Shown here: piece after piece, positions 1 through 64,000 of the stretch
How the letters are laid out: every line of letters starts with the position of its first letter
How positions within the stretch are numbered: position 1 is the first letter of the stretch
IMG/VR virus record: IMGVR_UViG_3300050120_000361
Coordinates: 144,539 to 208,538 of that record
Reading direction: 5' to 3' (one strand)
Length of the DNA stretch: 64,000 nucleotides
Source: a virus
Program-made: the position numbers and the translations under genes
The notes under the pieces: generated by a model
The model's database searches: none
Told to the model about the DNA's origin: nothing
Seen by the model: the letters and a program-made list of their open reading frames with translations, nothing else

Positions 1-1
1 A

Positions 2-589
2 AACTTGGCCATATGGAAGACGGGGCCTGCCGGCGCGCTTACGCCGAAGCTGCACGCGCTCAACAGGTTCCACGGGCCCTACCTGCCCTACCTGCGCAAG
101 CTCGACAATGAGCTTCAGTTCCAGTCTGAAGTTTCGACAAAGCCGCAGTCATCCATACTCAACATATGGGACCCGAACTTCGGAGGCTTGGGCGTGAGCG
201 CCACGGGCCTCTGGGCTGAGGTTGAGGGCAACGTGGTGAGTTCGCTGTTCTGCATGGACAAGACGCTCGTTGTCACGGAGGCGTTCGGCACCCAGTTCGA
301 TATGCGCCAGCTTCTCGGCACACTGATAACGATAGACGAGGCGATAATAGTGAACGACAACGCGGCGTATATAAGCAGGATAAACGCGAATGTGGACCAG
401 TACATAGTGTCTTCATACATCGATTGGCTGCTGCTCAACATGTACGGTCTCGGCACGGTAACCAATGAATTGGGCCAAAAGGTCGCCTTTACCGTGTCCA
501 CCACAAACGCGTATATAATAAACTTCCAACCGGCAAATACATACCAGACAAGGTTTAATATGCTGGTATTCAACTTCATAAGGAAATAA
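2..589 (+). CDS. unknown virion-module protein, 5' end cut by the window
   Basis: The reading frame is open to the left edge, so the true start lies outside the window; an in-frame TTG at 5 exists but there is no reason to prefer it. About 195 residues are visible. I recognise no family. The C-terminal half (roughly 85-194) is rich in hydrophobic and beta-branched residues and looks like a compact beta fold, as in small phage structural proteins. It ends 6 bases before the collar-fibre gene, so it is probably cotranscribed with it and may be a fibre- or baseplate-associated protein. That role is inferred from position only. Confidence 0.6.
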   Translation, partial: NLAIWKTGPAGALTPKLHALNRFHGPYLPYLRKLDNELQFQSEVSTKPQSSILNIWDPNFGGLGVSATGLWAEVEGNVVSSLFCMDKTLVVTEAFGTQFDMRQLLGTLITIDEAIIVNDNAAYISRINANVDQYIVSSYIDWLLLNMYGLGTVTNELGQKVAFTVSTTNAYIINFQPANTYQTRFNMLVFNFIRK

Positions 590-595
590 CAGGAA

Positions 596-3500
596 ATGGG
601 ACAGAACATAGACACTCTCAAAAAGATAACGTACACCACAATGGACACGTTCCTCGAGGACCTTAACAGGAACTTCGCGGTAATACAGAATTCCCCATTG
701 TATAAGGGCGTTCCCGGACAGGGTGGTCCAGAAGGCGACGACGGTACCGCCGGCACGCGCGGCTCTTCCTTCATTTTCGTTTCACTTCAGTCCTTCCAGG
801 CGATATTCCCGAATGAGCTGCAGGCCGGAAGCGACATATCGCTGATATACCTGAACTCAAAGCTCGGAACGTTTGAGAACCAGCAGCTGCTGATGCAGGC
901 CCTCGGGGTTACGCAGCTCGTGGACAAGGACATCGTGGTGCTGACTAACACCGAGATGCTCTCGTACTCTTACGGGGCAAACACGTTTTCGGACACTGGA
1001 ATAGCCTTCAACCAGCAGACTTCCCTGGCGGCATCTATAGAGCAGGAGATTGAGACGTATGTGGCTTACTACGTGCAGAACAGTTCGGTAATCAACAGCA
1101 TAAAGAACATATTCTCCGATTTCCAGTCGCTTGGCAAGAACTACCCGGACACCAACAACACATTCACCACCACATCCATAACGGGCTCAACGGTGTACTC
1201 GCCGTACATACCCGGGTACAACAGCCAGATAGGCGTTCCGATAACTAACCACAAGTACTTCGGCTTCCAGGACAATGAGTTCCCTGTCAACAATGCAGGC
1301 ACTACTGTCTTCGGCTCGATAAAGCAGTACTACAACATGCTGATGGCAACCGTCTCAACGGACGGCAACAACACGCTGAACTCGGCATACGCTCCCGGCG
1401 TCAACAACATACCATCCGCCATATTCCTGCAGGACACCTACAACAACGGGCTGCTGGTCGGCTACAAGGGAAAGGCGAACCTGCGGAACTTCGGCTCCAT
1501 ATACAAGAATGAGGTAGACGAGTTCGTGATACAGTCGGACGCCGGCTCGCAGGACTCCGAGTACAGCAAGCTCCTGCTGCACGCAACCTACATGAAGTAC
1601 GCCAAGATCGTGTATTTCATGAACGACCTGCAGGTTAGCAGGGACCTGACGGTTGGGGGCGACCTGGACACCAAGGCGGTAAACACCGGAAAGTACACTG
1701 CTGGCGCCAGTTCCGGCAACAGCTTCAACAGCGGGGTTTCCGAATTCGGCGTACAGGAGAGCGGCTCGGTGAACAAGTCCGTAGCTACAACCGAGCAATG
1801 GCCCAACTACCCGAGCGCCGTCCTCGTGGCGGACAGCGTTGGCAACATACTGAAGAGCTACGGCATTGAGACAGCCGCTGAGAATGGGGCTGACCTCGTG
1901 GACCTGGCGCCAATAACCGTAATACCGAACAGCTCGCACAGCATACTGACTTCGAACTATTTCTCGTTCCTTGCCCAGAAGATAAACGCCGTTACGACCT
2001 ACGCCGCAAACAACTACTGGCGCAAGAACCAGTTCAATACCGGTGAAATATCGGACATTACGACATCGGATTCGCTGAACACCACCGGCAATACCAACCT
2101 CAGCGCGATGCTCACGCTCGTAAAGAATACGGGAATAGCTACGCTTACGGCCAACCAGTTCATTGACAATTCAGTGGCGAAGAAGTACGGCTTCTTCAAG
2201 GGAAACGTGTTCGTTACGGACGCTAACGGCAACCTGTCGCAGTCATACTTTTTGGACACCATCTACCCGCCAGACAGCGAGATAACCTCACCCGCCGACC
2301 TGCCGATATACTCCACGTCATCGCAGACGCTTATATCCACGTACCATTACGCGCACCTCGCGCAGAAGATAAACGCCAACAACAGCAATTTGGCCGCCAA
2401 CTACTGGTCCAAGGCTCAGTTCAGCACCTTCGCGATACCCAACCTGGCTCTCAGCGGCGACCTTTCCGCAAGGGGCAGCGTGGACTTCTCGCCGAACGGT
2501 GGCTCAAGCGTTTTCCACATAGACAATACCGCTGGCTCGATGACAATCGGCTCGACCACCTCACAGGTAGTTGTGCAGACGAACTCGTTAAAGCTGCAGC
2601 AGTTTCCAAGCAATGTGATAGTCACCGACGGTGCGGGAAACGTGGTGAACACCTACTCCATTGAGACCAACCAGTTCGCTTCGGGGGACCAGGCCGACGC
2701 CAACCCAATAACGGTGAACGTCACATCGGGCAGCAAGATACCCACTTCGGCCAATGTCGGATGGCTCGCCACAAAGCTCAACAATTTCATGGCGTGGGTT
2801 CAGGCCAATTACTGGAACAGGACCCAATTGTCCAATGGCTCCGTAAGCGACATAAGGGCGACCAACTCAATAAAATCCGACAACATACTCCAGGCGGGCA
2901 ACTCCTCGGACACTACGTTTTCCGCTAACGGTTCTACGGCCGTTCTTGGCAAGTCAAACGGCTCTACCACGATACGCGGCTCGGTCATAAACTTCGCCAA
3001 CCAGCCTTCAATAGTTCTGACAACAGACGCGTCAGGCAACCTCACGGGAAGCTACACCATTGAAACCGCAAAGCCTGTGTACACTTCTCAGTCGGACATT
3101 ACCAACAACTACTGGGCCACAGGAGCGAGCGCATTCGACACGGTTGCCTCATCTGCTGGCGGCGTTGTAACATCGGATATGTTCCTGTTCATAATGCGGA
3201 ACTTCAACTCCGTAAGGCAGCTCCTGTTCAACAGGCCGACCTATGCGGAGCTGAACAGCGTGCTGCCATCTGGTTCGATAATCATGTGGACTAACAAGAC
3301 CGGCTCGGTTCCATCCAACTTCACCATATGCGACGGCAGGGCCCTCGGCGGAAGCGGCGGCCTGATATTCACCGACAACCTGATAGACAAGTTCATTAAG
3401 GGCTCTCTTACCCCTGCGGTCGATGGCGGAAACGCGGGCCACCAACAGGTCCTTGTAACAGCCAACCTTGCGGCACACGGGCACAATGTGACAGTGGATG

Positions 3501-3787
3501 CGGGCGGCCTGCACACCCACAACGTAGAAGTAGGAGGAGGCCACACGCACACCCTGGCTCTTACGAGATCGCCGTACCACACATACGGTTCAGGGTCTGA
3601 CACGCCATACATATCTGGTCCTGGTGCTCAAGACATTCTTGGAACAAGCAACCAGGGAAGTCACAGCCACGTCATAGACTATGACGGAACCCATTCGCAC
3701 ACGGCCACAGCCGACGCCGCGGGAAGCGGCACAGCTTTCAGCGTGGAGCCACAGAGCTACACCGCCATATTCATCATGAAGAACTAA
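596..3787 (+). CDS. tail fibre with phage tail-collar domain and HxH metal-binding tip
   Basis: Predicted receptor-binding fibre, 1063 aa. Residues about 36-60 form a short collagen-like Gly-x-y stretch. Four tandem repeats of about 130 aa follow, each with a core like V-x-V-T-D-x-x-G-N and Y-x-I-E-T, and with an L-A-x-K-[IL]-N ... N-Y-W element in most copies. The C-terminal 170 residues resemble the phage tail-collar domain: P-S-G-S-I-I-M-W, then F-T-I-C-D-G-R. After that come five H-x-H motifs between about 961 and 1050 (HGH, HTH, HTH, HSH, HSH). In T4, H-x-H motifs at the ends of gp12 and gp37 bind metal ions inside an intertwined trimer, so the same architecture is likely here. Homotrimer formation and host binding are inferred from the family. 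Confidence 0.85.
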   Translation: MGQNIDTLKKITYTTMDTFLEDLNRNFAVIQNSPLYKGVPGQGGPEGDDGTAGTRGSSFIFVSLQSFQAIFPNELQAGSDISLIYLNSKLGTFENQQLLMQALGVTQLVDKDIVVLTNTEMLSYSYGANTFSDTGIAFNQQTSLAASIEQEIETYVAYYVQNSSVINSIKNIFSDFQSLGKNYPDTNNTFTTTSITGSTVYSPYIPGYNSQIGVPITNHKYFGFQDNEFPVNNAGTTVFGSIKQYYNMLMATVSTDGNNTLNSAYAPGVNNIPSAIFLQDTYNNGLLVGYKGKANLRNFGSIYKNEVDEFVIQSDAGSQDSEYSKLLLHATYMKYAKIVYFMNDLQVSRDLTVGGDLDTKAVNTGKYTAGASSGNSFNSGVSEFGVQESGSVNKSVATTEQWPNYPSAVLVADSVGNILKSYGIETAAENGADLVDLAPITVIPNSSHSILTSNYFSFLAQKINAVTTYAANNYWRKNQFNTGEISDITTSDSLNTTGNTNLSAMLTLVKNTGIATLTANQFIDNSVAKKYGFFKGNVFVTDANGNLSQSYFLDTIYPPDSEITSPADLPIYSTSSQTLISTYHYAHLAQKINANNSNLAANYWSKAQFSTFAIPNLALSGDLSARGSVDFSPNGGSSVFHIDNTAGSMTIGSTTSQVVVQTNSLKLQQFPSNVIVTDGAGNVVNTYSIETNQFASGDQADANPITVNVTSGSKIPTSANVGWLATKLNNFMAWVQANYWNRTQLSNGSVSDIRATNSIKSDNILQAGNSSDTTFSANGSTAVLGKSNGSTTIRGSVINFANQPSIVLTTDASGNLTGSYTIETAKPVYTSQSDITNNYWATGASAFDTVASSAGGVVTSDMFLFIMRNFNSVRQLLFNRPTYAELNSVLPSGSIIMWTNKTGSVPSNFTICDGRALGGSGGLIFTDNLIDKFIKGSLTPAVDGGNAGHQQVLVTANLAAHGHNVTVDAGGLHTHNVEVGGGHTHTLALTRSPYHTYGSGSDTPYISGPGAQDILGTSNQGSHSHVIDYDGTHSHTATADAAGSGTAFSVEPQSYTAIFIMKN
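1815..3105 (+). repeat. four ~130-aa tandem modules in the tail fibre
   Basis: Degenerate coding repeats whose cores (V-x-V-T-D-x-x-G-N) start near 1821, 2209, 2614 and 3008, a period of about 388-405 bases. Copies have diverged at the DNA level but keep the protein pattern, which suggests shaft modules gained by duplication. Confidence 0.7.
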
Positions 3788-3788
3788 T

Positions 3789-5573
3789 ATGTCAGAAAGC
3801 CAGGACATAGGGATATTTGAGGACGGCAACGACGGCTTCGCGAGCTATCAGGGAATGATTTTCTGGGAGAACGCGGTGCTGTACGTGGTCCAAAAATTCA
3901 CCAAATTCGACATTGACAAGCTTTCGCTTGCGGTAGACCAGCAGGACCTTTTCGACATAAAGGCTGCCTACTCCTACGACAACAGGAACTGGAGCGAGCC
4001 GAAGCCGCTTGATGATTGGCAGGCAGAGAACGAGTACCTGCAGGCCAATGCTGAGTATCCGGACCTGCAGTACGTTTGGATAAGCCTCTGGTTCATGAAG
4101 CGCGAGCCAAGCGACAGGGTTACGGACACGCTCTACATCAGGCAGAACACCGACAAGAACCTTTACATCTGCAGGGTTGCGGAAATATCATACAACGGTT
4201 CGTCTTTGGACTTCAACGACGAGGACGTGATACACGTGCGGCCGTTCCACAACGTAATAGACAGGTACCCCAAATGGAACTTCTACGACAACCAGCAGGT
4301 GAACATACGCAGGTGGAAGGACATGTGCAGGTCCACGTTGTACAGTCATGGGCACGTTGCCGTTTGGTTTAAGACGCTGCCGGTTGAGTCCGCCACGCAA
4401 AACACCTTCGCTAACCATGTGATGAGGAACGTGGTTTCTATTAAGAAGCTGTTGGTGATTTCACCGAACAACGAGATACCTTCAGAGAAGCAGGTCTACA
4501 CCGAGTGGGACATGCCTCTGATGGACGATTTCGTTATCCACGTGGTTGACGAGCTCTTCAAGAACGCGTTCGGAGAGGACACGGTTCCCCTCCAGAAGGA
4601 CTACCTGTACATACCAATGCTTGACAGGCTTTTCAAGGTGAGCAATGTGCAGCCCTCAGACAAGCGCTTCATGGGCAAGGTCGGTTGGTGGGAGTGTTAC
4701 CTAGCAAAATACGAGGAGGACGCCACTGTGGGCATGAAGCCCGGTCTCCGTGAGGAAATGGAGCAATTCGATGGTATGGACGAAGCTCTTGAAGGCTTCA
4801 ACGTCATTGAGGAGCTTGAGGACATGCGGGAAGATGCGGTGCTTGACGCCGAAAAGATCTCACACCTAACGGCTGATGAGAAGAAGGCCGTCAACCAGAA
4901 CTATTCTAACAAGCTAGTGGACAGCACCAATTTCGTTGACCTGAAGGACACTGAGAGCCAGCGCTCCCTTTACTCGAAGCGTCTCGACATAATTTCAGTA
5001 AACCCCGACGGCAATTCGCTCTTTCCGGTGACAATGTACAACTGCGCCGCGATAGGCTCAAGGGAGGTTGCGCTGACATACGACCTGAAGGACTACACGG
5101 CCACGAGCGGCAACAGGCTGACTGTCGGCGGGACTCTTTCATTCTCTTTTGATTTCGTTCTGCAGTCCAAATTCAACGGTGAACTGTTCGACCTGTCTCC
5201 CGCAATGACGCTCGTAATGTCGAGAGCGTGCAAGCTGTCCATAGTGCTAAACTCCACGCAGGTTACCCAAAAGGCGGACTATGCCTTCGTTGCCGGCGAG
5301 TACTACAAGATTGAACTGGATTGGACCAAGTCAATAAACCAACTGGCTCTCAGGATATTTCTGCTGGCTGACGGGGCAAAAACCATAGCCTATCAGAACA
5401 TATACATAGTGAATGGCGGACTCAATACCGACCCATTCGGCTCAACACCGCAGCAGCTGATAATGTACGGCGGAAACTGGCTGTGCGGGCAGACAAAACT
5501 CGACATCGACGAAAAATCGATAATAGCCGACGCGGTTAACCCGATACTTGTTCTGAACAAGTTCGGCCTATAA
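3789..5573 (+). CDS. large structural protein, probable baseplate or neck component
   Basis: 594 aa; begins 1 base after the fibre gene stops. Two parts are visible. Residues about 1-310 form an aromatic-rich globular region that ends in a D-Y-L-Y-I-P-M-L-D-R-L-F-K-V segment followed by a short G-W-W-E-C-Y-L strand; this recalls the way T4 neck and wedge proteins end a domain, but I cannot assign a specific T4 gene. A charged, partly acidic linker (310-390) joins it to a C-terminal domain (about 405-594) with alternating strands, compatible with a jelly-roll or lectin-like carbohydrate-binding fold. Position between a fibre and the tail genes supports a tail-tip role. Function inferred. Confidence 0.7.
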   Translation: MSESQDIGIFEDGNDGFASYQGMIFWENAVLYVVQKFTKFDIDKLSLAVDQQDLFDIKAAYSYDNRNWSEPKPLDDWQAENEYLQANAEYPDLQYVWISLWFMKREPSDRVTDTLYIRQNTDKNLYICRVAEISYNGSSLDFNDEDVIHVRPFHNVIDRYPKWNFYDNQQVNIRRWKDMCRSTLYSHGHVAVWFKTLPVESATQNTFANHVMRNVVSIKKLLVISPNNEIPSEKQVYTEWDMPLMDDFVIHVVDELFKNAFGEDTVPLQKDYLYIPMLDRLFKVSNVQPSDKRFMGKVGWWECYLAKYEEDATVGMKPGLREEMEQFDGMDEALEGFNVIEELEDMREDAVLDAEKISHLTADEKKAVNQNYSNKLVDSTNFVDLKDTESQRSLYSKRLDIISVNPDGNSLFPVTMYNCAAIGSREVALTYDLKDYTATSGNRLTVGGTLSFSFDFVLQSKFNGELFDLSPAMTLVMSRACKLSIVLNSTQVTQKADYAFVAGEYYKIELDWTKSINQLALRIFLLADGAKTIAYQNIYIVNGGLNTDPFGSTPQQLIMYGGNWLCGQTKLDIDEKSIIADAVNPILVLNKFGL

Positions 5574-5599
5574 CAAATACCATAACAGGATAACAAAGG

Positions 5600-6358
5600 A
5601 TGGAAAACAGCGAAGAAACATACCATCAGTATGAAGAAGAGGTAAACAGATACGCTCAGGAAAACCCCGAACCGGACGATGATTTGGATGACTTCGAGCA
5701 GATGGAGGACCCGGGAACGGACTACTTTGCTTCGATAGACGAGCTGCCCACGGACGATGATGTCCTGAAGCTTACGGAATACGACGGCAATCTGGGCCTT
5801 CAGCCCACTAACGGCGTTGTTGCCGAGTACCGCGACATCGACATAGAGAAGGTCGACAAGAAGCACGAGATACAGGCGAAAAACTTCGTAACGCGAGTGA
5901 CGAAGTTCATAATCGACTTCAAGGACGTAGAGCTTTCGGACAAGCACCAGCTGTACATCAAGGATGTGGCCAAGTTCCAGTTGGAGAACCTTGTCGACAT
6001 GATGTCGCTGGTATCGGTCAATAAGGAAATGCTGGCCAACATAGTGCGCAGAGTCAACAGCACACAGGCCGAGGACTACGCAATGATTGGCACATACAAC
6101 AACCTTGTGACGCTTCACCTCAAATTGATGAAGGAGCTCCAGAACAGCTACAAGTCGCTTCCGAGCGTGCTCAAGAAAATGCGCACAGAGGTGCTTTGTA
6201 ACCAGGAACTCGGTGACGCCACAGGACCGGAGCCCGGAGACGAGAAGGAGCCCATCACCGAGCAGTACGGAAGCCTGCAGTTCAACAACACTAAGCATCT
6301 GCTCAAGACATTGCGGGCGAAAAACGACGAGAAAACCGCCAATGCGCCTCAGCAATAG
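5600..6358 (+). CDS. acidic protein of unknown function
   Basis: 252 aa, highly acidic in the first 70 residues (runs of E and D), then a predicted helical core (about 85-205) rich in K, E and L. No membrane segment or signal peptide and no motif I recognise. It lies between a structural gene and the tail sheath gene. The acidic start and helical body would suit an assembly factor or chaperone, but that is a guess. Confidence 0.65.
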   Translation: MENSEETYHQYEEEVNRYAQENPEPDDDLDDFEQMEDPGTDYFASIDELPTDDDVLKLTEYDGNLGLQPTNGVVAEYRDIDIEKVDKKHEIQAKNFVTRVTKFIIDFKDVELSDKHQLYIKDVAKFQLENLVDMMSLVSVNKEMLANIVRRVNSTQAEDYAMIGTYNNLVTLHLKLMKELQNSYKSLPSVLKKMRTEVLCNQELGDATGPEPGDEKEPITEQYGSLQFNNTKHLLKTLRAKNDEKTANAPQQ

Positions 6359-6409
6359 ATAAAACAATAATAGTAAAAATATTCATAAACAAAAATAAAG
6401 CAAAAAATC

Positions 6410-9130
6410 ATGGACCCAAGGTTATTAGCAATTGCAGCCAAAGCTGCAGGAACTTACTTTATCGTGACGGACAATTCGCTTGTTCAAACGACTGCAGTAC
6501 CGCCTAACCTACGGATAATTTTTGTGAATGTACCGGCCGGTCCTGTTAATACGGTGGTGGTATTTCAGCAAGGAGACACCGCAGGCCTGGCCTCAATATT
6601 CGGAACCGCTTCCCGCACGCAGGAGAAGAAGGGCAACTACTCACTTAGGACGTGCAACGACGCGCTTGTCGGCGGACCGATAGGAGTGATAAACCTGCGC
6701 GTCTTCGCTTCAGAAGACCTTGTGGGAGTCGCCGGCATATCACCTAACAGCACCTTTTTGGAGGACAAGACCACGGCTTACGCCAACGTCTTCAACACCA
6801 ATGGCTTCTGGACGGCCCAGGCCAAAAACATAGCTCCGCTGATGTCCCGCGCCAACTACCTGAACTTCGCAAACGTCGGAGCTTCGAACGTCAGCATATT
6901 CGTCACCTCGGCAATACCGGCCAACTACCAGTCGCTTACCAGCCAGTACGGCAACACGCTTACGGCTATGAGCCTGAGCGTTGACGACTATCCTGGTTTG
7001 GACATGGGCATCAAGCTGGCCGACACATTCGTTGACGTTTACGTTTTCGCGAACACTTTCGACCCGCAGACGGTTTCAACCAACCGCTACTACGGCCAGC
7101 TGTTCAACAGCGACGGGAGCATCAACTACGAGAACCTCCCTGCCCTTTCGCTCATACCTGAGTCCGGCTTCATACGCACAATCACTGGCTCACTGCTGCC
7201 AAACCTCCTGAGCGAAAGCGCGGCCGATTTGTCAATAGACACGCTGATGAACACGCTGTACCCTCAAACGGGCGTGATAGCGCACATCAATGATGATTTG
7301 CTGGAAACCGATTTGACCGAGCCGCCCGTGCTCAACGTTAACGCCACGGACGTGTACAACGCCGACGGCACGCTTAACCAGCTCACAGGTTCGAGCATCA
7401 GCATACTGTCGCACATGTTCAAGGAAATCGACGGAATGCCTACGGTTGACCTGGATGAGGTTCACGACGCTGACGTTGTGGGCATGAACACCCACCTGTT
7501 GCTTTCGGTTACTGGCACTATCTTCCAGGACGGCCAGGAAAACGGGAACAAGATACTCTCAATCTACGAGCAGGGCACGCGCATTGGCGACGAGATCGTT
7601 TTCGAGGATTTGGACACCGAGGACACCAAAACGGTTGTCGTTACTGGCCTTTCCATCATTGAGCAGAACGTCGCTACGGACCCAATAACGCTTGCGGCCC
7701 TTGCCAAGACCGTACTCACTATACCACAGCCCACAGACACCATTTCAGTTGTGTTGGATTGGACGGCGGTTACGCACGCGGACACTTACAGCGTGTACCG
7801 CAAGAAATCTACCGACTCGGCTTGGGTACTCCTGCAGGGCGCGATTTCAGCGCTTACCTACACTGACACGACTGTTCAGCCTTCATTCACATACCAATAC
7901 TACGTGTTGGCAGTGAACGCCGCGGCGGCCTACGTGTCCAGCATATCAATAGCCAAGCAGATAACCACCATTGCGGTTAACGGCGACCCAACCACAATTG
8001 GCGCTTCAACTGCGTCCAACAACCAACCGGCCGACCTTCCAACAACAATAGCTGGAACAAAGACCTATTCGGTTGCCCTGCTTACCTGCTCTGGACCGGT
8101 TAACGCCGCGTCATACACCCGCAAGAAGCCATTCAAGACAATCGCCGGCATAGCCACCATGCCTTTCGGTCTTGTCGCTTACACGCCGCGTACGGCCCAA
8201 TTCACCGACGGCACCTCGGCCACCCAGTCCGCGATACTCGACGTGATGAACACGCCGGGACTCGTTAAGGGCATAGCCGCTCTCGGCACGGCGCGCTACG
8301 TAGTGGACGCTTTCAAGTCCTTCGTTGAAGGGAGCTACAAGTACCAGTACGGCCAGTTGGCGTACACGCTCGACGCTAAGAACACTTTCGTCCGTAACAT
8401 CATCAACGAGCCGTTCCTGCAGGACCTGCAGAAGTCCACCAACCCGCTGTTCTCGCAAGGGCCTGGCTTCCCATTCGACCCAAGCTACCTCGCGCAGGGC
8501 GGCAATCCGGACTTCTCCACAGTCCTGCTCTCCAAGTTCGGACAAGGCTCTGAGATGAGCTTCTTCTTCGGCTCCGGTAACGTTGACGCTAAGGGCAATG
8601 TGTCTCCGGTTGCGGGAATAGTGTCAAACGTGTTCATTAACAAGCAGTTCCCTTACGACGTTGCTGCCAATGCGAGCGGCTACCTGACAGGCATAACAGG
8701 CCTTGAGGACAGCCCCAACGGTTCCGACGACCGCCTGCCATATGAGCAGTTCCTCTGGAACCCGATAATAGCGCAGAAGGGAAGCTTCACGATATACGGC
8801 AACTTTACCGGCCAGAAAATCAACACCTCCCTTCAGGCCATACACAACTCTGAGCTGCTCGCCTACGTTAAGGGCACCCTGCTAGCGATGACCATTGACG
8901 ACCCGTTCAAGAAGGGCCTGTACAACGAGTACCTCGCAACGCAGACCGAGGTCAACACTTTCATCCAGAGCCTCGTGCTCGCGGGCGCGATACAGCCGAA
9001 CCCTATCGTGATATGCGACGCCACCAACAACACCGTTGACGTGTCAAAGGCTAAAATCAAGCTGATACACGTAGAGTACACCGGCGTTGACTGCCTTGAC
9101 AAGACTGTGTTTGATTTGAACCTGGACTAA
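6410..9130 (+). CDS. tail sheath protein with fibronectin type III insert
   Basis: 906 aa contractile sheath subunit (T4 gp18 family, usually about 660 aa). The N-terminal domain has the sheath-like order: V-V-V-F-Q-Q-G-D then a short region ending S-I-F-G-T, then G-G-P-I-G-V-I-N-L-R-V-F. The C-terminal domain (about 780-906) has the conserved helix and strand pattern around G-S-F-T-I-Y-G-N and D-P-F-K-K-G-L-Y-N. An inserted domain at about 445-535 looks like fibronectin type III (L-D-W-T, then Y-S-V-Y-R-K, then Y-Q-Y-Y-V-L-A-V-N). Such inserts usually decorate the outer surface. An AT-rich leader precedes the gene, a stem-loop follows it, and the tail tube gene is nearby, as expected. Confidence 0.85.
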   Translation: MDPRLLAIAAKAAGTYFIVTDNSLVQTTAVPPNLRIIFVNVPAGPVNTVVVFQQGDTAGLASIFGTASRTQEKKGNYSLRTCNDALVGGPIGVINLRVFASEDLVGVAGISPNSTFLEDKTTAYANVFNTNGFWTAQAKNIAPLMSRANYLNFANVGASNVSIFVTSAIPANYQSLTSQYGNTLTAMSLSVDDYPGLDMGIKLADTFVDVYVFANTFDPQTVSTNRYYGQLFNSDGSINYENLPALSLIPESGFIRTITGSLLPNLLSESAADLSIDTLMNTLYPQTGVIAHINDDLLETDLTEPPVLNVNATDVYNADGTLNQLTGSSISILSHMFKEIDGMPTVDLDEVHDADVVGMNTHLLLSVTGTIFQDGQENGNKILSIYEQGTRIGDEIVFEDLDTEDTKTVVVTGLSIIEQNVATDPITLAALAKTVLTIPQPTDTISVVLDWTAVTHADTYSVYRKKSTDSAWVLLQGAISALTYTDTTVQPSFTYQYYVLAVNAAAAYVSSISIAKQITTIAVNGDPTTIGASTASNNQPADLPTTIAGTKTYSVALLTCSGPVNAASYTRKKPFKTIAGIATMPFGLVAYTPRTAQFTDGTSATQSAILDVMNTPGLVKGIAALGTARYVVDAFKSFVEGSYKYQYGQLAYTLDAKNTFVRNIINEPFLQDLQKSTNPLFSQGPGFPFDPSYLAQGGNPDFSTVLLSKFGQGSEMSFFFGSGNVDAKGNVSPVAGIVSNVFINKQFPYDVAANASGYLTGITGLEDSPNGSDDRLPYEQFLWNPIIAQKGSFTIYGNFTGQKINTSLQAIHNSELLAYVKGTLLAMTIDDPFKKGLYNEYLATQTEVNTFIQSLVLAGAIQPNPIVICDATNNTVDVSKAKIKLIHVEYTGVDCLDKTVFDLNLD

Positions 9131-9155
9131 CCGGGCGGACAAGGAAACAAAAAAC

Positions 9156-9184
9156 AGGGAAAACGGCGAAAATCCGTTTTCCCT
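9156..9184 (+). terminator. stem-loop after tail sheath gene
   Basis: A perfect 11-bp stem (AGGGAAAACGG with CCGTTTTCCCT) closes a 7-base loop, 25 bases after the sheath stop. There is no clean T run, so it may be a weak terminator or an mRNA-stabilising 3' hairpin. Confidence 0.6.
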
Positions 9185-9213
9185 AAATAACTTACTTATA
9201 AAACAAATAGGAT

Positions 9214-10476
9214 ATGAGAAACTTTTCTGAGCAGGACCCGGAACAGCTTATGCGGACTGACAGAGACTCATCCATTGAGAGGATATGCGAGAGCACCGGC
9301 CTTCCTATGGAAAACGTCGAAAAGATGTACGAGTCCATGAAGGCCGAAAAACTATCCGACACTGCCATAGTTGAACATTTCGAAAAGGCCGCAAAGCCTA
9401 AGCAAATGGTGAGCTGCTCAGAGTTCTTCGGCTCTATGGTGGCCGGCATAAGCGGCGTCGAGGGAGACATGGACGACGTCAAGAGAACCGGCATAACCCG
9501 CGGAATACTCAGGGCGCTTGACGCGATGTCCACCGGCGTTGACGGCCAAATGCTCGACTCAACGGAAATGCTCGCAGTGGTCAAGGGGCTTATAGAGATT
9601 AAGGACCCAAAGGCCAAGGGACTGCTGTCGACCGACGAGGAGGACAAACTGCTCATAGAGCCAGTAAGGCACGACTTTTCAAAGCTGAACGAGGCCACGA
9701 CGCTTTCAATGCCTGAGGATGACGCCATGAATACAGTGGAACTGTTCGAGGGGCTTAAGCACATACTGGGCAAGAACACCCGCCGATGGGGAAACGCCTA
9801 CAGGCTCACGAACTCATACGAGGCGATAATGAACTACATAGACGAGCAGACCAAGCAGATACAGCTTGAGGCCTCGATAACGAGCGTGGACGACGGGTTC
9901 CACATCGAGCTCCTGAACGACCTTCTGACCGGCAACGTCAACCCCATATACAAGTCGATAAACGGGGTTAGGCAGCTGATACCGGACGGGCAGACGCTGC
10001 TGTTCGATATGATACTGCTGGTGAACTCTTTCATGCAGCAGAACGACTACGCACTGCAGTACATAAGCAGGCAGAACGTGCTCGAGTACAAGACGGCCGC
10101 AAGGAACCTTCTGGCATCAATCTCGTCCTCGCGCCACCGCAGCAAGATTGTCTATGACAGCATGCGCAAGAATAACTACGACGAGGGCTCCGCGGAAGGC
10201 TATGACAACAACTTAAAGTGCGGCGGCCCAAGCGGCTATGCAAGTCAGAACTTCCTTGAGGAGTACACTGGCAGCATAGACAGCGGAAAGCTGCAGAACT
10301 ACGGCTGGAACCTTCCGCTCAAGGCTGTTGTGGACATGCTGAACCTAAGCAAGTCGATGTCTACGGACTTCAACCTGAAGATACGCCCGCTAATACGCAA
10401 CTTCGTGACCAAGGCCTACGGGCTGACTGGGCGCGTAGAGCGCGCGAAGAGGGAAGTGGCAATGTTCAAGATATAG
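9214..10476 (+). CDS. unknown protein between tail sheath and tail tube
   Basis: 420 aa, mainly helical, with no recognised family. It contains one L-N-E-A sequence (158-160 before A161) that fits the consensus of T4-type prohead proteases, although a tail-module protein need not be a substrate. The C-terminal third is basic (R-E-V-A-M-F-K-I end). Genes between sheath and tube are often tail-associated, so a virion or tail-assembly role is the best guess. It sits alone between the hairpin at 9156 and the tube gene. Confidence 0.6.
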   Translation: MRNFSEQDPEQLMRTDRDSSIERICESTGLPMENVEKMYESMKAEKLSDTAIVEHFEKAAKPKQMVSCSEFFGSMVAGISGVEGDMDDVKRTGITRGILRALDAMSTGVDGQMLDSTEMLAVVKGLIEIKDPKAKGLLSTDEEDKLLIEPVRHDFSKLNEATTLSMPEDDAMNTVELFEGLKHILGKNTRRWGNAYRLTNSYEAIMNYIDEQTKQIQLEASITSVDDGFHIELLNDLLTGNVNPIYKSINGVRQLIPDGQTLLFDMILLVNSFMQQNDYALQYISRQNVLEYKTAARNLLASISSSRHRSKIVYDSMRKNNYDEGSAEGYDNNLKCGGPSGYASQNFLEEYTGSIDSGKLQNYGWNLPLKAVVDMLNLSKSMSTDFNLKIRPLIRNFVTKAYGLTGRVERAKREVAMFKI

Positions 10477-10528
10477 CCAAGGCAATAGATAACAAACAGA
10501 AACAAGAACAATTTAAAAATCAAAAGAT

Positions 10529-11116
10529 ATGTCAAATTTGATTCAATTCCCGCACACCACTAATTCAACAGCGGCTGTGCAACGCTACGAGCCCGTTATC
10601 AGCAGCAACTACAATGCGCACTTCGTGCTCATGGGCAACCTGAAAACCAAGCTCGGAGACTACGGCTTCCTTTCGGAGTACATCAAGTCCGTTACGGGCC
10701 TGTTCGTTGAGAAGGCCGGCGGCTCAATCGAGGGCGGGTACAAATGGATAAAGTTCCGTTACGACTCAAACGAGAAGGAGACGGTGTACGATGTGGTGGT
10801 TCAGTTCCACAACTTCCTGGACACCAACTCACGTATGTTCGTGTACAACGCGATAGTGGCCTGGTCACGCTTCAAGTACAACCCACTCACCGGCGAGAAG
10901 ACGCTGAAGGCGGACTACGCCAACGCAGCCATCGTCGGCGAGAAGTTCAACCGCGACGGCACCCTGTACTGGAGAAGGACCGGCCTGAACTGCTTTCCAA
11001 TGTCGGAAATTGAGGACATGGCCATGGACTACGGCAACCACGAGGCCGGCGAATTGAGCTGCACCTTCTCAGTGGATTACGTGCAGGACATCACCAACGA
11101 CCCGCGCCTCGCGTAA
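10529..11116 (+). CDS. tail tube protein (gp19-like)
   Basis: 195 aa, slightly longer than T4 gp19 (163 aa). The start R-Y-E-P-V-I-S-S-N-Y-N followed by a strand-rich body (G-Y-K-W-I-K-F-R-Y, V-Y-D-V-V-V-Q-F-H-N-F) and the late F-P-M-S-E-I ... E-L-S-C-T-F-S-V-D-Y-V pattern is typical of the T4/gp19 tail tube family. It would form stacked hexamer rings inside the sheath. Isoleucine codons are more often ATC than in neighbouring genes, as expected for an abundant protein. A stem-loop follows at 11145. Confidence 0.85.
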   Translation: MSNLIQFPHTTNSTAAVQRYEPVISSNYNAHFVLMGNLKTKLGDYGFLSEYIKSVTGLFVEKAGGSIEGGYKWIKFRYDSNEKETVYDVVVQFHNFLDTNSRMFVYNAIVAWSRFKYNPLTGEKTLKADYANAAIVGEKFNRDGTLYWRRTGLNCFPMSEIEDMAMDYGNHEAGELSCTFSVDYVQDITNDPRLA

Positions 11117-11144
11117 ACTTAAGGGATTTGACATATCTTTCATT

Positions 11145-11170
11145 TGGTTTCAGTCTCTTGCCTGAAACCA
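11145..11170 (+). terminator. stem-loop after tail tube gene
   Basis: A perfect 9-bp stem (TGGTTTCAG with CTGAAACCA) and 8-base loop lies between the tail tube stop and the next start. The downstream sequence is TTAAA rather than a T run, so termination strength is uncertain. Confidence 0.55.
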
Positions 11171-11187
11171 TTAAACATATACGGTAA

Positions 11188-12864
11188 ATGGCAAAATTCG
11201 GCTACGACGACCACAACTCGTCATTGAATACAAACACTCTGAAGCTCTCGAACGTCTACACGAACTGGGGATACCTTTTCCTGAACGCGGATGAGGAGTG
11301 CCGGGCCCTGATGCAGGAGCTCGTTGACGAGGAGCACGGCGGCTTCGTGCTCGTCAAGCCCCAGGACTTCGCCCTGCACATGCTAGACCTGTTCTTCAAC
11401 CTGTCGCCTGAGATACAGCCGCTTTTCGACGGCTACGACGCCATGCAGATAGCAGGAATGGAGCAGGTCTACAGGACCAATCCAAAGTCTATGGTAATGC
11501 GCCTGGCCGATGACCTAAGGGAGAACGAGTTCAACGGTTCGGGTCAGCGGTTCGCGGCTAACATTTACCCAATGACGCCTGAGGGCTTCTCTCAATGGCC
11601 GTCCGACTGGGCTTTTCCAATATACGTTGACGACAACATGCCAGGCGAAAATGCCGTGCATATCATAAACGAGGTGATGGAGTCCTCAGACCCTGAAGAG
11701 TACGAGGAGTACTACTGCTACGGCGGAGACTTTTTCTACAAGCGCAAGGACAGTCCTAAGTACTGGATGGACGAGGACGACGAGGCAGACGTGTCATTCG
11801 ATACAATCGAGGAGATGAAGCAGTACATCAACAACGGAGGGTGGGAGGGCACCCATGCGCCCGAACCGACCCCAGAGGTAGAGGAGGTTGCGAGCGACGT
11901 GGACGAGCTGCCGGAAGGTGAAAATGAAAGCATTTGGAGTGAAAAGCGTAAAGCATTTATTAAGATAGCCCGGAATGGAGAACCTGGAGTTTGGGATGAC
12001 GATCTAAATGTTTTTGTATTGACCGAAGAGTCAAAAAATGATACTGAGCCTGTTACAGCGGGAATAGTTGACAAGGCCTCTGAGGCCCAGCCTGAAATAA
12101 ACTGGTCCGACACAAAGACGGGGATTTCCGAAAAGGAGGAGTACAGCGCTCTTGTCAAGAAATTGGCTTTCGCCCAGCACAAGCTCGCCAAAACCAAGAA
12201 TTCCTACCGCAAGCCTACTCTTGGAGCGCCGCGGAAGGCCCCTGTGAAAATGGAGCAGTGGAAGAAGGACGCTTTGAAGCGCCTTGAAGGAGAGGTGTCC
12301 AAGGCGCTTAAGGCCATAGACCGCTTTAAGTTCAATCACGCCGGTTTGCGTCAGGTCATGAGACAGCTAAACATACCAGCAGCCTCTTGGAACGGAAGCG
12401 GGATGGTCAAGGAATGGGGCAATTGGACACAAGGCTACAAAATAAATGATGGCGGATGGTCGCCTGAGAAGGTTGACCTTTACCAGATAGGCAAGGAAAA
12501 ATTCCTGAACCTTATAAAGACGCTTGAGGCCAAGGGCTTTGAAATCGACGTTGTAAGCGAACCGAGCAAGGCTATAAACGGAGACAGTGTGGCATACTTC
12601 ACCATAGAGCAGTACCATACTGATGAGGATTTGAAGGGAAACACAAAATTGAATGAGGACGCGCCTGTAAGCCCTTGGGCTTTGGCGGTCGGTCCAGCAG
12701 TAGTGCTTTCTGTAGTGGTAGCCTCAGTGATAAGAGAGTACAAGAAAGGCAAGGCTAAGGCAGAGGCTGGAGGCGTTAAGATGGACGGGGCCACCCGCAA
12801 GAAGGTGCTAGTCAACGCGCTTCAAAAGGCGATACTCGAGGTGCAGAAGGCGCACAACTCATAA
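11188..12864 (+). CDS. K-L-[ST]-N family protein A, with C-terminal membrane segment
   Basis: 558 aa of unknown function. Residues about 11-105 form the N-terminal domain shared by five proteins in this window: K-L-S-N-V-Y-T-N-W, then about 50 residues, then L-F-D-G-Y. A long acidic middle (about 165-300) follows. The region 380-490 resembles part of the next gene's product (helix, then a K-[EG]-W ... G-Y ... K-G-F-E-I pattern). A single hydrophobic segment (about 500-520, W-A-L-A-V-G-P-A-V-V-L-S-V-V-V-A-S) is a candidate membrane span or fusion-like helix. It also has an L-N-E-D site. The bases around 11920-12050 look more AT-rich than their surroundings and may be a later insertion. Confidence 0.65.
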   Translation: MAKFGYDDHNSSLNTNTLKLSNVYTNWGYLFLNADEECRALMQELVDEEHGGFVLVKPQDFALHMLDLFFNLSPEIQPLFDGYDAMQIAGMEQVYRTNPKSMVMRLADDLRENEFNGSGQRFAANIYPMTPEGFSQWPSDWAFPIYVDDNMPGENAVHIINEVMESSDPEEYEEYYCYGGDFFYKRKDSPKYWMDEDDEADVSFDTIEEMKQYINNGGWEGTHAPEPTPEVEEVASDVDELPEGENESIWSEKRKAFIKIARNGEPGVWDDDLNVFVLTEESKNDTEPVTAGIVDKASEAQPEINWSDTKTGISEKEEYSALVKKLAFAQHKLAKTKNSYRKPTLGAPRKAPVKMEQWKKDALKRLEGEVSKALKAIDRFKFNHAGLRQVMRQLNIPAASWNGSGMVKEWGNWTQGYKINDGGWSPEKVDLYQIGKEKFLNLIKTLEAKGFEIDVVSEPSKAINGDSVAYFTIEQYHTDEDLKGNTKLNEDAPVSPWALAVGPAVVLSVVVASVIREYKKGKAKAEAGGVKMDGATRKKVLVNALQKAILEVQKAHNS

Positions 12865-12869
12865 GCATT

Positions 12870-13727
12870 ATGGAAAGACTCAAACTAAGTAATTTCTGGG
12901 AAGTATGGCCCGAGCTATGCGCCACAGAACCCAAGTTCAAGCCTTTTGAAATGCTCGCGAACGTGTTCTCGACTTCGGACGGCAGGGCGATGCGGGCACA
13001 GCCGAAGGAGTGCACGGACTACCTGATGCGCATGTTCTCGAACTCGCAGCTTTTCAGGGGAATGTTCGGCGGCTACACGGAGCGGGAGGCCGACACCATT
13101 GCCGCAATGGTCGCGGAGAACGGGGACGGCTTCAAAGCGCTTTCAGAAAGGCTCGCCAAAACCTATGAGGCATGGACCGCGCTGGACGGGCCCAAGCGCA
13201 CTACGGACGAGGACTTCAAGAAGTACCTGATACTGGTGAATGAAACCAATATGGCGCAGGAGGCTTTTGACAGGATTAACGCCAAGGCGACCAATGAAAA
13301 GCTTCGCAAGGACCACGTGTTCGCATCCAAGTGGCGAGCCGCAAGGGCCGAAATCAACAAGGCAGAACGCAAAACGCGCCAATTCATTCACAACACCCTG
13401 AACATCGTTAAAGGCGTAAGGTCATTAGGCCTGGAGGCATCCAAGTCGGAAACCACAGCCGTAAAGGGCTGGCACACAATTACCGACGGTTACTCTATAT
13501 CCGAGGGCGATATAGAGCTGTACGGCGGCACGGGCGTGGAGAAGTATTCGGCTATACTGGCCTGGCTTAAGTCCAACGGATACGAGATAGAGTCGACTGA
13601 AAAGCCGTGGCGCTCAGGCAAGGGCATGCGCGCCAACATAAGAGTTAAGCCATGGCACGACGAGGACGCGCTGAAGGAGCGGCACAGGAAAACCGCGGAG
13701 AACATTGACAGATACATAAACGGTTAA
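12870..13727 (+). CDS. K-L-[ST]-N family protein B
   Basis: 285 aa of unknown function, starting 6 bases after protein A. The N-terminal domain (about 1-95) begins M-E-R-L-K-L-S-N-F-W and reaches M-F-G-G-Y. The C-terminal domain (about 155-270: helix, then K-G-W-H-T-I, G-Y-S-I, and a L-K-S-N-G-Y-E-I element) resembles residues 380-490 of protein A, so A and B look like paralogues over two domains, A having gained an acidic linker and a membrane segment. No catalytic motif is visible. The tail-module location suggests a virion or assembly role. Confidence 0.65.
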   Translation: MERLKLSNFWEVWPELCATEPKFKPFEMLANVFSTSDGRAMRAQPKECTDYLMRMFSNSQLFRGMFGGYTEREADTIAAMVAENGDGFKALSERLAKTYEAWTALDGPKRTTDEDFKKYLILVNETNMAQEAFDRINAKATNEKLRKDHVFASKWRAARAEINKAERKTRQFIHNTLNIVKGVRSLGLEASKSETTAVKGWHTITDGYSISEGDIELYGGTGVEKYSAILAWLKSNGYEIESTEKPWRSGKGMRANIRVKPWHDEDALKERHRKTAENIDRYING

Positions 13728-13755
13728 GGAACACGATACAACCAAAAACACAACA

Positions 13756-15348
13756 ATGGCATTCAAACTTACCAACATATGGCAGCAGTGGTCCCAGTTC
13801 TGGGCGGCAGCCGAAAAGGAGGCGCCCACAGACTTCGAGAGACTTTCCAATTATTGGCAGCCTGACGGCACATACATGACCGAGGAGCCTAAGGAGGCTG
13901 TTGAGGGCCTGCTAAAGCTGCTCGCCGCGAGCGGAAGGCTCATAAACGTATTTGACGGCTACGACCAGAAGGAAAAGGGCGGAATACTCGGCGCCTGGGC
14001 TGTCGAGGCCAACAGGCCCAAATTCATTGACGCCATATGCAAGTCTTTCGCCGATTACGTCCATATTAAGGGCAAGTCAATAGTAGACTACAGCCACGCT
14101 TTCGCCAACGGGTTCGCAGACGATTACGCGCAGTTCCCTGAGAACGTTACAGAAACCACAACTGGAGCGGATGACGGGAAGCGGTGCTTCACCGTTACAG
14201 GTCTTCCAGGCCTGACCTTCGAATTCGAGCAGAATGGTGAGCTCATAACCATAGTAGATGAGGTCGGTGACGATTTGGGGGACGCCTACGACAATGAGCT
14301 ATTCAACACGATAGCCGCCCTGCGCAGGGCGGTACACCCAGAGGACAATGATACGGGGAACCCTGAACTACTTAAGGAACTGAACGCAATACACGCGCAG
14401 CAGAAGCCGGTTCCGGTTCCGCCAAGCGCCGTGCCTGACAAGTCGTCATCGGCCGATAAGGTTGCTGACTACCTAGGAACGGCAATGGCCAAGCACAAGA
14501 ACTGCTACTTCGCCAAAATGAGCAAAGGCGTTCCACTGCCGGAAAGTTCGAGAATACCGGAAAGGATGCTCAAATGGGCGCTGTCCTGCTCGCTCCCTGA
14601 AAAGGGGGTTGATGACTTCAAAAAGGCTCTTAAGGCTATGGCGATACCCGGACTGCGCGTCAGCAAGGGGCCTTCCCGCGGGAAGAACGCTCCGGCGTAC
14701 TACGTTGTTCAGTGCCCGATTGAGGAGACCAAGGTTGAGGCGAAGACCGACGTGATACACCTGGCGTCATACTCTGAGGGTTGGAGCAGCCTCGGCGAAC
14801 AGGACATTGAATACTTCATGGACATATGCAGCCAGTTCCTCGCCGCCCCGGACAAAACAACTTTCTGGGACAGCCTGCGCTTCCAGATAACCAAGCTATT
14901 GCCGGGCGACGCTGAGGACATTGACCAGGCAGACATTGGTGAACGCATGGCCACAGTGAAGACCCTGCTCCAGTACCTCAAGAAGGACCTGGCCTGGGAC
15001 AAGAAGAACACCCGCGAGTACAACTCCAGGGCCAAGGCGATAGCTGACGGCAGCAAGGCCATATCCAAAATATCCGATGATGACATAGAGTACTTGGGAG
15101 ACGCCGACAGGCCGATACTTGTCAAGATACTTACCGACTACCACCTCGGAAACCTCATAGGCAAGGTGAAGCCGAAGTCGAAAATAGTGATAGAGGCCCG
15201 CGACTACACCGAAACCGACAACTCAAACAACAGGTACACGTTCACCAAGACATACGTTGACGGCTACGTGTCAATAGACGGTTCGGAGACTGAATTCGAA
15301 AGAATACAGATTGGCTCGAGCGGCTTCGACCACTTCCCCGAGAGCTGA
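13756..15348 (+). CDS. K-L-[ST]-N family protein C
   Basis: 530 aa of unknown function; third consecutive member of the family. It begins M-A-F-K-L-T-N-I-W-Q-Q-W and has the V-F-D-G-Y element about 70 residues later. A region near 235-320 ends with F-K-K-A-L-K-A-M and a glycine-rich K-G-P-S-R-G-K loop, which resembles the small C-terminal domain of proteins A and B. The remaining 200 residues (helical around 335-460, then a strand-rich end with the acidic D-Y-T-E-T-D) are unique. No membrane segment. Confidence 0.65.
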   Translation: MAFKLTNIWQQWSQFWAAAEKEAPTDFERLSNYWQPDGTYMTEEPKEAVEGLLKLLAASGRLINVFDGYDQKEKGGILGAWAVEANRPKFIDAICKSFADYVHIKGKSIVDYSHAFANGFADDYAQFPENVTETTTGADDGKRCFTVTGLPGLTFEFEQNGELITIVDEVGDDLGDAYDNELFNTIAALRRAVHPEDNDTGNPELLKELNAIHAQQKPVPVPPSAVPDKSSSADKVADYLGTAMAKHKNCYFAKMSKGVPLPESSRIPERMLKWALSCSLPEKGVDDFKKALKAMAIPGLRVSKGPSRGKNAPAYYVVQCPIEETKVEAKTDVIHLASYSEGWSSLGEQDIEYFMDICSQFLAAPDKTTFWDSLRFQITKLLPGDAEDIDQADIGERMATVKTLLQYLKKDLAWDKKNTREYNSRAKAIADGSKAISKISDDDIEYLGDADRPILVKILTDYHLGNLIGKVKPKSKIVIEARDYTETDNSNNRYTFTKTYVDGYVSIDGSETEFERIQIGSSGFDHFPES

Positions 15349-15409
15349 TAGCGGAAAAAACGCAAAAGACAAAAACGCATAGATAGTTCATTACGCCGAA
15401 CAGACGACA

Positions 15410-15820
15410 ATGGCGATAAGGATAAGAGACAAGACACAAAAACCCGTTGATGCTGGGGTTAGCAGAAAAGACGACCGCAATGGCCAGTCGCAACCCACCA
15501 AAGAAACCAACAAGGACGCACCTATTCCGGATGTCCGTAGCTTCAGAGAACAGGCCATACTGGTCATTAACACACTCGAGTCGGAGGGCATAGACCTGTA
15601 CGACAAAGCAAGAACTCCAGGAATGTATTTGAAAAGGAGGGGGACCGCAATGGTGCCTGACCAACTAATTCAGAAAATTCTATCTGGGAACGACGACCAA
15701 GCATCGACTTTGAACGCGAAGCAGCCAACATCAACGGGAAACAATAGCGAGGCAAAGGCCGGCGGAGAGCAACTCCCGCCCGGCCTTGTCGCATTTCTGA
15801 CAAAGAACAAGAAACCATAA
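15410..15820 (+). CDS. small unknown protein
   Basis: 136 aa, basic and disordered at both ends, with one helical stretch (about 43-90, F-R-E-Q-A-I-L-V-I-N-T-L-E-S-E-G-I-D-L). I recognise no family. It sits 13 bases before the gp26-like gene and is probably part of the hub and tail-assembly operon. Confidence 0.55.
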   Translation: MAIRIRDKTQKPVDAGVSRKDDRNGQSQPTKETNKDAPIPDVRSFREQAILVINTLESEGIDLYDKARTPGMYLKRRGTAMVPDQLIQKILSGNDDQASTLNAKQPTSTGNNSEAKAGGEQLPPGLVAFLTKNKKP

Positions 15821-15833
15821 ATAACAGCATAAC

Positions 15834-16835
15834 ATGTCAACAGAGAAAGACGAAATCAAGAAGCAAAAACTGGCCGAGCTCGAACAGCTTGAAAGCACCG
15901 CCAAAGGAACCGAACCGGAAGCAGCGCCAATCGAAACCGAGACTCAGCCCGAGGACGAGGACGACAACATAGTGCGCATGGACGCTCCAAAAATGATTGA
16001 CGGCTACCGCATACTCGCAAGGCCGAACATGCCATTCGGCGGCGCGCTGTACCCGCCGTCTTGGACCTTCGCCTACAAGTGCCCAATTTCCAAGCAGATC
16101 GCGAACTTCTCCACGCTCAACGAGCAGGACCAGCCCGCGATAGTGGCTGCCATCGAGGAACTGGTTAAGGCCTGCTTCGTGATACTGGACGAGAACAACG
16201 GACAGACAATAGACACTGGCGAACTGAACGACGGCGACAGGCTGTTCTTCTTCCTGCTCCTGCGCGAATTTTACCTGCACGACAAGCCCATCACGTACAC
16301 CACAATAAGCCAGAACTGGCAGGAGCCCGTACAGGTAGAGCTGCTCGCCTCCAGGCTGAAGTACAAGACACTCAGCGCCGGCCTTCTCGCGTGCTTTGAC
16401 GGCCGCATATTCACGATACCGGTTAACGAAGAGTCCGAGCCGATAGTGTTCCGCGTCCCTACTTTCAAGGCTTCTGGCAAGGTGTTCCGGCACATAGTCA
16501 AGGTGTACCGAGACAGCCAGAACGCGGACGAGACAGAGAGCAAGAAGATGCTTGACGACGAGTCGTTCAACAAGCAGTTCCTGCTGGTGGCGCCGTTCCT
16601 TTTCGTTACCGGCAACGAGACAATAGACGCCCTCAAGACCAAGTTCAAGAAGATACAGTACAATGAGGACCTACTCAACAGCTACCTCACGGTGATAAAC
16701 AAGCTCAAACTGGACAACATGGAGCGCATCGCCTACACGTACAAGGGCTCTGAGGAGGAGACCCTGATGCGATTTCCCGGAGGATGGAAGAACATGTTTA
16801 TCGATAACCAGGCTTTCGGAGGAATATTCGACTAA
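15834..16835 (+). CDS. probable T4 gp26-like baseplate hub protein
   Basis: 333 aa. After an acidic disordered start (1-50), the pattern matches the T4 base-plate hub family: a P-F-G-G-A-L-Y-P start, a middle with E-L-V-K-A-C-F, then D-G-D-R-L-F-F-F-L-L-L-R-E, where the family is known for a conserved L-L-x-x-R helix. T4 gp26 is 208 aa, so this one carries an extra C-terminal half. Location between tail tube and tape measure fits a hub or tail-initiation role. The next gene lies only 3 bases downstream in another frame, an arrangement that resembles tail-assembly chaperone pairs; that alternative should be kept open. Confidence 0.5.
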   Translation: MSTEKDEIKKQKLAELEQLESTAKGTEPEAAPIETETQPEDEDDNIVRMDAPKMIDGYRILARPNMPFGGALYPPSWTFAYKCPISKQIANFSTLNEQDQPAIVAAIEELVKACFVILDENNGQTIDTGELNDGDRLFFFLLLREFYLHDKPITYTTISQNWQEPVQVELLASRLKYKTLSAGLLACFDGRIFTIPVNEESEPIVFRVPTFKASGKVFRHIVKVYRDSQNADETESKKMLDDESFNKQFLLVAPFLFVTGNETIDALKTKFKKIQYNEDLLNSYLTVINKLKLDNMERIAYTYKGSEEETLMRFPGGWKNMFIDNQAFGGIFD

Positions 16836-16838
16836 GAT

Positions 16839-17187
16839 ATGGGGGCCGAAGGAGGAAAAGAAGACAGCATTCCCTACCTGGTCTGAACTCTACTCGGCGA
16901 GCAAAATCGACTGGAACAGCTACTACGAGTCGGCTATAATACTGTCCGTAAAGAGCCACAACAGCTTTGAGCAGATAGAGAACCTGGAGTTCTTTAAGTT
17001 CAATTTGCTGATGAAGTACCTGAATATATACATAGAGAACGAGAACAAACAGCAACAAAGCCCCGAAGACGCCGAAAACAAGAAGGACGAACTAATGCAG
17101 CAGTCCGCCAAGCACATGGCGGAAGCCAAGAAGAATATGCCGAAAGCGCCTAAGATGCCGACAATAAAAGCACCAAAACTGAAGTAA
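16839..17187 (+). CDS. small tail-module protein, reading frame broken by one base at its start
   Basis: Coding signal is strong from about 16845 to 17187 in one frame: it translates to W-S-E-L-Y-S-A-S-K-I-D-W-N-S-Y-Y, with a lysine- and proline-rich end (P-K-A-P-K-M-P-T-I-K-A-P-K-L-K). That frame has no ATG until 17005. The ATG at 16839 is in another frame and stops after 15 codons. Removing one G from the G run at 16841-16845 joins this ATG to the coding frame, giving about 115 aa starting M-G-P-K-E-E-K-K. So this is either a homopolymer sequencing error, a real +1 frameshift site, or a gene using a non-standard start. Confidence 0.6.
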
Positions 17188-17197
17188 AAACACGGAA

Positions 17198-19027
17198 ATG
17201 AGCAGACTGAACAACCTCAACGAAGCGGTAATAGACACCACCAAATTCACAGGAAATGGCGGCGGTGACTTGAACATCAGACTCGCTAAGAAAGGCGCTG
17301 GAAAGTCCCTGCTTGACGACATTGAGGACGAGGACGCCGGCGCATTTGCGCCCCTTTTGCCTAACGACATTGTAGACACAAAGACAATAGCGCAGAGGCT
17401 CGCTGAAAAGAATGAGCAGTTGGCAGCCCAAACAGTTAAGGACACGAACAGGGCCGCCGAGCTTAAGGCGCTGATGCAGCTCAGGCAGAAGAAGCGCCCC
17501 GAGATAAGGCACCAGAAAACCGAGAAACAGGACCTGAACGCACAACTGCTCGACAGAACCGATGCCGAGGAAATGCAGCTGCAGCTGCAGAACAGGCAGT
17601 TGATACAGGACTACACCGAGGCAACCGGCAACCGGCTCCCTGAAGACACTGAAATGGTGGAGACCGTGGAGCAGATTGAGGAGGCGCTTGACGAGATACC
17701 GACAGGCGACAAGGAGGTCACGCTCGCGGACTTCGACATCGTTCCGACACCAATCCGCAAGGACAAGACGGGCTACACAAAGACCCTCGTAACCATAAAG
17801 AAGGGCTCCGTTCCACAGGAGATGAGCGCGCTCGCCACTGAGGTTAAGAAGCTGTCCAAGGGCGTGATAAGGCACCGCATAATGGACATGCGCACCATAG
17901 CGAACACCAACAAGACGCAGCTGCGCGGGTCTGATTTAAAGCTCGGCCTCGTGTCAATAAACTTCAAGCCCGACGGCGAGAGCCGCGTCAACAAGGGCAC
18001 CAGGTTCATAGTGTCCGTTCCGGAGGACTTCCAATCCTCACGGGACGTTGTCGTGTACATACAGGAAAGCCGCGACAAGACGATACTGGTCCTGAAAGGG
18101 AACACTTTCTCCAACTGGCCGACAATGCAGGAATTCCTTGCCGAGGCCATAGCGAATTACTACCAGTACGGGTTCGCTTCAACCAAGACCATGCTCAAAT
18201 CCAACGGCATAAGCAATCCGCTCCTTGCCGTGGTTAAGTCGGTTTCATCCTCTGGGAGATACACGGTCGAGCCGAAGACGGACGCCGAAGGGCGCATCGA
18301 GCAGCTAACCATAGAGAGCAAGGGCACTGACAACCAGTGGCTTCGCGTCGTGGTGCTCGAGGGGCAGCTTGCTGCGACATACAAGGTCAAGTGCCGTTCC
18401 GAGATTGACACCAATTGGTCAGTGGACATAAACAACCCAAAAGGGCATCCTCTCACCATACTGGACCTGAACGGGGACAAGTTCATAGGCATACTTGACA
18501 AGCTTTACGCGAAACAGGACTGGGGAATGGACTCTGGTGGAAGCAGGGAATACTACATGCTTGCCAAGCTGACCTACCGTGCGCTGAGGGACGCGTTCGT
18601 CAGGATGTGGACTATAGTGGATGAGCCGGAGACCAACGCAATAGGCCTGGTCATTGGCGGCACGCTTTCGCAGAAGGACACCGCAAAGGACATACCAGGC
18701 TCGTACGCCGCGGAGGGCATTATAGGCAAGACCAGCCATTTCGACTACTTCATACTGACCTACCTTGCGGTGCAGGAACTGGGCGGCGACAAGCGCAATC
18801 CGCAGGAGTACATCACCACGGACGAGTACCATGAAAAGTACAACATAGCCAACAGGGGCAGGTACCAGGACAGACCCGCTACCATTCTCAAGAAAGAGGG
18901 CGAAAAGCGCAACTACCACGCAAGGGTGTACAAGTTCCAGCTCGAATACGAAATAGCCGGCAGCAAGCACAAGCTTGTCAACAGCTCATTGGATGCCATA
19001 CTCGAAGAGAGCGGCCTGCTCAAATAA
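17198..19027 (+). CDS. unknown tail-module protein
   Basis: 609 aa, no family recognised. The first 170 residues are charged, helical and probably coiled coil (long Q, E and K stretches). Residues about 180-430 are strand-rich with several compact beta elements (G-T-R-F-I-V-S-V-P, D-V-V-V-Y-I-Q-E-S). The last 150 residues are mixed. It lies between the broken small gene and a small gene that precedes the tape measure, so a baseplate hub, tail-length or tail-completion function is plausible but not shown. Confidence 0.65.
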   Translation: MSRLNNLNEAVIDTTKFTGNGGGDLNIRLAKKGAGKSLLDDIEDEDAGAFAPLLPNDIVDTKTIAQRLAEKNEQLAAQTVKDTNRAAELKALMQLRQKKRPEIRHQKTEKQDLNAQLLDRTDAEEMQLQLQNRQLIQDYTEATGNRLPEDTEMVETVEQIEEALDEIPTGDKEVTLADFDIVPTPIRKDKTGYTKTLVTIKKGSVPQEMSALATEVKKLSKGVIRHRIMDMRTIANTNKTQLRGSDLKLGLVSINFKPDGESRVNKGTRFIVSVPEDFQSSRDVVVYIQESRDKTILVLKGNTFSNWPTMQEFLAEAIANYYQYGFASTKTMLKSNGISNPLLAVVKSVSSSGRYTVEPKTDAEGRIEQLTIESKGTDNQWLRVVVLEGQLAATYKVKCRSEIDTNWSVDINNPKGHPLTILDLNGDKFIGILDKLYAKQDWGMDSGGSREYYMLAKLTYRALRDAFVRMWTIVDEPETNAIGLVIGGTLSQKDTAKDIPGSYAAEGIIGKTSHFDYFILTYLAVQELGGDKRNPQEYITTDEYHEKYNIANRGRYQDRPATILKKEGEKRNYHARVYKFQLEYEIAGSKHKLVNSSLDAILEESGLLK

Positions 19028-19037
19028 ACAAAATCAG

Positions 19038-19355
19038 ATGAAGATAGAGAACATATCCCAGGACCGTCAGACCAAACTGATGATGGCCATTGAGGCTAAC
19101 GCATCAAGCGTTAGGCGCAGAAACGTTTCCTATACGATATACTGCTATTCTGATTTCATGGGAGTAATAACCCTTACCGTGTCCGGCAAAAGAGGAAGCG
19201 TGACAAAGGCAATTGCTGTGAACTTTGACTTGCTGCTTGAGCGTTGGACTGTTTTCTCAGATGGCAAGAAGTACACGCTAGACCAGTTGTCCGAACTTCA
19301 GGCAATTATGAAGAGCATTGTGGCCAAGGAAACTACGAACGCGGGCAAGATATAG
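19038..19355 (+). CDS. small beta-rich unknown protein
   Basis: 105 aa from the ATG at 19038, which follows an A-rich leader 10 bases after the previous stop; an in-frame upstream ATG at 18975 would overlap the previous gene and is less likely. The centre (about 25-85) alternates hydrophobic and polar residues (V-S-Y-T-I-Y-C-Y, G-V-I-T-L-T-V-S-G-K) and ends in a short helix. No family recognised. A terminator begins at the stop codon. Confidence 0.6.
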   Translation: MKIENISQDRQTKLMMAIEANASSVRRRNVSYTIYCYSDFMGVITLTVSGKRGSVTKAIAVNFDLLLERWTVFSDGKKYTLDQLSELQAIMKSIVAKETTNAGKI

Positions 19356-19374
19356 CGGGTACGCCCCGCGTTTT
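19355..19374 (+). terminator. rho-independent terminator
   Basis: A 5-bp GC stem (GCGGG with CCCGC), 5-base loop, then GTTTT. It overlaps the stop codon of the 105-aa gene and separates the hub operon from the tape-measure gene. Confidence 0.65.
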
Positions 19375-19437
19375 GCCCCAAAAACGGCCAGTTTAATTAT
19401 GGAGAAAAAACGTTAACTCAGTAGAAGAATATATAGC

Positions 19438-19479
19438 TGTGTGGAAATAAACGAACCAAATCTGGTTAATTTTCCCACA
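19438..19479 (+). promoter_or_regulatory. structured leader of the tape-measure gene
   Basis: A two-tier stem-loop in the 176-base leader: an outer stem TGTG-(bulged T)-GGAAA with TTTCC-CACA, and an inner stem AACCA with TGGTT around AATC. It lies about 70-110 bases before the tape-measure start. The leader also holds GTATTTGGG at 19497-19505, a 9-mer repeated in the leader at 23301. No protein-coding frame is evident in this leader. Confidence 0.4.
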
Positions 19480-19550
19480 AACCAATCGAAAATGAGGTAT
19501 TTGGGTCCTACGGTCAGCATAGAAGAAAATTTCAATCAAATCGGCACTTT

Positions 19551-22500
19551 ATGAAATCAGCCGCCCTTGAGCAACCAACGCAAGTAGACATGGGCTTCTC
19601 GTCCATGGTTAACATGCTTGCTCAAATGGGCAAGGAGGAGAGGCAGCAGAGCGGAGTGCTTGGTTCAATACTTGAACGCGCCACGGAAATCAAGGTTTCC
19701 GTAACGGATGCGTTCAAGTCTTTCTCATTCGACAGGACTCAAAAATTCAACGTTTACCAAAACATTCAGACAGCCCAGCACAAGACAAACAACTGGCTTG
19801 AGGCGCTCTTCATAGAATTGCTTTCGATACGCAAGCACGTCGTTGGCATAGAGTCCGGACAGGAGGGCATGAAGCCCAAGGCAGAAAAGATGCAGAGCGG
19901 CAGACCCCTCGACTACACCGAAACCTTCAAGAAATCAAACGACCATCTCTCGGCAATATCCGCAAACACCAAGTCAGCGCTCAAATTCCTTGAGGGAATA
20001 GCCAATGGCAAAAAGGTCGAGGCTCCCAAGGCCGGACACAAGGTTGGGGAGGAAGAGGATGAGGGCTTCCACGACACCAAAAAGAAGGTGAAGGGTTTCT
20101 TCAATGTGGCCGAGTTCGCCAAATCAATTGCGATACTGAACGCGAACATAACCAAGAAAATGATAAGCGGGCTCGGAGCGTTCGAAAAGGCCTACGCGAG
20201 CCTTCTGGAAATGCCTGAAAAGAAGATGAAGACATTCACTGATGGGACTACCAAGTTCGGTTCAGTAATGGAGAAACTCTCCAAACAGATAAAGCCCGCC
20301 GCGATAACAATAGGCGTGCTTTCCGCTGCGTTTGTAGCTTTGAGCCTGTCTGTGACCAATCCGATATTCATTGTCGGTATGGCAACAATAGGCCTGTTCG
20401 TCACGCTCGTAAAAAGGTACGGCGGCGACAAGGACGCGGACAGGGGAATGCTGAAATTCGCTGAAGGCATAGGGATACTAACGCTTGCAATGGGCCTGAT
20501 GCGCTTTGTGCAATGGGAGTCCGGTGCCAAGATGCTGGTATTCATTGCTGGACTCGGTCTGGCTATGAAGCTCTACATGAAACCCGCGGAGACTTCGGGA
20601 ATGTTCAAGTTCGCGATGGGTATAGGCATCCTTACGGTTGCCATGGCCCTGATGAATTTCGTGGACTGGTCCTCAGGGGCCAAGATGCTGATATTCATTG
20701 GCGGTCTCGGACTGGCTTTGCGGACCTTCAGCGGTTCCGGCGCGAACGGCGGGCTCGGCAAGCAGTTGCTAGCTTTCGGTGAGGGGCTCGGCATAATGGT
20801 TCTCGCGCTCGTTGCTTTCAACTACATAAACTTCACTTCGGTCCTGAAGATGATAACCTTCGTGGCGGGGCTCGGACTCGCCCTCAAGCTGTTCGGAGAA
20901 GACAAGGGCGGCCTAAAATCCCCACTGCTCTCGTTTGCGTTCGGCATTGGATTGATGGTTCTTGGGCTGCTCGCGTTCGCTGAGATACCGCTCACGGCCA
21001 TAATGAAGATGCTTACGTTCATTGGCCTATTGGGCCTTGAGCTCAAGCTTTTCTCCAACGGGGACGGCAAGTCGCCGATGCTTCAATTCGCAATGGGTTT
21101 GGGCATAATGGTTCTCGCCATGTATGCCATGAATGAGCTTCCGTGGGAGGCTCTCGGAAAGACTTTGCTGTTCCTGGGCGGTCTCGGACTGGTTATGAAG
21201 CTGTTCGAAGGCGGCTCGGGCGCCGATTTCCTTATGATGGCAGGCGGCATACTGGTAATAGCCGGAGCCCTTTGGGTCTTCAAGAAGATAGGCTGGACCA
21301 TGGCGGACGCCCTGATACTTGGCGGCACGATAACCATACTCGGAGTGATAGTGGCCGCTGCAGGAGCCCTAGCTGAGGTGATAGTCCCTGGAGCCATTTC
21401 AATGGTGGCTATGGGTGTTTCACTCGCGCTGTTCGCGCTCAGCCTGTGGGCAATATCCAAGCTTACGATAGACTACGAGTCTATAGCCAAATTCGGGGTG
21501 GCCGCTCTCGGCCTTACCACGATGATGGCCCTGATAGCTCCGCTAGCCGCTTTGGGCGCGATAGGCGCTGTCCTGTTCCTGCCGATAGCCGCCGCAGCCC
21601 TTCTGGGTGCCGGCTCACTTATGCTAATATCCAAAGTACGGAATTATGATACGAAAAACTTTGCAGACGCGGTATTCGACCTCACATGGGGCTTTACCAA
21701 AATTGCTCCATTCGCTGCTCTTGGTGTCATTGGGGCTACTCTTTTTCTACCAATTGCAGCAAGCGCTCTCCTTGGAGCGGCAGCGCTCAAAGCAATATCG
21801 CTACTCGCTTTCGACCAAAAGGCAATCACAGCCTACGGGGTTGGCGTCAACTCACTGATCGGAGCCCTGGACAACCTGGGCATAATACAGGTCACTCGGA
21901 CCGCGGCCAAGTCGGTGCTGCTGCTGCCAATATTCGCCGCGGCGACATTGGGAGCGCTCGCGCTTAAGGCAATGTCTGAAATGGACCTGAATGAGGGAAA
22001 GGTGAACCTGGCGGCCAAGCTAATAGACAGCTTCTCATCATCGATGATTTACACCATACTCAGGAACAAGGACAGGTTCGAGAAGGCGATGCCGGGAATA
22101 AACGCATTGGCCAAGCTTATGGGAATATCCTCGGACGTCGCCAAGGCGATAGGCATGATGGCCAACATGGAGTTCGTTGAGCATGGGGTCAGGAACGGGA
22201 AGCTGTACATCAAGTCCGTGCGCAAGCTGAACCCCGCGGACATGAAGCGGGTGGGGGAGAACCTGGCCGTAATGCTCCAATGCCTTATCGAGCCTTTGAC
22301 CATTCTCGGCTCTGACACGGCAACGTTCAACATAGGCGGCAGGAAGATAGCCAACCCGTTCAAGAACCCAAGCGCGCTAAAGGGGATAGACATGCTGTCC
22401 AGGGTTGGCGGTGCTTTCAAGCCATTAATGGACTCAATATCCGAGTACGCGAACCTGCCGCTCGCGTCAGACCCTAAGAAGCTTCAGCTGTTCACACAAA

Positions 22501-23165
22501 GTCTGATGTCGGTCATAAATACCATTATATGGGCGATAGACCGCGCGGCTACGATTAAGCAGGACATAGCTTCCAAGTCCATAACAACAATATCCAGGTT
22601 CGTAAGCTCAATGAAGGACCTTAACGTGGACAGGTTCAACGGCATAAACTCTGCGGTTGAGAAGTTCCTTGGCAACCTTGCGGATGACGTCAAGTGGAAG
22701 AAGATAGCCAGCAACATGAACATGCTCCAGCAGCAGTTCAAGGGTATAGCGTCCTCGATAAACTCCATAGACATGGGCAAGGCCACAATGTTCGAGAAGA
22801 ACGTGCGCAACCTGCTGGACAAGAACGCAGGCGAGAACCTCACCCTTGTGGTTCAGGAGCTCAAGGAGTTGTTCGGACTTGTTTCGGGGCAGTACAAGGC
22901 CCAGGCCGATGCTGCCCAGGCGCCAGCCAGAGACGACAAGAAGGACAATTCAATATCCTTCGGCTTCAACAACGGCCCACAGGACAAGAAGGCCGCTAAG
23001 GCCGTAGGGAAGCCCACTGAGCACGAGGAGATGACAGAGCTTATGAACCAAATAGGGATGGCGCTCGCGGCCATAGTTCAGCAGCTGACCGGCGTCAACG
23101 ACAAACTCGCTGGCAAGTTGAAGGTTGTGACCACAACTGGAACGGCCAACAGCTTTTTACCGTAA
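19551..23165 (+). CDS. tape-measure protein
   Basis: 1204 aa. The N-terminal 230 residues are charged and helical. The centre carries many glycine- and alanine-rich hydrophobic helices, including five tandem copies of about 52 aa starting near residues 303, 354, 409, 462 and 513 (F-A-x-G-[IL]-G-I-[LM]-x-[LV]-A then a L-G-L-x-[LM]-K-L-F element). More hydrophobic helices run to about 830. The C-terminal 350 residues are amphipathic and charged. Length, low complexity, central hydrophobic helices and the location after hub genes all fit a tape measure that sets tail length and may help DNA cross the membrane. At roughly 1.5 angstrom per residue it would predict a tail near 180 nm, which is a rule-of-thumb estimate. 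T4 gp29 is about half this size. Confidence 0.8.
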   Translation: MKSAALEQPTQVDMGFSSMVNMLAQMGKEERQQSGVLGSILERATEIKVSVTDAFKSFSFDRTQKFNVYQNIQTAQHKTNNWLEALFIELLSIRKHVVGIESGQEGMKPKAEKMQSGRPLDYTETFKKSNDHLSAISANTKSALKFLEGIANGKKVEAPKAGHKVGEEEDEGFHDTKKKVKGFFNVAEFAKSIAILNANITKKMISGLGAFEKAYASLLEMPEKKMKTFTDGTTKFGSVMEKLSKQIKPAAITIGVLSAAFVALSLSVTNPIFIVGMATIGLFVTLVKRYGGDKDADRGMLKFAEGIGILTLAMGLMRFVQWESGAKMLVFIAGLGLAMKLYMKPAETSGMFKFAMGIGILTVAMALMNFVDWSSGAKMLIFIGGLGLALRTFSGSGANGGLGKQLLAFGEGLGIMVLALVAFNYINFTSVLKMITFVAGLGLALKLFGEDKGGLKSPLLSFAFGIGLMVLGLLAFAEIPLTAIMKMLTFIGLLGLELKLFSNGDGKSPMLQFAMGLGIMVLAMYAMNELPWEALGKTLLFLGGLGLVMKLFEGGSGADFLMMAGGILVIAGALWVFKKIGWTMADALILGGTITILGVIVAAAGALAEVIVPGAISMVAMGVSLALFALSLWAISKLTIDYESIAKFGVAALGLTTMMALIAPLAALGAIGAVLFLPIAAAALLGAGSLMLISKVRNYDTKNFADAVFDLTWGFTKIAPFAALGVIGATLFLPIAASALLGAAALKAISLLAFDQKAITAYGVGVNSLIGALDNLGIIQVTRTAAKSVLLLPIFAAATLGALALKAMSEMDLNEGKVNLAAKLIDSFSSSMIYTILRNKDRFEKAMPGINALAKLMGISSDVAKAIGMMANMEFVEHGVRNGKLYIKSVRKLNPADMKRVGENLAVMLQCLIEPLTILGSDTATFNIGGRKIANPFKNPSALKGIDMLSRVGGAFKPLMDSISEYANLPLASDPKKLQLFTQSLMSVINTIIWAIDRAATIKQDIASKSITTISRFVSSMKDLNVDRFNGINSAVEKFLGNLADDVKWKKIASNMNMLQQQFKGIASSINSIDMGKATMFEKNVRNLLDKNAGENLTLVVQELKELFGLVSGQYKAQADAAQAPARDDKKDNSISFGFNNGPQDKKAAKAVGKPTEHEEMTELMNQIGMALAAIVQQLTGVNDKLAGKLKVVTTTGTANSFLP
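20457..21240 (+). repeat. five tandem ~52-aa hydrophobic repeats in the tape measure
   Basis: In-frame repeats start near 20457, 20610, 20775, 20934 and 21087, spaced 153-165 bases. Protein pattern is conserved (F-A-x-G-x-G-I, then T-F-I-G-G-L-G-L-x-L-K-L-F); DNA identity is partial. Change in copy number would change tail length. Confidence 0.75.
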
Positions 23166-23420
23166 CACTGTCGCGGGGTAAATACAATCAAGGGTATCGC
23201 AAAATGCCAATATATCAAGTTAAAATGAACAAAGCCATGTAAGCATGACGTACCTTGCCACAAGCGAATAGCAGTCAGTTGTAGCTACCTGTTGCATATC
23301 GTATTTGGGCATAAGTTCGAGGAATAGAGACGGCCTGTAAGCCATTGAACCTGGGAACGAGAAGTCATCATTGGAGTGCGTGCATTACTGCAGTTATTAA
23401 CAATTTAACCCATTAACCAA
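23166..23420 (+). other. 255-base non-coding leader before the 497-aa gene
   Basis: The longest gene-free stretch in the window. No ORF of useful length, no tRNA cloverleaf and no strong hairpin were found by eye. It contains GTATTTGGG at 23301-23309, also present in the tape-measure leader, with a TTG about 20 bases upstream. A spaced TTG and TTTG pair is loosely like Bacteroidota promoters, but the fit to TAnnTTTG is poor. It could hold a promoter, a leader RNA or a small RNA. Confidence 0.35.
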
Positions 23421-24914
23421 ATGGCAATTACAAGAAAAGACTACGTCCTCAAAGTGACGGAGCAAATGGCCGAGAACGCTAAGGCGGTTCTTTCCGGACA
23501 CGGACTGAAATCGCAGTTCATCAACCTTATTAGCAAGCGCCCGGACATCATCGCCAAATTGGCCGTGTTGGCCTGGTCATCAAAGACCGCGTCTAAAGGC
23601 GGCAAGGCTCTTCAGAAGAAGAACAACTTCAAAATCACGGCTTACGCCAACTTCGCGAACTTCAACTTCGGCGCGCGCCAGGACGTTGAAAAATTCATGG
23701 AGAAACTCACGCCGGCCGACCAGGCTTCATTCAGCAATGATGAGAACATTTTGACCATTCTCGCAATGGGCGACACCCCTGTGGGCATTGATTTGGAGGC
23801 GGACATCGTTAACGGCAAATCCGTTGCGCTGCCTTTCGCCAAGTCTGTTATGAAACAGTACAAATTCGGTACTGGGGCTTACATCGTGGTTATGTTCGGC
23901 GACTCTTGGCTCCAGCCAAAAGAGGAGAAAACGGCGAAATCAAAAGCAAAGGTTAACAGCCGCCTACAGGCCCGCCGTTCACCCGCCAAGGTTCGCGCCG
24001 AACTCGTTAGCAAGGCGAACGCCAAAAAGGCCGATTTGAAGAGCGATGCCATCAAATTGAAGAACGCCGCCGCCAAGCACGAAGGCGCCCTGCAGCAGTT
24101 CAACAACCTCGCGGCAACTGTTGGCGCTCCTGAAGGCGCCTCAGCAAAAGAGGCATTGGCAGCAATCAAGGCCTACAACACGACAAACAAGAAATTGATT
24201 GCCGGTCTGAGCTCTGACAATCTTCGCCAATACAACAAGGCTGCACGCCTCTACATGGGCGGCGAGAAAGCGAAAGCCAATTCGATACTTGCGAAAATCG
24301 GCATTCCCGAGCTTACTGACCTGGTTCGCGGCGGAAACAACGTAAGCACAGACAAAATCGTTGCTGCCCGCAAGAAGGCATTGACCGCCAAAATCAAGGA
24401 AATTAGCGCCGCAAATGAGGAGCTGCTTGTTAAGGTTGCTGAGTCAACCAACAGCAAGTACAAGGCGGACACCAACTTCAAGATCCGTGCCAATGTGGCA
24501 AAGATTAAGGAGCTTCGCGCGCGCATTGCATCTTTCAGCGAATTGACAACAATCGGCGCCGTTAAGAACAAGGCTTCATTGCTCTCTAAGGCGAACGCGC
24601 TTATTGCTGCTAATTTGAAGGCCGGACAGTCTGTGCAGGCAGCGCTGCAGAACGCGCTTTCTAAACTTCCGGTTGACGACGACACTAAGGAGCAGATACG
24701 CCAGCAGGTCATTGAGGGCGTTGCCCAGCAAGTGCCCATGCAGTACGCGGTCCAGCAGGCGATACAGAACGTTGACCTACAGGCCGACGATGAGGTGGAA
24801 GCGGCCGAGGAGGAAATGGAAGATGATTTGGGATTGGATGACGATCTTGAACTGTCTGACGACACCTCACTGGCAGGCAGCAAGTCTATTCAGGACATTC
24901 TTGCAAACCTCTAA
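23421..24914 (+). CDS. unknown, probably abundant phage protein with host-like codon use
   Basis: 497 aa. It uses ATC and ATT for isoleucine and CGC for arginine, where neighbours use ATA and AGG; the only other gene with such a clear shift is the major capsid gene, so high expression is likely. Residues 1-165 are globular; about 165-430 are alanine- and lysine-rich and helical, likely coiled coil; the last 60 are acidic (E-E-E-M-E-D-D-L-G-L-D-D-D-L-E-L), resembling the acidic repeats of the scaffold protein at 48876. No recognised family. It has its own long leader and a terminator, so it is a single-gene unit. A major structural or internal virion protein is the best guess. Confidence 0.7.
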   Translation: MAITRKDYVLKVTEQMAENAKAVLSGHGLKSQFINLISKRPDIIAKLAVLAWSSKTASKGGKALQKKNNFKITAYANFANFNFGARQDVEKFMEKLTPADQASFSNDENILTILAMGDTPVGIDLEADIVNGKSVALPFAKSVMKQYKFGTGAYIVVMFGDSWLQPKEEKTAKSKAKVNSRLQARRSPAKVRAELVSKANAKKADLKSDAIKLKNAAAKHEGALQQFNNLAATVGAPEGASAKEALAAIKAYNTTNKKLIAGLSSDNLRQYNKAARLYMGGEKAKANSILAKIGIPELTDLVRGGNNVSTDKIVAARKKALTAKIKEISAANEELLVKVAESTNSKYKADTNFKIRANVAKIKELRARIASFSELTTIGAVKNKASLLSKANALIAANLKAGQSVQAALQNALSKLPVDDDTKEQIRQQVIEGVAQQVPMQYAVQQAIQNVDLQADDEVEAAEEEMEDDLGLDDDLELSDDTSLAGSKSIQDILANL

Positions 24915-24958
24915 CGGCATTAAATTGGTTTAGTTTAATTAGTTCCAGCATTCAGAAT

Positions 24959-24988
24959 GCCCCGTCGCCGAAAGGTGTCGGGGCTTTG
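24959..24988 (+). terminator. rho-independent terminator
   Basis: GCCCCG pairs with CGGGGC, with an inner CGCC/GGTG pairing around GAAA, followed by TTTG. It ends the single-gene unit of the 497-aa protein. Confidence 0.7.
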
Positions 24989-25009
24989 CTGGTAAAAAGC
25001 GGTTTCTAA

Positions 25010-25861
25010 ATGGCGATAAAACTTAGCAATGTATGGGAAAACCTCGACTCGTTAATAATGTGGATGGTCGACGATGCGCAGAAGGCCCGGTACAAAAAGA
25101 TATATGATACCAAGACCGGTAAGCTGCTCATAAGCGAGATAGACTTTCTGAAGACAGTTTGTCAGGACTTCGTTGATGTTGTAACCTTCAGGTTCCTGTT
25201 CGACTACCCAACGAACGTTAAGAAGGGAATACTTGAAGCCATAAGGTCTGACATGGACCTTGTGGTTAACAAGCTAATGGTTGACCTGTACGGCCAGCTG
25301 AACGTGCACGACGTTAAGTTCCAGGGCGCCGATGAGGTTGAGGACATTGAAAGGTACCGTGAGCTTGACGGGCGCATAAGCGCCAACAGTTCCGCGCAGG
25401 AGGACATGCGGTGGATTAGGGATTGGGTCTTCGCCAGCATGGACGAAACCGACAAGCCCGACATAAACGCGCTTGAGGCCATTTACCGCAAATGGCTAAG
25501 AGTGACCGGGTACAGCAACGACTACGCCATGGTATCGCCCGGCGAAATGCTGCTTGAGCTCGAGCAGGCCAATGAGCCCATAGTGTCGCTTCAGGACCAG
25601 GTAGAGCGCGCCGTCAACAAGAGCCAGGAAAAGTACAAGTGGCTTGAGGAGCAGATACCGCAGCTTAACGGATACACTGACGCGGAGGCCCTGTGGCTCA
25701 TGCAGCTAAAGGGTGAAATGTCCCAGGCCAACGAGGCCGAGCGGCGCGAACTTGACAGGATATGGGGCGCTTTCCTCGAAGATACGGACTACGTAAATAC
25801 AGCACAGAACCTGAGCATTGACGAGCTAATCGCCGTGCTCTCAACCAACGAAAAACAATGA
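25010..25861 (+). CDS. K-L-[ST]-N family protein D
   Basis: 283 aa of unknown function. The first 95 residues match the family domain: M-A-I-K-L-S-N-V-W-E-N, then L-F-D-Y about 65 residues later. The rest is helical and charged (long E, Q and K segments around 190-260) with no catalytic motif seen. It overlaps the next gene by ATGA, which suggests translational coupling with a short fibre-like protein. Confidence 0.65.
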   Translation: MAIKLSNVWENLDSLIMWMVDDAQKARYKKIYDTKTGKLLISEIDFLKTVCQDFVDVVTFRFLFDYPTNVKKGILEAIRSDMDLVVNKLMVDLYGQLNVHDVKFQGADEVEDIERYRELDGRISANSSAQEDMRWIRDWVFASMDETDKPDINALEAIYRKWLRVTGYSNDYAMVSPGEMLLELEQANEPIVSLQDQVERAVNKSQEKYKWLEEQIPQLNGYTDAEALWLMQLKGEMSQANEAERRELDRIWGAFLEDTDYVNTAQNLSIDELIAVLSTNEKQ

Positions 25862-26526
25862 GCTTACAGCCAGGAACATCATCCCTTACGGCGCCGCAGC
25901 CGCAGGTTGCCCAATTGGAGCTAACCTTCGCGGGCCCGCTCGTAAAGGACTCGTACGTTTCCACCAAGAACGACCTCCCAAACCTTCCAGTGGCCACGAG
26001 CTATGAGCAGAAGATGGTATGGGTGAAGGCCGATAAGTCATGGTACTACATATCGAGCGGCGACGGTTCGCTGCTATCGCACTGGACGCTTCTCGTTGGC
26101 AGGATGACCATAGAGGCTTACGACCCCGCAAACTCCCAGGGGTATGCGGCGGGCGACACCGTATACCAGAACGGAATAATCTACAAGGCCGTACAGGACG
26201 CGCCGCAGGGCATTGCCCCGCAGAACGGCGCATACTGGCTGATAATAGCGGGCGACGGCGTGGCGTACCGCTTCGTGTTCCAGAACGTGTCGTCCTTCGC
26301 CGTGGTTACGCCCGTAAAGAACCCGCTGTTCGAGACTATAATAGGCGACATACAGATGTCCGGTTCAGACTTCGTGATAGGCGACGACGGAATGGTGGAG
26401 ATACTCAACCAGGAGATAGTGCAGGCATTCGTGCAGAAGGACGACTCTGAAACCGGAAAGTACAACGTGTACTTCGAGACTAACGGAACGCCATTCGCTA
26501 TGAGCGGCGCCATCAATGTGAAATAA
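25858..26526 (+). CDS. fibre-like protein with chitin-binding-like module
   Basis: 222 aa, start codon overlapping the previous stop (ATGA). Residues about 75-125 contain Y-D-P-A-N-S-Q-G-Y-A-A-G-D-T-V, then G-I-I-Y-K-A and G-A-Y-W, a pattern typical of the small carbohydrate-binding modules of families 5 and 12 often found on phage fibres and lysins. The remainder is strand-rich. It probably sits on the tail or capsid surface and binds glycans; binding specificity cannot be read from sequence. Confidence 0.6.
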   Translation: MSLQPGTSSLTAPQPQVAQLELTFAGPLVKDSYVSTKNDLPNLPVATSYEQKMVWVKADKSWYYISSGDGSLLSHWTLLVGRMTIEAYDPANSQGYAAGDTVYQNGIIYKAVQDAPQGIAPQNGAYWLIIAGDGVAYRFVFQNVSSFAVVTPVKNPLFETIIGDIQMSGSDFVIGDDGMVEILNQEIVQAFVQKDDSETGKYNVYFETNGTPFAMSGAINVK

Positions 26527-26601
26527 TACGGCACGTCCTAACATTGCCGCTGTTTCAGGATATAGATAACATCGATAACACACCAATAACAGATAGATGA
26601 C

Positions 26602-27312
26602 ATGGGCGTAAAAGCACAACCACCACAGACGGGCACTCTCAAACTCTCCAATATATGGCAGAACCTCAGGCAGCTGATAACAGCGGCCAAGAAGACCGAT
26701 GTCAAGATGCACTTAAAGCTGCTTGACGGCGCCACGTTCGATAACATGAAGCGTCCCGAGTACCAGGCATTCGTGCTGAATACCGCGATTGACCTTTTCA
26801 TGCTCAGGCCGGGACTGTTCGGATACACGCTGAACGAGATTGAGATTGTCACCGCTGGCGTAAGGGCCAACAGGCCCAAAACAGTTGCCGACATGAAGCG
26901 AAGGCTCGACGGCCAGTACAACGACAATGGGGTGTTCTTCGGCGAGCAGCCGAAGTTCACGTGGAGGCGCGGCCCAAGGATAGCCGACCAGTCAGCGAGC
27001 TTTCCGCCCGAGCGCAGGCCGTACAACTGCTACATAGAGAGCCTGCCCGGATACCACTTCACCAAGGACGGCTTCATAGGCGGGTTGTTAAACCACGGCT
27101 GGGGCTTCACGAACGTGGGGAACGAGTGGTACAGCTCCATAGACGCATCGCCAAAGAGCATATCGTTCGCCAGGATGTTCGAGTTCGGTGACGACAAGGA
27201 AGCCCGGAAGAACTTTGAAAAGCTCTTCGTGAGCATAATATACGGCTGGAAGTTCCCAGAGTTCAGGGAACAGATAATGGCCAAAAAATCACTAATATCA
27301 TTGAAACTGTAA
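26602..27312 (+). CDS. K-L-[ST]-N family protein E
   Basis: 236 aa of unknown function. Twelve extra residues precede the family signature (T-L-K-L-S-N-I-W-Q-N-L), and the L-F-G-Y element follows about 70 residues later. The C-terminal part (about 110-236) is aromatic and glycine-rich (G-G-L-L-N-H-G-W-G-F) and may be a diverged version of the small C-terminal domain of proteins A and B. It is followed after 4 bases by a fibre-like gene. Confidence 0.6.
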   Translation: MGVKAQPPQTGTLKLSNIWQNLRQLITAAKKTDVKMHLKLLDGATFDNMKRPEYQAFVLNTAIDLFMLRPGLFGYTLNEIEIVTAGVRANRPKTVADMKRRLDGQYNDNGVFFGEQPKFTWRRGPRIADQSASFPPERRPYNCYIESLPGYHFTKDGFIGGLLNHGWGFTNVGNEWYSSIDASPKSISFARMFEFGDDKEARKNFEKLFVSIIYGWKFPEFREQIMAKKSLISLKL

Positions 27313-27316
27313 GGAT

Positions 27317-28342
27317 ATGAATTTAAGGAAATGGCTCCACGGCTTTAACATGATGGGCAACAAAATATCCAATGTGACTGTGGACGAGCCGACAATAGCC
27401 GCCCACCCCGTACCATTGGACTACCTGCAGGAGTCCCAGAACTACGACACTGCAGCGGCTATTGCACAGGGCGACTCGCCAGTTATGCCTTGGGCTAAGG
27501 GTCTTGGAAACCAGAGCCTTAAACCGCTTCTCGACAAGGTGCTGTTTCCCGTGGTGAACCCGGTATGGACCGAGCCGGTGTTCACGAGCGTTAAGCTTAC
27601 GGTTCTCGGCGAGTACTACACGCAATCGGACAAGCACCTTCTGATGACCTCGGTACAGAAGAGCATGCGCCTGGACTACACCATGGCCGTGAACGACAGG
27701 GTGTCGGGCGTTGTTGCGGTCCTCGTGGTCACAAAGGTTGGTGGCGCGCAGCAGTCATTCAACAGTACGACAACCAGCGACAGTAACGGAACGGTGAACT
27801 TCACGTTCGATTTCGAGAACATTCAGTCCATAGCGCTTACTAAGGTATGGCAGGCTTCATCCGCCGTGAAGAACGACAACTACGGGAACCCGTACAAGCC
27901 AGTGGAGTACAACTCTCCGTACACGTTGAGCTATGACGTCTGGGAGCTGATACAGGACAGGAATGTAGTAACGCCTCCGGTCATATACCTGAACATAGGC
28001 AACTCCGAGACAGGCTACGATACCGGCCTGTCATCGACCACGAACTACACCGACCTGCTATCATGGGCCAAGGACAAGCGCTTCTTCCTGCAGCCCGGAG
28101 ACTCCAACGCCTACACCATACTGATACCCACCGCCCTCCTGTCGAGCACGAAGCTTTACGGCATATTCAACGGGGAGAACATAGAGATAGGCGACGACAT
28201 GCTGGTGCCGGCGGCAAGCGGCCTGAAGACATTGACACTGAGCTACTTCGGCGCCCAAGTCCCATACACGGTATGCACGCTGGACTTTGGCTACTTCGCG
28301 GCGCAGACAAACCTTGACTTTCAATTCGTAGCATTAGGATAA
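27317..28342 (+). CDS. probable fibre or tail-surface protein
   Basis: 341 aa. The N-terminal 60 residues contain G-N-K-I-S-N-V-T and a following P-L-D-Y-L-Q, similar to the starts of modular phage tail proteins (N-K-I-x-N-[LV] ... A-V-x-Y). The rest is strand-rich, threonine- and serine-rich and contains several immunoglobulin-like looking segments (N-G-T-V-N-F-T-F-D-F). No enzyme motif. It precedes another fibre-like gene by 4 bases, so the two are probably coexpressed. Confidence 0.6.
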   Translation: MNLRKWLHGFNMMGNKISNVTVDEPTIAAHPVPLDYLQESQNYDTAAAIAQGDSPVMPWAKGLGNQSLKPLLDKVLFPVVNPVWTEPVFTSVKLTVLGEYYTQSDKHLLMTSVQKSMRLDYTMAVNDRVSGVVAVLVVTKVGGAQQSFNSTTTSDSNGTVNFTFDFENIQSIALTKVWQASSAVKNDNYGNPYKPVEYNSPYTLSYDVWELIQDRNVVTPPVIYLNIGNSETGYDTGLSSTTNYTDLLSWAKDKRFFLQPGDSNAYTILIPTALLSSTKLYGIFNGENIEIGDDMLVPAASGLKTLTLSYFGAQVPYTVCTLDFGYFAAQTNLDFQFVALG

Positions 28343-28346
28343 GACA

Positions 28347-29171
28347 ATGATAAAGAAGCAGACCAGAATAGTGTTCAGCAATATAAGGCTGAACCAGAAC
28401 AGGCCATACGACGACAGGGAGACAATCTCAAGCCTTGCAAACATAGCCACGGAGCTCCCGCTCGCAGAGAGGTATTCAGGACTGATGTTTTGGGTTACGG
28501 ACATATCGCAGCTATATTGGTTCGAGGCGGATGTCACAACACCCGTTAACTTCTTCGCATCGGCGACCTCCACGGTAATACTCGAAGTCACCCAGTCCGA
28601 CCAGGACTATTCGGGACTGGTTGCCGCCCTGAACTCAACGGGTCCGGAGACCGGAACAGTAATAAACGTTTACCCACTCGGCGTTGCCTTCGCCTTTGAC
28701 GGCACGAACTGGCAGTACGCCTACGGCACCTACACCGCCGACACCGATGCTGAAATACTAACGGTGCCTTCAGCGCTGCTTAGGCCTAACACCCGCGCCG
28801 TTTCCGGGGGAGCCGCCAAGGTTATAAACGACGCTCTCGGAATAAGCCCCATAGTGACCGTTACGGGCTCCGTTCCAGGCTCCTTCAACAGCGGTTACTA
28901 TCTGGTAAACGGCTCGCTTTACAGGGCAGTCGGAGGCTCCATATACCGCATAAACAACAAGACCTACATAAACGGCGCGTTTTCGGCGGGTGCCGGTATA
29001 ACGAATATTGCCCATAACCTCAACACACCCTATGTTCGCGGGATTATGTGGATAAGTACACTAAATGAACTCGTGCCGATTTCCCTGAAGTACGTGGACG
29101 CGAACACGTCCGCTCTCGACACGAGGGTAGCCGTTTCAGGCGTGACAGTAATAATTTTCGCGGAAAACTAA
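28347..29171 (+). CDS. probable fibre or tail-surface protein
   Basis: 274 aa. Strand-rich with V-N-V-Y-P-L-G-V-A-F-A-F-D-G-T-N-W, a D-G-T-x-W element common in phage fibre repeats, and N-G-S-L-Y-R-A-V-G-G-S-I-Y-R-I in the second half. The C-terminal 70 residues look like a small beta tip domain (I-T-N-I-A-H-N-L). No enzymatic motif. Its neighbours suggest a host-recognition cluster. Confidence 0.6.
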   Translation: MIKKQTRIVFSNIRLNQNRPYDDRETISSLANIATELPLAERYSGLMFWVTDISQLYWFEADVTTPVNFFASATSTVILEVTQSDQDYSGLVAALNSTGPETGTVINVYPLGVAFAFDGTNWQYAYGTYTADTDAEILTVPSALLRPNTRAVSGGAAKVINDALGISPIVTVTGSVPGSFNSGYYLVNGSLYRAVGGSIYRINNKTYINGAFSAGAGITNIAHNLNTPYVRGIMWISTLNELVPISLKYVDANTSALDTRVAVSGVTVIIFAEN

Positions 29172-29187
29172 CTTAAAAACAGAAGCC

Positions 29188-29328
29188 ATGAGCAACGAAG
29201 AAAACAAAAACCAGCCGGAAGAGAAAGAAGAGATTGTGTCCCTCAACGAGGACAGCAAGTCCCACCAGCACGACGCAGCCTCCTACGAGAAGCTGATGAA
29301 TGAGCAGAAAGCCGAGCAGGCTAAATAA
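29188..29328 (+). CDS. 46-aa acidic peptide
   Basis: Starts M-S-N-E-E-N-K-N-Q-P-E-E and ends A-E-Q-A-K. Very polar, probably disordered or helical. It begins 17 bases after the previous stop behind an A-rich leader and ends 26 bases before a strong terminator, so it looks like the last gene of the fibre operon. Codon use matches its neighbours. Function unknown. Confidence 0.5.
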   Translation: MSNEENKNQPEEKEEIVSLNEDSKSHQHDAASYEKLMNEQKAEQAK

Positions 29329-29354
29329 GGCAAACCCACCCCAATAAATCCAGG

Positions 29355-29382
29355 AAGGCGCCGCAGTGATGCGTCGCCTTTT
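29355..29382 (+). terminator. strong rho-independent terminator
   Basis: AAGGCG pairs with CGCCTT and CGCA with TGCG around GTGA, followed by TT. It closes the fibre operon just before the DNA polymerase N-terminal gene. Confidence 0.75.
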
Positions 29383-29403
29383 GATGGTTAAAAACACCGC
29401 TGA

Positions 29404-30936
29404 ATGCTGATAGACTACACCCAAAAGAAGGATAGCATTGAAATCTCCTACGTCAATGAGGCTAAGAACATTGTGGTGGAGAACCTCCCGCTCAAGAAGG
29501 GCTATTACAGGTACGTGGCCTGTGAGGATTGGGACAGGGACAGGATTGAGGGGCTTCGCTCATTCAAGGCTAACAGCGCCATAAAGAGGGAGCCGGCCAA
29601 GTACTTCCAGAACCACAACATAAACGAGTTCTTCACAAGGGACCTGCGCGACGACTACCCAGAGGTGTACGAGCGCACCTCGCAGCTGAACGTTCCGAAC
29701 CCGTACTCGGTCGACATAGAGACGGAGATAACCGACAAGTACGGGTACTCCACGCCGGAACGGGCCGAAAACCGCATACTGTCCATAGCCATAACCGACA
29801 TCAACCTTAACTCCATACTCTTCATACTCAAGAACCCGAACCAGCCGACATTCGGCGAAAGCGACAGGCTTGAGATAAGGGGGGTTATAATGAACGCGCT
29901 CGGCGCGAGCTTCGCCAACAAGTACGACTACGAGTTCGACATTAGGGTGTTCGACACGGAGGGGGAGATGCTCAGCGTATTCGCGGAGTGCGTCAACAAG
30001 TACTTCCACAGCATGATAGGCTGGAACATTGAGCTTTTCGATTGGGTTTGGATAATCAACAGGATGGAGAAGAACGGAATAGACCTGCGCAAGATGTCGC
30101 CAACCTTTAGGAAGATAACCAAGCGCTTCAAGCGCAAGGACGGAACAGAGGTGAAGGTAGACTTTCCGGCGCACAGGCCGGTCATAGACTATATGGACCA
30201 GTTCAAGGGAAGTCTCATCTACAACAACCTCGGCTCCTACTCGCTGGACTTCGTTTCAGAGCTGATACTCAAGCTGAAGAAGGTGATGTACGACGGCAAC
30301 CTGCGCAAGCTGTACAACGAGCAGTACAACAGGTTCTGCGGTTACGCCTTCATGGACACCATACTCGTTATGCTGAACCACAAGGCCACCAACCTATACA
30401 ACGTGGACTTCTTCGAGTCTTACTTCAACAACATACCGTACGCGAAGATAAGCCAGAACGCCATATCCGAAGCACTCGTTTACAATGAGCTGCGCCCAGA
30501 GGGGATATTCCTTCTCTCGTCCGAATTCAATACGCCAGTGAAGCGCAAGTACAAGGGCGGTTACGTGAAGACGCCTACAAAGAAGCAGATACTCGCCGGG
30601 GCGGGGCTCGACTTCAGCGGGCTCTACCCGAACAGCATGATTTCCATGTACCTGTCCCCGGACGGAAAGGTGGACTCCATAGAGATAGACGAGGACACGT
30701 GGGAGCCGCTCAACGACCGAGAGATGCAGAAGTGGCTGAAGTACAAGGAAATGGGCTACACGCTGACTCCAATGGGCAGGATATACGACGGCACCACCGA
30801 CAAGCTCTTCGTGCGCATTGAGAAGAAGCTCATAGCCCAGCGCAAGATATTCAAGGGGCACGCCGAGGACATCTACCTGAACATAACTCCCAAGCTCGAG
30901 AAGCTCATAGCCAAGAAGAAATTGGAACTCGCATAA
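29404..30936 (+). CDS. family B DNA polymerase, N-terminal subunit (exonuclease and motif A)
   Basis: 510 aa. It holds the 3'-5' exonuclease with all three motifs: Exo I D104-I-E, Exo II G-W-N-I-E-L-F-D213, Exo III Y314-A-F-M-D318. The palm begins with the Y-K-G-G-Y-V motif (383-388) and motif A D403-F-S-G-L-Y-P-N, which differs from the usual D-x-x-S-L-Y-P-S at two positions. The first fingers helix follows, with I-A-Q-R-K-I-F-K. The protein ends there, before motif B. Motifs B and C are in a second gene at 32948. The two products would have to assemble. Between them lie a repeat protein and the sliding clamp. Split family B polymerases with a break in the fingers are known, for example in Methanothermobacter. 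Confidence 0.88.
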   Translation: MLIDYTQKKDSIEISYVNEAKNIVVENLPLKKGYYRYVACEDWDRDRIEGLRSFKANSAIKREPAKYFQNHNINEFFTRDLRDDYPEVYERTSQLNVPNPYSVDIETEITDKYGYSTPERAENRILSIAITDINLNSILFILKNPNQPTFGESDRLEIRGVIMNALGASFANKYDYEFDIRVFDTEGEMLSVFAECVNKYFHSMIGWNIELFDWVWIINRMEKNGIDLRKMSPTFRKITKRFKRKDGTEVKVDFPAHRPVIDYMDQFKGSLIYNNLGSYSLDFVSELILKLKKVMYDGNLRKLYNEQYNRFCGYAFMDTILVMLNHKATNLYNVDFFESYFNNIPYAKISQNAISEALVYNELRPEGIFLLSSEFNTPVKRKYKGGYVKTPTKKQILAGAGLDFSGLYPNSMISMYLSPDGKVDSIEIDEDTWEPLNDREMQKWLKYKEMGYTLTPMGRIYDGTTDKLFVRIEKKLIAQRKIFKGHAEDIYLNITPKLEKLIAKKKLELA

Positions 30937-30975
30937 ACAAACAAATCATTCAAACCATAAAAGCAAAAATTCATC

Positions 30976-31839
30976 ATGTCACAGGAACAGACAACACCAG
31001 AACAAACAGCAGGAGCGCAGCCAGCGGCTCCGGAACAGACATCAAACATCCAGGAAAGCGTAGACAAGACCTTCCAGCAAATGGGCGCAGTTACCGACGA
31101 CGTGCTCGGCACGGCGGAGGCCGACATAGCGTCGCAGAACCAACAGCCTCCTGCGCCGGAACCAGCCGCAGAGAATGCCGCTGCGGAACCAACGCCTGAG
31201 CCAGCTTCGGAAACTATAACTGAGCCTGCTCCTGAGCCAGCACCGGAAACTATAACTGAGCCTGCGCCTGCACCGGAACCAGCGCCTGAAACTATAACTG
31301 AGCCTGCGCCTGAAACTATAACTGAGCCAGCGCCTGAAACTATAACTGAGCCTGCGCCTGAGCCTGAAACCCAGCCAGGTGATGACGCAAACGACTTAGG
31401 CGGAGACAATTCGGGTAATGAAGCCGGTGAAGACGTTGATGCCGACACCGACCCGGGCAGTTCAAATACGGCCGCTCCTGAAACCAACCTTCCGCCCGCC
31501 ACAACAGGAGACGAAGATGAAGACCAAACCCGAGACGAAAGCCTTATCGAGCGCGCAGAGGATTGGGTTGAGGACAAGTTCGAAAAGCTTAAGGAGGAAG
31601 GCGAGGAGTTCTACGCGAAGGTTAAGGCAATCGTGGAAGAAAACCACTTCTTCTCTAATCTGTCATGCGGCGCCTGGTTCAAGAAGGCAGAGATAACCGT
31701 TGAGGACCTTCTCGGCTTCCACAAGGAATTCTCAGCCGAGGGCGCGCAGAACGAGAACCATCAAATACTCCTTGACACAATAGCTACCAAAGCCCCTGCG
31801 CCTGACGCCGAGACTGAAGAGGACGACGCCACCAAATAA
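30976..31839 (+). CDS. repeat-containing acidic protein in the polymerase cluster
   Basis: 287 aa. Residues about 55-140 are a proline- and glutamate-rich repeat built from E-T-I-T-E-P-A-P units. The C-terminal region (about 185-275) is a helical, charged domain starting E-R-A-E-D-W-V-E-D-K-F-E-K and including N-L-S-C-G-A-W-F-K-K. No known family. Its place between the polymerase halves hints at a replication accessory or a flexible tether, but a simple neighbour is equally possible. Confidence 0.6.
   Translation: MSQEQTTPEQTAGAQPAAPEQTSNIQESVDKTFQQMGAVTDDVLGTAEADIASQNQQPPAPEPAAENAAAEPTPEPASETITEPAPEPAPETITEPAPAPEPAPETITEPAPETITEPAPETITEPAPEPETQPGDDANDLGGDNSGNEAGEDVDADTDPGSSNTAAPETNLPPATTGDEDEDQTRDESLIERAEDWVEDKFEKLKEEGEEFYAKVKAIVEENHFFSNLSCGAWFKKAEITVEDLLGFHKEFSAEGAQNENHQILLDTIATKAPAPDAETEEDDATK
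31210..31360 (+). repeat. short tandem repeats coding E-T-I-T-E-P-A-P
   Basis: The 17-mer GAAACTATAACTGAGCC occurs at 31210, 31246, 31288, 31312 and 31336, separated by GCG/CCT/CCA-type spacers of varying length. Near-identical DNA copies mean recent expansion and probable copy-number variation. Confidence 0.8.
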
Positions 31840-31863
31840 CATTCACCACCATACAATAACCTT

Positions 31864-31896
31864 ACAAGGCGCGGGCAGGTACCGCGCCTTGTTTTT
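31864..31896 (+). terminator. strong rho-independent terminator
   Basis: A perfect 11-bp stem (ACAAGGCGCGG with CCGCGCCTTGT), 7-base loop and T run. It separates the repeat-protein gene from the clamp gene, so the clamp and polymerase C-terminal gene need their own promoter or read-through. Confidence 0.85.
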
Positions 31897-31927
31897 CCAA
31901 AGAACAGTGTAAACGTACCGCAACCGT

Positions 31928-32905
31928 ATGGATAACAATAACATAATAATAAAGAACTTCAACCTCTCGCAATTCTCAAGGCTTCTCAACCAGTCCCTGC
32001 AGGTTACAAACCAGATAATGATGGAGTTCCGCGACGGCCTTCTCAAGTCCTGCTCGTTCTCTTCAACCAAGTCATTCGTCAAGCTTTGGACCATACCCAT
32101 GGAGACGCTGATAGTGGTGGACGAGGCCCAGAAGGAGATGTTCGACGTTGAGGCCGCCAAGCGTGAATTCGCCGAACTGAACTTCAACTTCTACATACTC
32201 AAGGGGGACCTTTTCAAGAAGTTCATAAGCGTGCACAATCAGGAGAACGTTGACATAGAGTTCACGATAGCAATAGTGGAGGGCAAGAAGCAGGCGAGCT
32301 CCCTGACAATATCGGGAAAGAGCGAGCAGGGCTCGGCGCTTAAGACTACTTTCATCCTGACCACGGAGGAGCTAATACTAAACAAGGTGTCCGACTATCA
32401 GTCGATACTCCAGCAGTGCTCCCCAGACCCCGACATGATGGAGATAATGTTCGTTGACGAGCAGATACAGGAGATAAAGGGCCTCATACGCAAGCTGCAC
32501 AAATCGGTGAGCGACAACTCCAAGTACCTAACATTCACTGTGGACCACAAGTGCATTCGCGTAAATGACAAGGTTTTCAATGTGGAGTACCCGCTAAACA
32601 AGGAAATGATTGAGAAGAACACCATTAAGGGCAAGCTGCTCAGGGAGGGTGAGACTCTTTCATTCAATATACTGAAGGGCGACTTCATCATAACAGGCGA
32701 CCACACCTTCAACTTCTTCACATCCCACGACAGCGAGAAGGTAATAATACTCGGCAAGTACGGCAAGGCGATAATCCTGTGCCTGACAACAAAGGTCAGC
32801 GAGACACGCGACAGTTTGTCCTCCGCATCCGACGACATGCTCGGCGATTTGGACCTGAACGAGTACGGCTTCGATATACTCGAGGACAACCAGAGCTACG
32901 CCTGA
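31928..32905 (+). CDS. DNA polymerase sliding clamp (gp45-like)
   Basis: 325 aa, longer than T4 gp45 (228 aa). The alternating helix and strand layout, an early K-L-W-T-I-P-M-E-T-L-I-V-V, a central acidic strand region and a late F-N-F-F-T-S-H-D-S-E-K-V element are similar to T4-type clamp proteins. A trimeric ring that tethers the polymerase to DNA is expected. In T4 the clamp also acts as mobile activator of late transcription with gp55 and gp33; a gp55-like gene lies at 36101. Assignment rests on fold-level pattern plus the position between the polymerase halves. Confidence 0.6.
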   Translation: MDNNNIIIKNFNLSQFSRLLNQSLQVTNQIMMEFRDGLLKSCSFSSTKSFVKLWTIPMETLIVVDEAQKEMFDVEAAKREFAELNFNFYILKGDLFKKFISVHNQENVDIEFTIAIVEGKKQASSLTISGKSEQGSALKTTFILTTEELILNKVSDYQSILQQCSPDPDMMEIMFVDEQIQEIKGLIRKLHKSVSDNSKYLTFTVDHKCIRVNDKVFNVEYPLNKEMIEKNTIKGKLLREGETLSFNILKGDFIITGDHTFNFFTSHDSEKVIILGKYGKAIILCLTTKVSETRDSLSSASDDMLGDLDLNEYGFDILEDNQSYA

Positions 32906-32947
32906 TAGGGCTGGCGGATAACACTGATAACAACACAATAATGGAAA

Positions 32948-34219
32948 ATGTCGCAAAACCAATTCTCACAAAGATACCTTGAACTCAAAAAACTCACAGA
33001 TGATGATGAATACCTCGACAGGCTGAGCGTTGACGAGCTTACCAAACTGTTGGCCGAAACGGAGGCCACCAGACAAGAGTACAAGAACTTGGAGCTTATA
33101 GTGAAGCGTGACGCGAACTCGCTCTACGGCACTGCGGCTTCCATATACTTCTCCTTGGGTGACTTCGACCTGGCAGAGGACATCACAACGGTTGGGAGCT
33201 GGCACTACACCCGCCTTGTGGACAGGGCCATAAACAACTTCTTCAAGGCCTGGGGCGAAGAGGAGCTCGCGAAGGTTCAGGAATTCTACCCGCAGGTAAG
33301 CGAGCTTAAGAGGTTCACCCAATACGTGCCTGACAGCGTGAACGACATATGCGTCTACGGCGACACGGACTCGAGGTACATGGACATAGGCATGGTTTAC
33401 CAGCTTATGGGTATTGAGCTCCCCAGGTACGATGCCGAAGGCGACAGGGAACTTTCGGATTTTGTGCTGTTCCTGATGGATAATTTCATAAACGCCCTGA
33501 TAAAGAAAACCATAGGCGACGACATAGATAAGCGGAACGGAAATCCGGGCTATTTGAAGATGACGCACGAACGTACCACGAGAAAGGGCGTTTTCCAGGC
33601 CAAAAAGAAATACGTGCTCGCTGACATATACAAGGACGGTAAGTTCCTTGACAAGCCGACCCTTAAGGAGGTTGGCGTCGAGCTGCGTAAGGGCGAGCTC
33701 AATGGAAGAATAAAGAAAATCATACGCACATTAATTGAGAAGTTCATGCTCAAGGGCTATGATGTGGTCATGCTCCGCAACGAAACGGTGAAGATAATCG
33801 ACTACATCAAGATGCGCAAGGAGAAGGACTGCATCTACAGGATAACGGCTGTCAGCGGCCTGCAGGGCGTAGTCAAAAACGAGAAGAACGTTTGGGTGTG
33901 CCCGAACAAGAGCCATTTCCAGATTAAGGTGGCCCTCTCCTGGTACAACTTCGTAGAGAAGAACAACCTGTGGGACGAGTACAAGCCGCCTTTCGAGGGC
34001 CAGAAGATGAACTTCTACTACGGCAGGGACGCGCAGGTGATAGCTGTTCCGGACGATATAGACATAACTAAGGTTCCTTTCCTGCCCGAACCGGACTGGA
34101 ACCTAATGCTAAACGCGATTTTAATCAAACCGCTCCTAAGATACATATACGAGGACAAAAAAGTGTCCGTGGAGGACATAGAGAATTTCCTACTCAACAT
34201 AAAGCAATTGAAATTTTAA
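32948..34219 (+). CDS. family B DNA polymerase, C-terminal subunit (motifs B and C)
   Basis: 423 aa. A 45-residue charged helical start is followed by motif B K53-R-D-A-N57-S-L-Y-G61 and motif C Y137-G-D139-T-D141-S, both intact. The rest is the palm end and thumb, including K-x-T-H-E-R-like M-T-H-E-R-T-T-R-K-G and a C-terminal I-K-Q-L-K-F. It lacks any exonuclease or motif A, which are in the gene at 29404. The first helices probably rebuild the second half of the fingers with the other subunit. The last residues could carry a clamp-binding peptide, as in T4 gp43. Confidence 0.88.
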   Translation: MSQNQFSQRYLELKKLTDDDEYLDRLSVDELTKLLAETEATRQEYKNLELIVKRDANSLYGTAASIYFSLGDFDLAEDITTVGSWHYTRLVDRAINNFFKAWGEEELAKVQEFYPQVSELKRFTQYVPDSVNDICVYGDTDSRYMDIGMVYQLMGIELPRYDAEGDRELSDFVLFLMDNFINALIKKTIGDDIDKRNGNPGYLKMTHERTTRKGVFQAKKKYVLADIYKDGKFLDKPTLKEVGVELRKGELNGRIKKIIRTLIEKFMLKGYDVVMLRNETVKIIDYIKMRKEKDCIYRITAVSGLQGVVKNEKNVWVCPNKSHFQIKVALSWYNFVEKNNLWDEYKPPFEGQKMNFYYGRDAQVIAVPDDIDITKVPFLPEPDWNLMLNAILIKPLLRYIYEDKKVSVEDIENFLLNIKQLKF

Positions 34220-34231
34220 GAAACAACATAA

Positions 34232-36052
34232 ATGAAACAGAACCTTAATACCGCTTTTTTGGGCCCAAACAGCTATCCTGCAGTGGTAGGCTCAATTTAC
34301 GACGCTCTTAACGAGGCCGTATGCGACACCACAGCAGGAAACGAATTGGTCAGAGAGGCCATTCAGAAAATGAATGAGTCCACTACCCCGGTATTGGACC
34401 TTAAGGATTTCACAACAAACGCCGAAAAGGTAGCACCGAACGACACCAAGCTAATGGACGTAATCGACTTCGCCCGCAAGCAGGTGAAGGGGGGAGACCT
34501 GAACTGCCTGATAAACATAGCCAAGGAGGAGCACATCCAGGAGCAGAGCCGCACCGGCATGCCAACCCCGGAGGCTACAATAAAGAACTGGGAAGAGATA
34601 ATGAACAAGCCATCGAGCGTAATCGAGGAGGGCATAAAGAACGGCCTGTTCAAGGGCCTTGACTCCAAGCTTTACATGGAGCTTGAGAACATAATCTCCG
34701 AAGACGGAAAGAACAAGTCGAAGAACAAGGTGGTAGCCCCGCAGGACCACCACGAAGGCAACGTGCTGAACGAGTCCGCCACGCTGCTGTCACCTACCGG
34801 CAATATAGCAATATACGCCCCAATTGGCGTTAGGATGGAGGACCCCAAAAACAACAGAATACTGATGCTTACTGAGAACGCCGTGCTCACGTACGACCGC
34901 GAGAATGAGACGTTCTTCTCCCTGAACGAGAGTGAGTACAAGGACCTTAACATCCCTGACCGCCACCGCAGGCTGATGACCGCCCTGCAGACTCTTCCGT
35001 TCGACGCCGAGAAGCAGGTGTTCTCGCTTAACGAGTCATGGGATTTCGGCCTGTCCCTCAACGACAACGGAGGAGTGGTACTTTCAAGGAACGGCAAGTC
35101 AACTGAGATGAAAAGCGAGGATGTTCCAAACTTCCTAATGGAGTCCATAGACATATACGCCGGAGAGAACAGCAACAAGAAATTCGACAGGGTGCGCTTC
35201 GCCGCGGATGCGGACAATTTCGTAATGCTAATGGAAAACCACGACAGGCTGCAGCGCCTTGACAAGCTCCGCACCATACGCAACCTCGAGGACGGCAAGT
35301 ACATCATGGTTGACACCCGCACCGAAATGGTCCCAGTGTTCATAACCTCCTCAGAGGGTCCGAAACTGTTCGAGTCGTACGAGGAGCTTACGCGCGAGGG
35401 CATGTCTGTGCTTAACGAGTCCGTTGAGGCGATATTCACGCCGCACCTTCAGCGAGAGCACGCGTTCTACAAGAACCAAAAGGAAATCATACGCACCCTG
35501 AACGAGTCGCAGCACGAGATAAACCACCTGATAAAGAAGACCACCAAGCTCCGCGACATGGCCGATGAGGACAGTCCGGCTATGGACCTCCTGAACGAGC
35601 AGGACGCCAAGCTGCGCGGCGGACTTGAAAAGAATATGAAGGCCCTTGACCGCGTGGTGAACATGGCCACCCCATACGGGATGTCGCTTAACGAGGCCGT
35701 GCAGTCAATAACCGTTACCGACTTTTCAGAGTACATTTCCACCACTCCGCTCACTCCCATAAAGGACGTGCTGACTGGGACAAAAATAGCGGAATTCGTT
35801 GCACGTCTGGGCAACACCGGAATGGTGCACGCGCTCGTGTCCGACGACATGAGCAACTACCTGCTGTGCTACCAGGACGCGAACACCGCGAATTGGGTAA
35901 TAGACCTTTGGACGCCAATAGACGGCTATTCAGAGGAGTTCCAACAGAACAACTTCGCCGGCAGGGAAGAGGCATTGGGCTACGTTGAGAACATAAGCGA
36001 AGGAGTCGCAGCGGCGCTCAAGTCCGAACAGGCCCTCGCCAAAGCGGCTTAG
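34232..36052 (+). CDS. unknown protein with many predicted prohead-protease sites
   Basis: 606 aa. The sequence L-N-E followed by S or A occurs at residues 26-28, 179-181, 231-233, 266-268, 394-396, 423-425 and 486-488, with related M-N-E-S (48), L-N-E-Q (454), L-M-E-S (302) and L-F-E-S (380). T4 prohead protease gp21 cuts after L/I-x-E before A, S or G, so this looks like a head internal or core protein that is chopped during maturation. The rest is mixed helix and strand with no known family. It follows the polymerase gene by 12 bases, although a replication role is not suggested by its sequence. Confidence 0.65.
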   Translation: MKQNLNTAFLGPNSYPAVVGSIYDALNEAVCDTTAGNELVREAIQKMNESTTPVLDLKDFTTNAEKVAPNDTKLMDVIDFARKQVKGGDLNCLINIAKEEHIQEQSRTGMPTPEATIKNWEEIMNKPSSVIEEGIKNGLFKGLDSKLYMELENIISEDGKNKSKNKVVAPQDHHEGNVLNESATLLSPTGNIAIYAPIGVRMEDPKNNRILMLTENAVLTYDRENETFFSLNESEYKDLNIPDRHRRLMTALQTLPFDAEKQVFSLNESWDFGLSLNDNGGVVLSRNGKSTEMKSEDVPNFLMESIDIYAGENSNKKFDRVRFAADADNFVMLMENHDRLQRLDKLRTIRNLEDGKYIMVDTRTEMVPVFITSSEGPKLFESYEELTREGMSVLNESVEAIFTPHLQREHAFYKNQKEIIRTLNESQHEINHLIKKTTKLRDMADEDSPAMDLLNEQDAKLRGGLEKNMKALDRVVNMATPYGMSLNEAVQSITVTDFSEYISTTPLTPIKDVLTGTKIAEFVARLGNTGMVHALVSDDMSNYLLCYQDANTANWVIDLWTPIDGYSEEFQQNNFAGREEALGYVENISEGVAAALKSEQALAKAA

Positions 36053-36100
36053 GATTTTACACAAGAGGCCTTAGGGTCCGATAACAGATGATGACCAGAG

Positions 36101-36466
36101 ATGCCCCCTAAACCCGCAAAATCCAAGTCAAAATACTACATACCACCAGAGGAATTCCATGCAGAGTACAGGCTCTCCCAGGAAAAGGGAGAGCCCACGC
36201 GGAAACTGCTTCTGATGTTCGAAAAGATCGCCAAGCGGTACTCTACCAAGTTCAAGTGCGTAAACAAGCTAGACACGGACAGCTGCGTAAACTACGCGCT
36301 TACGGAGGCCTGGCTGAAGTGGGACAAGTACGACGAGACGCGCTCGAAGAACATATTCTCATTCTTCACGGAAGTTATAAGCAACGACCTCGCGTACCAC
36401 CACAACAAGATTACCAAGTACAAGGACCATATAAGCATTGACGTGCTTTTCGCAAACCACCAGTAA
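36101..36466 (+). CDS. gp55-like late sigma factor
   Basis: 121 aa, shorter than T4 gp55 (185 aa). The helical core I-A-K-R-Y-S-T-K-F, then D-S-C-V-N-Y-A-L-T-E-A-W, W-D-K-Y-D-E-T-R-S-K-N-I-F-S-F-F-T and N-D-L-A-Y-H-H-N-K matches the sigma region 2 fold of gp55, including the promoter -10 binding helices. It lacks the gp55 C-terminal tail that contacts the clamp. In T4, gp55 directs host RNA polymerase to late promoters. Whether this short form does so, with or without the second sigma at 57532, is unknown. Confidence 0.7.
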   Translation: MPPKPAKSKSKYYIPPEEFHAEYRLSQEKGEPTRKLLLMFEKIAKRYSTKFKCVNKLDTDSCVNYALTEAWLKWDKYDETRSKNIFSFFTEVISNDLAYHHNKITKYKDHISIDVLFANHQ

Positions 36467-36478
36467 TACTGACACGCA

Positions 36479-37129
36479 ATGATGCTCAACCCGGCCACCG
36501 ACAAGTTTTTGTTGGAATTCTCGTCCGACTTCTTCCCGACCTCGCTAACGCAGAAGTACGACAACTACATGTTCCACATGAACGGTCCTGTCAAGTACCT
36601 GCAGGCGCACATCATGGAGACCATCCAGAGCGTGAACATACCCGGATGGAACGTGCAGACCACGGAGACTAAGGGGCTGAACAACCTACGCAACGTCCCT
36701 GGGGCCGGCATGGGGAACAGGCCTGGGCAGTTCCCATCCAATACGGTTAATAGAACCTTTGCGGGTTCGGCTCCGATAAACGAGATCGTGGACGGCAACA
36801 TTGTGAACATCACCTTCAGGAACTCCATACTCAATTGGATGTACCTGTGGGAATGCCTCAGGGGCTACTACGACAGGACGCGTTCGCTTAACGAGTTCAG
36901 GATAACAATGACTATAATGGACGCTGCCGAGATACCGCTGCTTCAGTTCATTTTCTCCGACTGCTTCGTGGCTGTGATGCCCGGTCTCGAGTTCTCCTTC
37001 GCGCAGTCCTTCCGCGAGGCCAAGACCATAGACGCCGGCTTCATCTTCAACAAGATTGACGTGAACTTCATGATACCCGGCTTCAAGCTGTCAAACGCCC
37101 AGTACCCAATCAACCAGCCGCAGCAATGA
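36479..37129 (+). CDS. probable tail-tube-like or baseplate protein
   Basis: 216 aa. The C-terminal half (R-S-L-N-E-F-R-I-T-M-T-I-M-D, F-S-F-A-Q-S-F-R-E-A-K-T-I-D-A-G-F) has the strand order and the conserved polar turns seen in tail tube-like and tube-initiator proteins. The N-terminal half is aromatic. It is translationally coupled to the next gene (ATGA overlap). I consider a tail-tube-derived baseplate protein the likeliest role. Confidence 0.5.
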   Translation: MMLNPATDKFLLEFSSDFFPTSLTQKYDNYMFHMNGPVKYLQAHIMETIQSVNIPGWNVQTTETKGLNNLRNVPGAGMGNRPGQFPSNTVNRTFAGSAPINEIVDGNIVNITFRNSILNWMYLWECLRGYYDRTRSLNEFRITMTIMDAAEIPLLQFIFSDCFVAVMPGLEFSFAQSFREAKTIDAGFIFNKIDVNFMIPGFKLSNAQYPINQPQQ

Positions 37130-37572
37130 CCAATCAGACGTACATGGACATTGAGAACATGTTCATCGATAACATTGAGGACGTTCCAATCATAGACATT
37201 GTCAGGTACTCTCCGGACATGCCAATGGACGCGCTGATGTACAGGTACTACGGGGGCAACCCGATAGACGCGAACGGAGTTGACCAGACAATGCAGTACC
37301 TGCCGCTAGTCCTAACCTTCAACAACAGGCCGGACATTTCAAGGATAAACTACGGGGACCTGATAAAGTTCCCGGACATTGCGGCTCTCATAGTCTCGAT
37401 ACTTACGCTGGACCTTGAGACCTCGCTTCCCGGCGTGGTGACCACGCAGCAGAACGCCGCGGTCACCCAAAACAGGACAAGCTCTGGAAACTCCACCACG
37501 GCCATGCCTAAGATAGGCGTCACGCTTCCGCAGGTTAACTACGACCAGACCACAGGCATAATAACATTCTAA
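37126..37572 (+). CDS. small baseplate protein, LysM-like (gp53-like)
   Basis: 148 aa. M-D-A-L-M-Y-R-Y-Y-G, then Y-L-P-L-V-L-T-F-N-N, then I-N-Y-G-D-L-I-K-F-P recalls the LysM-like end of T4 gp53 and similar baseplate wedge proteins, where a R-Y-Y-G and a final P-G-x-x-L-x-I-P are typical. The last 40 residues look disordered (Q, N, T, S). It starts inside the previous stop codon and precedes the hub gene by 6 bases. Confidence 0.5.
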   Translation: MTNQTYMDIENMFIDNIEDVPIIDIVRYSPDMPMDALMYRYYGGNPIDANGVDQTMQYLPLVLTFNNRPDISRINYGDLIKFPDIAALIVSILTLDLETSLPGVVTTQQNAAVTQNRTSSGNSTTAMPKIGVTLPQVNYDQTTGIITF

Positions 37573-37578
37573 CCGGAA

Positions 37579-38772
37579 ATGGCGATAATAGTAAAACCGA
37601 CCATAGCCGTTGGAAACATACAGATACAAGCGGACCCAAACGCCGCCGAGTCTGTGCAGAACATTCTCGACAATTGGGGCGCAAGCATGCCTGTTGTCAA
37701 GATAAATGATTATCCGCTCGCCGCCGGCGAGCTTTTATCGTTTAGGCTGGACGTCAAGTTCGGCACCATACCGTCCTTCGGCATGGAGGTGTACGACTCG
37801 AACTACACGGTGCGGAAGGCGCTCAATGACACCATAATAGATACGGGCGTTGTGTTCATTGGGTACAGGAACTGGTACATCAAATTCAACGCTCTTTTCA
37901 CGGTTTCGGTTTCTGACGCCGGGGACACCAACATAAACATTGACGGCATCGTGTGGGCGCCCGCGCTTCACGACAATTTCCAGGCGGGCTACACCAACAG
38001 GACCGTTCAGGACATACTCGCCGACATTTGCGGCAGAACCGGAACTGGCCTGTTTACGGTCAACGGCCCAAAGCTGTCGCAATCGCTGGATAACTGCCTT
38101 AATGCGAGCTGGAAGGGACTGAATTTCCTGAACTTCGTAGTCAACAAGTACACCAATTGCCTTTGGGCAATGGACCCAATGTACACGTTCCACGTGGTGG
38201 ATTGGGAGCAGCTCCAGAGCCAGCCTCTTGACCAGTACACTCTCGGCGAAAAGGGCGCTATTGTTCCGGCAACGGACATGGTGCTCACCACGCACCTCTG
38301 GCCGGACGACACGGACTCTGGAAAGCTGATGGTAAAGTGGTTCACGATAAACACCAATTTCGGCAAGGCTAACATAGACACGCCGCTTTCCATGGCCACG
38401 TACTTTGAGGGAGGGCAGAACGGAACGGACGAGGTAGACGAGGACACCACGGACCAGTTCGGCACATCGGCGGCGAAGGCCAACTCGTTCTACGGCTTCA
38501 AGGCGCAGCACCACCCGTTCCACAATGAAATGGCCGCCAAGCTGATAGCTGGTAAGAGCATAACCTGCGAGATGGAGAACATAATATACGAGATAACGCC
38601 GTTCTCTCAGGTGAATTTTGAGGCTTGGCTGCCGCAAAGGAACGACACACCTACGGTGATGGACACCGAGAACTCGGGGCGCAAGACCGTTATAGGCTAC
38701 GCGTTCCACTTCAACAGGAAAACCGACACTACGCTGTATCCGATAGTGCGCCAGACAATTGATTTGGTCTGA
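37579..38772 (+). CDS. baseplate hub protein (gp27 or gpD-like)
   Basis: 397 aa. The strand-rich start, the G-x-x-W-Y-I-K-F-N-A-L-F-T-V-S-V-S-D region, then V-Q-D-I-L-A-D-I-C-G-R-T-G-T-G-L-F and W-K-G-L-N-F-L-N-F-V-V-N-K-Y, match the usual order of phage tail hub proteins of the gp27/gpD type, where a helix beginning with T-x-x-[ED]-[IV]-L precedes a second barrel. It would form the central trimer under the tail tube. Context (tube-like and LysM-like genes just upstream) supports it. A cyan or lysozyme-bearing spike gene is not in the window. Confidence 0.5.
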   Translation: MAIIVKPTIAVGNIQIQADPNAAESVQNILDNWGASMPVVKINDYPLAAGELLSFRLDVKFGTIPSFGMEVYDSNYTVRKALNDTIIDTGVVFIGYRNWYIKFNALFTVSVSDAGDTNINIDGIVWAPALHDNFQAGYTNRTVQDILADICGRTGTGLFTVNGPKLSQSLDNCLNASWKGLNFLNFVVNKYTNCLWAMDPMYTFHVVDWEQLQSQPLDQYTLGEKGAIVPATDMVLTTHLWPDDTDSGKLMVKWFTINTNFGKANIDTPLSMATYFEGGQNGTDEVDEDTTDQFGTSAAKANSFYGFKAQHHPFHNEMAAKLIAGKSITCEMENIIYEITPFSQVNFEAWLPQRNDTPTVMDTENSGRKTVIGYAFHFNRKTDTTLYPIVRQTIDLV

Positions 38773-38831
38773 CGGGACAGGAAAACAACAATATACCGTA
38801 AGCGGTAAATATACTTAATAAGAATTTCAAC

Positions 38832-39977
38832 ATGGAACAGAACCTACTATTGGTAATTGAGGGCTATAATCAGGTAATCGCCTCTTTCAAGAACAGAACG
38901 GACGTGCTTAACGGGCTTGCTTTGGCTTGGACCGGCGGCAATGACCGAGCATTGCCCGAGAACACGCCAGTAGGAATTGGCGACGGGCTCGGAACCACCG
39001 GCTACTGCGTGTCAGCGTCAGAATGCCTGCTCAACGACGAGATATTCAAAATGTACCTTGAGTTCCGCAAGGCCAAGGCCAAGCTCATATCCATCGACAT
39101 CAAGGAACAGTACTACGGGTACTGCTACAACGGCTCGCAGAACAAGTGGCATACGGCCATACTCGTAGAGGAAAGCGGCATAAACCTGATTGTGGACGTA
39201 ACGTGCAGGCAGTTCGGCGACCAGTTCATAGACAAGGACGTTTGGGACTTCCCTTCATGGGAATTGGCGCTCCGCAGCCCCAACTGCAAACACGCCATAA
39301 GCGACAGGATTGACTATCCGGGCGGAATAGTGCCGATACACAAGGCCGCTTCAAGGGTTTCAGACCTCGACAGGATAGACCTGCTTGACGCCATGCACGA
39401 CATAACCAACATAGACTCTGATGACCGCCAGGTGCTTTCCGGGTTCCTTCTCGGCAAAATGGGCGTGCTTAACGCGCGCATGCTGGTTGGCAACATAACG
39501 GTTGAGGACTACCGGTACATAGACAACTTGGGCAAGCTGCTGCAGAAGATGCCCTTCGACACCATAAACGAGGGCTATTCGGTGCTTTCCTTCGAGACCA
39601 AGGCCGCCGCCAAGGCGTGGCTTAAGCTGTTCCTTGAGGGCCGCGGCAAGCTGCCGACCTACATTCTCGTTTCGCAGTCGGTTGAGGCCTCTTGCCAGCT
39701 GAACGGCTACGACGAGTGGGACGTTAACATCGCTTACAAGTCGGCCGCCAGCGCGAATAGGACCTATTTGGTGTTCCGCTTCGGCGAGCTCTACGGCATC
39801 AAAACGGCTTGGCTCAGGAACTCAAAAATACTCGTCCCTTTCGGCATACAGCTGCCTTTCAAGCCTGAAAACATAATGAACGGAGGCGCCGCCATAGACG
39901 GCAACAAGCGGGCGGATGGAACCCTCGACCGCGAGACGAACGCGATATTCGTGACACTGGAGAACAAGACTTATTAG
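38832..39977 (+). CDS. unknown protein with transglutaminase-like Cys-His-Asp pattern
   Basis: 381 aa. The first 130 residues carry G-Y-C59-V-S-A-S-E-C, then W-H107-T-A-I-L-V-E, then I-V-D122-V-T. That order and spacing resemble the catalytic triad of transglutaminase or papain-like peptidase folds. The remainder (about 150-381) is mixed and includes a D-T-I-N-E-G sequence that also fits the prohead-protease rule. It might be a virion-associated peptidase or cross-linking enzyme acting on a host or capsid protein; the pattern could also be chance. Its own short hairpin (TACCG/CGGTA) lies in the leader. Confidence 0.5.
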   Translation: MEQNLLLVIEGYNQVIASFKNRTDVLNGLALAWTGGNDRALPENTPVGIGDGLGTTGYCVSASECLLNDEIFKMYLEFRKAKAKLISIDIKEQYYGYCYNGSQNKWHTAILVEESGINLIVDVTCRQFGDQFIDKDVWDFPSWELALRSPNCKHAISDRIDYPGGIVPIHKAASRVSDLDRIDLLDAMHDITNIDSDDRQVLSGFLLGKMGVLNARMLVGNITVEDYRYIDNLGKLLQKMPFDTINEGYSVLSFETKAAAKAWLKLFLEGRGKLPTYILVSQSVEASCQLNGYDEWDVNIAYKSAASANRTYLVFRFGELYGIKTAWLRNSKILVPFGIQLPFKPENIMNGGAAIDGNKRADGTLDRETNAIFVTLENKTY

Positions 39978-39980
39978 GGC

Positions 39981-40472
39981 ATGGATAGGAGGATATTGCG
40001 AAGACTGTCCAATGTCCATAAGTCTAAACCACAGCAGAAGACAAGGGGCTTTGTGACAGGCGACTTCGCCAAATTCAATCCAAAGAAGTATGTCGGGCAA
40101 TTGCCAATAACCTACCGTTCAAGCTACGAGCTCGCTTTCATGTTCAAGATGGAAGCCAACAGCAATGTTAAGGCTTGGGCTGCTGAACAGGTGATAATAC
40201 CATACCTTCTAAAGGAAAAGCGGGGAAACGAATTCGTTGACGTCAGACACAACTACATAACGGACGCCACCGTTTGGCTGATTAACGATGAAAAGTACAT
40301 CTGCGAGATAAAGCCGCTGGCGTTCACGCCGCTCAACGAGTCGCAGCTGCGGAACAGCTACGTGCACTACAAGAACGGACAGAAATGGAAATACGCCATG
40401 CTTTGGTGCAAACAGAACGGCTACACCTTCAAGCTAATAACTGAAGAGACGCTGAAAACCAAAATATTCTAA
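39981..40472 (+). CDS. head completion nuclease (gp4-like)
   Basis: 163 aa (T4 gp4 is 150). The signature is intact: F-N-P-K-K-Y-V-G-Q, Y-R-S-S-Y-E50-L-A-F, a V-K-A-W-A-A-E-Q-V-I-I-P-Y strand, D95 in I-T-D95-A-T-V and E109-I-K111-P. E50, D95 and E109-x-K111 would form the restriction-type nuclease centre. T4 gp4 finishes DNA-filled heads before tail joining and is found at the head-tail connection. Starts 3 bases after the previous gene. Confidence 0.85.
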   Translation: MDRRILRRLSNVHKSKPQQKTRGFVTGDFAKFNPKKYVGQLPITYRSSYELAFMFKMEANSNVKAWAAEQVIIPYLLKEKRGNEFVDVRHNYITDATVWLINDEKYICEIKPLAFTPLNESQLRNSYVHYKNGQKWKYAMLWCKQNGYTFKLITEETLKTKIF

Positions 40473-40494
40473 CAACCACAACAATCATAATTAT

Positions 40495-41025
40495 ATGAAA
40501 ATAGCCAAAAAATCAGGAAATGTCGTACTGACCCACCTGACGCAGAATGAGGTTTACGGACTGCTTAAGTGCCAGATACCAATTCACCTTATATTCATGG
40601 ACCTTAACGGCACCTTCGTGCAGGAGAAGACCATGAGCCTTTCAGACAGGTTGTTCGATGGCGTTCAAAAGATACTCGTCAACGAAGAGGAGTGGGAGTA
40701 CAAGGCGCTTATCGCGGAAATAGGCCAGGTAATGCACTCGGGCCTGAGCCTCGGAGTGATGCTGACAATACAGGACTTCAAGGACCACGAACCGCTCATA
40801 TCCATTGTTGGCTCATTGAAGCAAGACGTGGTCAATTCCGCAGTGCGCATAGAGTACGGCAAGGAGGTGTTCTGCGTGACCAACAGGCCGTTCGCCAACG
40901 GAGACTCCGATAAACTTTTTTATTACGCGGGCAACGACAGCATACTCGCCTTTGTCGAGGAGGGGCCTGTGCTCATAACCGACAACGTGCACGTCACTTC
41001 CGTTCAGGACGTGCTGTGCGATTAG
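40495..41025 (+). CDS. small unknown protein
   Basis: 176 aa, alternating helices and strands; it resembles no family I know. Residues 20-60 contain I-P-I-H-L-I-F-M-D-L-N-G, and the C-terminal half has several aspartates. It is between the gp4-like nuclease and a fibre-like gene, so a structural or completion role is possible. No membrane segment or motif. Confidence 0.55.
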   Translation: MKIAKKSGNVVLTHLTQNEVYGLLKCQIPIHLIFMDLNGTFVQEKTMSLSDRLFDGVQKILVNEEEWEYKALIAEIGQVMHSGLSLGVMLTIQDFKDHEPLISIVGSLKQDVVNSAVRIEYGKEVFCVTNRPFANGDSDKLFYYAGNDSILAFVEEGPVLITDNVHVTSVQDVLCD

Positions 41026-41062
41026 TCAATTATTTTAAGGAAACAAACAAAAACATACGGAA

Positions 41063-41479
41063 ATGAACAAGAAGAACATCAGCGAGCTGGAGGTAATGGT
41101 CCAGCTGGGCATACCAACCGGCCCGACAAACCCGACAACCCCGAAGGCGAACCAGATAGACGGCGTGAACCGCGCCTACCTGTTCTACAACAAGACCCTG
41201 GGAGGTCTGCAGATTTGGAACGGCACGGCATGGGTTAGCTTCGCGGGAACCGTAACTTCGGGAAACACGGTGAAGGCCGTGAAGTCAACAACCGCTGCCG
41301 ACGGAACCGCAACGGCGTTCGCGTTCCCGGACAACATACTCGCGGGTACCGAGGAGATTTATGTCGCGGGCCTATTGAAGGACCGCACAACGGACTACGC
41401 GGTTGCCACCAACACAGTGACATTCACTGTGGCTCCGACAAACGGCCAAAAAGTGCTCGGGAGCTACCAGAAGGCGTAA
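41063..41479 (+). CDS. small fibre-like or decoration protein
   Basis: 138 aa. A Y-L-F-Y-N-K-T-L-G-G-L-Q-I-W-N-G-T-A-W-V element (about 35-55) is typical of phage tail fibre and decoration proteins, where L-x-x-Y-x-G-x-W-V closes a beta repeat. The second half (about 65-135) is a thr- and val-rich strand domain. It probably sits on a particle surface. No enzyme motif. Confidence 0.55.
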   Translation: MNKKNISELEVMVQLGIPTGPTNPTTPKANQIDGVNRAYLFYNKTLGGLQIWNGTAWVSFAGTVTSGNTVKAVKSTTAADGTATAFAFPDNILAGTEEIYVAGLLKDRTTDYAVATNTVTFTVAPTNGQKVLGSYQKA

Positions 41480-41495
41480 TCACAAAATATAGCTG

Positions 41496-42323
41496 GTGCG
41501 TTCCAAAAAGAAACCAATAACGCTTGAGGAATACATCAAGCAGCAGGCCAAAAAGGAAAAGGCTGGAAAGGCCGCAGGGACAAGGGCGGACTTCTTCAAG
41601 GAGAAGTACGCCCAATCCATTAAAGACGCGAGCGGCAACGAAAACCTTGAGAAGCTCATCGATGACTACGACATCAAGGTCGGAAAGTACTCGTTGCGCA
41701 CGAAGATAAGGAACAACCCATGGGTGAAGGCGGGCAGGCCCGCGTCCAAGGCCCTTGAGTGGCTCTTCAAAACGGTGTTCAAGAACCCGGAAACCTACAG
41801 GTACAAGCAGAACCTGCTCGCACAGGGGCAATTGTTCTTCTTCGAGTACAAGAACCCTAAGTACAAGAACACTGCCAAGCTACCCTGGTTTGACAAGTAC
41901 CCTCTGGTGCTTTCGCTCGGTCCGGTTGTGACCAAGCTCGGGGTCAGGAACATAGGCTTCAACCTCCACCTGCTTCCGCCAAAGGTGCGCATAGTCGTGC
42001 TGTGCCACATATTCGAACTCTACAAGCGCTTCTACAGGTACCAGATATTCTACAAGAAGCAGGGCGCCGTGCAGATAAAGTACCAGTACATCATAAAGTC
42101 ACTGGACAAGTTCGGCGCGGGCTTCGCGGTAAGGATGTACATCCCTGCGCGTCAGAACGTAATCGTTGTCTTTCCCTTCAGGGAGTGGCACAAGGCCATA
42201 TTCCTGCCGAGTCGCGGTTACGATTCGATAAAGGCCGCCAAGCTTATACAGCTTTGGCTGAAGTACGTTAGGGCCCGCAAGTTCAGCACGAGTCCGAACA
42301 TCAACTGGAACACTAACATATAG
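41496..42323 (+). CDS. unknown basic protein near the head-completion genes
   Basis: 275 aa from a GTG start (a TAG lies 6 bases upstream in frame and no ATG is near). Basic and aromatic-rich, with a conserved-looking block P-W-F-D-K-Y-P-L-V-L-S-L-G, then G-F-N-L-H-L-L-P-P-K-V-R. I believe this block recurs in other large T4-like phages, but I cannot name the protein reliably. Location next to gp4 makes a head-completion or DNA-end role conceivable; that is speculation. Confidence 0.6.
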   Translation: MRSKKKPITLEEYIKQQAKKEKAGKAAGTRADFFKEKYAQSIKDASGNENLEKLIDDYDIKVGKYSLRTKIRNNPWVKAGRPASKALEWLFKTVFKNPETYRYKQNLLAQGQLFFFEYKNPKYKNTAKLPWFDKYPLVLSLGPVVTKLGVRNIGFNLHLLPPKVRIVVLCHIFELYKRFYRYQIFYKKQGAVQIKYQYIIKSLDKFGAGFAVRMYIPARQNVIVVFPFREWHKAIFLPSRGYDSIKAAKLIQLWLKYVRARKFSTSPNINWNTNI

Positions 42324-42335
42324 CAAAGACAATTC

Positions 42336-42980
42336 ATGGACAAACCATACCAAGACAAGATTAAGTGCTTCCTTCTCGTACCGAACGGGGTTGAGGTGCG
42401 CTCGCTTCGCAGATACGCGTCTCTTCCAGAGGGTCAACAGTGCCCACTGAACCCAGGCAAGTACAGCTACCACAACAGCCATGTACAGGTCGGGGTCTGC
42501 AGATGCGACGGCGACAAGTGGCGGCTCGGCCCGCGCGACAAGTACGACGCGATGTGGCCCACCCACTGCGAATGCGGCTTCGAGTACACGGACTCCAACA
42601 GCAACAAGCAGCTTTTCACTGATGAGGTCTACGTATCAGTAGACAGGCCTGGCGAGGAGTTCTCCATTAAGGCGGCACCAGTTGGTGCTATGTGGGAGGT
42701 TCCGTGGTATCATGACCTTAAGGACATGTGCGGCCCTGACGGCATGGCGTACATAGTGGTAACCCCGGGCGGTCAATGGCACATAGACGGCAGGGCGAGC
42801 AATTGCGGTTCCCCATTGGACAGCATCCACAAATGCTGGGTGCGCCACGGCACCGCGCCAAACCTCACCGTAGACAAGAACGGCTTGACATGCAGTGCCG
42901 GGGCTGGTTCGATACAGGCAGGTGATTACCATGGATTTCTGAAAAACGGGCACTTAGTGACCAACTTAAGTTTGGTATAA
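42336..42980 (+). CDS. cysteine-rich unknown phage protein
   Basis: 214 aa. Cysteines pair up around C-E-C-G-F-E-Y and later N-C-G-S-P-L and H-K-C-W-V-R-H-G-T; a tail end like C-S-A-G-A-G-S-I-Q-A-G-D-Y-H-G-F-L is glycine-rich. The H-K-C-W-V-R-H-G-T block looks conserved in phage hypothetical proteins, but I cannot attach a function. Zinc or disulphide stabilisation is possible. It lies between the basic protein and a small structural-like gene. Confidence 0.55.
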   Translation: MDKPYQDKIKCFLLVPNGVEVRSLRRYASLPEGQQCPLNPGKYSYHNSHVQVGVCRCDGDKWRLGPRDKYDAMWPTHCECGFEYTDSNSNKQLFTDEVYVSVDRPGEEFSIKAAPVGAMWEVPWYHDLKDMCGPDGMAYIVVTPGGQWHIDGRASNCGSPLDSIHKCWVRHGTAPNLTVDKNGLTCSAGAGSIQAGDYHGFLKNGHLVTNLSLV

Positions 42981-42998
42981 CGCGCAGGATACGAAAGT

Positions 42999-43352
42999 AT
43001 GGGCAATTCAAGCAATAGCGCAGTAAACGCCAACAACGGGAACCAGATAGTATATCCTTCGACAATACCGAAGAATATAGTGCCTGCCATAGACAATGTT
43101 GTGCGGTTCGCCGCGTACACCGACCTGGAGCAGCAGATGTTCTACGCGCTTAGGCAGGGGTTTCTCGTAATGATGCCATACGTGGACGCTGACAACAAGA
43201 CCTACGAGCTCATAGCGATACAGCAGGCCGAACTCATAGCCTTCACCATTGTGGACTCATGGCCTACCGCGCTTAAGATAATACAGGTGGAGGACGACGG
43301 AACGGTCAACAATTCCACAAGCAACATACTCACAACCAAGACAAACAACTAA
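42999..43352 (+). CDS. small unknown protein
   Basis: 117 aa. Polar, asparagine-rich ends and a helical-strand core (V-R-F-A-A-Y-T-D-L-E-Q-Q-M-F-Y-A-L, then I-A-I-Q-Q-A-E-L-I-A-F). No recognised domain. Together with the next 48-aa gene it fills the gap between the cysteine-rich protein and the gene at 43513. Confidence 0.55.
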   Translation: MGNSSNSAVNANNGNQIVYPSTIPKNIVPAIDNVVRFAAYTDLEQQMFYALRQGFLVMMPYVDADNKTYELIAIQQAELIAFTIVDSWPTALKIIQVEDDGTVNNSTSNILTTKTNN

Positions 43353-43355
43353 CAG

Positions 43356-43502
43356 ATGAAGAAAGTGCAGCTCTTCTTTTCCAGGCTTTTTCCAAAAATG
43401 ATACTCGGCAACAAGGTTGTGGCAACGATAGTCCACAACACCGGCATACGCTTTGGGCAGATGAAGGAAGAAGTTGACATTTTAACGAATACCGACATAT
43501 AA
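43356..43502 (+). CDS. 48-aa unknown peptide
   Basis: Too short to be picked up by length filters but well placed: ATG 3 bases after the previous stop, TAA 10 bases before the next start, codon use like the neighbours. Translation begins M-K-K-V-Q-L-F-F-S-R-L-F-P-K and ends T-N-T-D-I, with an amphipathic, partly hydrophobic middle. Function unknown. Confidence 0.45.
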   Translation: MKKVQLFFSRLFPKMILGNKVVATIVHNTGIRFGQMKEEVDILTNTDI

Positions 43503-43512
43503 TAGATAACAG

Positions 43513-44454
43513 ATGGCCAAGGGAAACAATATCGGAAAGCCGAGCATAGAGTACATGGAAAGACACCTGGTCGAAACGGCTTTGGTGTGTTCCCGTACGG
43601 TGTCCGAGCTGAAGACAGCCGGCATAGTGCAGAAAACCAAGTTCTTCGAGACCGCGAGCCATTACACGCTCGGGCTGACCAAGCTCTTTGAGGCCATAAC
43701 CGGTGTAAGGTTCGACGGAAAGTTCCAGTCTGACGTTCCTACAGTCAAGGACTTCAGGGGGAACCGATACGCTTACTTTGGAAAGGTGCTTACTATGCTT
43801 AACGAGCATGATGAGCTGCAGTCCGAGAGCATGCAGATGCTGAACGAGTCAATAGTCAACTTCGGAGAGAAAACCAACAGGTACGATTTCCAGGCCTTCA
43901 AGGATGAACTGGCGGACTGCATCAAGGAATTGGAGTCGGTTGACGACTTCGCTCGGCTCGACACGGTTCCGCAGGAGATAATGAAGATCAAGCTGCTTGC
44001 CCGCAAGCCGATGTACGTTTACGGGTTTGACGTTGTGAACAGCCCGGTCCTTCGCCAGGAGCTGAAGGAGAAGATGCGGATTGACATCGAACAGGCCTTT
44101 GCTATACTTTGGGATAGGACCAACAAACAGCTACTGTTCCCTTTCAAGTCAAGACTCATAGCGTACGACGTTGCGGGAAACAGGCTCGGAGACTTCAACG
44201 AGGTGAACGCCGACAGGGTAGCCGACGACTTCACAGGCGAAAAACTTCAGGTCAGGTCTGTAACCAAAATGGATCTCGCGAACTACAAGGACATCATAGC
44301 CCATGAGAACAACGGCAATTTCGTGACTCTTTGGACCAACGTGCCGATGCTCGGGTTCAAGTACACAGACAACCTCTACGGTGACGCAGCAAGGGCCGAG
44401 TGGCTCAAGAAGAACGGGGTGCTCAAGGGCGGCAACATGCTGGTTAAATCGTAA
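43513..44454 (+). CDS. unknown protein with protease-site-like sequences
   Basis: 313 aa, helical first half, mixed second half. It has an L-N-E-S site (110-112), L-N-E-H (96-98) and L-F-E-A (58-60), all close together between the N-terminal 120 residues and the rest, which fits prohead-protease processing near the N-terminus. Location upstream of the portal gene and downstream of head-completion genes is compatible with an internal head protein. No domain recognised. Confidence 0.6.
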   Translation: MAKGNNIGKPSIEYMERHLVETALVCSRTVSELKTAGIVQKTKFFETASHYTLGLTKLFEAITGVRFDGKFQSDVPTVKDFRGNRYAYFGKVLTMLNEHDELQSESMQMLNESIVNFGEKTNRYDFQAFKDELADCIKELESVDDFARLDTVPQEIMKIKLLARKPMYVYGFDVVNSPVLRQELKEKMRIDIEQAFAILWDRTNKQLLFPFKSRLIAYDVAGNRLGDFNEVNADRVADDFTGEKLQVRSVTKMDLANYKDIIAHENNGNFVTLWTNVPMLGFKYTDNLYGDAARAEWLKKNGVLKGGNMLVKS

Positions 44455-44471
44455 AATAATATAACAAATAA

Positions 44472-45107
44472 ATGAACAATAGACCAAACCTTATACCTAA
44501 TATTTTCGAAAGAGGATATAGAGGAGATGGTAAGTATTTGACAAGAAATGGTGCTAAAGATACCAAAGAATATAAGACTTGGTATGGAATGCTTGAGCGG
44601 TGTTATAGCGGAAATAAGCAAAAAAGTTCACCAACATATATAGGTTGTAAGGTATGCGATGAATGGCTTAATTTTCAGGTATTTGCTGAATGGTACAACA
44701 GTCAACCATATTCACACAAACAGGACATTAAATTCGACCTTGATAAGGATTTGCTTATTGATGGTAATAAAATATATTCACCAGAAACCTGTATTTTAAT
44801 ACCATCTATAATAAACATGCAATTTGCAAATATCGGTAAAGGTATTCATTTACCCGGAGCCAATTGGTTGCCTGACAGGAATAAATTTATGGCGCGTGGC
44901 CCAAGAATTGAAGATGGAAAACAGTCTACTCTTGGATATTTTTCCTTAGAAGAGGAAGCACACAAAGCCTACATAAATGCTAAAGAAAATTATATTCAAA
45001 AGCTTGCTGAATTATATTCCAATGTTCTTGATATTCGTATTTATCAAAAATTATCAAATTATAGTTTCAATTTAGATTTGTACAGCAAATCCAATTTTAT
45101 TAACTAA
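44472..45107 (+). CDS. AP2/HNH homing endonuclease-like protein
   Basis: 211 aa. Signature of the phage AP2/HNH group: Y-K-T-W-Y-G-M-L-E-R-C-Y, P-T-Y-I-G-C-K-V-C-D-E-W, L-I-D-G-N-K-I-Y-S-P-E-T-C, with a final AP2-like G-Y-F-S-L-E-E-E-A-H-K-A-Y. The gene is far richer in A and T than its neighbours and uses AAA, ATT, TTA codons, a sign of recent transfer. It lies exactly upstream of the portal gene. A stand-alone homing endonuclease that cuts copies lacking it is likely. A similar gene lies just after the capsid gene at 52347. Confidence 0.8.
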   Translation: MNNRPNLIPNIFERGYRGDGKYLTRNGAKDTKEYKTWYGMLERCYSGNKQKSSPTYIGCKVCDEWLNFQVFAEWYNSQPYSHKQDIKFDLDKDLLIDGNKIYSPETCILIPSIINMQFANIGKGIHLPGANWLPDRNKFMARGPRIEDGKQSTLGYFSLEEEAHKAYINAKENYIQKLAELYSNVLDIRIYQKLSNYSFNLDLYSKSNFIN

Positions 45108-45197
45108 TTTAGGAGGAACCAAACTATCAAACTCACCATTGGAGTAAGCCTCCTATCCACAAGAAACGTAGAGAAGGGCCTCAGTAAGAAGATACTG

Positions 45198-46838
45198 ATG
45201 GCCAACACCTCCGACAAGGTGAACACGCACAAGCTCGGCAAGGGCGTGCCTTCTGACCCTATATACTTCTCCAACTCCAGTAGGGCGCAGTACTTCAACA
45301 ACGACATACGCTACCGCAGCAATTACGGGTACTCCCCGCTCACATCTATAGACGGGCGTAACGCCCTTCTGCTCTTCGCGGAGAACACTGAGATAAAGAA
45401 GGCCGTGAAGGCCATATGCAACGAGCTCATAGTCGCGTCTTTGCGCGACAAGAAATACGCCCTGTACCCGGTGATAAATCTCACCAACGTACTTGAGGAA
45501 AAGCTAGATACCGCCAAGGCTATCCAGTCCTACCTTGACGAAATATTCTATCCTAAGCTTTACCAGATGGTAGGCTTCAAAAAGGATGGATTGATGGAGA
45601 TTTGCAAGGAGTTTTTGATAACTGGCAAATGGGCTGGTGAGATTGTTTACGACTCGCTCAAGAACCCCAAGGAGATTGTCAACATAGTGCCGATTGACCC
45701 ATCCACCCTGCAGAAGTTCAAGCAGGACAACTACGTGTACTACGTACAAAGGCCCATGGGCGACAGCGTGCGCGAGCGGATACTGCATGAGAATCAGGTG
45801 ATACTCGTGGAATGGAACAAGTTCGATTTCGGCTACATCTCATACGTTGACCAGCTGCGCAGGCCGTTCAATATAATGCGCTCCATGCAGACCGCCAAGA
45901 TACTCTGGTTTGCCGTTAAGTCTCAGGTCCGCATGCACATCAAATTGAACCTCGGAGACGTTTCGCGCCAGGACGCCATACAGAAGCTGAGCGTGGCCAA
46001 GAACGACTACACCAACACCTTTGACTTCAATGACGAGGACGGTACGGTTAAGTTCAACGGGGAGCCGAACTCTTCAGGCTATCAGGAGTTCTTCACAGCT
46101 GAGACCGCCGCCTCAGGCTCACCAGAGATTGAGGAGATAAACACCCAGGGCCCGGATTTGACAGAGGTCGACTCGCTCCAGTACTGGGAAAAATCCTACT
46201 GGAAAGAGACCGAGATACCATTCGACCGCATAGACCCGAACAGCTCCGAGGTATTCAACTTTGTGGACGTCACGAACATGCGCAAAATCGAGATAAACTT
46301 CAGCAAGTTCGTGACCGGCATACGCAAGATGCTTCAGGAGATAATTCTCAAGCCGATACTAATACAGCTGACTATCAAAGAAATTGAGATAGGCATAGAC
46401 TTGAACCTGCTCGACAGCATACTAATCGAGTGGGTGGCCTTCAATGAGTACGACAAGCTCGCCGAGACCGAGCTTCTGCAGAAGAAGGTCGAAATGGTCA
46501 CGGCTCTCGCGCAGTTCGGCGTTCAGACCGACGCTTCAGGCGTAGAGAGGAACTACCTGCCACTCAGCTGGCTTGTCGACAACTACCTGGACTTCACCCC
46601 TGAGCAGAAGGTTGCCATGGAGGTCGCGCGCAGGCAGGAGGCCATAGCGCTTGGCTTCACAGACAAGGACGGAAACCCAATACCTCACGGGGACGACGCG
46701 CCGGACGAGAGCGACGACGGCGGCGGCGGCGAAATGGACATGAACGAGGACCCTGACGATGACGGCCTGGCGGACGAGGACGAAGACGAGAGCGCCGAGG
46801 ACATAGCCGGCGTTGACGACGATGGATTTAACGCTTGA
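45198..46838 (+). CDS. portal protein (gp20-like)
   Basis: 546 aa (T4 gp20 is 524). The portal-type order is present: an R-N-A-L-L-L-F ... E-I-K-K-A-V helix, then G-F-K-K-D-G-L-M-E-I-C-K-E-F-L-I-T-G-K, the W-N-K-F-D-F-G, R-R-P-F-N-I-M segments and a long helical C-terminal crown. It would form the dodecameric DNA entry ring. The acidic D-D-D end is unusual. The frame stays open from 45108 for another 90 bases (with residues like T-I-G-V-S-L-L-S-T-R-N-V), but without an ATG; the original start may have been disturbed by the endonuclease insertion. Head order portal, core, protease, scaffold, capsid matches T4. Confidence 0.8.
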   Translation: MANTSDKVNTHKLGKGVPSDPIYFSNSSRAQYFNNDIRYRSNYGYSPLTSIDGRNALLLFAENTEIKKAVKAICNELIVASLRDKKYALYPVINLTNVLEEKLDTAKAIQSYLDEIFYPKLYQMVGFKKDGLMEICKEFLITGKWAGEIVYDSLKNPKEIVNIVPIDPSTLQKFKQDNYVYYVQRPMGDSVRERILHENQVILVEWNKFDFGYISYVDQLRRPFNIMRSMQTAKILWFAVKSQVRMHIKLNLGDVSRQDAIQKLSVAKNDYTNTFDFNDEDGTVKFNGEPNSSGYQEFFTAETAASGSPEIEEINTQGPDLTEVDSLQYWEKSYWKETEIPFDRIDPNSSEVFNFVDVTNMRKIEINFSKFVTGIRKMLQEIILKPILIQLTIKEIEIGIDLNLLDSILIEWVAFNEYDKLAETELLQKKVEMVTALAQFGVQTDASGVERNYLPLSWLVDNYLDFTPEQKVAMEVARRQEAIALGFTDKDGNPIPHGDDAPDESDDGGGGEMDMNEDPDDDGLADEDEDESAEDIAGVDDDGFNA

Positions 46839-47073
46839 TGATAACAACCTGAAAATGCTCGAATACCTTTGGTTCCTGCTCGTGGGCGTGCTGATAGGAG
46901 GGTGCGCCATAGGCTTCACGCTCGCCGTGCTTCACAAGGAGCTGTGGCAGTGGTGCTGCAGAAGGGCAGTAAGGATACTCAGGAGGCGGAACAGGAAAAT
47001 AGCCGACCTAACGCTCGCCAATAGGAAATTGGCGAAAGAAAACAACAAATTGAAAAAGAACCTCCCTATATAA
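46822..47073 (+). CDS. small membrane/core protein between portal and protease
   Basis: 83 aa starting inside the end of the portal gene. A single hydrophobic helix (about 12-34, W-F-L-L-V-G-V-L-I-G-G-C-A-I-G-F) is followed by a basic coiled-coil-like tail (R-R-A-V-R-I-L-R-R-R-N-R-K-I). The position matches that of T4 genes 67 and 68 (prohead core proteins), but the membrane helix is not a gp67 feature. It might anchor prohead assembly at the membrane, where T4 heads also start; inferred from position. Confidence 0.55.
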   Translation: MDLTLDDNNLKMLEYLWFLLVGVLIGGCAIGFTLAVLHKELWQWCCRRAVRILRRRNRKIADLTLANRKLAKENNKLKKNLPI

Positions 47074-47102
47074 ATACCCAATACAGGATAAAACAGAATA
47101 GT

Positions 47103-48791
47103 ATGTCAGCACAACCACAATCAAACATAGACCAGCTTCACGAGGCGGTAGAGGAACGCAATTTCCTGTACCTCGAAACTGCGGACAGCCCGCTTTCCAG
47201 GGTGGATAATGCAGACATACTTAAGAACATCATCGACCCCACCACGGGACAGCCCTATGAGGGCGGAATTGTGATGGAGGGCGAGTTCGCCAGTCTCGGC
47301 GTTCTCAACAACAATAACCGCATCTACACTGAAAAGGAGTACATTGAGCTCGTTGAGGTAATCAAGAAGAAGATACACTCCAAAAAGGGCGTTTACGGCG
47401 AGCTTGAGCACCCTAAGGGTTACGCTACCGACTACAACAATGTAAGCCATAAGATACTTGACATTTGGTACGACCCAATGAAGAAGAAAGTCTTCGGGGT
47501 GATACTGATACTCAAGACGCCAAAAGGCCTTATAGCCCAGGAGATTGTCAAATCCGGCGGCACGCTGGGCATTTCGGCCCGAGCCGGCGGCAAGGAGACC
47601 AAGAACCATGACGGAACCATTACGGCAGTAATCCGCATGATGGTAACTTTCGACATCGTATACCATCCAGGCTTCACGACTGCAGAGCAGGAGTATACGA
47701 CCCTTAACGAGAACCATGCAATTGACGCGAAGTCCAAGACATTCACCATATACGAGACAAACCTCGGCAAACTGGACGAGCTCTACGAGTCGTACATAGC
47801 CGAGGAGGACCGCAGCATGAACTTCATACAGTGGGTCGACCACAACAAGCTGTTCGAAAGCGCCGGGCCCCACATAGACACCCAACAGGAAATCGGTGAG
47901 CAGAAGCTGCAGACCGGTGAGACAAACAACCAGCAGCAGGTTGAGCAGCAGCTAAGCGACGCTGTTGACCAGCAACTGAACGAAAGCCAGGTGCGCCTGA
48001 ACGAGAGCCAGGGCAAGTTCTACGAGGAAATGCAGAACGCTCAGCTGAGCCTTGGACGCAAGATGCGTTCAACCGCTAAGCAGCAGAAGCTGAACGAGGC
48101 TCAGAAGATAAACGCGGCGAAGGCTGTAGGCAGGTACAAGAAGCAGGGAAACTCGCTGTACGACGGCTCCGCAGGCTTCGCGCAGCCGACCGGAGGCATA
48201 TCAGGAGTGGACACAATGTCGCAGTCTCAGGACAATCCTGACGAGGCCTACGACCCTTACGGCCTGGCCGAGGGGGATATGAGTGAGGATTTCGGTTCGG
48301 TAACGGACAATGACGGCCTGATGGAAACTGAGGGAGACGGCTACGGAACGCCTGACGAGGAGGACATGAAGGGCTTCATGGAAGAGCAGGACGACCTTTC
48401 CGAAAACGGAGAGGACGCAAGTCCGGACCCTGACATGCTCGGACTGCTGTACGAGGACAATGAGTATGGATTGGAGCCAGATTTCGAGTCCCTCATGCAG
48501 AACGGCGAGAACGGAGACAATATCGGATTGTATCAGGAGATACAGCAAAAGACCCAGGAACGACAGAAAATGTACGAGCGCCAGTTCGATACGGCCCAGC
48601 GCAAGAAGCTGGCCAAAGAGGGCAAGGCGCTTCCTGACGGCTCATTCCCAATAGTCAACAAGGAGGATTTGAAGAACGCCATCGTTACGCACGGGCTCGC
48701 AAAGAACAAGAGGCTCGCCAAGGCATGGATAATGTCCAGGGCGGCTGCGCTGGGTCAGGGCGGACTTTTGCCCAAGTCGTGGAAAGAATAA
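47103..48791 (+). CDS. prohead protease fused to a C-terminal core extension (gp21-like)
   Basis: 562 aa; T4 gp21 has 212. The protease domain (about 50-240) shows E-G-E-F-A, N-N-R-I-Y, then G-E-L-E-H103-P and G-I-S158-A-R, the catalytic His and Ser context of gp21. After it come L-F-E-S (250-252), L-N-E-S at 292-294 and 299-301, L-N-E-A at 330-332, so the linker would be cut by the enzyme itself. The acidic region follows, and the last 60 residues carry a F-P-I-V-N-K-E-D-L-K-N-A-I ... R-A-A-A-L-G motif seen in other phage head proteins. It is best read as a protease with a self-removed scaffold-like tail. Confidence 0.8.
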   Translation: MSAQPQSNIDQLHEAVEERNFLYLETADSPLSRVDNADILKNIIDPTTGQPYEGGIVMEGEFASLGVLNNNNRIYTEKEYIELVEVIKKKIHSKKGVYGELEHPKGYATDYNNVSHKILDIWYDPMKKKVFGVILILKTPKGLIAQEIVKSGGTLGISARAGGKETKNHDGTITAVIRMMVTFDIVYHPGFTTAEQEYTTLNENHAIDAKSKTFTIYETNLGKLDELYESYIAEEDRSMNFIQWVDHNKLFESAGPHIDTQQEIGEQKLQTGETNNQQQVEQQLSDAVDQQLNESQVRLNESQGKFYEEMQNAQLSLGRKMRSTAKQQKLNEAQKINAAKAVGRYKKQGNSLYDGSAGFAQPTGGISGVDTMSQSQDNPDEAYDPYGLAEGDMSEDFGSVTDNDGLMETEGDGYGTPDEEDMKGFMEEQDDLSENGEDASPDPDMLGLLYEDNEYGLEPDFESLMQNGENGDNIGLYQEIQQKTQERQKMYERQFDTAQRKKLAKEGKALPDGSFPIVNKEDLKNAIVTHGLAKNKRLAKAWIMSRAAALGQGGLLPKSWKE

Positions 48792-48875
48792 ATAGAACAG
48801 AAACCCCAGTAAAACGCCTCGCGAACGCGCGGCGGCAATCAACATAATTAACAAAATACTTTAAACGAAAATTTT

Positions 48876-50291
48876 ATGACCGGAATGGTAAACTATCTCC
48901 TTGGCAGCATCGACGCTACCGAAAGGGAGATGAGAGCGCAGGAGGCTGAAATTGATAATGACGACTTAGATATGGATAATCTCGATGAGTCAGAGCAATT
49001 CCCTCTTGACGACGACAACAAGAACTTATCACAGGACAGTGATGAGGACCTTCTGAATTACAACCCGCTTCTCGAAGACGATGAGGACTTAGACCTTGAT
49101 TTGGACGTTGACGCTGACGACCTCGGCATCGATGACGATGATTTGGGCCTTGAGGACGATGACCTCGGCTTGGACGGGGACGATGATTTGGACCTTGACG
49201 ATGACGGCTCGCTTGACATCGACATGGACGGCGACGACCTTGGCTTTGACGACCTGGACGAAGATGAGGGTTGGGACGACCTGGACCTTGGCATAGACGA
49301 GAACACGGACTTCTCTCAGTTGACTGAAGGCGATGACGTTGACGATGAGGACTTCGGCTTTGAGCAGGACCCTGCGGTCCCTAATGACAGTGACCTTGAT
49401 GATGACCAGCTCTTTGAGGCTGAGCAGCAGAAAGAGCACGACCAGCAGATGAAGCAGCAGCAGGCGCAGCAGCAAAAGCAGAAAAAGAACCTTCAGCAGA
49501 AGCACCAGCAGGAGCAGAAGGATTTGAAAGAGGCCCAGCAGAAGCAGCAGAAGCAAGCCCAGGAAAAGAAATGGCCGGCCGATAAGCAAAAGCAGTTGAA
49601 GCAGCAGCAGCAGCAGAAGCAGCAGGAGCTAAACCAGCAGCAAAAAGCCGAACAGCAGAAGCAGCAACAGAACCAGCAGAAAAAGCAGGAGCAGTTGAAG
49701 CAGCAGCAAGAAGCCGAAAAGGCCGAGCAAAAGCAAAAGCCCGAGGAGGCCAAGCAGCAGCAGCTTAAGCAGGCTCAGCAGCAGAAAAAGCAGCAGAAAG
49801 AGCAGCAGGAGCTTAAGCAGCAGCAGGCCAAGGAGCAGCAGGAGCAGAAAGCCCAGCAGGAAAAGCAAAAGCAGAACCTTCAGCAAAAGCACCAAAAGGA
49901 GCAGCAGGAGCTTAAGCAGCAGCAGCAAGCCCAGCAAAAGAAGGAACAGCAAAAACCGGCCGCGCAGCAGAAGCAGCAGCAACTGAAGCAACAGCAGCAG
50001 AAGCAGCAGCAGGAGCTTAAGCAGAAGCAGGAAGCCGAGCAGAAGAAGCAGCAGCAAAACCAGCAGAAGAAGCAGCAACAGCTGAAAGAAGCTCAGGACG
50101 CCCAGCAGAAGGAGCAGAAAACCCAGCAGGAAGCCGAAACTAAGAAGCAGGACACTGAGAAGCAGAAGGCCCAAAAGGCCCAGGACAAACAGAAACAGGA
50201 GCAGCTTAAGCAGCAACAGCAAAAACAGCAGGAAAAGCAGCAGCAGCTCAATGAGTCTGTTCGCGAGAAGTACCTGAATGGCCTGATTTAG
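48876..50291 (+). CDS. scaffold/prohead core protein, extreme low complexity (gp22 position)
   Basis: 471 aa. The first 170 residues contain acidic repeats (D-D-L-G-L-D-D-D type), and about 180-455 are almost purely Q, K, E, with short A, L, N units (Q-Q-K-Q-Q). The end has L-N-E-S (458-460) 12 residues before the stop, a predicted cut site. Its place between protease and capsid equals T4 gene 22 (major scaffold), also a charged coiled-coil protein. A single-polarity acid block followed by a polyglutamine-lysine coiled coil is unusual. It would be removed by proteolysis before DNA packaging. Confidence 0.75.
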   Translation: MTGMVNYLLGSIDATEREMRAQEAEIDNDDLDMDNLDESEQFPLDDDNKNLSQDSDEDLLNYNPLLEDDEDLDLDLDVDADDLGIDDDDLGLEDDDLGLDGDDDLDLDDDGSLDIDMDGDDLGFDDLDEDEGWDDLDLGIDENTDFSQLTEGDDVDDEDFGFEQDPAVPNDSDLDDDQLFEAEQQKEHDQQMKQQQAQQQKQKKNLQQKHQQEQKDLKEAQQKQQKQAQEKKWPADKQKQLKQQQQQKQQELNQQQKAEQQKQQQNQQKKQEQLKQQQEAEKAEQKQKPEEAKQQQLKQAQQQKKQQKEQQELKQQQAKEQQEQKAQQEKQKQNLQQKHQKEQQELKQQQQAQQKKEQQKPAAQQKQQQLKQQQQKQQQELKQKQEAEQKKQQQNQQKKQQQLKEAQDAQQKEQKTQQEAETKKQDTEKQKAQKAQDKQKQEQLKQQQQKQQEKQQQLNESVREKYLNGLI

Positions 50292-50367
50292 GTTCGGACC
50301 GCAGCTGACCCCAGCAACGGAAAAGACTTAACAGAAATTATCAACCAAAAATACAAAATCTAACGAT

Positions 50368-52242
50368 ATGTTTAATACTAAAGTTACCAACGAGCCTATC
50401 TACAAACACACTCAGTTGGACCCACGCTTAGTGGAGAAAATCACACCGCTCATGGAGAGCGCGTTCGGCGCTGACCTGAACAACTACGAGGACGGCAAGG
50501 ACCCCCGCAGAAAGGTTATCCGCGACGAGAAGATCAAATTCCTTTCAGAGCAGTACGCAAACCGCGTGCGTATAGCAAACGTGATGGGCGTTCACCCATT
50601 GAATGAAGACGCGAACATCTTCGGCGCCATCCCTAACATGAACAAATTGTTCGAAAGCGTTGACAGCCCGGGAAGCATCATCGGTATGGGCGAGGTTCGC
50701 AACGCGGACAACGGAAACCAATACAATGGCGGTTACTGGAACCCTGCTTACAAGGCTGGTTCAGGCGACATCCCGTCATACGTGTTCGGTCTTCAGGCCC
50801 ACATCGCGATGTACTGTATAGGTTTCGACCTGCTGCCTACCATCTCGGTTGACACGCCTAAGGTTATGGTGTCATTCGTTGATACCGTTTACGGTGGCGG
50901 TACTTTTGATGACGCTGAGAACATGCCTTCTTTCATCGAGATTTCGAACTCCATATTCACTTCGGCCCTCATCGACACCACAGCCAAATTGAAACGCGCC
51001 ACCTCTGTGGTTACTTTCCGCGCCGCCGCTGGCGCTGGCGCTTTGGCGATGCAGTGTCTGTTCATGCTGAAAAGCACCGTTAAGCCTGCCATCACTGTAC
51101 AGGTTATATCTACCGGTACTTTGGACGGCTCGAACGTTTACACCGCTGACAACGCAAACTCGGTTGCCACCATCATCAGCACTATCAATGCCGCCGCCGC
51201 CGGTGTCGCTAAGTTCCAATACCTTAACCCATCTGACGGCACTACGGTTGTTCCGGTTTCATTGACCGCCGCGTCTACCGTTGTTGGTTATGCGTCTGCA
51301 ACTCGTACTAACATCGCTGAAGCTGTTTCAAACAACAACAGCCTTGGCGGCATGTCACGTGCTCAGCAGGAAAAAGGCCCGGTTAACAAGTTGAACGTTA
51401 TCGCCATGGACAAGCAATTGGAAATGGTTGGTATCGAAATCGAGGCCGACACCTCCAACATCCAGATCAAGGATATGGCGGCAATGGGCATCAACGTTAT
51501 CGCGCGTCTCTACAACGGTGTTCAAAACGCCTTGGTTCAAACCCTTGACGAGGTTATCCTTACCCACCTTTACCGTATGGGCGTGCAGCACATGTACAAC
51601 ACTTACCTGGCTAATGGAACGAACTACTCACTGTACATCGGAGCGCCTTCAAACGCTAACATCGCATTCAGCGCTGTTAACAGCGGCAACTTCGTCTACA
51701 ACGACATGCTCGGCGTTGACCAGAGAACTGCCATGGGCAATATCGTTAACTCGATACAGTCTTCGGGCTATGAGAACCAGATGACGCACAACGACCGCCT
51801 ATTGGCTCGTATCCTGTTGGTTGCTGAGTTCGTTGGCCAGAACAACCGTATCGCTCCGCCGGATTGGTTGGTGCTTTCGGGCGGTCTTGCCGCTGCTATC
51901 AAGAAGCACAGCAAGTACATCCAGTCACCTGTCGCCAACACGTTGAGCTCGGCCCCAGAGCTTCACTACTCGGGCACGTTGTTTGAGACCATGAGCGTTT
52001 ACAAGACGCCGCGTATCGACTTCAATGACCCGCGTATCCTGATGGGCCGCCGCGGCAATGACACCGACCCTGGTTCTAAGTTCCTGGCGTATGACTTGGC
52101 CGCGAGCCGTCAGACCCTGAACCCGGACACCATGGCTGAGAAAATCAGAGTGTGGTCACGTTTCGCCATCGCGGACATCGGCTTCTACCCTGAACTGAAT
52201 TATGCGACCGTGGTAGTTCAAAATGACTACAATTGGGCATAA
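50368..52242 (+). CDS. major capsid protein (gp23-like)
   Basis: 624 aa (T4 gp23 is 521). Assigned from position right after scaffold, from HK97-type order of elements and from strong host-like codon choice (ATC, CGT, TTG rather than ATA, AGG), as expected for the most abundant protein. The N-terminal region looks like a cleavable propeptide: L-M-E-S at 28-30, L-N-E-D at 78-80, L-F-E-S at 93-95. T4 gp23 is cut after residue 65. A serine-, alanine- and threonine-rich segment at about 215-325 may be an inserted surface domain. A strong terminator follows. Confidence 0.85.
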   Translation: MFNTKVTNEPIYKHTQLDPRLVEKITPLMESAFGADLNNYEDGKDPRRKVIRDEKIKFLSEQYANRVRIANVMGVHPLNEDANIFGAIPNMNKLFESVDSPGSIIGMGEVRNADNGNQYNGGYWNPAYKAGSGDIPSYVFGLQAHIAMYCIGFDLLPTISVDTPKVMVSFVDTVYGGGTFDDAENMPSFIEISNSIFTSALIDTTAKLKRATSVVTFRAAAGAGALAMQCLFMLKSTVKPAITVQVISTGTLDGSNVYTADNANSVATIISTINAAAAGVAKFQYLNPSDGTTVVPVSLTAASTVVGYASATRTNIAEAVSNNNSLGGMSRAQQEKGPVNKLNVIAMDKQLEMVGIEIEADTSNIQIKDMAAMGINVIARLYNGVQNALVQTLDEVILTHLYRMGVQHMYNTYLANGTNYSLYIGAPSNANIAFSAVNSGNFVYNDMLGVDQRTAMGNIVNSIQSSGYENQMTHNDRLLARILLVAEFVGQNNRIAPPDWLVLSGGLAAAIKKHSKYIQSPVANTLSSAPELHYSGTLFETMSVYKTPRIDFNDPRILMGRRGNDTDPGSKFLAYDLAASRQTLNPDTMAEKIRVWSRFAIADIGFYPELNYATVVVQNDYNWA

Positions 52243-52263
52243 GTTGTTATTGATTAAGTTAAT

Positions 52264-52297
52264 GAAACCCAACATCGTAAAGTGTTGGGTTTCTTTC
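52264..52297 (+). terminator. strong rho-independent terminator after capsid gene
   Basis: A perfect 11-bp stem (GAAACCCAACA with TGTTGGGTTTC), 8-base loop and TTTCT. It closes the head operon. Confidence 0.85.
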
Positions 52298-52346
52298 TAT
52301 TATTGAATTTAGAATTTGGGTACATATCATACAAAACAAATATGAT

Positions 52347-53291
52347 ATGGGACAAGTAAAAAACAGGATTGGAGAAAAATTCACGACAAGTAAAGGACTT
52401 GAAATAGAGATTGTTGAATATATTGGAGCTTCTAATGTTACGGTAAAATTTCTAAAAGATGGTGCAATAAGGACAGGTGTTTATATGACATCTATAAGAA
52501 ATGGAAACGTTCAGCATCCAAACAGAGTAGTACTTAAGAACCCTTTACGAGGAGTGAACAGATTAGGTGAAAAATGGAAAAGCAATGAAGGTAGTGAATT
52601 TGAAATAATCGAATATTTAGCTGCGGCCAATTGCACCATAAAATTTGAAGATGGAACAATTGTCAAAAACCAGCAATATGTAAACATTTCAAGTGGAAAA
52701 ATTTCAAATCCGAATCTGATATTAAAATCAGTTTATGGTGTGGGTTTCAATACAGGTGAAATACATTATCCATCTAATGATAATCCAATATATGCTTGTT
52801 GGCATGCAATGCTGCAAAGGTGCTATTCAGGAATATCTCAATTTTCACCAGCTTATGATAATTGTAGTGTAATTGAAGAATGGCAAAACTTGCAGAATTT
52901 CGCTAAATGGTATATAATAAATTATATTGATAAATATCAACTTGATAAGGATATTCTCATAAAAGGTAATAAAATTTATGGTCCAGATACTTGTTGTTTT
53001 GTGCCGCAAGATATAAATAAACTATTTACAAAAGTAAATAGCGCAAGAGGTCCATGGCCTATTGGTGTATCGCTTTATCCTAAAAATGGTATAAACAAGT
53101 ACGGTGCTTCGGCAAATAGGGATGGACAGCCAAGAACAATTGGATATTATGCAACGCCTGAAGAGGCTTTTGAAAAATACAAGGAAGCCAAGGAAGCATA
53201 TATAAAGGAAGTTGCAAACAGATGGAAAAATCATATTTCCGATAATGTATACCAAGCTCTGATGAGATACGAAGTCGAAATAACCGACTGA
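52347..53291 (+). CDS. AP2/HNH homing endonuclease-like protein with duplicated N-terminal module
   Basis: 314 aa. Two copies of a 60-residue module at the start (I-G-E-K-F-T-T-S-K-G, then L-G-E-K-W-K-S-N-E-G) are probably DNA-recognition repeats. The nuclease region has Y-A-C-W-H-A-M-L-Q-R-C-Y, L-D-K-D-I-L-I-K-G-N-K-I-Y-G-P-D-T-C-C-F-V-P; an AP2-like end follows (T-I-G-Y-Y-A-T-P-E-E-A). AT-rich and with codons unlike the flanking genes, so laterally acquired. It is related to the gene at 44472, and the pair brackets the portal-to-capsid block. Confidence 0.82.
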   Translation: MGQVKNRIGEKFTTSKGLEIEIVEYIGASNVTVKFLKDGAIRTGVYMTSIRNGNVQHPNRVVLKNPLRGVNRLGEKWKSNEGSEFEIIEYLAAANCTIKFEDGTIVKNQQYVNISSGKISNPNLILKSVYGVGFNTGEIHYPSNDNPIYACWHAMLQRCYSGISQFSPAYDNCSVIEEWQNLQNFAKWYIINYIDKYQLDKDILIKGNKIYGPDTCCFVPQDINKLFTKVNSARGPWPIGVSLYPKNGINKYGASANRDGQPRTIGYYATPEEAFEKYKEAKEAYIKEVANRWKNHISDNVYQALMRYEVEITD

Positions 53292-53315
53292 TAACTGAAA
53301 TAACACCCGATAACC

Positions 53316-53693
53316 ATGTCCGCGATAACCCTTTCCCAGCAGGACACCCTTAAGCTGCTCGCTGCGGCCAGGAAGCTCTTCTGGTGGCGTAGGCGCGGCA
53401 CGTTCACCACAAAGTCCGAAGAGCGCTGCCTCTCGTGCAAGTGCGTGATATACGTTTCCTTCAAGCAGTTCGACAACGCGTCCGTTTTCTGCGATGACCC
53501 GCTGTGCAGGGCCAAGGCCAACCGCTCATCGATAGTGCAGTCCCAGTACATGCGAACCATAAAGGAGAGGCAGCTCAAGCTGATGGAGTCCGCTACCATG
53601 AAGATAATGGGCGAAATAACCGAAGGCATTGAGGAGTACAAGGAGGTTGCGGCGGGCCAAGTGGGGAAAACCGCCGCCGCAGGGCCCGCGTAG
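53316..53693 (+). CDS. small zinc-ribbon-like protein
   Basis: 125 aa. Cysteines at about 38, 41, 43, 59 and 64 (C-L-S-C-K-C and F-C-D-D-P-L-C) form a treble-clef-like zinc site; the rest is basic helix (K-E-R-Q-L-K-L-M) with a hydrophobic basic N-terminus (F-W-W-R-R-R). Could bind DNA, RNA or a transcription protein. No family found. Confidence 0.6.
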   Translation: MSAITLSQQDTLKLLAAARKLFWWRRRGTFTTKSEERCLSCKCVIYVSFKQFDNASVFCDDPLCRAKANRSSIVQSQYMRTIKERQLKLMESATMKIMGEITEGIEEYKEVAAGQVGKTAAAGPA

Positions 53694-53723
53694 ATATATC
53701 GGATAACTTTAAAATAACATACA

Positions 53724-54185
53724 ATGACAGAAGAAGAGCGCCCCGCCGTTACAGAGGCAAAGTCCAGGGAAATATTCAGGGACTACTCAGGCAAGATAAG
53801 CGAGAAGTTCCTTACCCAATGGGACATCGAGTCCGCGACCATACAGGACATAAACAACATGGTTGTGCTGATGAACTGGTGCTTCTGCCTGAAGAACAAC
53901 TTCTTCAGCAAGGAGTTCAACAGGCGCATACTGCGCAGCATAAGCGTGGCATACAACACCATAAAGTCCAATATACTCCTGAATTCGGAGGAGTGCACGG
54001 GGCTGTTCCACGGGGTCTCCATCGAGGGCCTGAAGACGCTAAAGTTCATACTAAACCAGTACACGGCCATATATGGGAGCATATCGGCCGACGGATACCA
54101 TAACGAATTATGTTCAAAGGTCTCAGAAGACTCGGTAGCGCGCTGCTGCGCCCTTATAAAGGCGGAGATAGCGTCAAAAGGCTAA
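53724..54185 (+). CDS. small helical unknown protein
   Basis: 153 aa, entirely helical by composition, with several cysteines (W-C-F-C-L-K, E-E-C-T-G-L-F) and no recognised domain. It lies between a zinc-ribbon-like gene and the gene at 54236. No membrane segment, no signal peptide. Confidence 0.55.
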   Translation: MTEEERPAVTEAKSREIFRDYSGKISEKFLTQWDIESATIQDINNMVVLMNWCFCLKNNFFSKEFNRRILRSISVAYNTIKSNILLNSEECTGLFHGVSIEGLKTLKFILNQYTAIYGSISADGYHNELCSKVSEDSVARCCALIKAEIASKG

Positions 54186-54235
54186 GTGAGGCTTTTACCG
54201 ACAATAACACGAATAACAAGTATAACTCAGAAAAA

Positions 54236-55249
54236 ATGTCAGAACAGGAAGAACCGGTGGTGCTCATAGTGGCGGGCCACTACAGGATGAAGTCGCACGG
54301 CGGCGAGGAGAGCAAGGAGATAGTCAGGGTTCTCGGGCCCTCGCCAAACCGCAAGGGCCATTGGAAGACTATGGAGGGCCGCGACATGTCGGAGTACGAA
54401 CTGATTGAGAACTGGGAGCCTCTCGTGACAGCGGTGAACCAGAACCAGCCAACCACAAACAGGCTGATGATGGGGCTGCTTCCTATAGCGGACGCTGAGA
54501 GACTCGCGCGCGGCGAAGCAGCAAATGTTGAGCCTGAAATAGAGGAAGAGCACGTCCTACCGGTAATAAGGACTCAATCGCAGCCAATTTATCCAGTTCT
54601 TGATGAAAGCAGATTTCTTGACATGGTGAAAGAACCCGATGGAAACAAAAAGCATAAGCTGACTATTGAAGAAAACGCACCGCATGCGCAGCAGCTACCA
54701 CAAACAATCGAGAACTCATTCATAGCCTCAATATTCAAGAAGCTCATTGAGACCACCAGCGATGACATCGAGCCGATAACCGTTACTTTCGAGCTTCCGC
54801 TGCCGTTCGACGTCGAAAGGCTTAAGGAGTCCATGTCCCTATTGGACCTTGACGCCAATGAGGTGGTTAAGCACGTGGTGGACAGGCTTCTCCAGAAGAG
54901 CAGGATTAACAACGCGATAAGCGCGAACCTGCACCAACTCCTGACTGAGCCTAAAAGGGGCAAAAGCGCCAAGCAGTTGCTGAATGAGCTGCGGCAGGAA
55001 AAGCCAAAAGAGCGCGAAATACCTTACGTTCCGATGGAGGACAGGACCCTTTTGGGGCCAATGGGAATTGACGCCAAGGCAGTGCTTGACAGGAATATGG
55101 AGGCTGAAATGCCCAAACCACTGACAGAAGAGCCCATTCAGCAGGCAATAGACGAAACGCTTGAAATTACTGACATAACCGAAATATCAGAGGAGATTTC
55201 CACTCTCGAGCAGAAGACTGCCCAGATACTCAAGAAATACATAGGCTGA
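54236..55249 (+). CDS. unknown protein, start chosen at 54236
   Basis: 337 aa from the ATG at 54236, preceded by the A-rich leader usual here. An in-frame ATG at 54110 would add 42 residues (M-F-K-G-L-R-R-L-G-S-A) and overlap the previous gene by 76 bases, so is less likely. The N-terminal 80 residues are strand-like (V-V-L-I-V-A-G-H-Y-R), the middle is acidic, and the end is helical. No family recognised. Overlaps the next gene by one base (TGATG). Confidence 0.55.
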   Translation: MSEQEEPVVLIVAGHYRMKSHGGEESKEIVRVLGPSPNRKGHWKTMEGRDMSEYELIENWEPLVTAVNQNQPTTNRLMMGLLPIADAERLARGEAANVEPEIEEEHVLPVIRTQSQPIYPVLDESRFLDMVKEPDGNKKHKLTIEENAPHAQQLPQTIENSFIASIFKKLIETTSDDIEPITVTFELPLPFDVERLKESMSLLDLDANEVVKHVVDRLLQKSRINNAISANLHQLLTEPKRGKSAKQLLNELRQEKPKEREIPYVPMEDRTLLGPMGIDAKAVLDRNMEAEMPKPLTEEPIQQAIDETLEITDITEISEEISTLEQKTAQILKKYIG

Positions 55250-55770
55250 TGCTGAGCGACAAGGATTTGGCCGCCGAGAGGAGCGCGGACAGGGGCTTCG
55301 GCTACGTGAACGACACGTACATAAACCTGTACAGGGACGACAATCCGATACTGGAGGAGGGCGACGAGTGCTGGTTCCTGTTCAATTCAGCGGACAACTA
55401 CCACATAATGTGCATAGGGCGCGGAACCGTTGTAAGGGACTGGTTCACTGACGGCCTCAACAAGCTGTACTGCATCAGGCTCGATGAGGTGTGCGAGACC
55501 CCGGCCTTCTGCGCCAGGTACGTGTGGGGCAGGGAGTACTTCATGGTTAACCGCCCAGACGACAAGGAAAAGAAGATACCCAGGCTGTACCACATAACTG
55601 AGAACACTTCAGAGGCGTTCCTCGCCGAGAACTTCTTCAAGGTGGAGTGCTTTTTCGTGCGGAAGACGGTCGAGGCCGTGCTGAAGCTGCGCAGGGAGTA
55701 CACCATAACCGTGTACGAGGACACGCGGCGCATGATGGCTGAAATGGAGGAAATCATAACCAACGAATAG
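55249..55770 (+). CDS. small unknown protein
   Basis: 173 aa, start overlapping the previous stop. Aromatic- and cysteine-bearing (C-W-F-L-F-N-S-A-D-N-Y, M-C-I-G-R-G-T-V-V-R-D-W-F), with an SH3-like strand pattern in the first 100 residues and a helical end. No family recognised. Precedes a large structural-like gene by 11 bases. Confidence 0.55.
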   Translation: MLSDKDLAAERSADRGFGYVNDTYINLYRDDNPILEEGDECWFLFNSADNYHIMCIGRGTVVRDWFTDGLNKLYCIRLDEVCETPAFCARYVWGREYFMVNRPDDKEKKIPRLYHITENTSEAFLAENFFKVECFFVRKTVEAVLKLRREYTITVYEDTRRMMAEMEEIITNE

Positions 55771-55781
55771 AATAGATAGGT

Positions 55782-57371
55782 ATGGCAAAGACAAGAGCGG
55801 ACAACGTCGAACAGGTGCCCTACGTCAAATCGACTGGGAACATAGCGGTGCCGAAGGGCGCGAACAAGGACCTGATAAACAAGGGGGACGTTTACGGGTC
55901 CCTTGCTAACAAGCTGCACCTGATAAAACTGGCCAACAATTACCCGGCCGCAGACACGGACTACAACAAGAACAATGACGAGCGCTTCGTGCCGAAGACG
56001 TTCACCGACCTGTGCCGCTCATCCGATGAGAACAAGGGCGCCGTGCAGTACGAGATTGACGACTTCCTGTACACCAAGAACCTCGGCTTCCCGATAAACA
56101 AGATGGTCACGCTGCGCCGGTTCCCTTACCCGTGCACGGACAACATATACGACAAGTTCAACCAGGCAGAGCCCGATATAGCGAGGATGGTCACGTACTT
56201 CGACCAGGACGTAAACAAGCTTGAGGACCTGCTGGCGTTCTCCTACAGCATGAAGTGGAAGGAGCTGACCGCGGACATGGAGCAGGGGAGCGCCATAGGC
56301 CCGCAGTCCGGGTTCACCGGCTGGATGGCCAAGACCATGGCGATAATAGACCCTTCTCTTTCGTCTCAGACCCTGAAGGGCGAGAACGCCATGAACTACG
56401 ACCCCAAGCACGACCAAAACAAGGTTTTCGGGCCGGTCGACTCTCTGAACATGACGCACATACGCGACGTGGGCCTGGAGTTCAACAAGGAATTCGACGT
56501 CACCTTCGAGTACGAGATGCGCTCAATAGGCGGCAGGACCGGCGAGTTCGCTTTCAAGGACATCATCGCCAACGTGCTCGCGGTCACATACAACAACGCC
56601 AAGTTCTGGCCCGGCTCGCGGTACTGGGTGGGCGAGCGCCCTTCCAAGTTCCTTGAGAAGTTCCGGTTCCTAAGCCCCGAGACGACCGACGACTTCCTGA
56701 CAAAGGGCTACGGGGAGCTGAAGAGCGCCCTCTCCGGCTTCAAGAACGGCGGTACGGCCATTGAGGCTCTAAAGTCCGCCATGCAGTCCGGACTCAACTT
56801 CGCGCTCGGCAAGCTCCTGGACAAGGTTGGGCGTCCATCCATACTGGTAATGAACTCGCTGCTCAGCGGCGAGCCCGTTGGCGGATGGCACCTAATGATA
56901 GGCAATCCGGACAACCCCATAATGTGCATAGGCAACCTCATATGCACCGGGACCGACATCAGCTTCCCGACCGACGCGCTCGGGTACGGCGACTTCCCAA
57001 CCAAGCTGATGGTAAAGGTGAAGCTCAAGCCCGGAATGCCCAAGGACAAGGCCGGCATTGAGACGATGTTCAATATGGGCAAGCAGCGGATATACTACAA
57101 CCCGCTCACGGTCAGCAAGCAGACCAACAGCACCAAAATAGCGACACACTCGCGCAAGTTCATGGGCTTTGACGACGCCTCAATAAAGGAGACCCTAAAG
57201 GAGACCTTCGACTTCGTTGCGCAGGACGTGCAGGTGGTTACGGACACGGTCGTGAACGGCGTGCAGTCACTTAGCGCTGCCGTGAGCATACCGCAACAGG
57301 ACAACAACACGGCGAACTACGACACCGCCGCCTCCAATGCGGTTCCACTCGGCTTCGGAAATGTGGCGTAA
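55782..57371 (+). CDS. probable virion structural protein
   Basis: 529 aa, no family recognised. The N-terminal 150 residues are polar and probably partly disordered; the middle (about 200-300) has strand-rich stretches (F-D-V-T-F-E-Y-E-M-R) ; near 360-440 there is G-W-H-L-M-I-G-N-P-D-N-P-I-M-C-I-G-N-L-I, a block that I associate with large phage structural proteins but cannot name. The rest is strand-rich with a disordered, glutamine-rich tail. It is the last gene before the sigma factor leader. Confidence 0.6.
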   Translation: MAKTRADNVEQVPYVKSTGNIAVPKGANKDLINKGDVYGSLANKLHLIKLANNYPAADTDYNKNNDERFVPKTFTDLCRSSDENKGAVQYEIDDFLYTKNLGFPINKMVTLRRFPYPCTDNIYDKFNQAEPDIARMVTYFDQDVNKLEDLLAFSYSMKWKELTADMEQGSAIGPQSGFTGWMAKTMAIIDPSLSSQTLKGENAMNYDPKHDQNKVFGPVDSLNMTHIRDVGLEFNKEFDVTFEYEMRSIGGRTGEFAFKDIIANVLAVTYNNAKFWPGSRYWVGERPSKFLEKFRFLSPETTDDFLTKGYGELKSALSGFKNGGTAIEALKSAMQSGLNFALGKLLDKVGRPSILVMNSLLSGEPVGGWHLMIGNPDNPIMCIGNLICTGTDISFPTDALGYGDFPTKLMVKVKLKPGMPKDKAGIETMFNMGKQRIYYNPLTVSKQTNSTKIATHSRKFMGFDDASIKETLKETFDFVAQDVQVVTDTVVNGVQSLSAAVSIPQQDNNTANYDTAASNAVPLGFGNVA

Positions 57372-57398
57372 TAGATACAGGACAGTACAGTAAAGGCA

Positions 57399-57536
57399 TT
57401 CATTTCAGGATTGGCAAGAAGCAATCCTATTGCAACATTTTCAAATAAATTGCATATTAAGCGGATTTTTGCCTATATTACAGTATAATAAATAAATGCT
57501 AACTAACACTTAAAAACAAACCAATCCTGAAATGAA
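57399..57536 (+). promoter_or_regulatory. 16-bp inverted repeat over the sigma factor start codon
   Basis: Positions 57399-57414 (TTCATTTCAGGATTGG) are the exact reverse complement of 57521-57536, which contains the start codon of the sigma factor gene (ATG at 57532). The 106-base spacer is AT-rich. The left arm can also form a local hairpin (GGATTG with CAATCC at 57408-57413 and 57423-57428). It may be an RNA switch that hides the start codon or a pair of operator sites for a repressor. A TATAAT at 57484 may be a promoter element. Confidence 0.55.
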
Positions 57537-59523
57537 CAACGTACCAACCCTGGAAGAGGAGCTCGCCCGGTCCGAAGCAAAAGAGGCCGCGGTGGCCCTG
57601 AGAAACAAGAAGAAAGACGAAGACGCCAAGGAAGCAGCTCGAGGCAAGCTGGACCCTGACCGAACGTCCGCAGACAGGCTCATGAGCGACGCCAACTCCA
57701 AGCTCAACTACTACATGAAGAAGGCGCCACAGTTCCAGATACTGCAAAGCCAGATAGAGACCATTAAGGCCGAGCGCGAACAGTACAAAAAGAGCGGCAA
57801 CAAGGAGGGGTTGGACAAATGCGAAACACTGCTTCTGGAACTATCGGAAAAGAGAACGCGCATACGCAGCATCTTCAAGACGGGCAACGACAGCGGCAAC
57901 GAGAAGAAGCGCGAGGAGCTCTATGAGAAGTTCAAGAACTCCGAAGAGCTTCAGGGACTGCTAAAGGAGCAGAAGGACCTCGTGGAGGAAATCAAGTCGA
58001 AGACACCCAACATCCTCGCGGCGCGCGTGACGCAGTTCCGCAAGGACATCGAGCTCCACAACGGAGTGGCCGGCACGGCAATAGAGGACCTTGACACGAT
58101 ACTGGACAGCAACAAGAAGCTCGTCATAGCCTCTGAGCTTGAGCAGGACTACTACGACTACTGCGGAAAGATAGGCGAGATAATCGACTGCCACGCCGGT
58201 GAGGTCATGGAGATGAACGCGAACAAGATACTTCAGGAGCTCAAGCGCGTTCTCGAGGACACCCAGCACCTCAAGGACAAGCTTTCGGAGAACAAGATGA
58301 AGGTGGCGTCCGTCCGCGAGAACATCGCTCAGGGAACGAACTTAACAGACCTGGTATTCGAGATATTCGATTTCGCCTCCCCAGACGAGGAGGGCGACGC
58401 TCCCCGCGAGATAATAGCATCAGCCAACATCCCGTTGGTAAAGTCAATCTGCTACAACCTGTGCAGCAAGCTCGGACAGCAGTCAAAGATGCCCGACGCG
58501 ATAAGCTACGGCCTGCTGGGGCTCACCGTGGCAATCAACAAATGGTATTCTATCCAGAAGATGTCTGACAGCGCCCTGTCATTCAAGGGGTTCGCGAACT
58601 CCTACATAGCGGGAGCGGTGCAGAGGGGCCTCCTTGAGCTTAAGGGGTCCGGCACCATTTCGGGGTCCAGCCTCGCGACAATGGACACCATGAACAAGAA
58701 GAAAATCGAGAACTTCGTCAAATACAACCCCGAGTTCGAGGACATGGACAAGAAGATACTGTCCGACATGCTCGCGGGCTACGACGACACCGTGCAGCCA
58801 TTGAACATGGTTTCAGAGTCCGACTACACCGCCACAGTTGGAGGCGAGGACGGCGACGGCGCGGACATCTGGGCTTCCGCGATAAAGGACAGCATGAAGG
58901 TAGACGACCACGTGGAGGCCAAGATCGAGTACGAGCGCCTTCTGTCTTCCATAAGCGAACTGCTCAACATGTTCGCCACCAAGAAGGATGCCAAGACCGG
59001 CATAAAATCGATAACCCAAAAGAAGCTTTTCGACAAGTACGACCGCAAACTGTTCATGATGTACTTCGGACTGGAGTACAAGCGCCAGAAGGTAGGCGTC
59101 ACCCCGGGCTCGGAAGCAAACAACGCGTACACCCAGGCCGAAATGGGCGAGGAGCTCGCGGCGATGTACGCCGCGGACGGCATACAGAAGACGTTCTCAC
59201 AGGCGTCCCTTTCAGGCAAGGACGGACGCATAGCGGTACTGCTGAACAAGATAAAGTGGGCCGTTCTCGAAAACCCAAAAATGAAGGCAGGCTTCGAGTT
59301 CCTTTACCACTACTGGAAGGACAACGGCGCCAAACTGAACGAATTCAGCAACAGCCGCGAGGAGATAGGGATGAAGCTGGACCGCGACGAGCTGCGCCAG
59401 ATATACCATGACAACGGCTCAGAGCTGAACAGGCAGCTCAGTGACGGCAAGCGACTGAGCGACGTGTTCGAGATTTCAAAGGACAACCCGCTGGACAAGG
59501 ACATCGCCGGACTGTTCAGGTAG
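57532..59523 (+). CDS. sigma-70-like transcription factor
   Basis: 663 aa. Residues about 294-365 resemble sigma region 2: N-I-P-L-V-K-S-I-C-Y-N-L, A-I-S-Y-G-L-L-G-L-T-V-A-I-N-K-W, then F-K-G-F-A-N-S-Y-I-A-G-A-V-Q-R-G-L. About 495-590 resemble region 4 (D-R-K-L-F-M-M-Y-F-G-L, Y-T-Q-A-E-M-G-E-E-L, then I-K-W-A-V-L-E-N-P). The first 290 residues are long charged helices, probably a coiled-coil extension. It should bind the host RNA polymerase core and direct it to phage promoters. With the gp55-like protein at 36101 the phage has two sigma-like factors. The leader carries a long inverted repeat covering the start. Confidence 0.75.
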   Translation: MNNVPTLEEELARSEAKEAAVALRNKKKDEDAKEAARGKLDPDRTSADRLMSDANSKLNYYMKKAPQFQILQSQIETIKAEREQYKKSGNKEGLDKCETLLLELSEKRTRIRSIFKTGNDSGNEKKREELYEKFKNSEELQGLLKEQKDLVEEIKSKTPNILAARVTQFRKDIELHNGVAGTAIEDLDTILDSNKKLVIASELEQDYYDYCGKIGEIIDCHAGEVMEMNANKILQELKRVLEDTQHLKDKLSENKMKVASVRENIAQGTNLTDLVFEIFDFASPDEEGDAPREIIASANIPLVKSICYNLCSKLGQQSKMPDAISYGLLGLTVAINKWYSIQKMSDSALSFKGFANSYIAGAVQRGLLELKGSGTISGSSLATMDTMNKKKIENFVKYNPEFEDMDKKILSDMLAGYDDTVQPLNMVSESDYTATVGGEDGDGADIWASAIKDSMKVDDHVEAKIEYERLLSSISELLNMFATKKDAKTGIKSITQKKLFDKYDRKLFMMYFGLEYKRQKVGVTPGSEANNAYTQAEMGEELAAMYAADGIQKTFSQASLSGKDGRIAVLLNKIKWAVLENPKMKAGFEFLYHYWKDNGAKLNEFSNSREEIGMKLDRDELRQIYHDNGSELNRQLSDGKRLSDVFEISKDNPLDKDIAGLFR

Positions 59524-59544
59524 GAAAAAACGCACAATACAGGA

Positions 59545-59580
59545 CAGGGGTCGTTGGGTATATAAGCCTAACGGCCCCTG
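59545..59580 (+). terminator. stem-loop after sigma factor gene
   Basis: CAGGGG pairs with CCCCTG and CGTT with AACG, with one mismatch in between, around a GGG/CC inner part. No T run follows, so it may be a weak terminator or a regulatory stem. Confidence 0.55.
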
Positions 59581-59602
59581 ACCAATTTAACACGAACAAG
59601 AC

Positions 59603-60244
59603 ATGAATATAAGGAAATACGAAGAGCACCAGGACACGCAACTCTTTGAGAGCGAGGACTTCTCGCACCTGACCGAAAAGGATTTGAAGGACTTCCTTAA
59701 GAACTTCCCGGACAATGCGACATCATGGAAGGACGCTACCGGCGAGCCTGGCGAGATGCGCAAGTGGCTCTGCGAGACATTGGAGCTGGATTACAAGCCG
59801 ACACCCAACAGCAGCCCGTCCGTCCTGAACAAGGCCAATAAGAAGGGCATCATGGACATGTTCCCCAAGCTGGACGCTCAGCAGAAGAAGAACTTTTTCG
59901 AGCAGTACGGCCACTGGATGGAGGCTCCTCTCTTCGAGAGCGACGCGTCAATGGACAACCACGAAGAGGCCGCCATAGAGGACGTGCTTGACACCAAGGG
60001 CAAGCAGTTCGACTTCGAGAACGGCGCCGCCATGGCCAACCTGCTCTCAAGCGTGGACACGCAGTTCGGCCTGTTGTGGCATGACGCAAAGACACAGGAC
60101 TGGCCCGGATTTGTTGCGTCAGTGCGCGAGTTCCTCAGGACCGCGGAGATAGACATGACAGGGGCCGACGAGGCCGCCCTCGAGCTGCACTACAACAAGT
60201 ACAACTGGCGCGCGAAGCTTGCCAAACAGAAGCTGAAAAACTAA
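59603..60244 (+). CDS. unknown helical protein
   Basis: 213 aa, acidic and helical. It has Q-L-F-E-S near the N-terminus (14-16) and L-F-E-S at about 114-116, which fit prohead-protease cuts but may be chance. The C-terminal 60 residues (W-H-D-A-K-T-Q-D-W-P, then Y-N-W-R-A-K-L-A-K) look like a small helical domain. No family recognised. Adjacent to the next gene with 1 base between. Confidence 0.55.
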   Translation: MNIRKYEEHQDTQLFESEDFSHLTEKDLKDFLKNFPDNATSWKDATGEPGEMRKWLCETLELDYKPTPNSSPSVLNKANKKGIMDMFPKLDAQQKKNFFEQYGHWMEAPLFESDASMDNHEEAAIEDVLDTKGKQFDFENGAAMANLLSSVDTQFGLLWHDAKTQDWPGFVASVREFLRTAEIDMTGADEAALELHYNKYNWRAKLAKQKLKN

Positions 60245-60245
60245 C

Positions 60246-60764
60246 ATGAGCAACGTAACAGTACCGCCAAAGACCCCCGAGGAAATCGAGGAGTTCCTCG
60301 AGCTTCCGGACATCACGGTAAACCCCTCGAAGAGCGCGCAGGCGTTCAAGACCAACCTGCTGCTGTTCGACGGCAATTTCACCGGCATAGTGGTGTTCCT
60401 GAACAACCTCACGTCATTCGTGAAGTACTTCTACACCCTGATAGACCTGTCCGCAATAGTGCAGCAGGTGATAGACGCGCTTGGCTCGAGCAAGGACACC
60501 ATACCGATACTGACCACTTCCAACATAGGGACCTTCACGCTGACCAACATCGGACAGAACATCTACAAGCTGATGCGCACGGACGCATACACGCTCGTGC
60601 TGACCAGGACAAACCAGCCGACATGGGACACCTCGAAGCTGATGTGCCAGGTCAAGCAGATTGACGGCACCTTCGTGTACCCGGTGATAAGGACGGCAAA
60701 CAACAACGTGACGATAAGCTTCGCGGACGCGATAGCCACAAACTACAACATATACCTACTGTAA
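60246..60764 (+). CDS. small strand-rich unknown protein
   Basis: 172 aa. Residues 35-75 are hydrophobic (G-I-V-V-F-L-N-N-L-T-S-F-V-K-Y-F-Y); the second half is strand-rich with T-F-T-L-T-N-I-G and N-V-T-I-S-F, similar to surface structural proteins. No family recognised. A virion protein is plausible. Confidence 0.5.
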   Translation: MSNVTVPPKTPEEIEEFLELPDITVNPSKSAQAFKTNLLLFDGNFTGIVVFLNNLTSFVKYFYTLIDLSAIVQQVIDALGSSKDTIPILTTSNIGTFTLTNIGQNIYKLMRTDAYTLVLTRTNQPTWDTSKLMCQVKQIDGTFVYPVIRTANNNVTISFADAIATNYNIYLL

Positions 60765-60775
60765 AAACAGAAATA

Positions 60776-61744
60776 ATGGAAAGTAACCAAGACCCAACAG
60801 TAATTAAACTTCTTCGGCGCTTAAGGTCGAATATACTCGTTGGAACCGAAAAGCACGGAACCGCCGCGAGAATATTCTTTGACGGGTGGGACCAGAAGGC
60901 AGCGTTTTCGCTGGCTGCCGACAGAAAGGATTACCTGACTTGCCTTTCTCTGCTTCTGATGCAGTTCGCAAGCAATCCAGGAATGGACATAACCAGCCTG
61001 TTCAACACTGATATTCAGGAACTTGCTGAGGCGTGCGGACACGTTGGTGTTCTGTACGATGTTACCGGCAAAAGGATGATAGCGCGCGTAATGTACGAAC
61101 CAGACTGCTTTGAACCGGGCAATCAGCCAAGCGGTCAGTGCGATAAGTTCGATTTGACCGGGTCAGTAACCACAAGCTGGTTCGGCGGGGCGGTGAACCC
61201 GAACGCAGAGGAACTGGAATACGAAGTGGGACAGAAATTCCACAACAATAGCAACGACAAAGAACTCGAAATACTTGAAATCAACGGTATTGACGACTAC
61301 GGTATAGGAACTGTTGGTGAGCCGAAGAACATCAAGACTTTTGGTTGGATGTCGGAAGAGGAGCTTCAACAGTGGGTGCGCCGCGGGGTGTACTCTCCAA
61401 TAACGGATGATGAGACTGAAGATGAAGGTCTGGACGGTTCCATTGAAGACAGGGGACCCGAGGCCAACGCAACACCTGCGGACTACGTATTCCTGTGCAA
61501 CGGATGGAACGTCAATGTGACGAAATCAACGCTTTTAAGGAACACCAAAAAGAAAATGTATTGGGACTTTACAGCATACGACGGACCGAACAGGACCATT
61601 GAAGGTACCGTAATAACCGAAGAGAATGTGCACAGTGGGGATTGGGAAATCGAGGATATTGACTTCAACTACGAGGATGAGCAACTGATATTGAACGCTG
61701 ATGGCGATATGTGGGAAACATTCGCCACTGGAATGGAACTGTAA
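60776..61744 (+). CDS. unknown protein, last plus-strand gene
   Basis: 322 aa. Helical first 100 residues, then strand- and acid-rich segments with several E-D-E and D-D runs (about 215-240) and two W-rich turns. No recognised domain. It precedes the bidirectional terminator; the minus-strand genes begin after it. Confidence 0.55.
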   Translation: MESNQDPTVIKLLRRLRSNILVGTEKHGTAARIFFDGWDQKAAFSLAADRKDYLTCLSLLLMQFASNPGMDITSLFNTDIQELAEACGHVGVLYDVTGKRMIARVMYEPDCFEPGNQPSGQCDKFDLTGSVTTSWFGGAVNPNAEELEYEVGQKFHNNSNDKELEILEINGIDDYGIGTVGEPKNIKTFGWMSEEELQQWVRRGVYSPITDDETEDEGLDGSIEDRGPEANATPADYVFLCNGWNVNVTKSTLLRNTKKKMYWDFTAYDGPNRTIEGTVITEENVHSGDWEIEDIDFNYEDEQLILNADGDMWETFATGMEL

Positions 61745-61772
61745 AGATATTGATAAATGATGGTAATGATTA

Positions 61773-61802
61773 AAGGCCTGAAGCGAATTCGCTTCAGGCC
61801 TT
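61773..61802. terminator. perfect bidirectional terminator
   Basis: A 30-base perfect palindrome centred on GAATTC; the arm is AAGGCCTGAAGCGAA. It lies between convergent gene blocks and ends with TTAC on the plus side and TTAA on the minus side. It should stop transcription from both sides. Confidence 0.8.
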
Positions 61803-61813
61803 ACTTGTTTTAC

Positions 61814-62083
61814 TTATCTGTCAACAAATGACCTGTTGACCCTTTCGAGCTGGAGTATTCTGAAGAGAATGTGGAAATCCCAAGTGGTCTTGTTTGCCCA
61901 GTCGTTCCTGTTGCTTAGCCCCAAAAGCGCCCTTGACTTGCCGTAGGATATGCTTGTTGTCCTGCTTATTCTCAGCGTTTCAATCTTAAGCAACCATATG
62001 CCTTCCGCTCTGAATGAAACGGAAAGCAGTGAAATCTTTGACAGGACGAGTCTGTACTGATGCTTCGGGTACCTACTGCTCAT
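61814..62083 (-). CDS. small basic unknown protein
   Basis: 89 aa, basic and serine-rich, with alternating hydrophobic residues (V-L-S-K-I-S-L-L-S-V-S-F). Last gene of the minus-strand run. It overlaps the preceding minus-strand gene by 11 bases, as in compact early operons. No family found. Confidence 0.5.
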   Translation of the reverse strand: MSSRYPKHQYRLVLSKISLLSVSFRAEGIWLLKIETLRISRTTSISYGKSRALLGLSNRNDWANKTTWDFHILFRILQLERVNRSFVDR

Positions 62084-62369
62084 GGAGGTAAAGGTTGATT
62101 ATCCTGACAATCATTATCACATCAGCAACATAAGCCTTGTCTTCGAATATCTGAAACATTTCGTTGCACATGTTTTCAAGCTCATCTTCGGTCCAAGTGC
62201 CCGCTGGACGCATTTCCTGGGTTTCCGTCCTGTGCTTCATGTGCCTCATGCCCTCGTAAACAGAGGCTACGGCTACAGCCAAATCAGCAGAGTCATTAAG
62301 CTCTTTAGATAAGTGGTCGCCAAGCAGACGTAGCTCCCGTTTCGGTGTGCCGTCGGCCATACTACTCAT
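62073..62369 (-). CDS. small helical unknown protein
   Basis: 98 aa, almost entirely helical and acidic (L-S-K-E-L-N-D-S-A-D-L-A-V-A-V-A-S-V-Y-E), with a methionine-rich middle. Start overlaps the end of the upstream minus-strand gene. Unknown; typical of small early phage proteins. Confidence 0.5.
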   Translation of the reverse strand: MSSMADGTPKRELRLLGDHLSKELNDSADLAVAVASVYEGMRHMKHRTETQEMRPAGTWTEDELENMCNEMFQIFEDKAYVADVIMIVRIINLYLHEQ

Positions 62370-62706
62370 CGCTACCGCCCTCCCCGTCTCTGCCGCTCGC
62401 GTCGCCCAATTGCATAAGCGCCTGGTGCAGCTTCGAGTTATGTATGGCGAATGAGTATATGTCCACGCCTATCACCTCCGACCCGTACTGCGAGAAGAAG
62501 GCGAAGGACTGCTTCATCAGAGTGTTGTATTGACCGCAGTCCTCATCGCTGAACGACTGCTCGCCTGTTTCGTTGTTTACGTAGTTCTCGAACCTCTCGT
62601 CGGGGTGCCAAGACACCATAGCGGTTTCCTCGAGCCACACGAAGAACTCCCGAATGTCCTCGAGGGTCATAATCTGTGTTTTGGCGAATTTCTGTTGTAT
62701 GTTCAT
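62362..62706 (-). CDS. small unknown protein
   Basis: 114 aa, starts M-N-I-Q-Q-K-F-A-K-T. Acidic with several aromatic residues (F-F-V-W-L-E-E-T, A-F-F-S-Q-Y-G) and a polar glycine-rich end. No family. Overlaps the next minus-strand gene. Confidence 0.5.
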   Translation of the reverse strand: MNIQQKFAKTQIMTLEDIREFFVWLEETAMVSWHPDERFENYVNNETGEQSFSDEDCGQYNTLMKQSFAFFSQYGSEVIGVDIYSFAIHNSKLHQALMQLGDASGRDGEGGSDE

Positions 62707-62724
62707 GTCTTTAGATTTGTTTAA

Positions 62725-63060
62725 CTATTGGTTGACGCACTCCCACTGCTTCATTATGCCATGGCAGTCGTAGTGGAGTATGGCGTTAATGGAAATAGGC
62801 TCGCGCCTGTCCTCAGTTCCGTTTCCGCTGTAGAAGACCACTGACATGCCACCGCCGAACCTACCGCGAACCCTGAACGGTTCCTCGTATTTGGCCCATT
62901 CCCTGTCAAGCAGTTCCATGAGGCGCATGGTCTCCGCGAACGTCAGCCATGGAACCACCGCCTCCTCTGACGGGTCGTGGTAGCCCCTGAACTGCGAAGC
63001 CTCCATGTCATCCCAATAGAATTGGTTTGGGCGCAGTTTTTTCAATTTTTCATTGTCCAT
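62725..63060 (-). CDS. small unknown protein
   Basis: 111 aa, aromatic rich (Q-F-Y-W-D-D-M-E-A, R-G-Y-H-D), with a glycine-rich G-R-F-G-G-G-M-S-V-V-F-Y strand hairpin and a histidine-cysteine pair (Y-D-C-H-G). The rest suggests an alpha-beta fold. Likely a small early protein. Confidence 0.5.
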   Translation of the reverse strand: MDNEKLKKLRPNQFYWDDMEASQFRGYHDPSEEAVVPWLTFAETMRLMELLDREWAKYEEPFRVRGRFGGGMSVVFYSGNGTEDRREPISINAILHYDCHGIMKQWECVNQ

Positions 63061-63095
63061 TTGCTGATTGATTAATTCGTTTGTTTCTCAACTCG

Positions 63096-63125
63096 AAAAG
63101 GGCCGAACGCTTTCGCGAAGGCCCT
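63096..63125 (-). terminator. rho-independent terminator on the minus strand
   Basis: AGGGCC and GGCCCT (63099-63104 and 63120-63125) pair around a 15-base loop. On the minus strand the stem is followed by TTTT (63096-63099 in plus view AAAA). It ends the three small genes from 63187 to 64000, so those at 61814-63060 form a separate unit. Confidence 0.7.
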
Positions 63126-63186
63126 AATCTTCAGAAACAAACCGCAATCATGAAATCGCGTGTCTTAATAAAATGAACTGTTATGG

Positions 63187-63501
63187 TTATCCAGCGGCCT
63201 GCGCCGTTATAGGCTTTCGCTTCCTGCTCGGCTTAACCCCCGCTATCGGTTCCTTGAGGCACTCTATGAAGTCCTCTACCTTCAGCATCAGCGCGACGCC
63301 CTCTTCCGATACCCTTACGTAGTTCTCGAAAAGTATCAGCTTAGGGTGCTCTATGGTTATCAGCCTGGCTCCTATCATGTCAAGGAAAGGCCTTTCGCCA
63401 ATGCGCTGCGAAACCTCGAATACTGTAGGGTATCCGTACCGCTGGTTCCTCTTCACCATTTCATACACTTCTATGAAGTTGGCGAGCTCTATCGGTCCCA
63501 T
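63187..63501 (-). CDS. small winged-helix-like unknown protein
   Basis: 104 aa from the ATG overlapping the stop of the upstream gene (TGATG). Helix-rich with R-L-I-T-I-E and Y-V-R-V-S-E-E-G-V-A-L strand pairs that resemble a winged helix, then a basic tail (K-P-S-R-K-R-K-P-I). It may bind DNA. No family known. Confidence 0.5.
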   Translation of the reverse strand: MGPIELANFIEVYEMVKRNQRYGYPTVFEVSQRIGERPFLDMIGARLITIEHPKLILFENYVRVSEEGVALMLKVEDFIECLKEPIAGVKPSRKRKPITAQAAG

Positions 63502-63755
63502 CACTTTTCCTTAATCAGGGCCATTACATCGAATACGGTTTCAATGCCCTTCCACAGCATTCTCAATTCTCCCTTAGCTCCAGGCAGTACCGCGAACATC
63601 TTGTCGGTGTCTATCAATTCGTTAACGAGCGCCTCGTCGTGCAGGTTTATGAATTCCCCGTACGACGGGAGCGGTGCCGAACTGTTTTCCGACTGGTCGG
63701 TCCAGTCGGAAAGCGCGAGAAGTATCGCGAGCTTCTGCTTCCTGTTTCCTTCCAT
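63501..63755 (-). CDS. small unknown protein, start at 63755
   Basis: 84 aa from the ATG 2 bases after the upstream stop codon; an in-frame start at 63812 would overlap the upstream gene by 55 bases. Helical, acidic (L-S-D-W-T-D-Q-S-E-N, L-V-N-E-L-I-D-T-D). No family recognised. Coupled with the gene at 63187. Confidence 0.5.
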   Translation of the reverse strand: MEGNRKQKLAILLALSDWTDQSENSSAPLPSYGEFINLHDEALVNELIDTDKMFAVLPGAKGELRMLWKGIETVFDVMALIKEK

Positions 63756-63757
63756 GG

Positions 63758-64000
63758 CTATTTGTACTTGAAGTTGTGGAAATTGTCCGCTATGTTGGTC
63801 AGCAGCCTGCACAGCATCTCGCCCTGGTGGGTTGGGGCCACGCGACTTTCATCATTGGATGTCAGCATGCCCTTTTCCTGCAGGTATACTATCGCTTCCG
63901 AGGTGTGCAGCATCTCCATGTCGGCTTGCGTGAACTTCTCCTTTGTTCCGTTCCAGTGCTGCCATATCGCCAAAAGGCATATAAGCTTTGTCGTTTCCAT
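63758..64000 (-). CDS. small winged-helix-like protein at window edge
   Basis: 80 aa if the ATG at the last base is the start; the gene could extend beyond the window. The pattern L-L-A-I-W-Q-H-W, A-I-V-Y-L-Q-E-K-G-M-L, S-R-V-A-P-T-H-Q-G-E-M-L-C-R-L-L resembles a small winged helix with a wing turn (K-G-M-L ... V-A-P-T). It could be a regulator. Function inferred from shape only. Confidence 0.5.
   Translation of the reverse strand: METTKLICLLAIWQHWNGTKEKFTQADMEMLHTSEAIVYLQEKGMLTSNDESRVAPTHQGEMLCRLLTNIADNFHNFKYK

Follow-up and report, generated by a model that had tools for sequence, protein, structure and literature searches.

A protein with many predicted cleavage sites for the head maturation protease is encoded between DNA polymerase and late sigma factor in a T4-superfamily jumbo phage

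Introduction

In phage T4 the head protease gp21, a member of family S77, breaks the prohead core proteins gp22 (the scaffold), gp67 and gp68 down into several pieces (PMC9026906, PMC9958956). Multi-cut propeptides are also known in SPN3US and phiKZ (PMC10052503, PMC5694885), where cutting takes place after Glu, with a short P3–P1 motif and with Ser favoured at P1′ (PMC10052503). There, precursors of head proteins such as SPN3US gp53 and gp54 contain several protease sites each; the motif is, however, A-x-E, and only the propeptide is cut up while a large mature protein stays. For phage PAU, the cut in the capsid protein is known by N-terminal sequencing (PMC5646251).

Here, a 606-aa protein of a T4-superfamily jumbo phage is compared with these systems. 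The first-pass annotation had read L-N-E before S or A as the code of the maturation protease and had taken the protein for a head polyprotein, a source of internal proteins of a kind not yet described. As T4 gp22, gp67 and gp68 and the propeptides of SPN3US and phiKZ are cut likewise, the claim of novelty is not supported: the protein family appears to be new, but its behaviour would be of a known kind, analogous to that of the T4 core proteins.

Results

The 606-aa protein, predicted to be a multi-site substrate of the head protease, is encoded at 34232..36052 of the window, i.e., the whole 64,000-nucleotide stretch of DNA that was analysed (all features given here are on the plus strand). 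It contains eight LNE tripeptides, seven of which precede S or A (starting at residues 26, 179, 231, 266, 394, 423 and 486), the eighth being LNEQ at 454; shuffling predicts 0.07 LNE[SA]. The wider pattern comprises eleven LxE[SAN] and one MNES. By density of LxE[SAN] the protein ranks first among the 237 ORFs, and by [LIV]xE[SAN] second. Since the codons for L and S vary among the LNE[SA] copies, the enrichment acts at the protein level, and a DNA repeat was rejected as origin of the motif.

Counting was extended to the ORFs of the whole 208.5-kb phage genome (66,249 aa), which contain 17 LNE[SA] compared to 2.3 expected from shuffling. Twelve of these belong to the 606-aa protein (seven), the protease (three), the C-terminus of the scaffold and a 313-aa protein (one each), exactly the concentration noted before. 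Other genes do not share this frequency, as there are 11.6 LNE[SA] per 1000 aa in the 606-aa protein and 5.3 in the protease, but 0.08 in the remainder. The control motifs [SA]ExL, LxD[SA], LxK[SA] and LxQ[SA] showed no proteome-wide enrichment. The reversed motif [SAN]Ex[LIV] occurs nine times in the 606-aa protein (2.3 expected) and is also enriched in its G001 counterpart, but not clearly in those of PAU, pT24 and PTm1; part of the LxE excess is therefore compositional or structural. Matches were also found in proteins which are unlikely to be cut (LHEN196 in the portal, LNES118 in a gp4-like protein). In T4, gp22 and gp68 are known core proteins degraded by gp21, and the same statistic (density of [LI]xE), used there as positive control, ranked gp22 first and gp68 second in the proteome.

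The prohead maturation protease (562 aa; 47103..48791) belongs to Peptidase S77, the T4 gp21 family (PF03420, 42.9 bits at a cut-off of 27; PHROG 207, head maturation protease, E 5e-35). S77 proteases are expected to contain the His and Ser motifs E-H-P and I-S-x-R. The protein exhibits GELEHP with H103 and GISAR with S158, predicted catalytic residues which are invariant in four relatives, and its extended C-terminus carries LNES292, LNES299 and LNEA330. The predicted scaffold (471 aa; 48876..50291) has an acidic N-terminal and a Q/K-rich C-terminal half, with a conserved LFE[AS]E between them and a conserved C-terminal LNES[VI]R that includes its single LNE[SA] (residue 458 of 471). In the leader of the major capsid protein (50368..52242; PHROG 28442; alignment with PAU gp156, PMC5646251), LMES, LNED and LFES are present at 28, 78 and 94, as previously listed. 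The sequenced N-terminus of the PAU capsid protein fits LME64↓N and aligns with LFE96↓S97 of this phage (50647..50658), the predicted maturation cut. The mature capsid protein probably starts at S97, leaving 528 aa. LNED is disfavoured as capsid cut, since it is LFES that matches the PAU N-terminus in the alignment and that relatives keep.

LNE could not be maintained as a strict code, as the capsid site reads LFES, LMEN, ILES or INES in different lineages and P2, with LFE↓S as the likely capsid cut, is merely preferred. A T4-like code as such is in agreement with the S77 protease and the motif density, and L-x-E↓S/A/N, with a preference for N, F, M or Y at x, describes it better than LNE. The 562-aa protease would cut after (L/I)-x-E, judging by the conserved motifs and by the N-terminus of the PAU capsid protein (PMC5646251). 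P3 is L in this phage, G001 and PAU, and I/V in pT24 and PTm1. In the Tenacibaculum phages the motif has moved to I/V-x-E↓S in the counterpart of the 606-aa protein (p 1e-7) and likewise in protease, scaffold and capsid leader (p 5e-12), while the shift in the remaining proteome is small (odds ratio 1.3).

A direct search with the 606-aa protein in viral contigs and phages yielded no match; its relatives were reached by a search with a two-sequence alignment. Orthologues comprise five relatives and the highly diverged proteins of PAU (gp111; hhalign E 6e-6), PTm1 (ORF-242; Foldseek E 5e-14) and pT24 (BPT24_169, annotated as 'DNA ligase 1'; Foldseek E 2e-9), with 10–13% identity in structural alignments. 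MA9V-2 gene 197 is probably a further counterpart, judged by gene position alone. Matches in BFVD are A0A8S5TFF8, A0A8S5QFA5, A0A6J5SVY8, A0A6J5PV39 and A0A8D9C8S8. In every lineage read, the counterparts lie between DNA polymerase and late sigma factor, here a split polymerase upstream (29404..34219; N part 29404-30936, C part 32948-34219) and a T4 gp55-like factor downstream (36101..36466; PHROG 234). The gene is located outside the portal-protease-scaffold-capsid block, whereas the T4 core genes are next to gene 21. Close orthologues are all enriched (7–12 sites, 1.9–2.6 expected, p<=0.0024), as are all proteins at the polymerase-sigma position (p 0.0002–0.009), of which that of MA9V-2 is the weakest with only 4 sites. 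Within each genome the counterpart is one of the proteins with the highest motif density, and pT24 has two motif-rich genes between polymerase and sigma factor. In a literature search, virion mass spectrometry was not found for PAU, PTm1, pT24 or MA9V phages, nor were cleavage or virion data for this phage or any orthologue. For MA9V-1 there is an SDS gel only.

No homology of the 606-aa protein to T4 gp22, gp67 or gp68 was found in Pfam, PHROGs, PDB sequences or Foldseek libraries, and a PDB fold search gave nothing credible. A match to PHROG 17481 ('minor tail protein', E 0.003) was regarded as chance, as were the Pfam matches (coiled coil, FTCD_C), which were all below the cut-off.

The structure model of the protein is modest (mean pLDDT 61), with a beta domain as its best-predicted part (pLDDT 80–92). 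Predicted coil adjoins 9 of the 12 sites compared to 17 of 45 other Glu (p 0.024). Following the N-terminus (MKQNLNTAFLGP...), the first site is LNE28↓A (34307..34318) at the end of the first predicted helix, which is kept in none of the five relatives; a CTS-type targeting peptide as in T4 IPI-IPIII, with about 10–20 residues ending in a protease motif, is accordingly lacking. MNE49↓S50 (34370..34381) corresponds to [LM]NES in all five close orthologues, and probably, by eye and outside the hhalign stretch, to LNES50 of PAU gp111. LNE181↓S182 (34766..34777), in a predicted disordered linker ahead of the beta domain, is, among the seven LNE[SA] sites, the only one that all five close relatives retain (position 179 reads [LI]NE[SN] in all of them). 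One predicted beta/alpha domain (34868..35239) contains LTE215↓N, LME304↓S and LME335↓N (each kept in four of five relatives), LNE268↓S (three) and LNE233↓S (one). Around a predicted coiled coil (35366..35698), LFE381↓S is kept in three of five relatives and LNE396↓S, LNE425↓S and LNE488↓A in none. Exact sites hence turn over, those at 26, 394, 423 and 486 being unconserved. Predicted fragments are mostly 15–63 aa long. LNE488↓A is followed by 118 C-terminal residues (489-606), an extension which is absent from all relatives and for which searches detected no relative.

Two further proteins may be substrates. The 313-aa protein (43513..44454), for which a structural search gave no match, probably belongs to the internal head proteins and carries a long propeptide at its N-terminus: its LNE112↓S113 (motif start at 110) closes a predicted helical N-terminal part and is invariant in five sequences at 26–37% identity. 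A 213-aa protein (59603..60244) with LFE112↓S ahead of a conserved domain is a candidate capsid-targeted protein; in two relatives a short leader terminates with LNE↓S.

Discussion

The 606-aa protein is likely (probability roughly 0.7) a temporary component of the inner prohead core which the head protease of the same phage cuts into pieces. That it is a multiply cut substrate, as had been proposed, is supported by the S77 protease, the motif density, its conservation in orthologues, the P3 shift shared with other head proteins, the conserved gene position and the behaviour of T4 gp22 under the same statistic. Points against this reading are the location of the gene away from the portal-protease-scaffold-capsid block, the enrichment of the reversed motif, the few sites in MA9V-2, the turnover of exact sites, the matches in proteins which are unlikely to be cut, and the modest structure model. 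We infer that the protein would be packed into the prohead together with scaffold and protease, and that the latter would then cleave a number of its L-x-E↓S/A/N bonds, most of which lie where secondary-structure elements end. Most of the resulting peptides, generally below 65 residues, would leave the head and make room for DNA, while one or two longer fragments (50-181 and the phage-specific 489-606) may stay.

Compared to T4 gp22, gp67 and gp68, the protein has a predicted beta domain and coiled coil and no detectable sequence relation, and this phage possesses a separate Q/K-rich scaffold. Unlike in phiKZ and SPN3US, sites span nearly the whole chain. Within the same phage lineage, pT24 BPT24_140 and PTm1 ORF-300 are protease-scaffold fusions with 20 and 17 [LIV]xE[SAN] along one chain; the 606-aa protein, however, lacks a protease domain, and in this phage protease and scaffold are encoded separately.

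It is improbable, though the best of the alternatives, that the protein is a mature internal protein with limited processing. Cutting would then be confined to the conserved N-terminal sites 49↓50 and/or 181↓182, and the beta domain would remain folded and intact and be packaged, perhaps even injected, as with T4 Alt or the SPN3US ejection proteins. In favour of this, the two sites that all close orthologues share lie on either side of the N-terminal helical part, the model is most confident in the beta domain, and the matches in the portal and the gp4-like protein indicate that the motif alone is insufficient for cutting. Yet LTEN213, LMES302 and LMEN333, which fall inside the beta domain, are kept in four of five relatives, and the 15 motifs of the 442-aa PTm1 protein and the 22 of the 936-aa pT24 protein are distributed along the length of each protein.

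A true head polyprotein, from which the protease frees several stable, functional internal proteins or peptides including 489-606 as a passenger, appears improbable. It would suit the position of LNE488↓A directly ahead of the extension, and the mature T4 head does keep some core-protein fragments (PMC9026906). However, most pieces are small, five sites (213, 231, 266, 302 and 333) fall within one predicted domain, cut positions turn over unlike domain boundaries, and the C-terminal piece is without detectable relative; position-conserved sites between conserved stable domains, as in viral polyproteins, were not found. Destruction and clearance therefore fit better than the polyprotein originally proposed. 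Should the defined peptides or the 118-aa passenger of this unrecognised head-core family nevertheless stay in the mature head and be injected, for which we see a slim chance, the family would be a genuine polyprotein source of internal proteins.

That the protein is no substrate at all, its motif reflecting helix-cap composition or binding in work with DNA polymerase or late sigma factor, is least probable, as its gene position and the reversed motif in the 606-aa and G001 proteins are outweighed by the L to I/V shift at P3 common to protease, scaffold and capsid leader, by flat controls for most motifs and no clear enrichment of the reversed one in PAU, pT24 and PTm1, and by a signature equal to that of T4 gp22.

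Little is known about the scaffold and core proteins of giant phages. As a temporary core component, the 606-aa protein would represent a head-core family which is gene-linked to DNA polymerase and late sigma factor across jumbo phages with mostly Bacteroidota hosts. This would give a likely role to a family without useful annotation, whose gene position is kept in several jumbo-phage lineages. A motif that drifts in step with protease, scaffold and capsid leader may, moreover, offer a route to head-maturation substrates from sequence alone.

Results

LNE before S or A had been proposed as a maturation-protease code, and the underlying counts for the 606-aa protein (34232-36052, + strand), protease (from 47103), scaffold (48876), 313-aa protein (43513) and capsid (50368) were all reproduced on recounting. 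Across all non-overlapping ORFs of the window, which is the final 64 kb of a 208,538-base and possibly incomplete virus record, and of the remaining stretches of that record (66,249 aa), LNE[SA] occurs 17 times: seven times in the 606-aa protein, three times in the protease and once each in the scaffold and the 313-aa protein, with the other five copies shared among the ORFs at 9214, 17198 and 39981 and two proteins encoded beyond the window, one of them 3,040 aa long. Shuffling that preserved composition gave 2.3 copies in the proteome and 0.07 in the 606-aa protein. The concentration noted in the first-pass annotation thus holds proteome-wide, the rate per 1000 aa being 11.6 for the 606-aa protein vs. 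0.08 for the remainder. A duplicated DNA word as the source of the copies is ruled out, as their leucine and serine codons differ.

The protease belongs to the Peptidase S77 (T4 gp21) family (PF03420, 42.9 bits, cut-off 27), and the T4 enzyme cleaves its substrates after L/I-x-E (PMC9026906). Among isolates with experimental data, Sphingomonas phage PAU is the nearest; its capsid protein aligns to that of the window with 32-34% identity, and N-terminal sequencing put the mature PAU form at 520 residues (of 585) and 56.2 kDa (PMC5646251). Cutting at LME64/N would leave 521 residues and 56.1 kDa, one residue off the reported length. As this site aligns, give or take a few gap columns, with LFE96/S97 of the window capsid, LNED78, previously listed among the capsid sites, is probably not the final cut. 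The LFE96/S97 position reads LFES in three relatives, ILES in phage pT24 and INES in phage PTm1. Because the capsid bond is spelled LFES, LMEN, ILES or INES across phages, the predicted code is free at x, with a preference for N, F, M or Y, and has S, A or N at P1′. LNE[SA] is therefore the form that this broader code takes most often.

The gene cluster was found in the same order in four further IMG/VR contigs (L034, L035/L039, L036/L038 and L117) and in the close relative G001 (L012/L037). In the 313-aa protein LNES110-113 never varies, either among the five sequences of one alignment or among the five relatives compared in a second (26-37% identity), the predicted cut following a predicted helical N-terminal part. 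The scaffold keeps LNES[VI]R near the C-terminus and LFE[AS]E between the acidic and the Q/K-rich half. In the 213-aa protein (59603) LFES110 precedes a conserved domain; in two relatives the same place is taken by a short leader that ends in LNE/S. In most other genes the relatives do not retain the matches; the exceptions, LHEN196 in the portal and LNES118 in a gp4-like protein, imply that the motif alone is insufficient for cleavage. Adjoining the portal and capsid genes are two related ORFs (44472-45107 and 52347-53291), which both resemble one L034 ORF placed elsewhere in that contig and, judged by eye, look like mobile homing-endonuclease genes.

Orthologues of the 606-aa protein are 461-485 aa long, share 27-41% identity and lack its C-terminal ~115 aa. 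They contain 7-12 copies of [LIV]xE[SAN] vs. 1.9-2.6 expected (p<=0.0024), an excess to be read with the caveat that a reversed control motif is likewise enriched in the 606-aa protein and its G001 orthologue. Sites [LM]NES47 and [LI]NE[SN]179 are kept in all five relatives, LTEN213, LMES302 and LMEN333 in four, and LNES266 and LFES379 in three; LNES231 is exact in one, with LNE close by in others, and sites 26, 394, 423 and 486 are not retained as S/A sites. AlphaFold gave a model of modest confidence (mean pLDDT 61), with predicted helices to ~107, a low-confidence stretch at 113-183, a beta/alpha domain at 190-380 and a coiled coil at 383-482. Of the 12 motif bonds, nine lie beside predicted coil vs. 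17 of 45 bonds at other Glu (p 0.024). Predicted pieces measure 28, 21, 132, 34, 18, 35, 36, 31, 46, 15, 29, 63 and 118 aa. The last, a C-terminal extension after LNE488/A (35696-36052) absent from relatives, gave no match in database searches.

The gene lies between those for DNA polymerase and a late sigma factor. The polymerase itself is encoded in two genes (29404-34219) separated by two ORFs (287 and 325 aa), an arrangement common to the relatives, pT24 and PTm1. In PAU the same slot, between polymerase gp110 and late-sigma homologue gp112, holds gp111, which has seven LxE[SAN] and matches the 606 family in profile comparison (probability 85.5%, E 6e-6). Tenacibaculum phage pT24 has BPT24_169 (936 aa; 22 motifs vs. 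4.3-4.5 expected) and a second gene, BPT24_170 (9 vs. 1.9), and PTm1 has ORF-242 (442 aa; 15 vs. 2.5). Chryseobacterium phage MA9V-2 is a weak case, its gene 197 (4 vs. 0.9) being assigned by position only. Foldseek matched the 606-aa model to A0A5S9HXP5 (E 5e-14), equated with PTm1 ORF-242 by length and phage, to A0A1B4XWW4 (E 2e-9), equated with BPT24_169 by name and length, and to five more phage proteins, all uncharacterised, with identities of 10-13%. BPT24_169 (LC168164.1, 144057-146867) is annotated 'DNA ligase 1'; position, Foldseek and weak BLAST similarity identify it as a 606-family homologue, and the label is probably wrong. Ranked by [LIV]xE[SAN] in six proteomes, the slot protein comes 2 of 237, 4 of 210, 7 of 294, 2 of 293, 2 of 309 and 8 of 262, with a combined p of 6e-7 that assumes independent lineages, which these are not. 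In MA9V-2, with its few slot-protein sites, a 1044-aa protein (OR513085.1, 187770-190904; 16 vs. 4.2, many spelled LNE) is a candidate further multi-site substrate. A 396-aa PTm1 protein (AP019524.1, 65267-66457; 10 vs. 1.6) ranks third in its proteome.

At P3, L predominates in the window, G001 and PAU, and I or V in pT24 and PTm1. With sites pooled within genomes and kinship ignored, this shift has an odds ratio of 14 (p 1e-7) in the slot protein and 19 (p 5e-12) in protease, scaffold and capsid leader together, vs. a slight 1.3 in the rest of the proteomes. Such drift alongside the protease is expected of a substrate, not of a helix-cap or binding motif.

Discussion

Applied to T4 (259 ORFs) as positive control, the same statistic put gp22 at the top (9 vs. 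1.45 expected), followed by gp68, with gp23 in sixth place, in a ranking that left out gp67, absent among the ORFs named. T4 gp22, gp67 and gp68 are each cut by gp21 into small fragments, most of which exit the head (PMC9026906, PMC9958956). In PAU, ~17 small proteins start with MK(T/S)(L/I)xxL(Y/F)E(A/S/N/D) (e.g., L010 11131-11592, 18074-18385 and 18393-18815), and KLNE(A/S), or a sequence close to it, comes next in ~7 of them. This repeated N-terminal tag, which is predicted to end in one or two cut sites, is much like the T4 capsid-targeting sequence and may mark packaged internal proteins.

No virion proteomics was found in the searchable literature. That the 606-aa protein is a stable internal protein with limited N-terminal processing is a real alternative, albeit an improbable one. 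Its earlier interpretation as a head polyprotein appears still more doubtful, as the predicted cuts fall inside one predicted domain, the pieces would be small and the cut positions turn over between relatives. It is weaker than the reading as a degraded core protein, to which we assign a probability of roughly 0.7: the 606-aa protein would sit in the prohead core and would be chopped up as the head matures.
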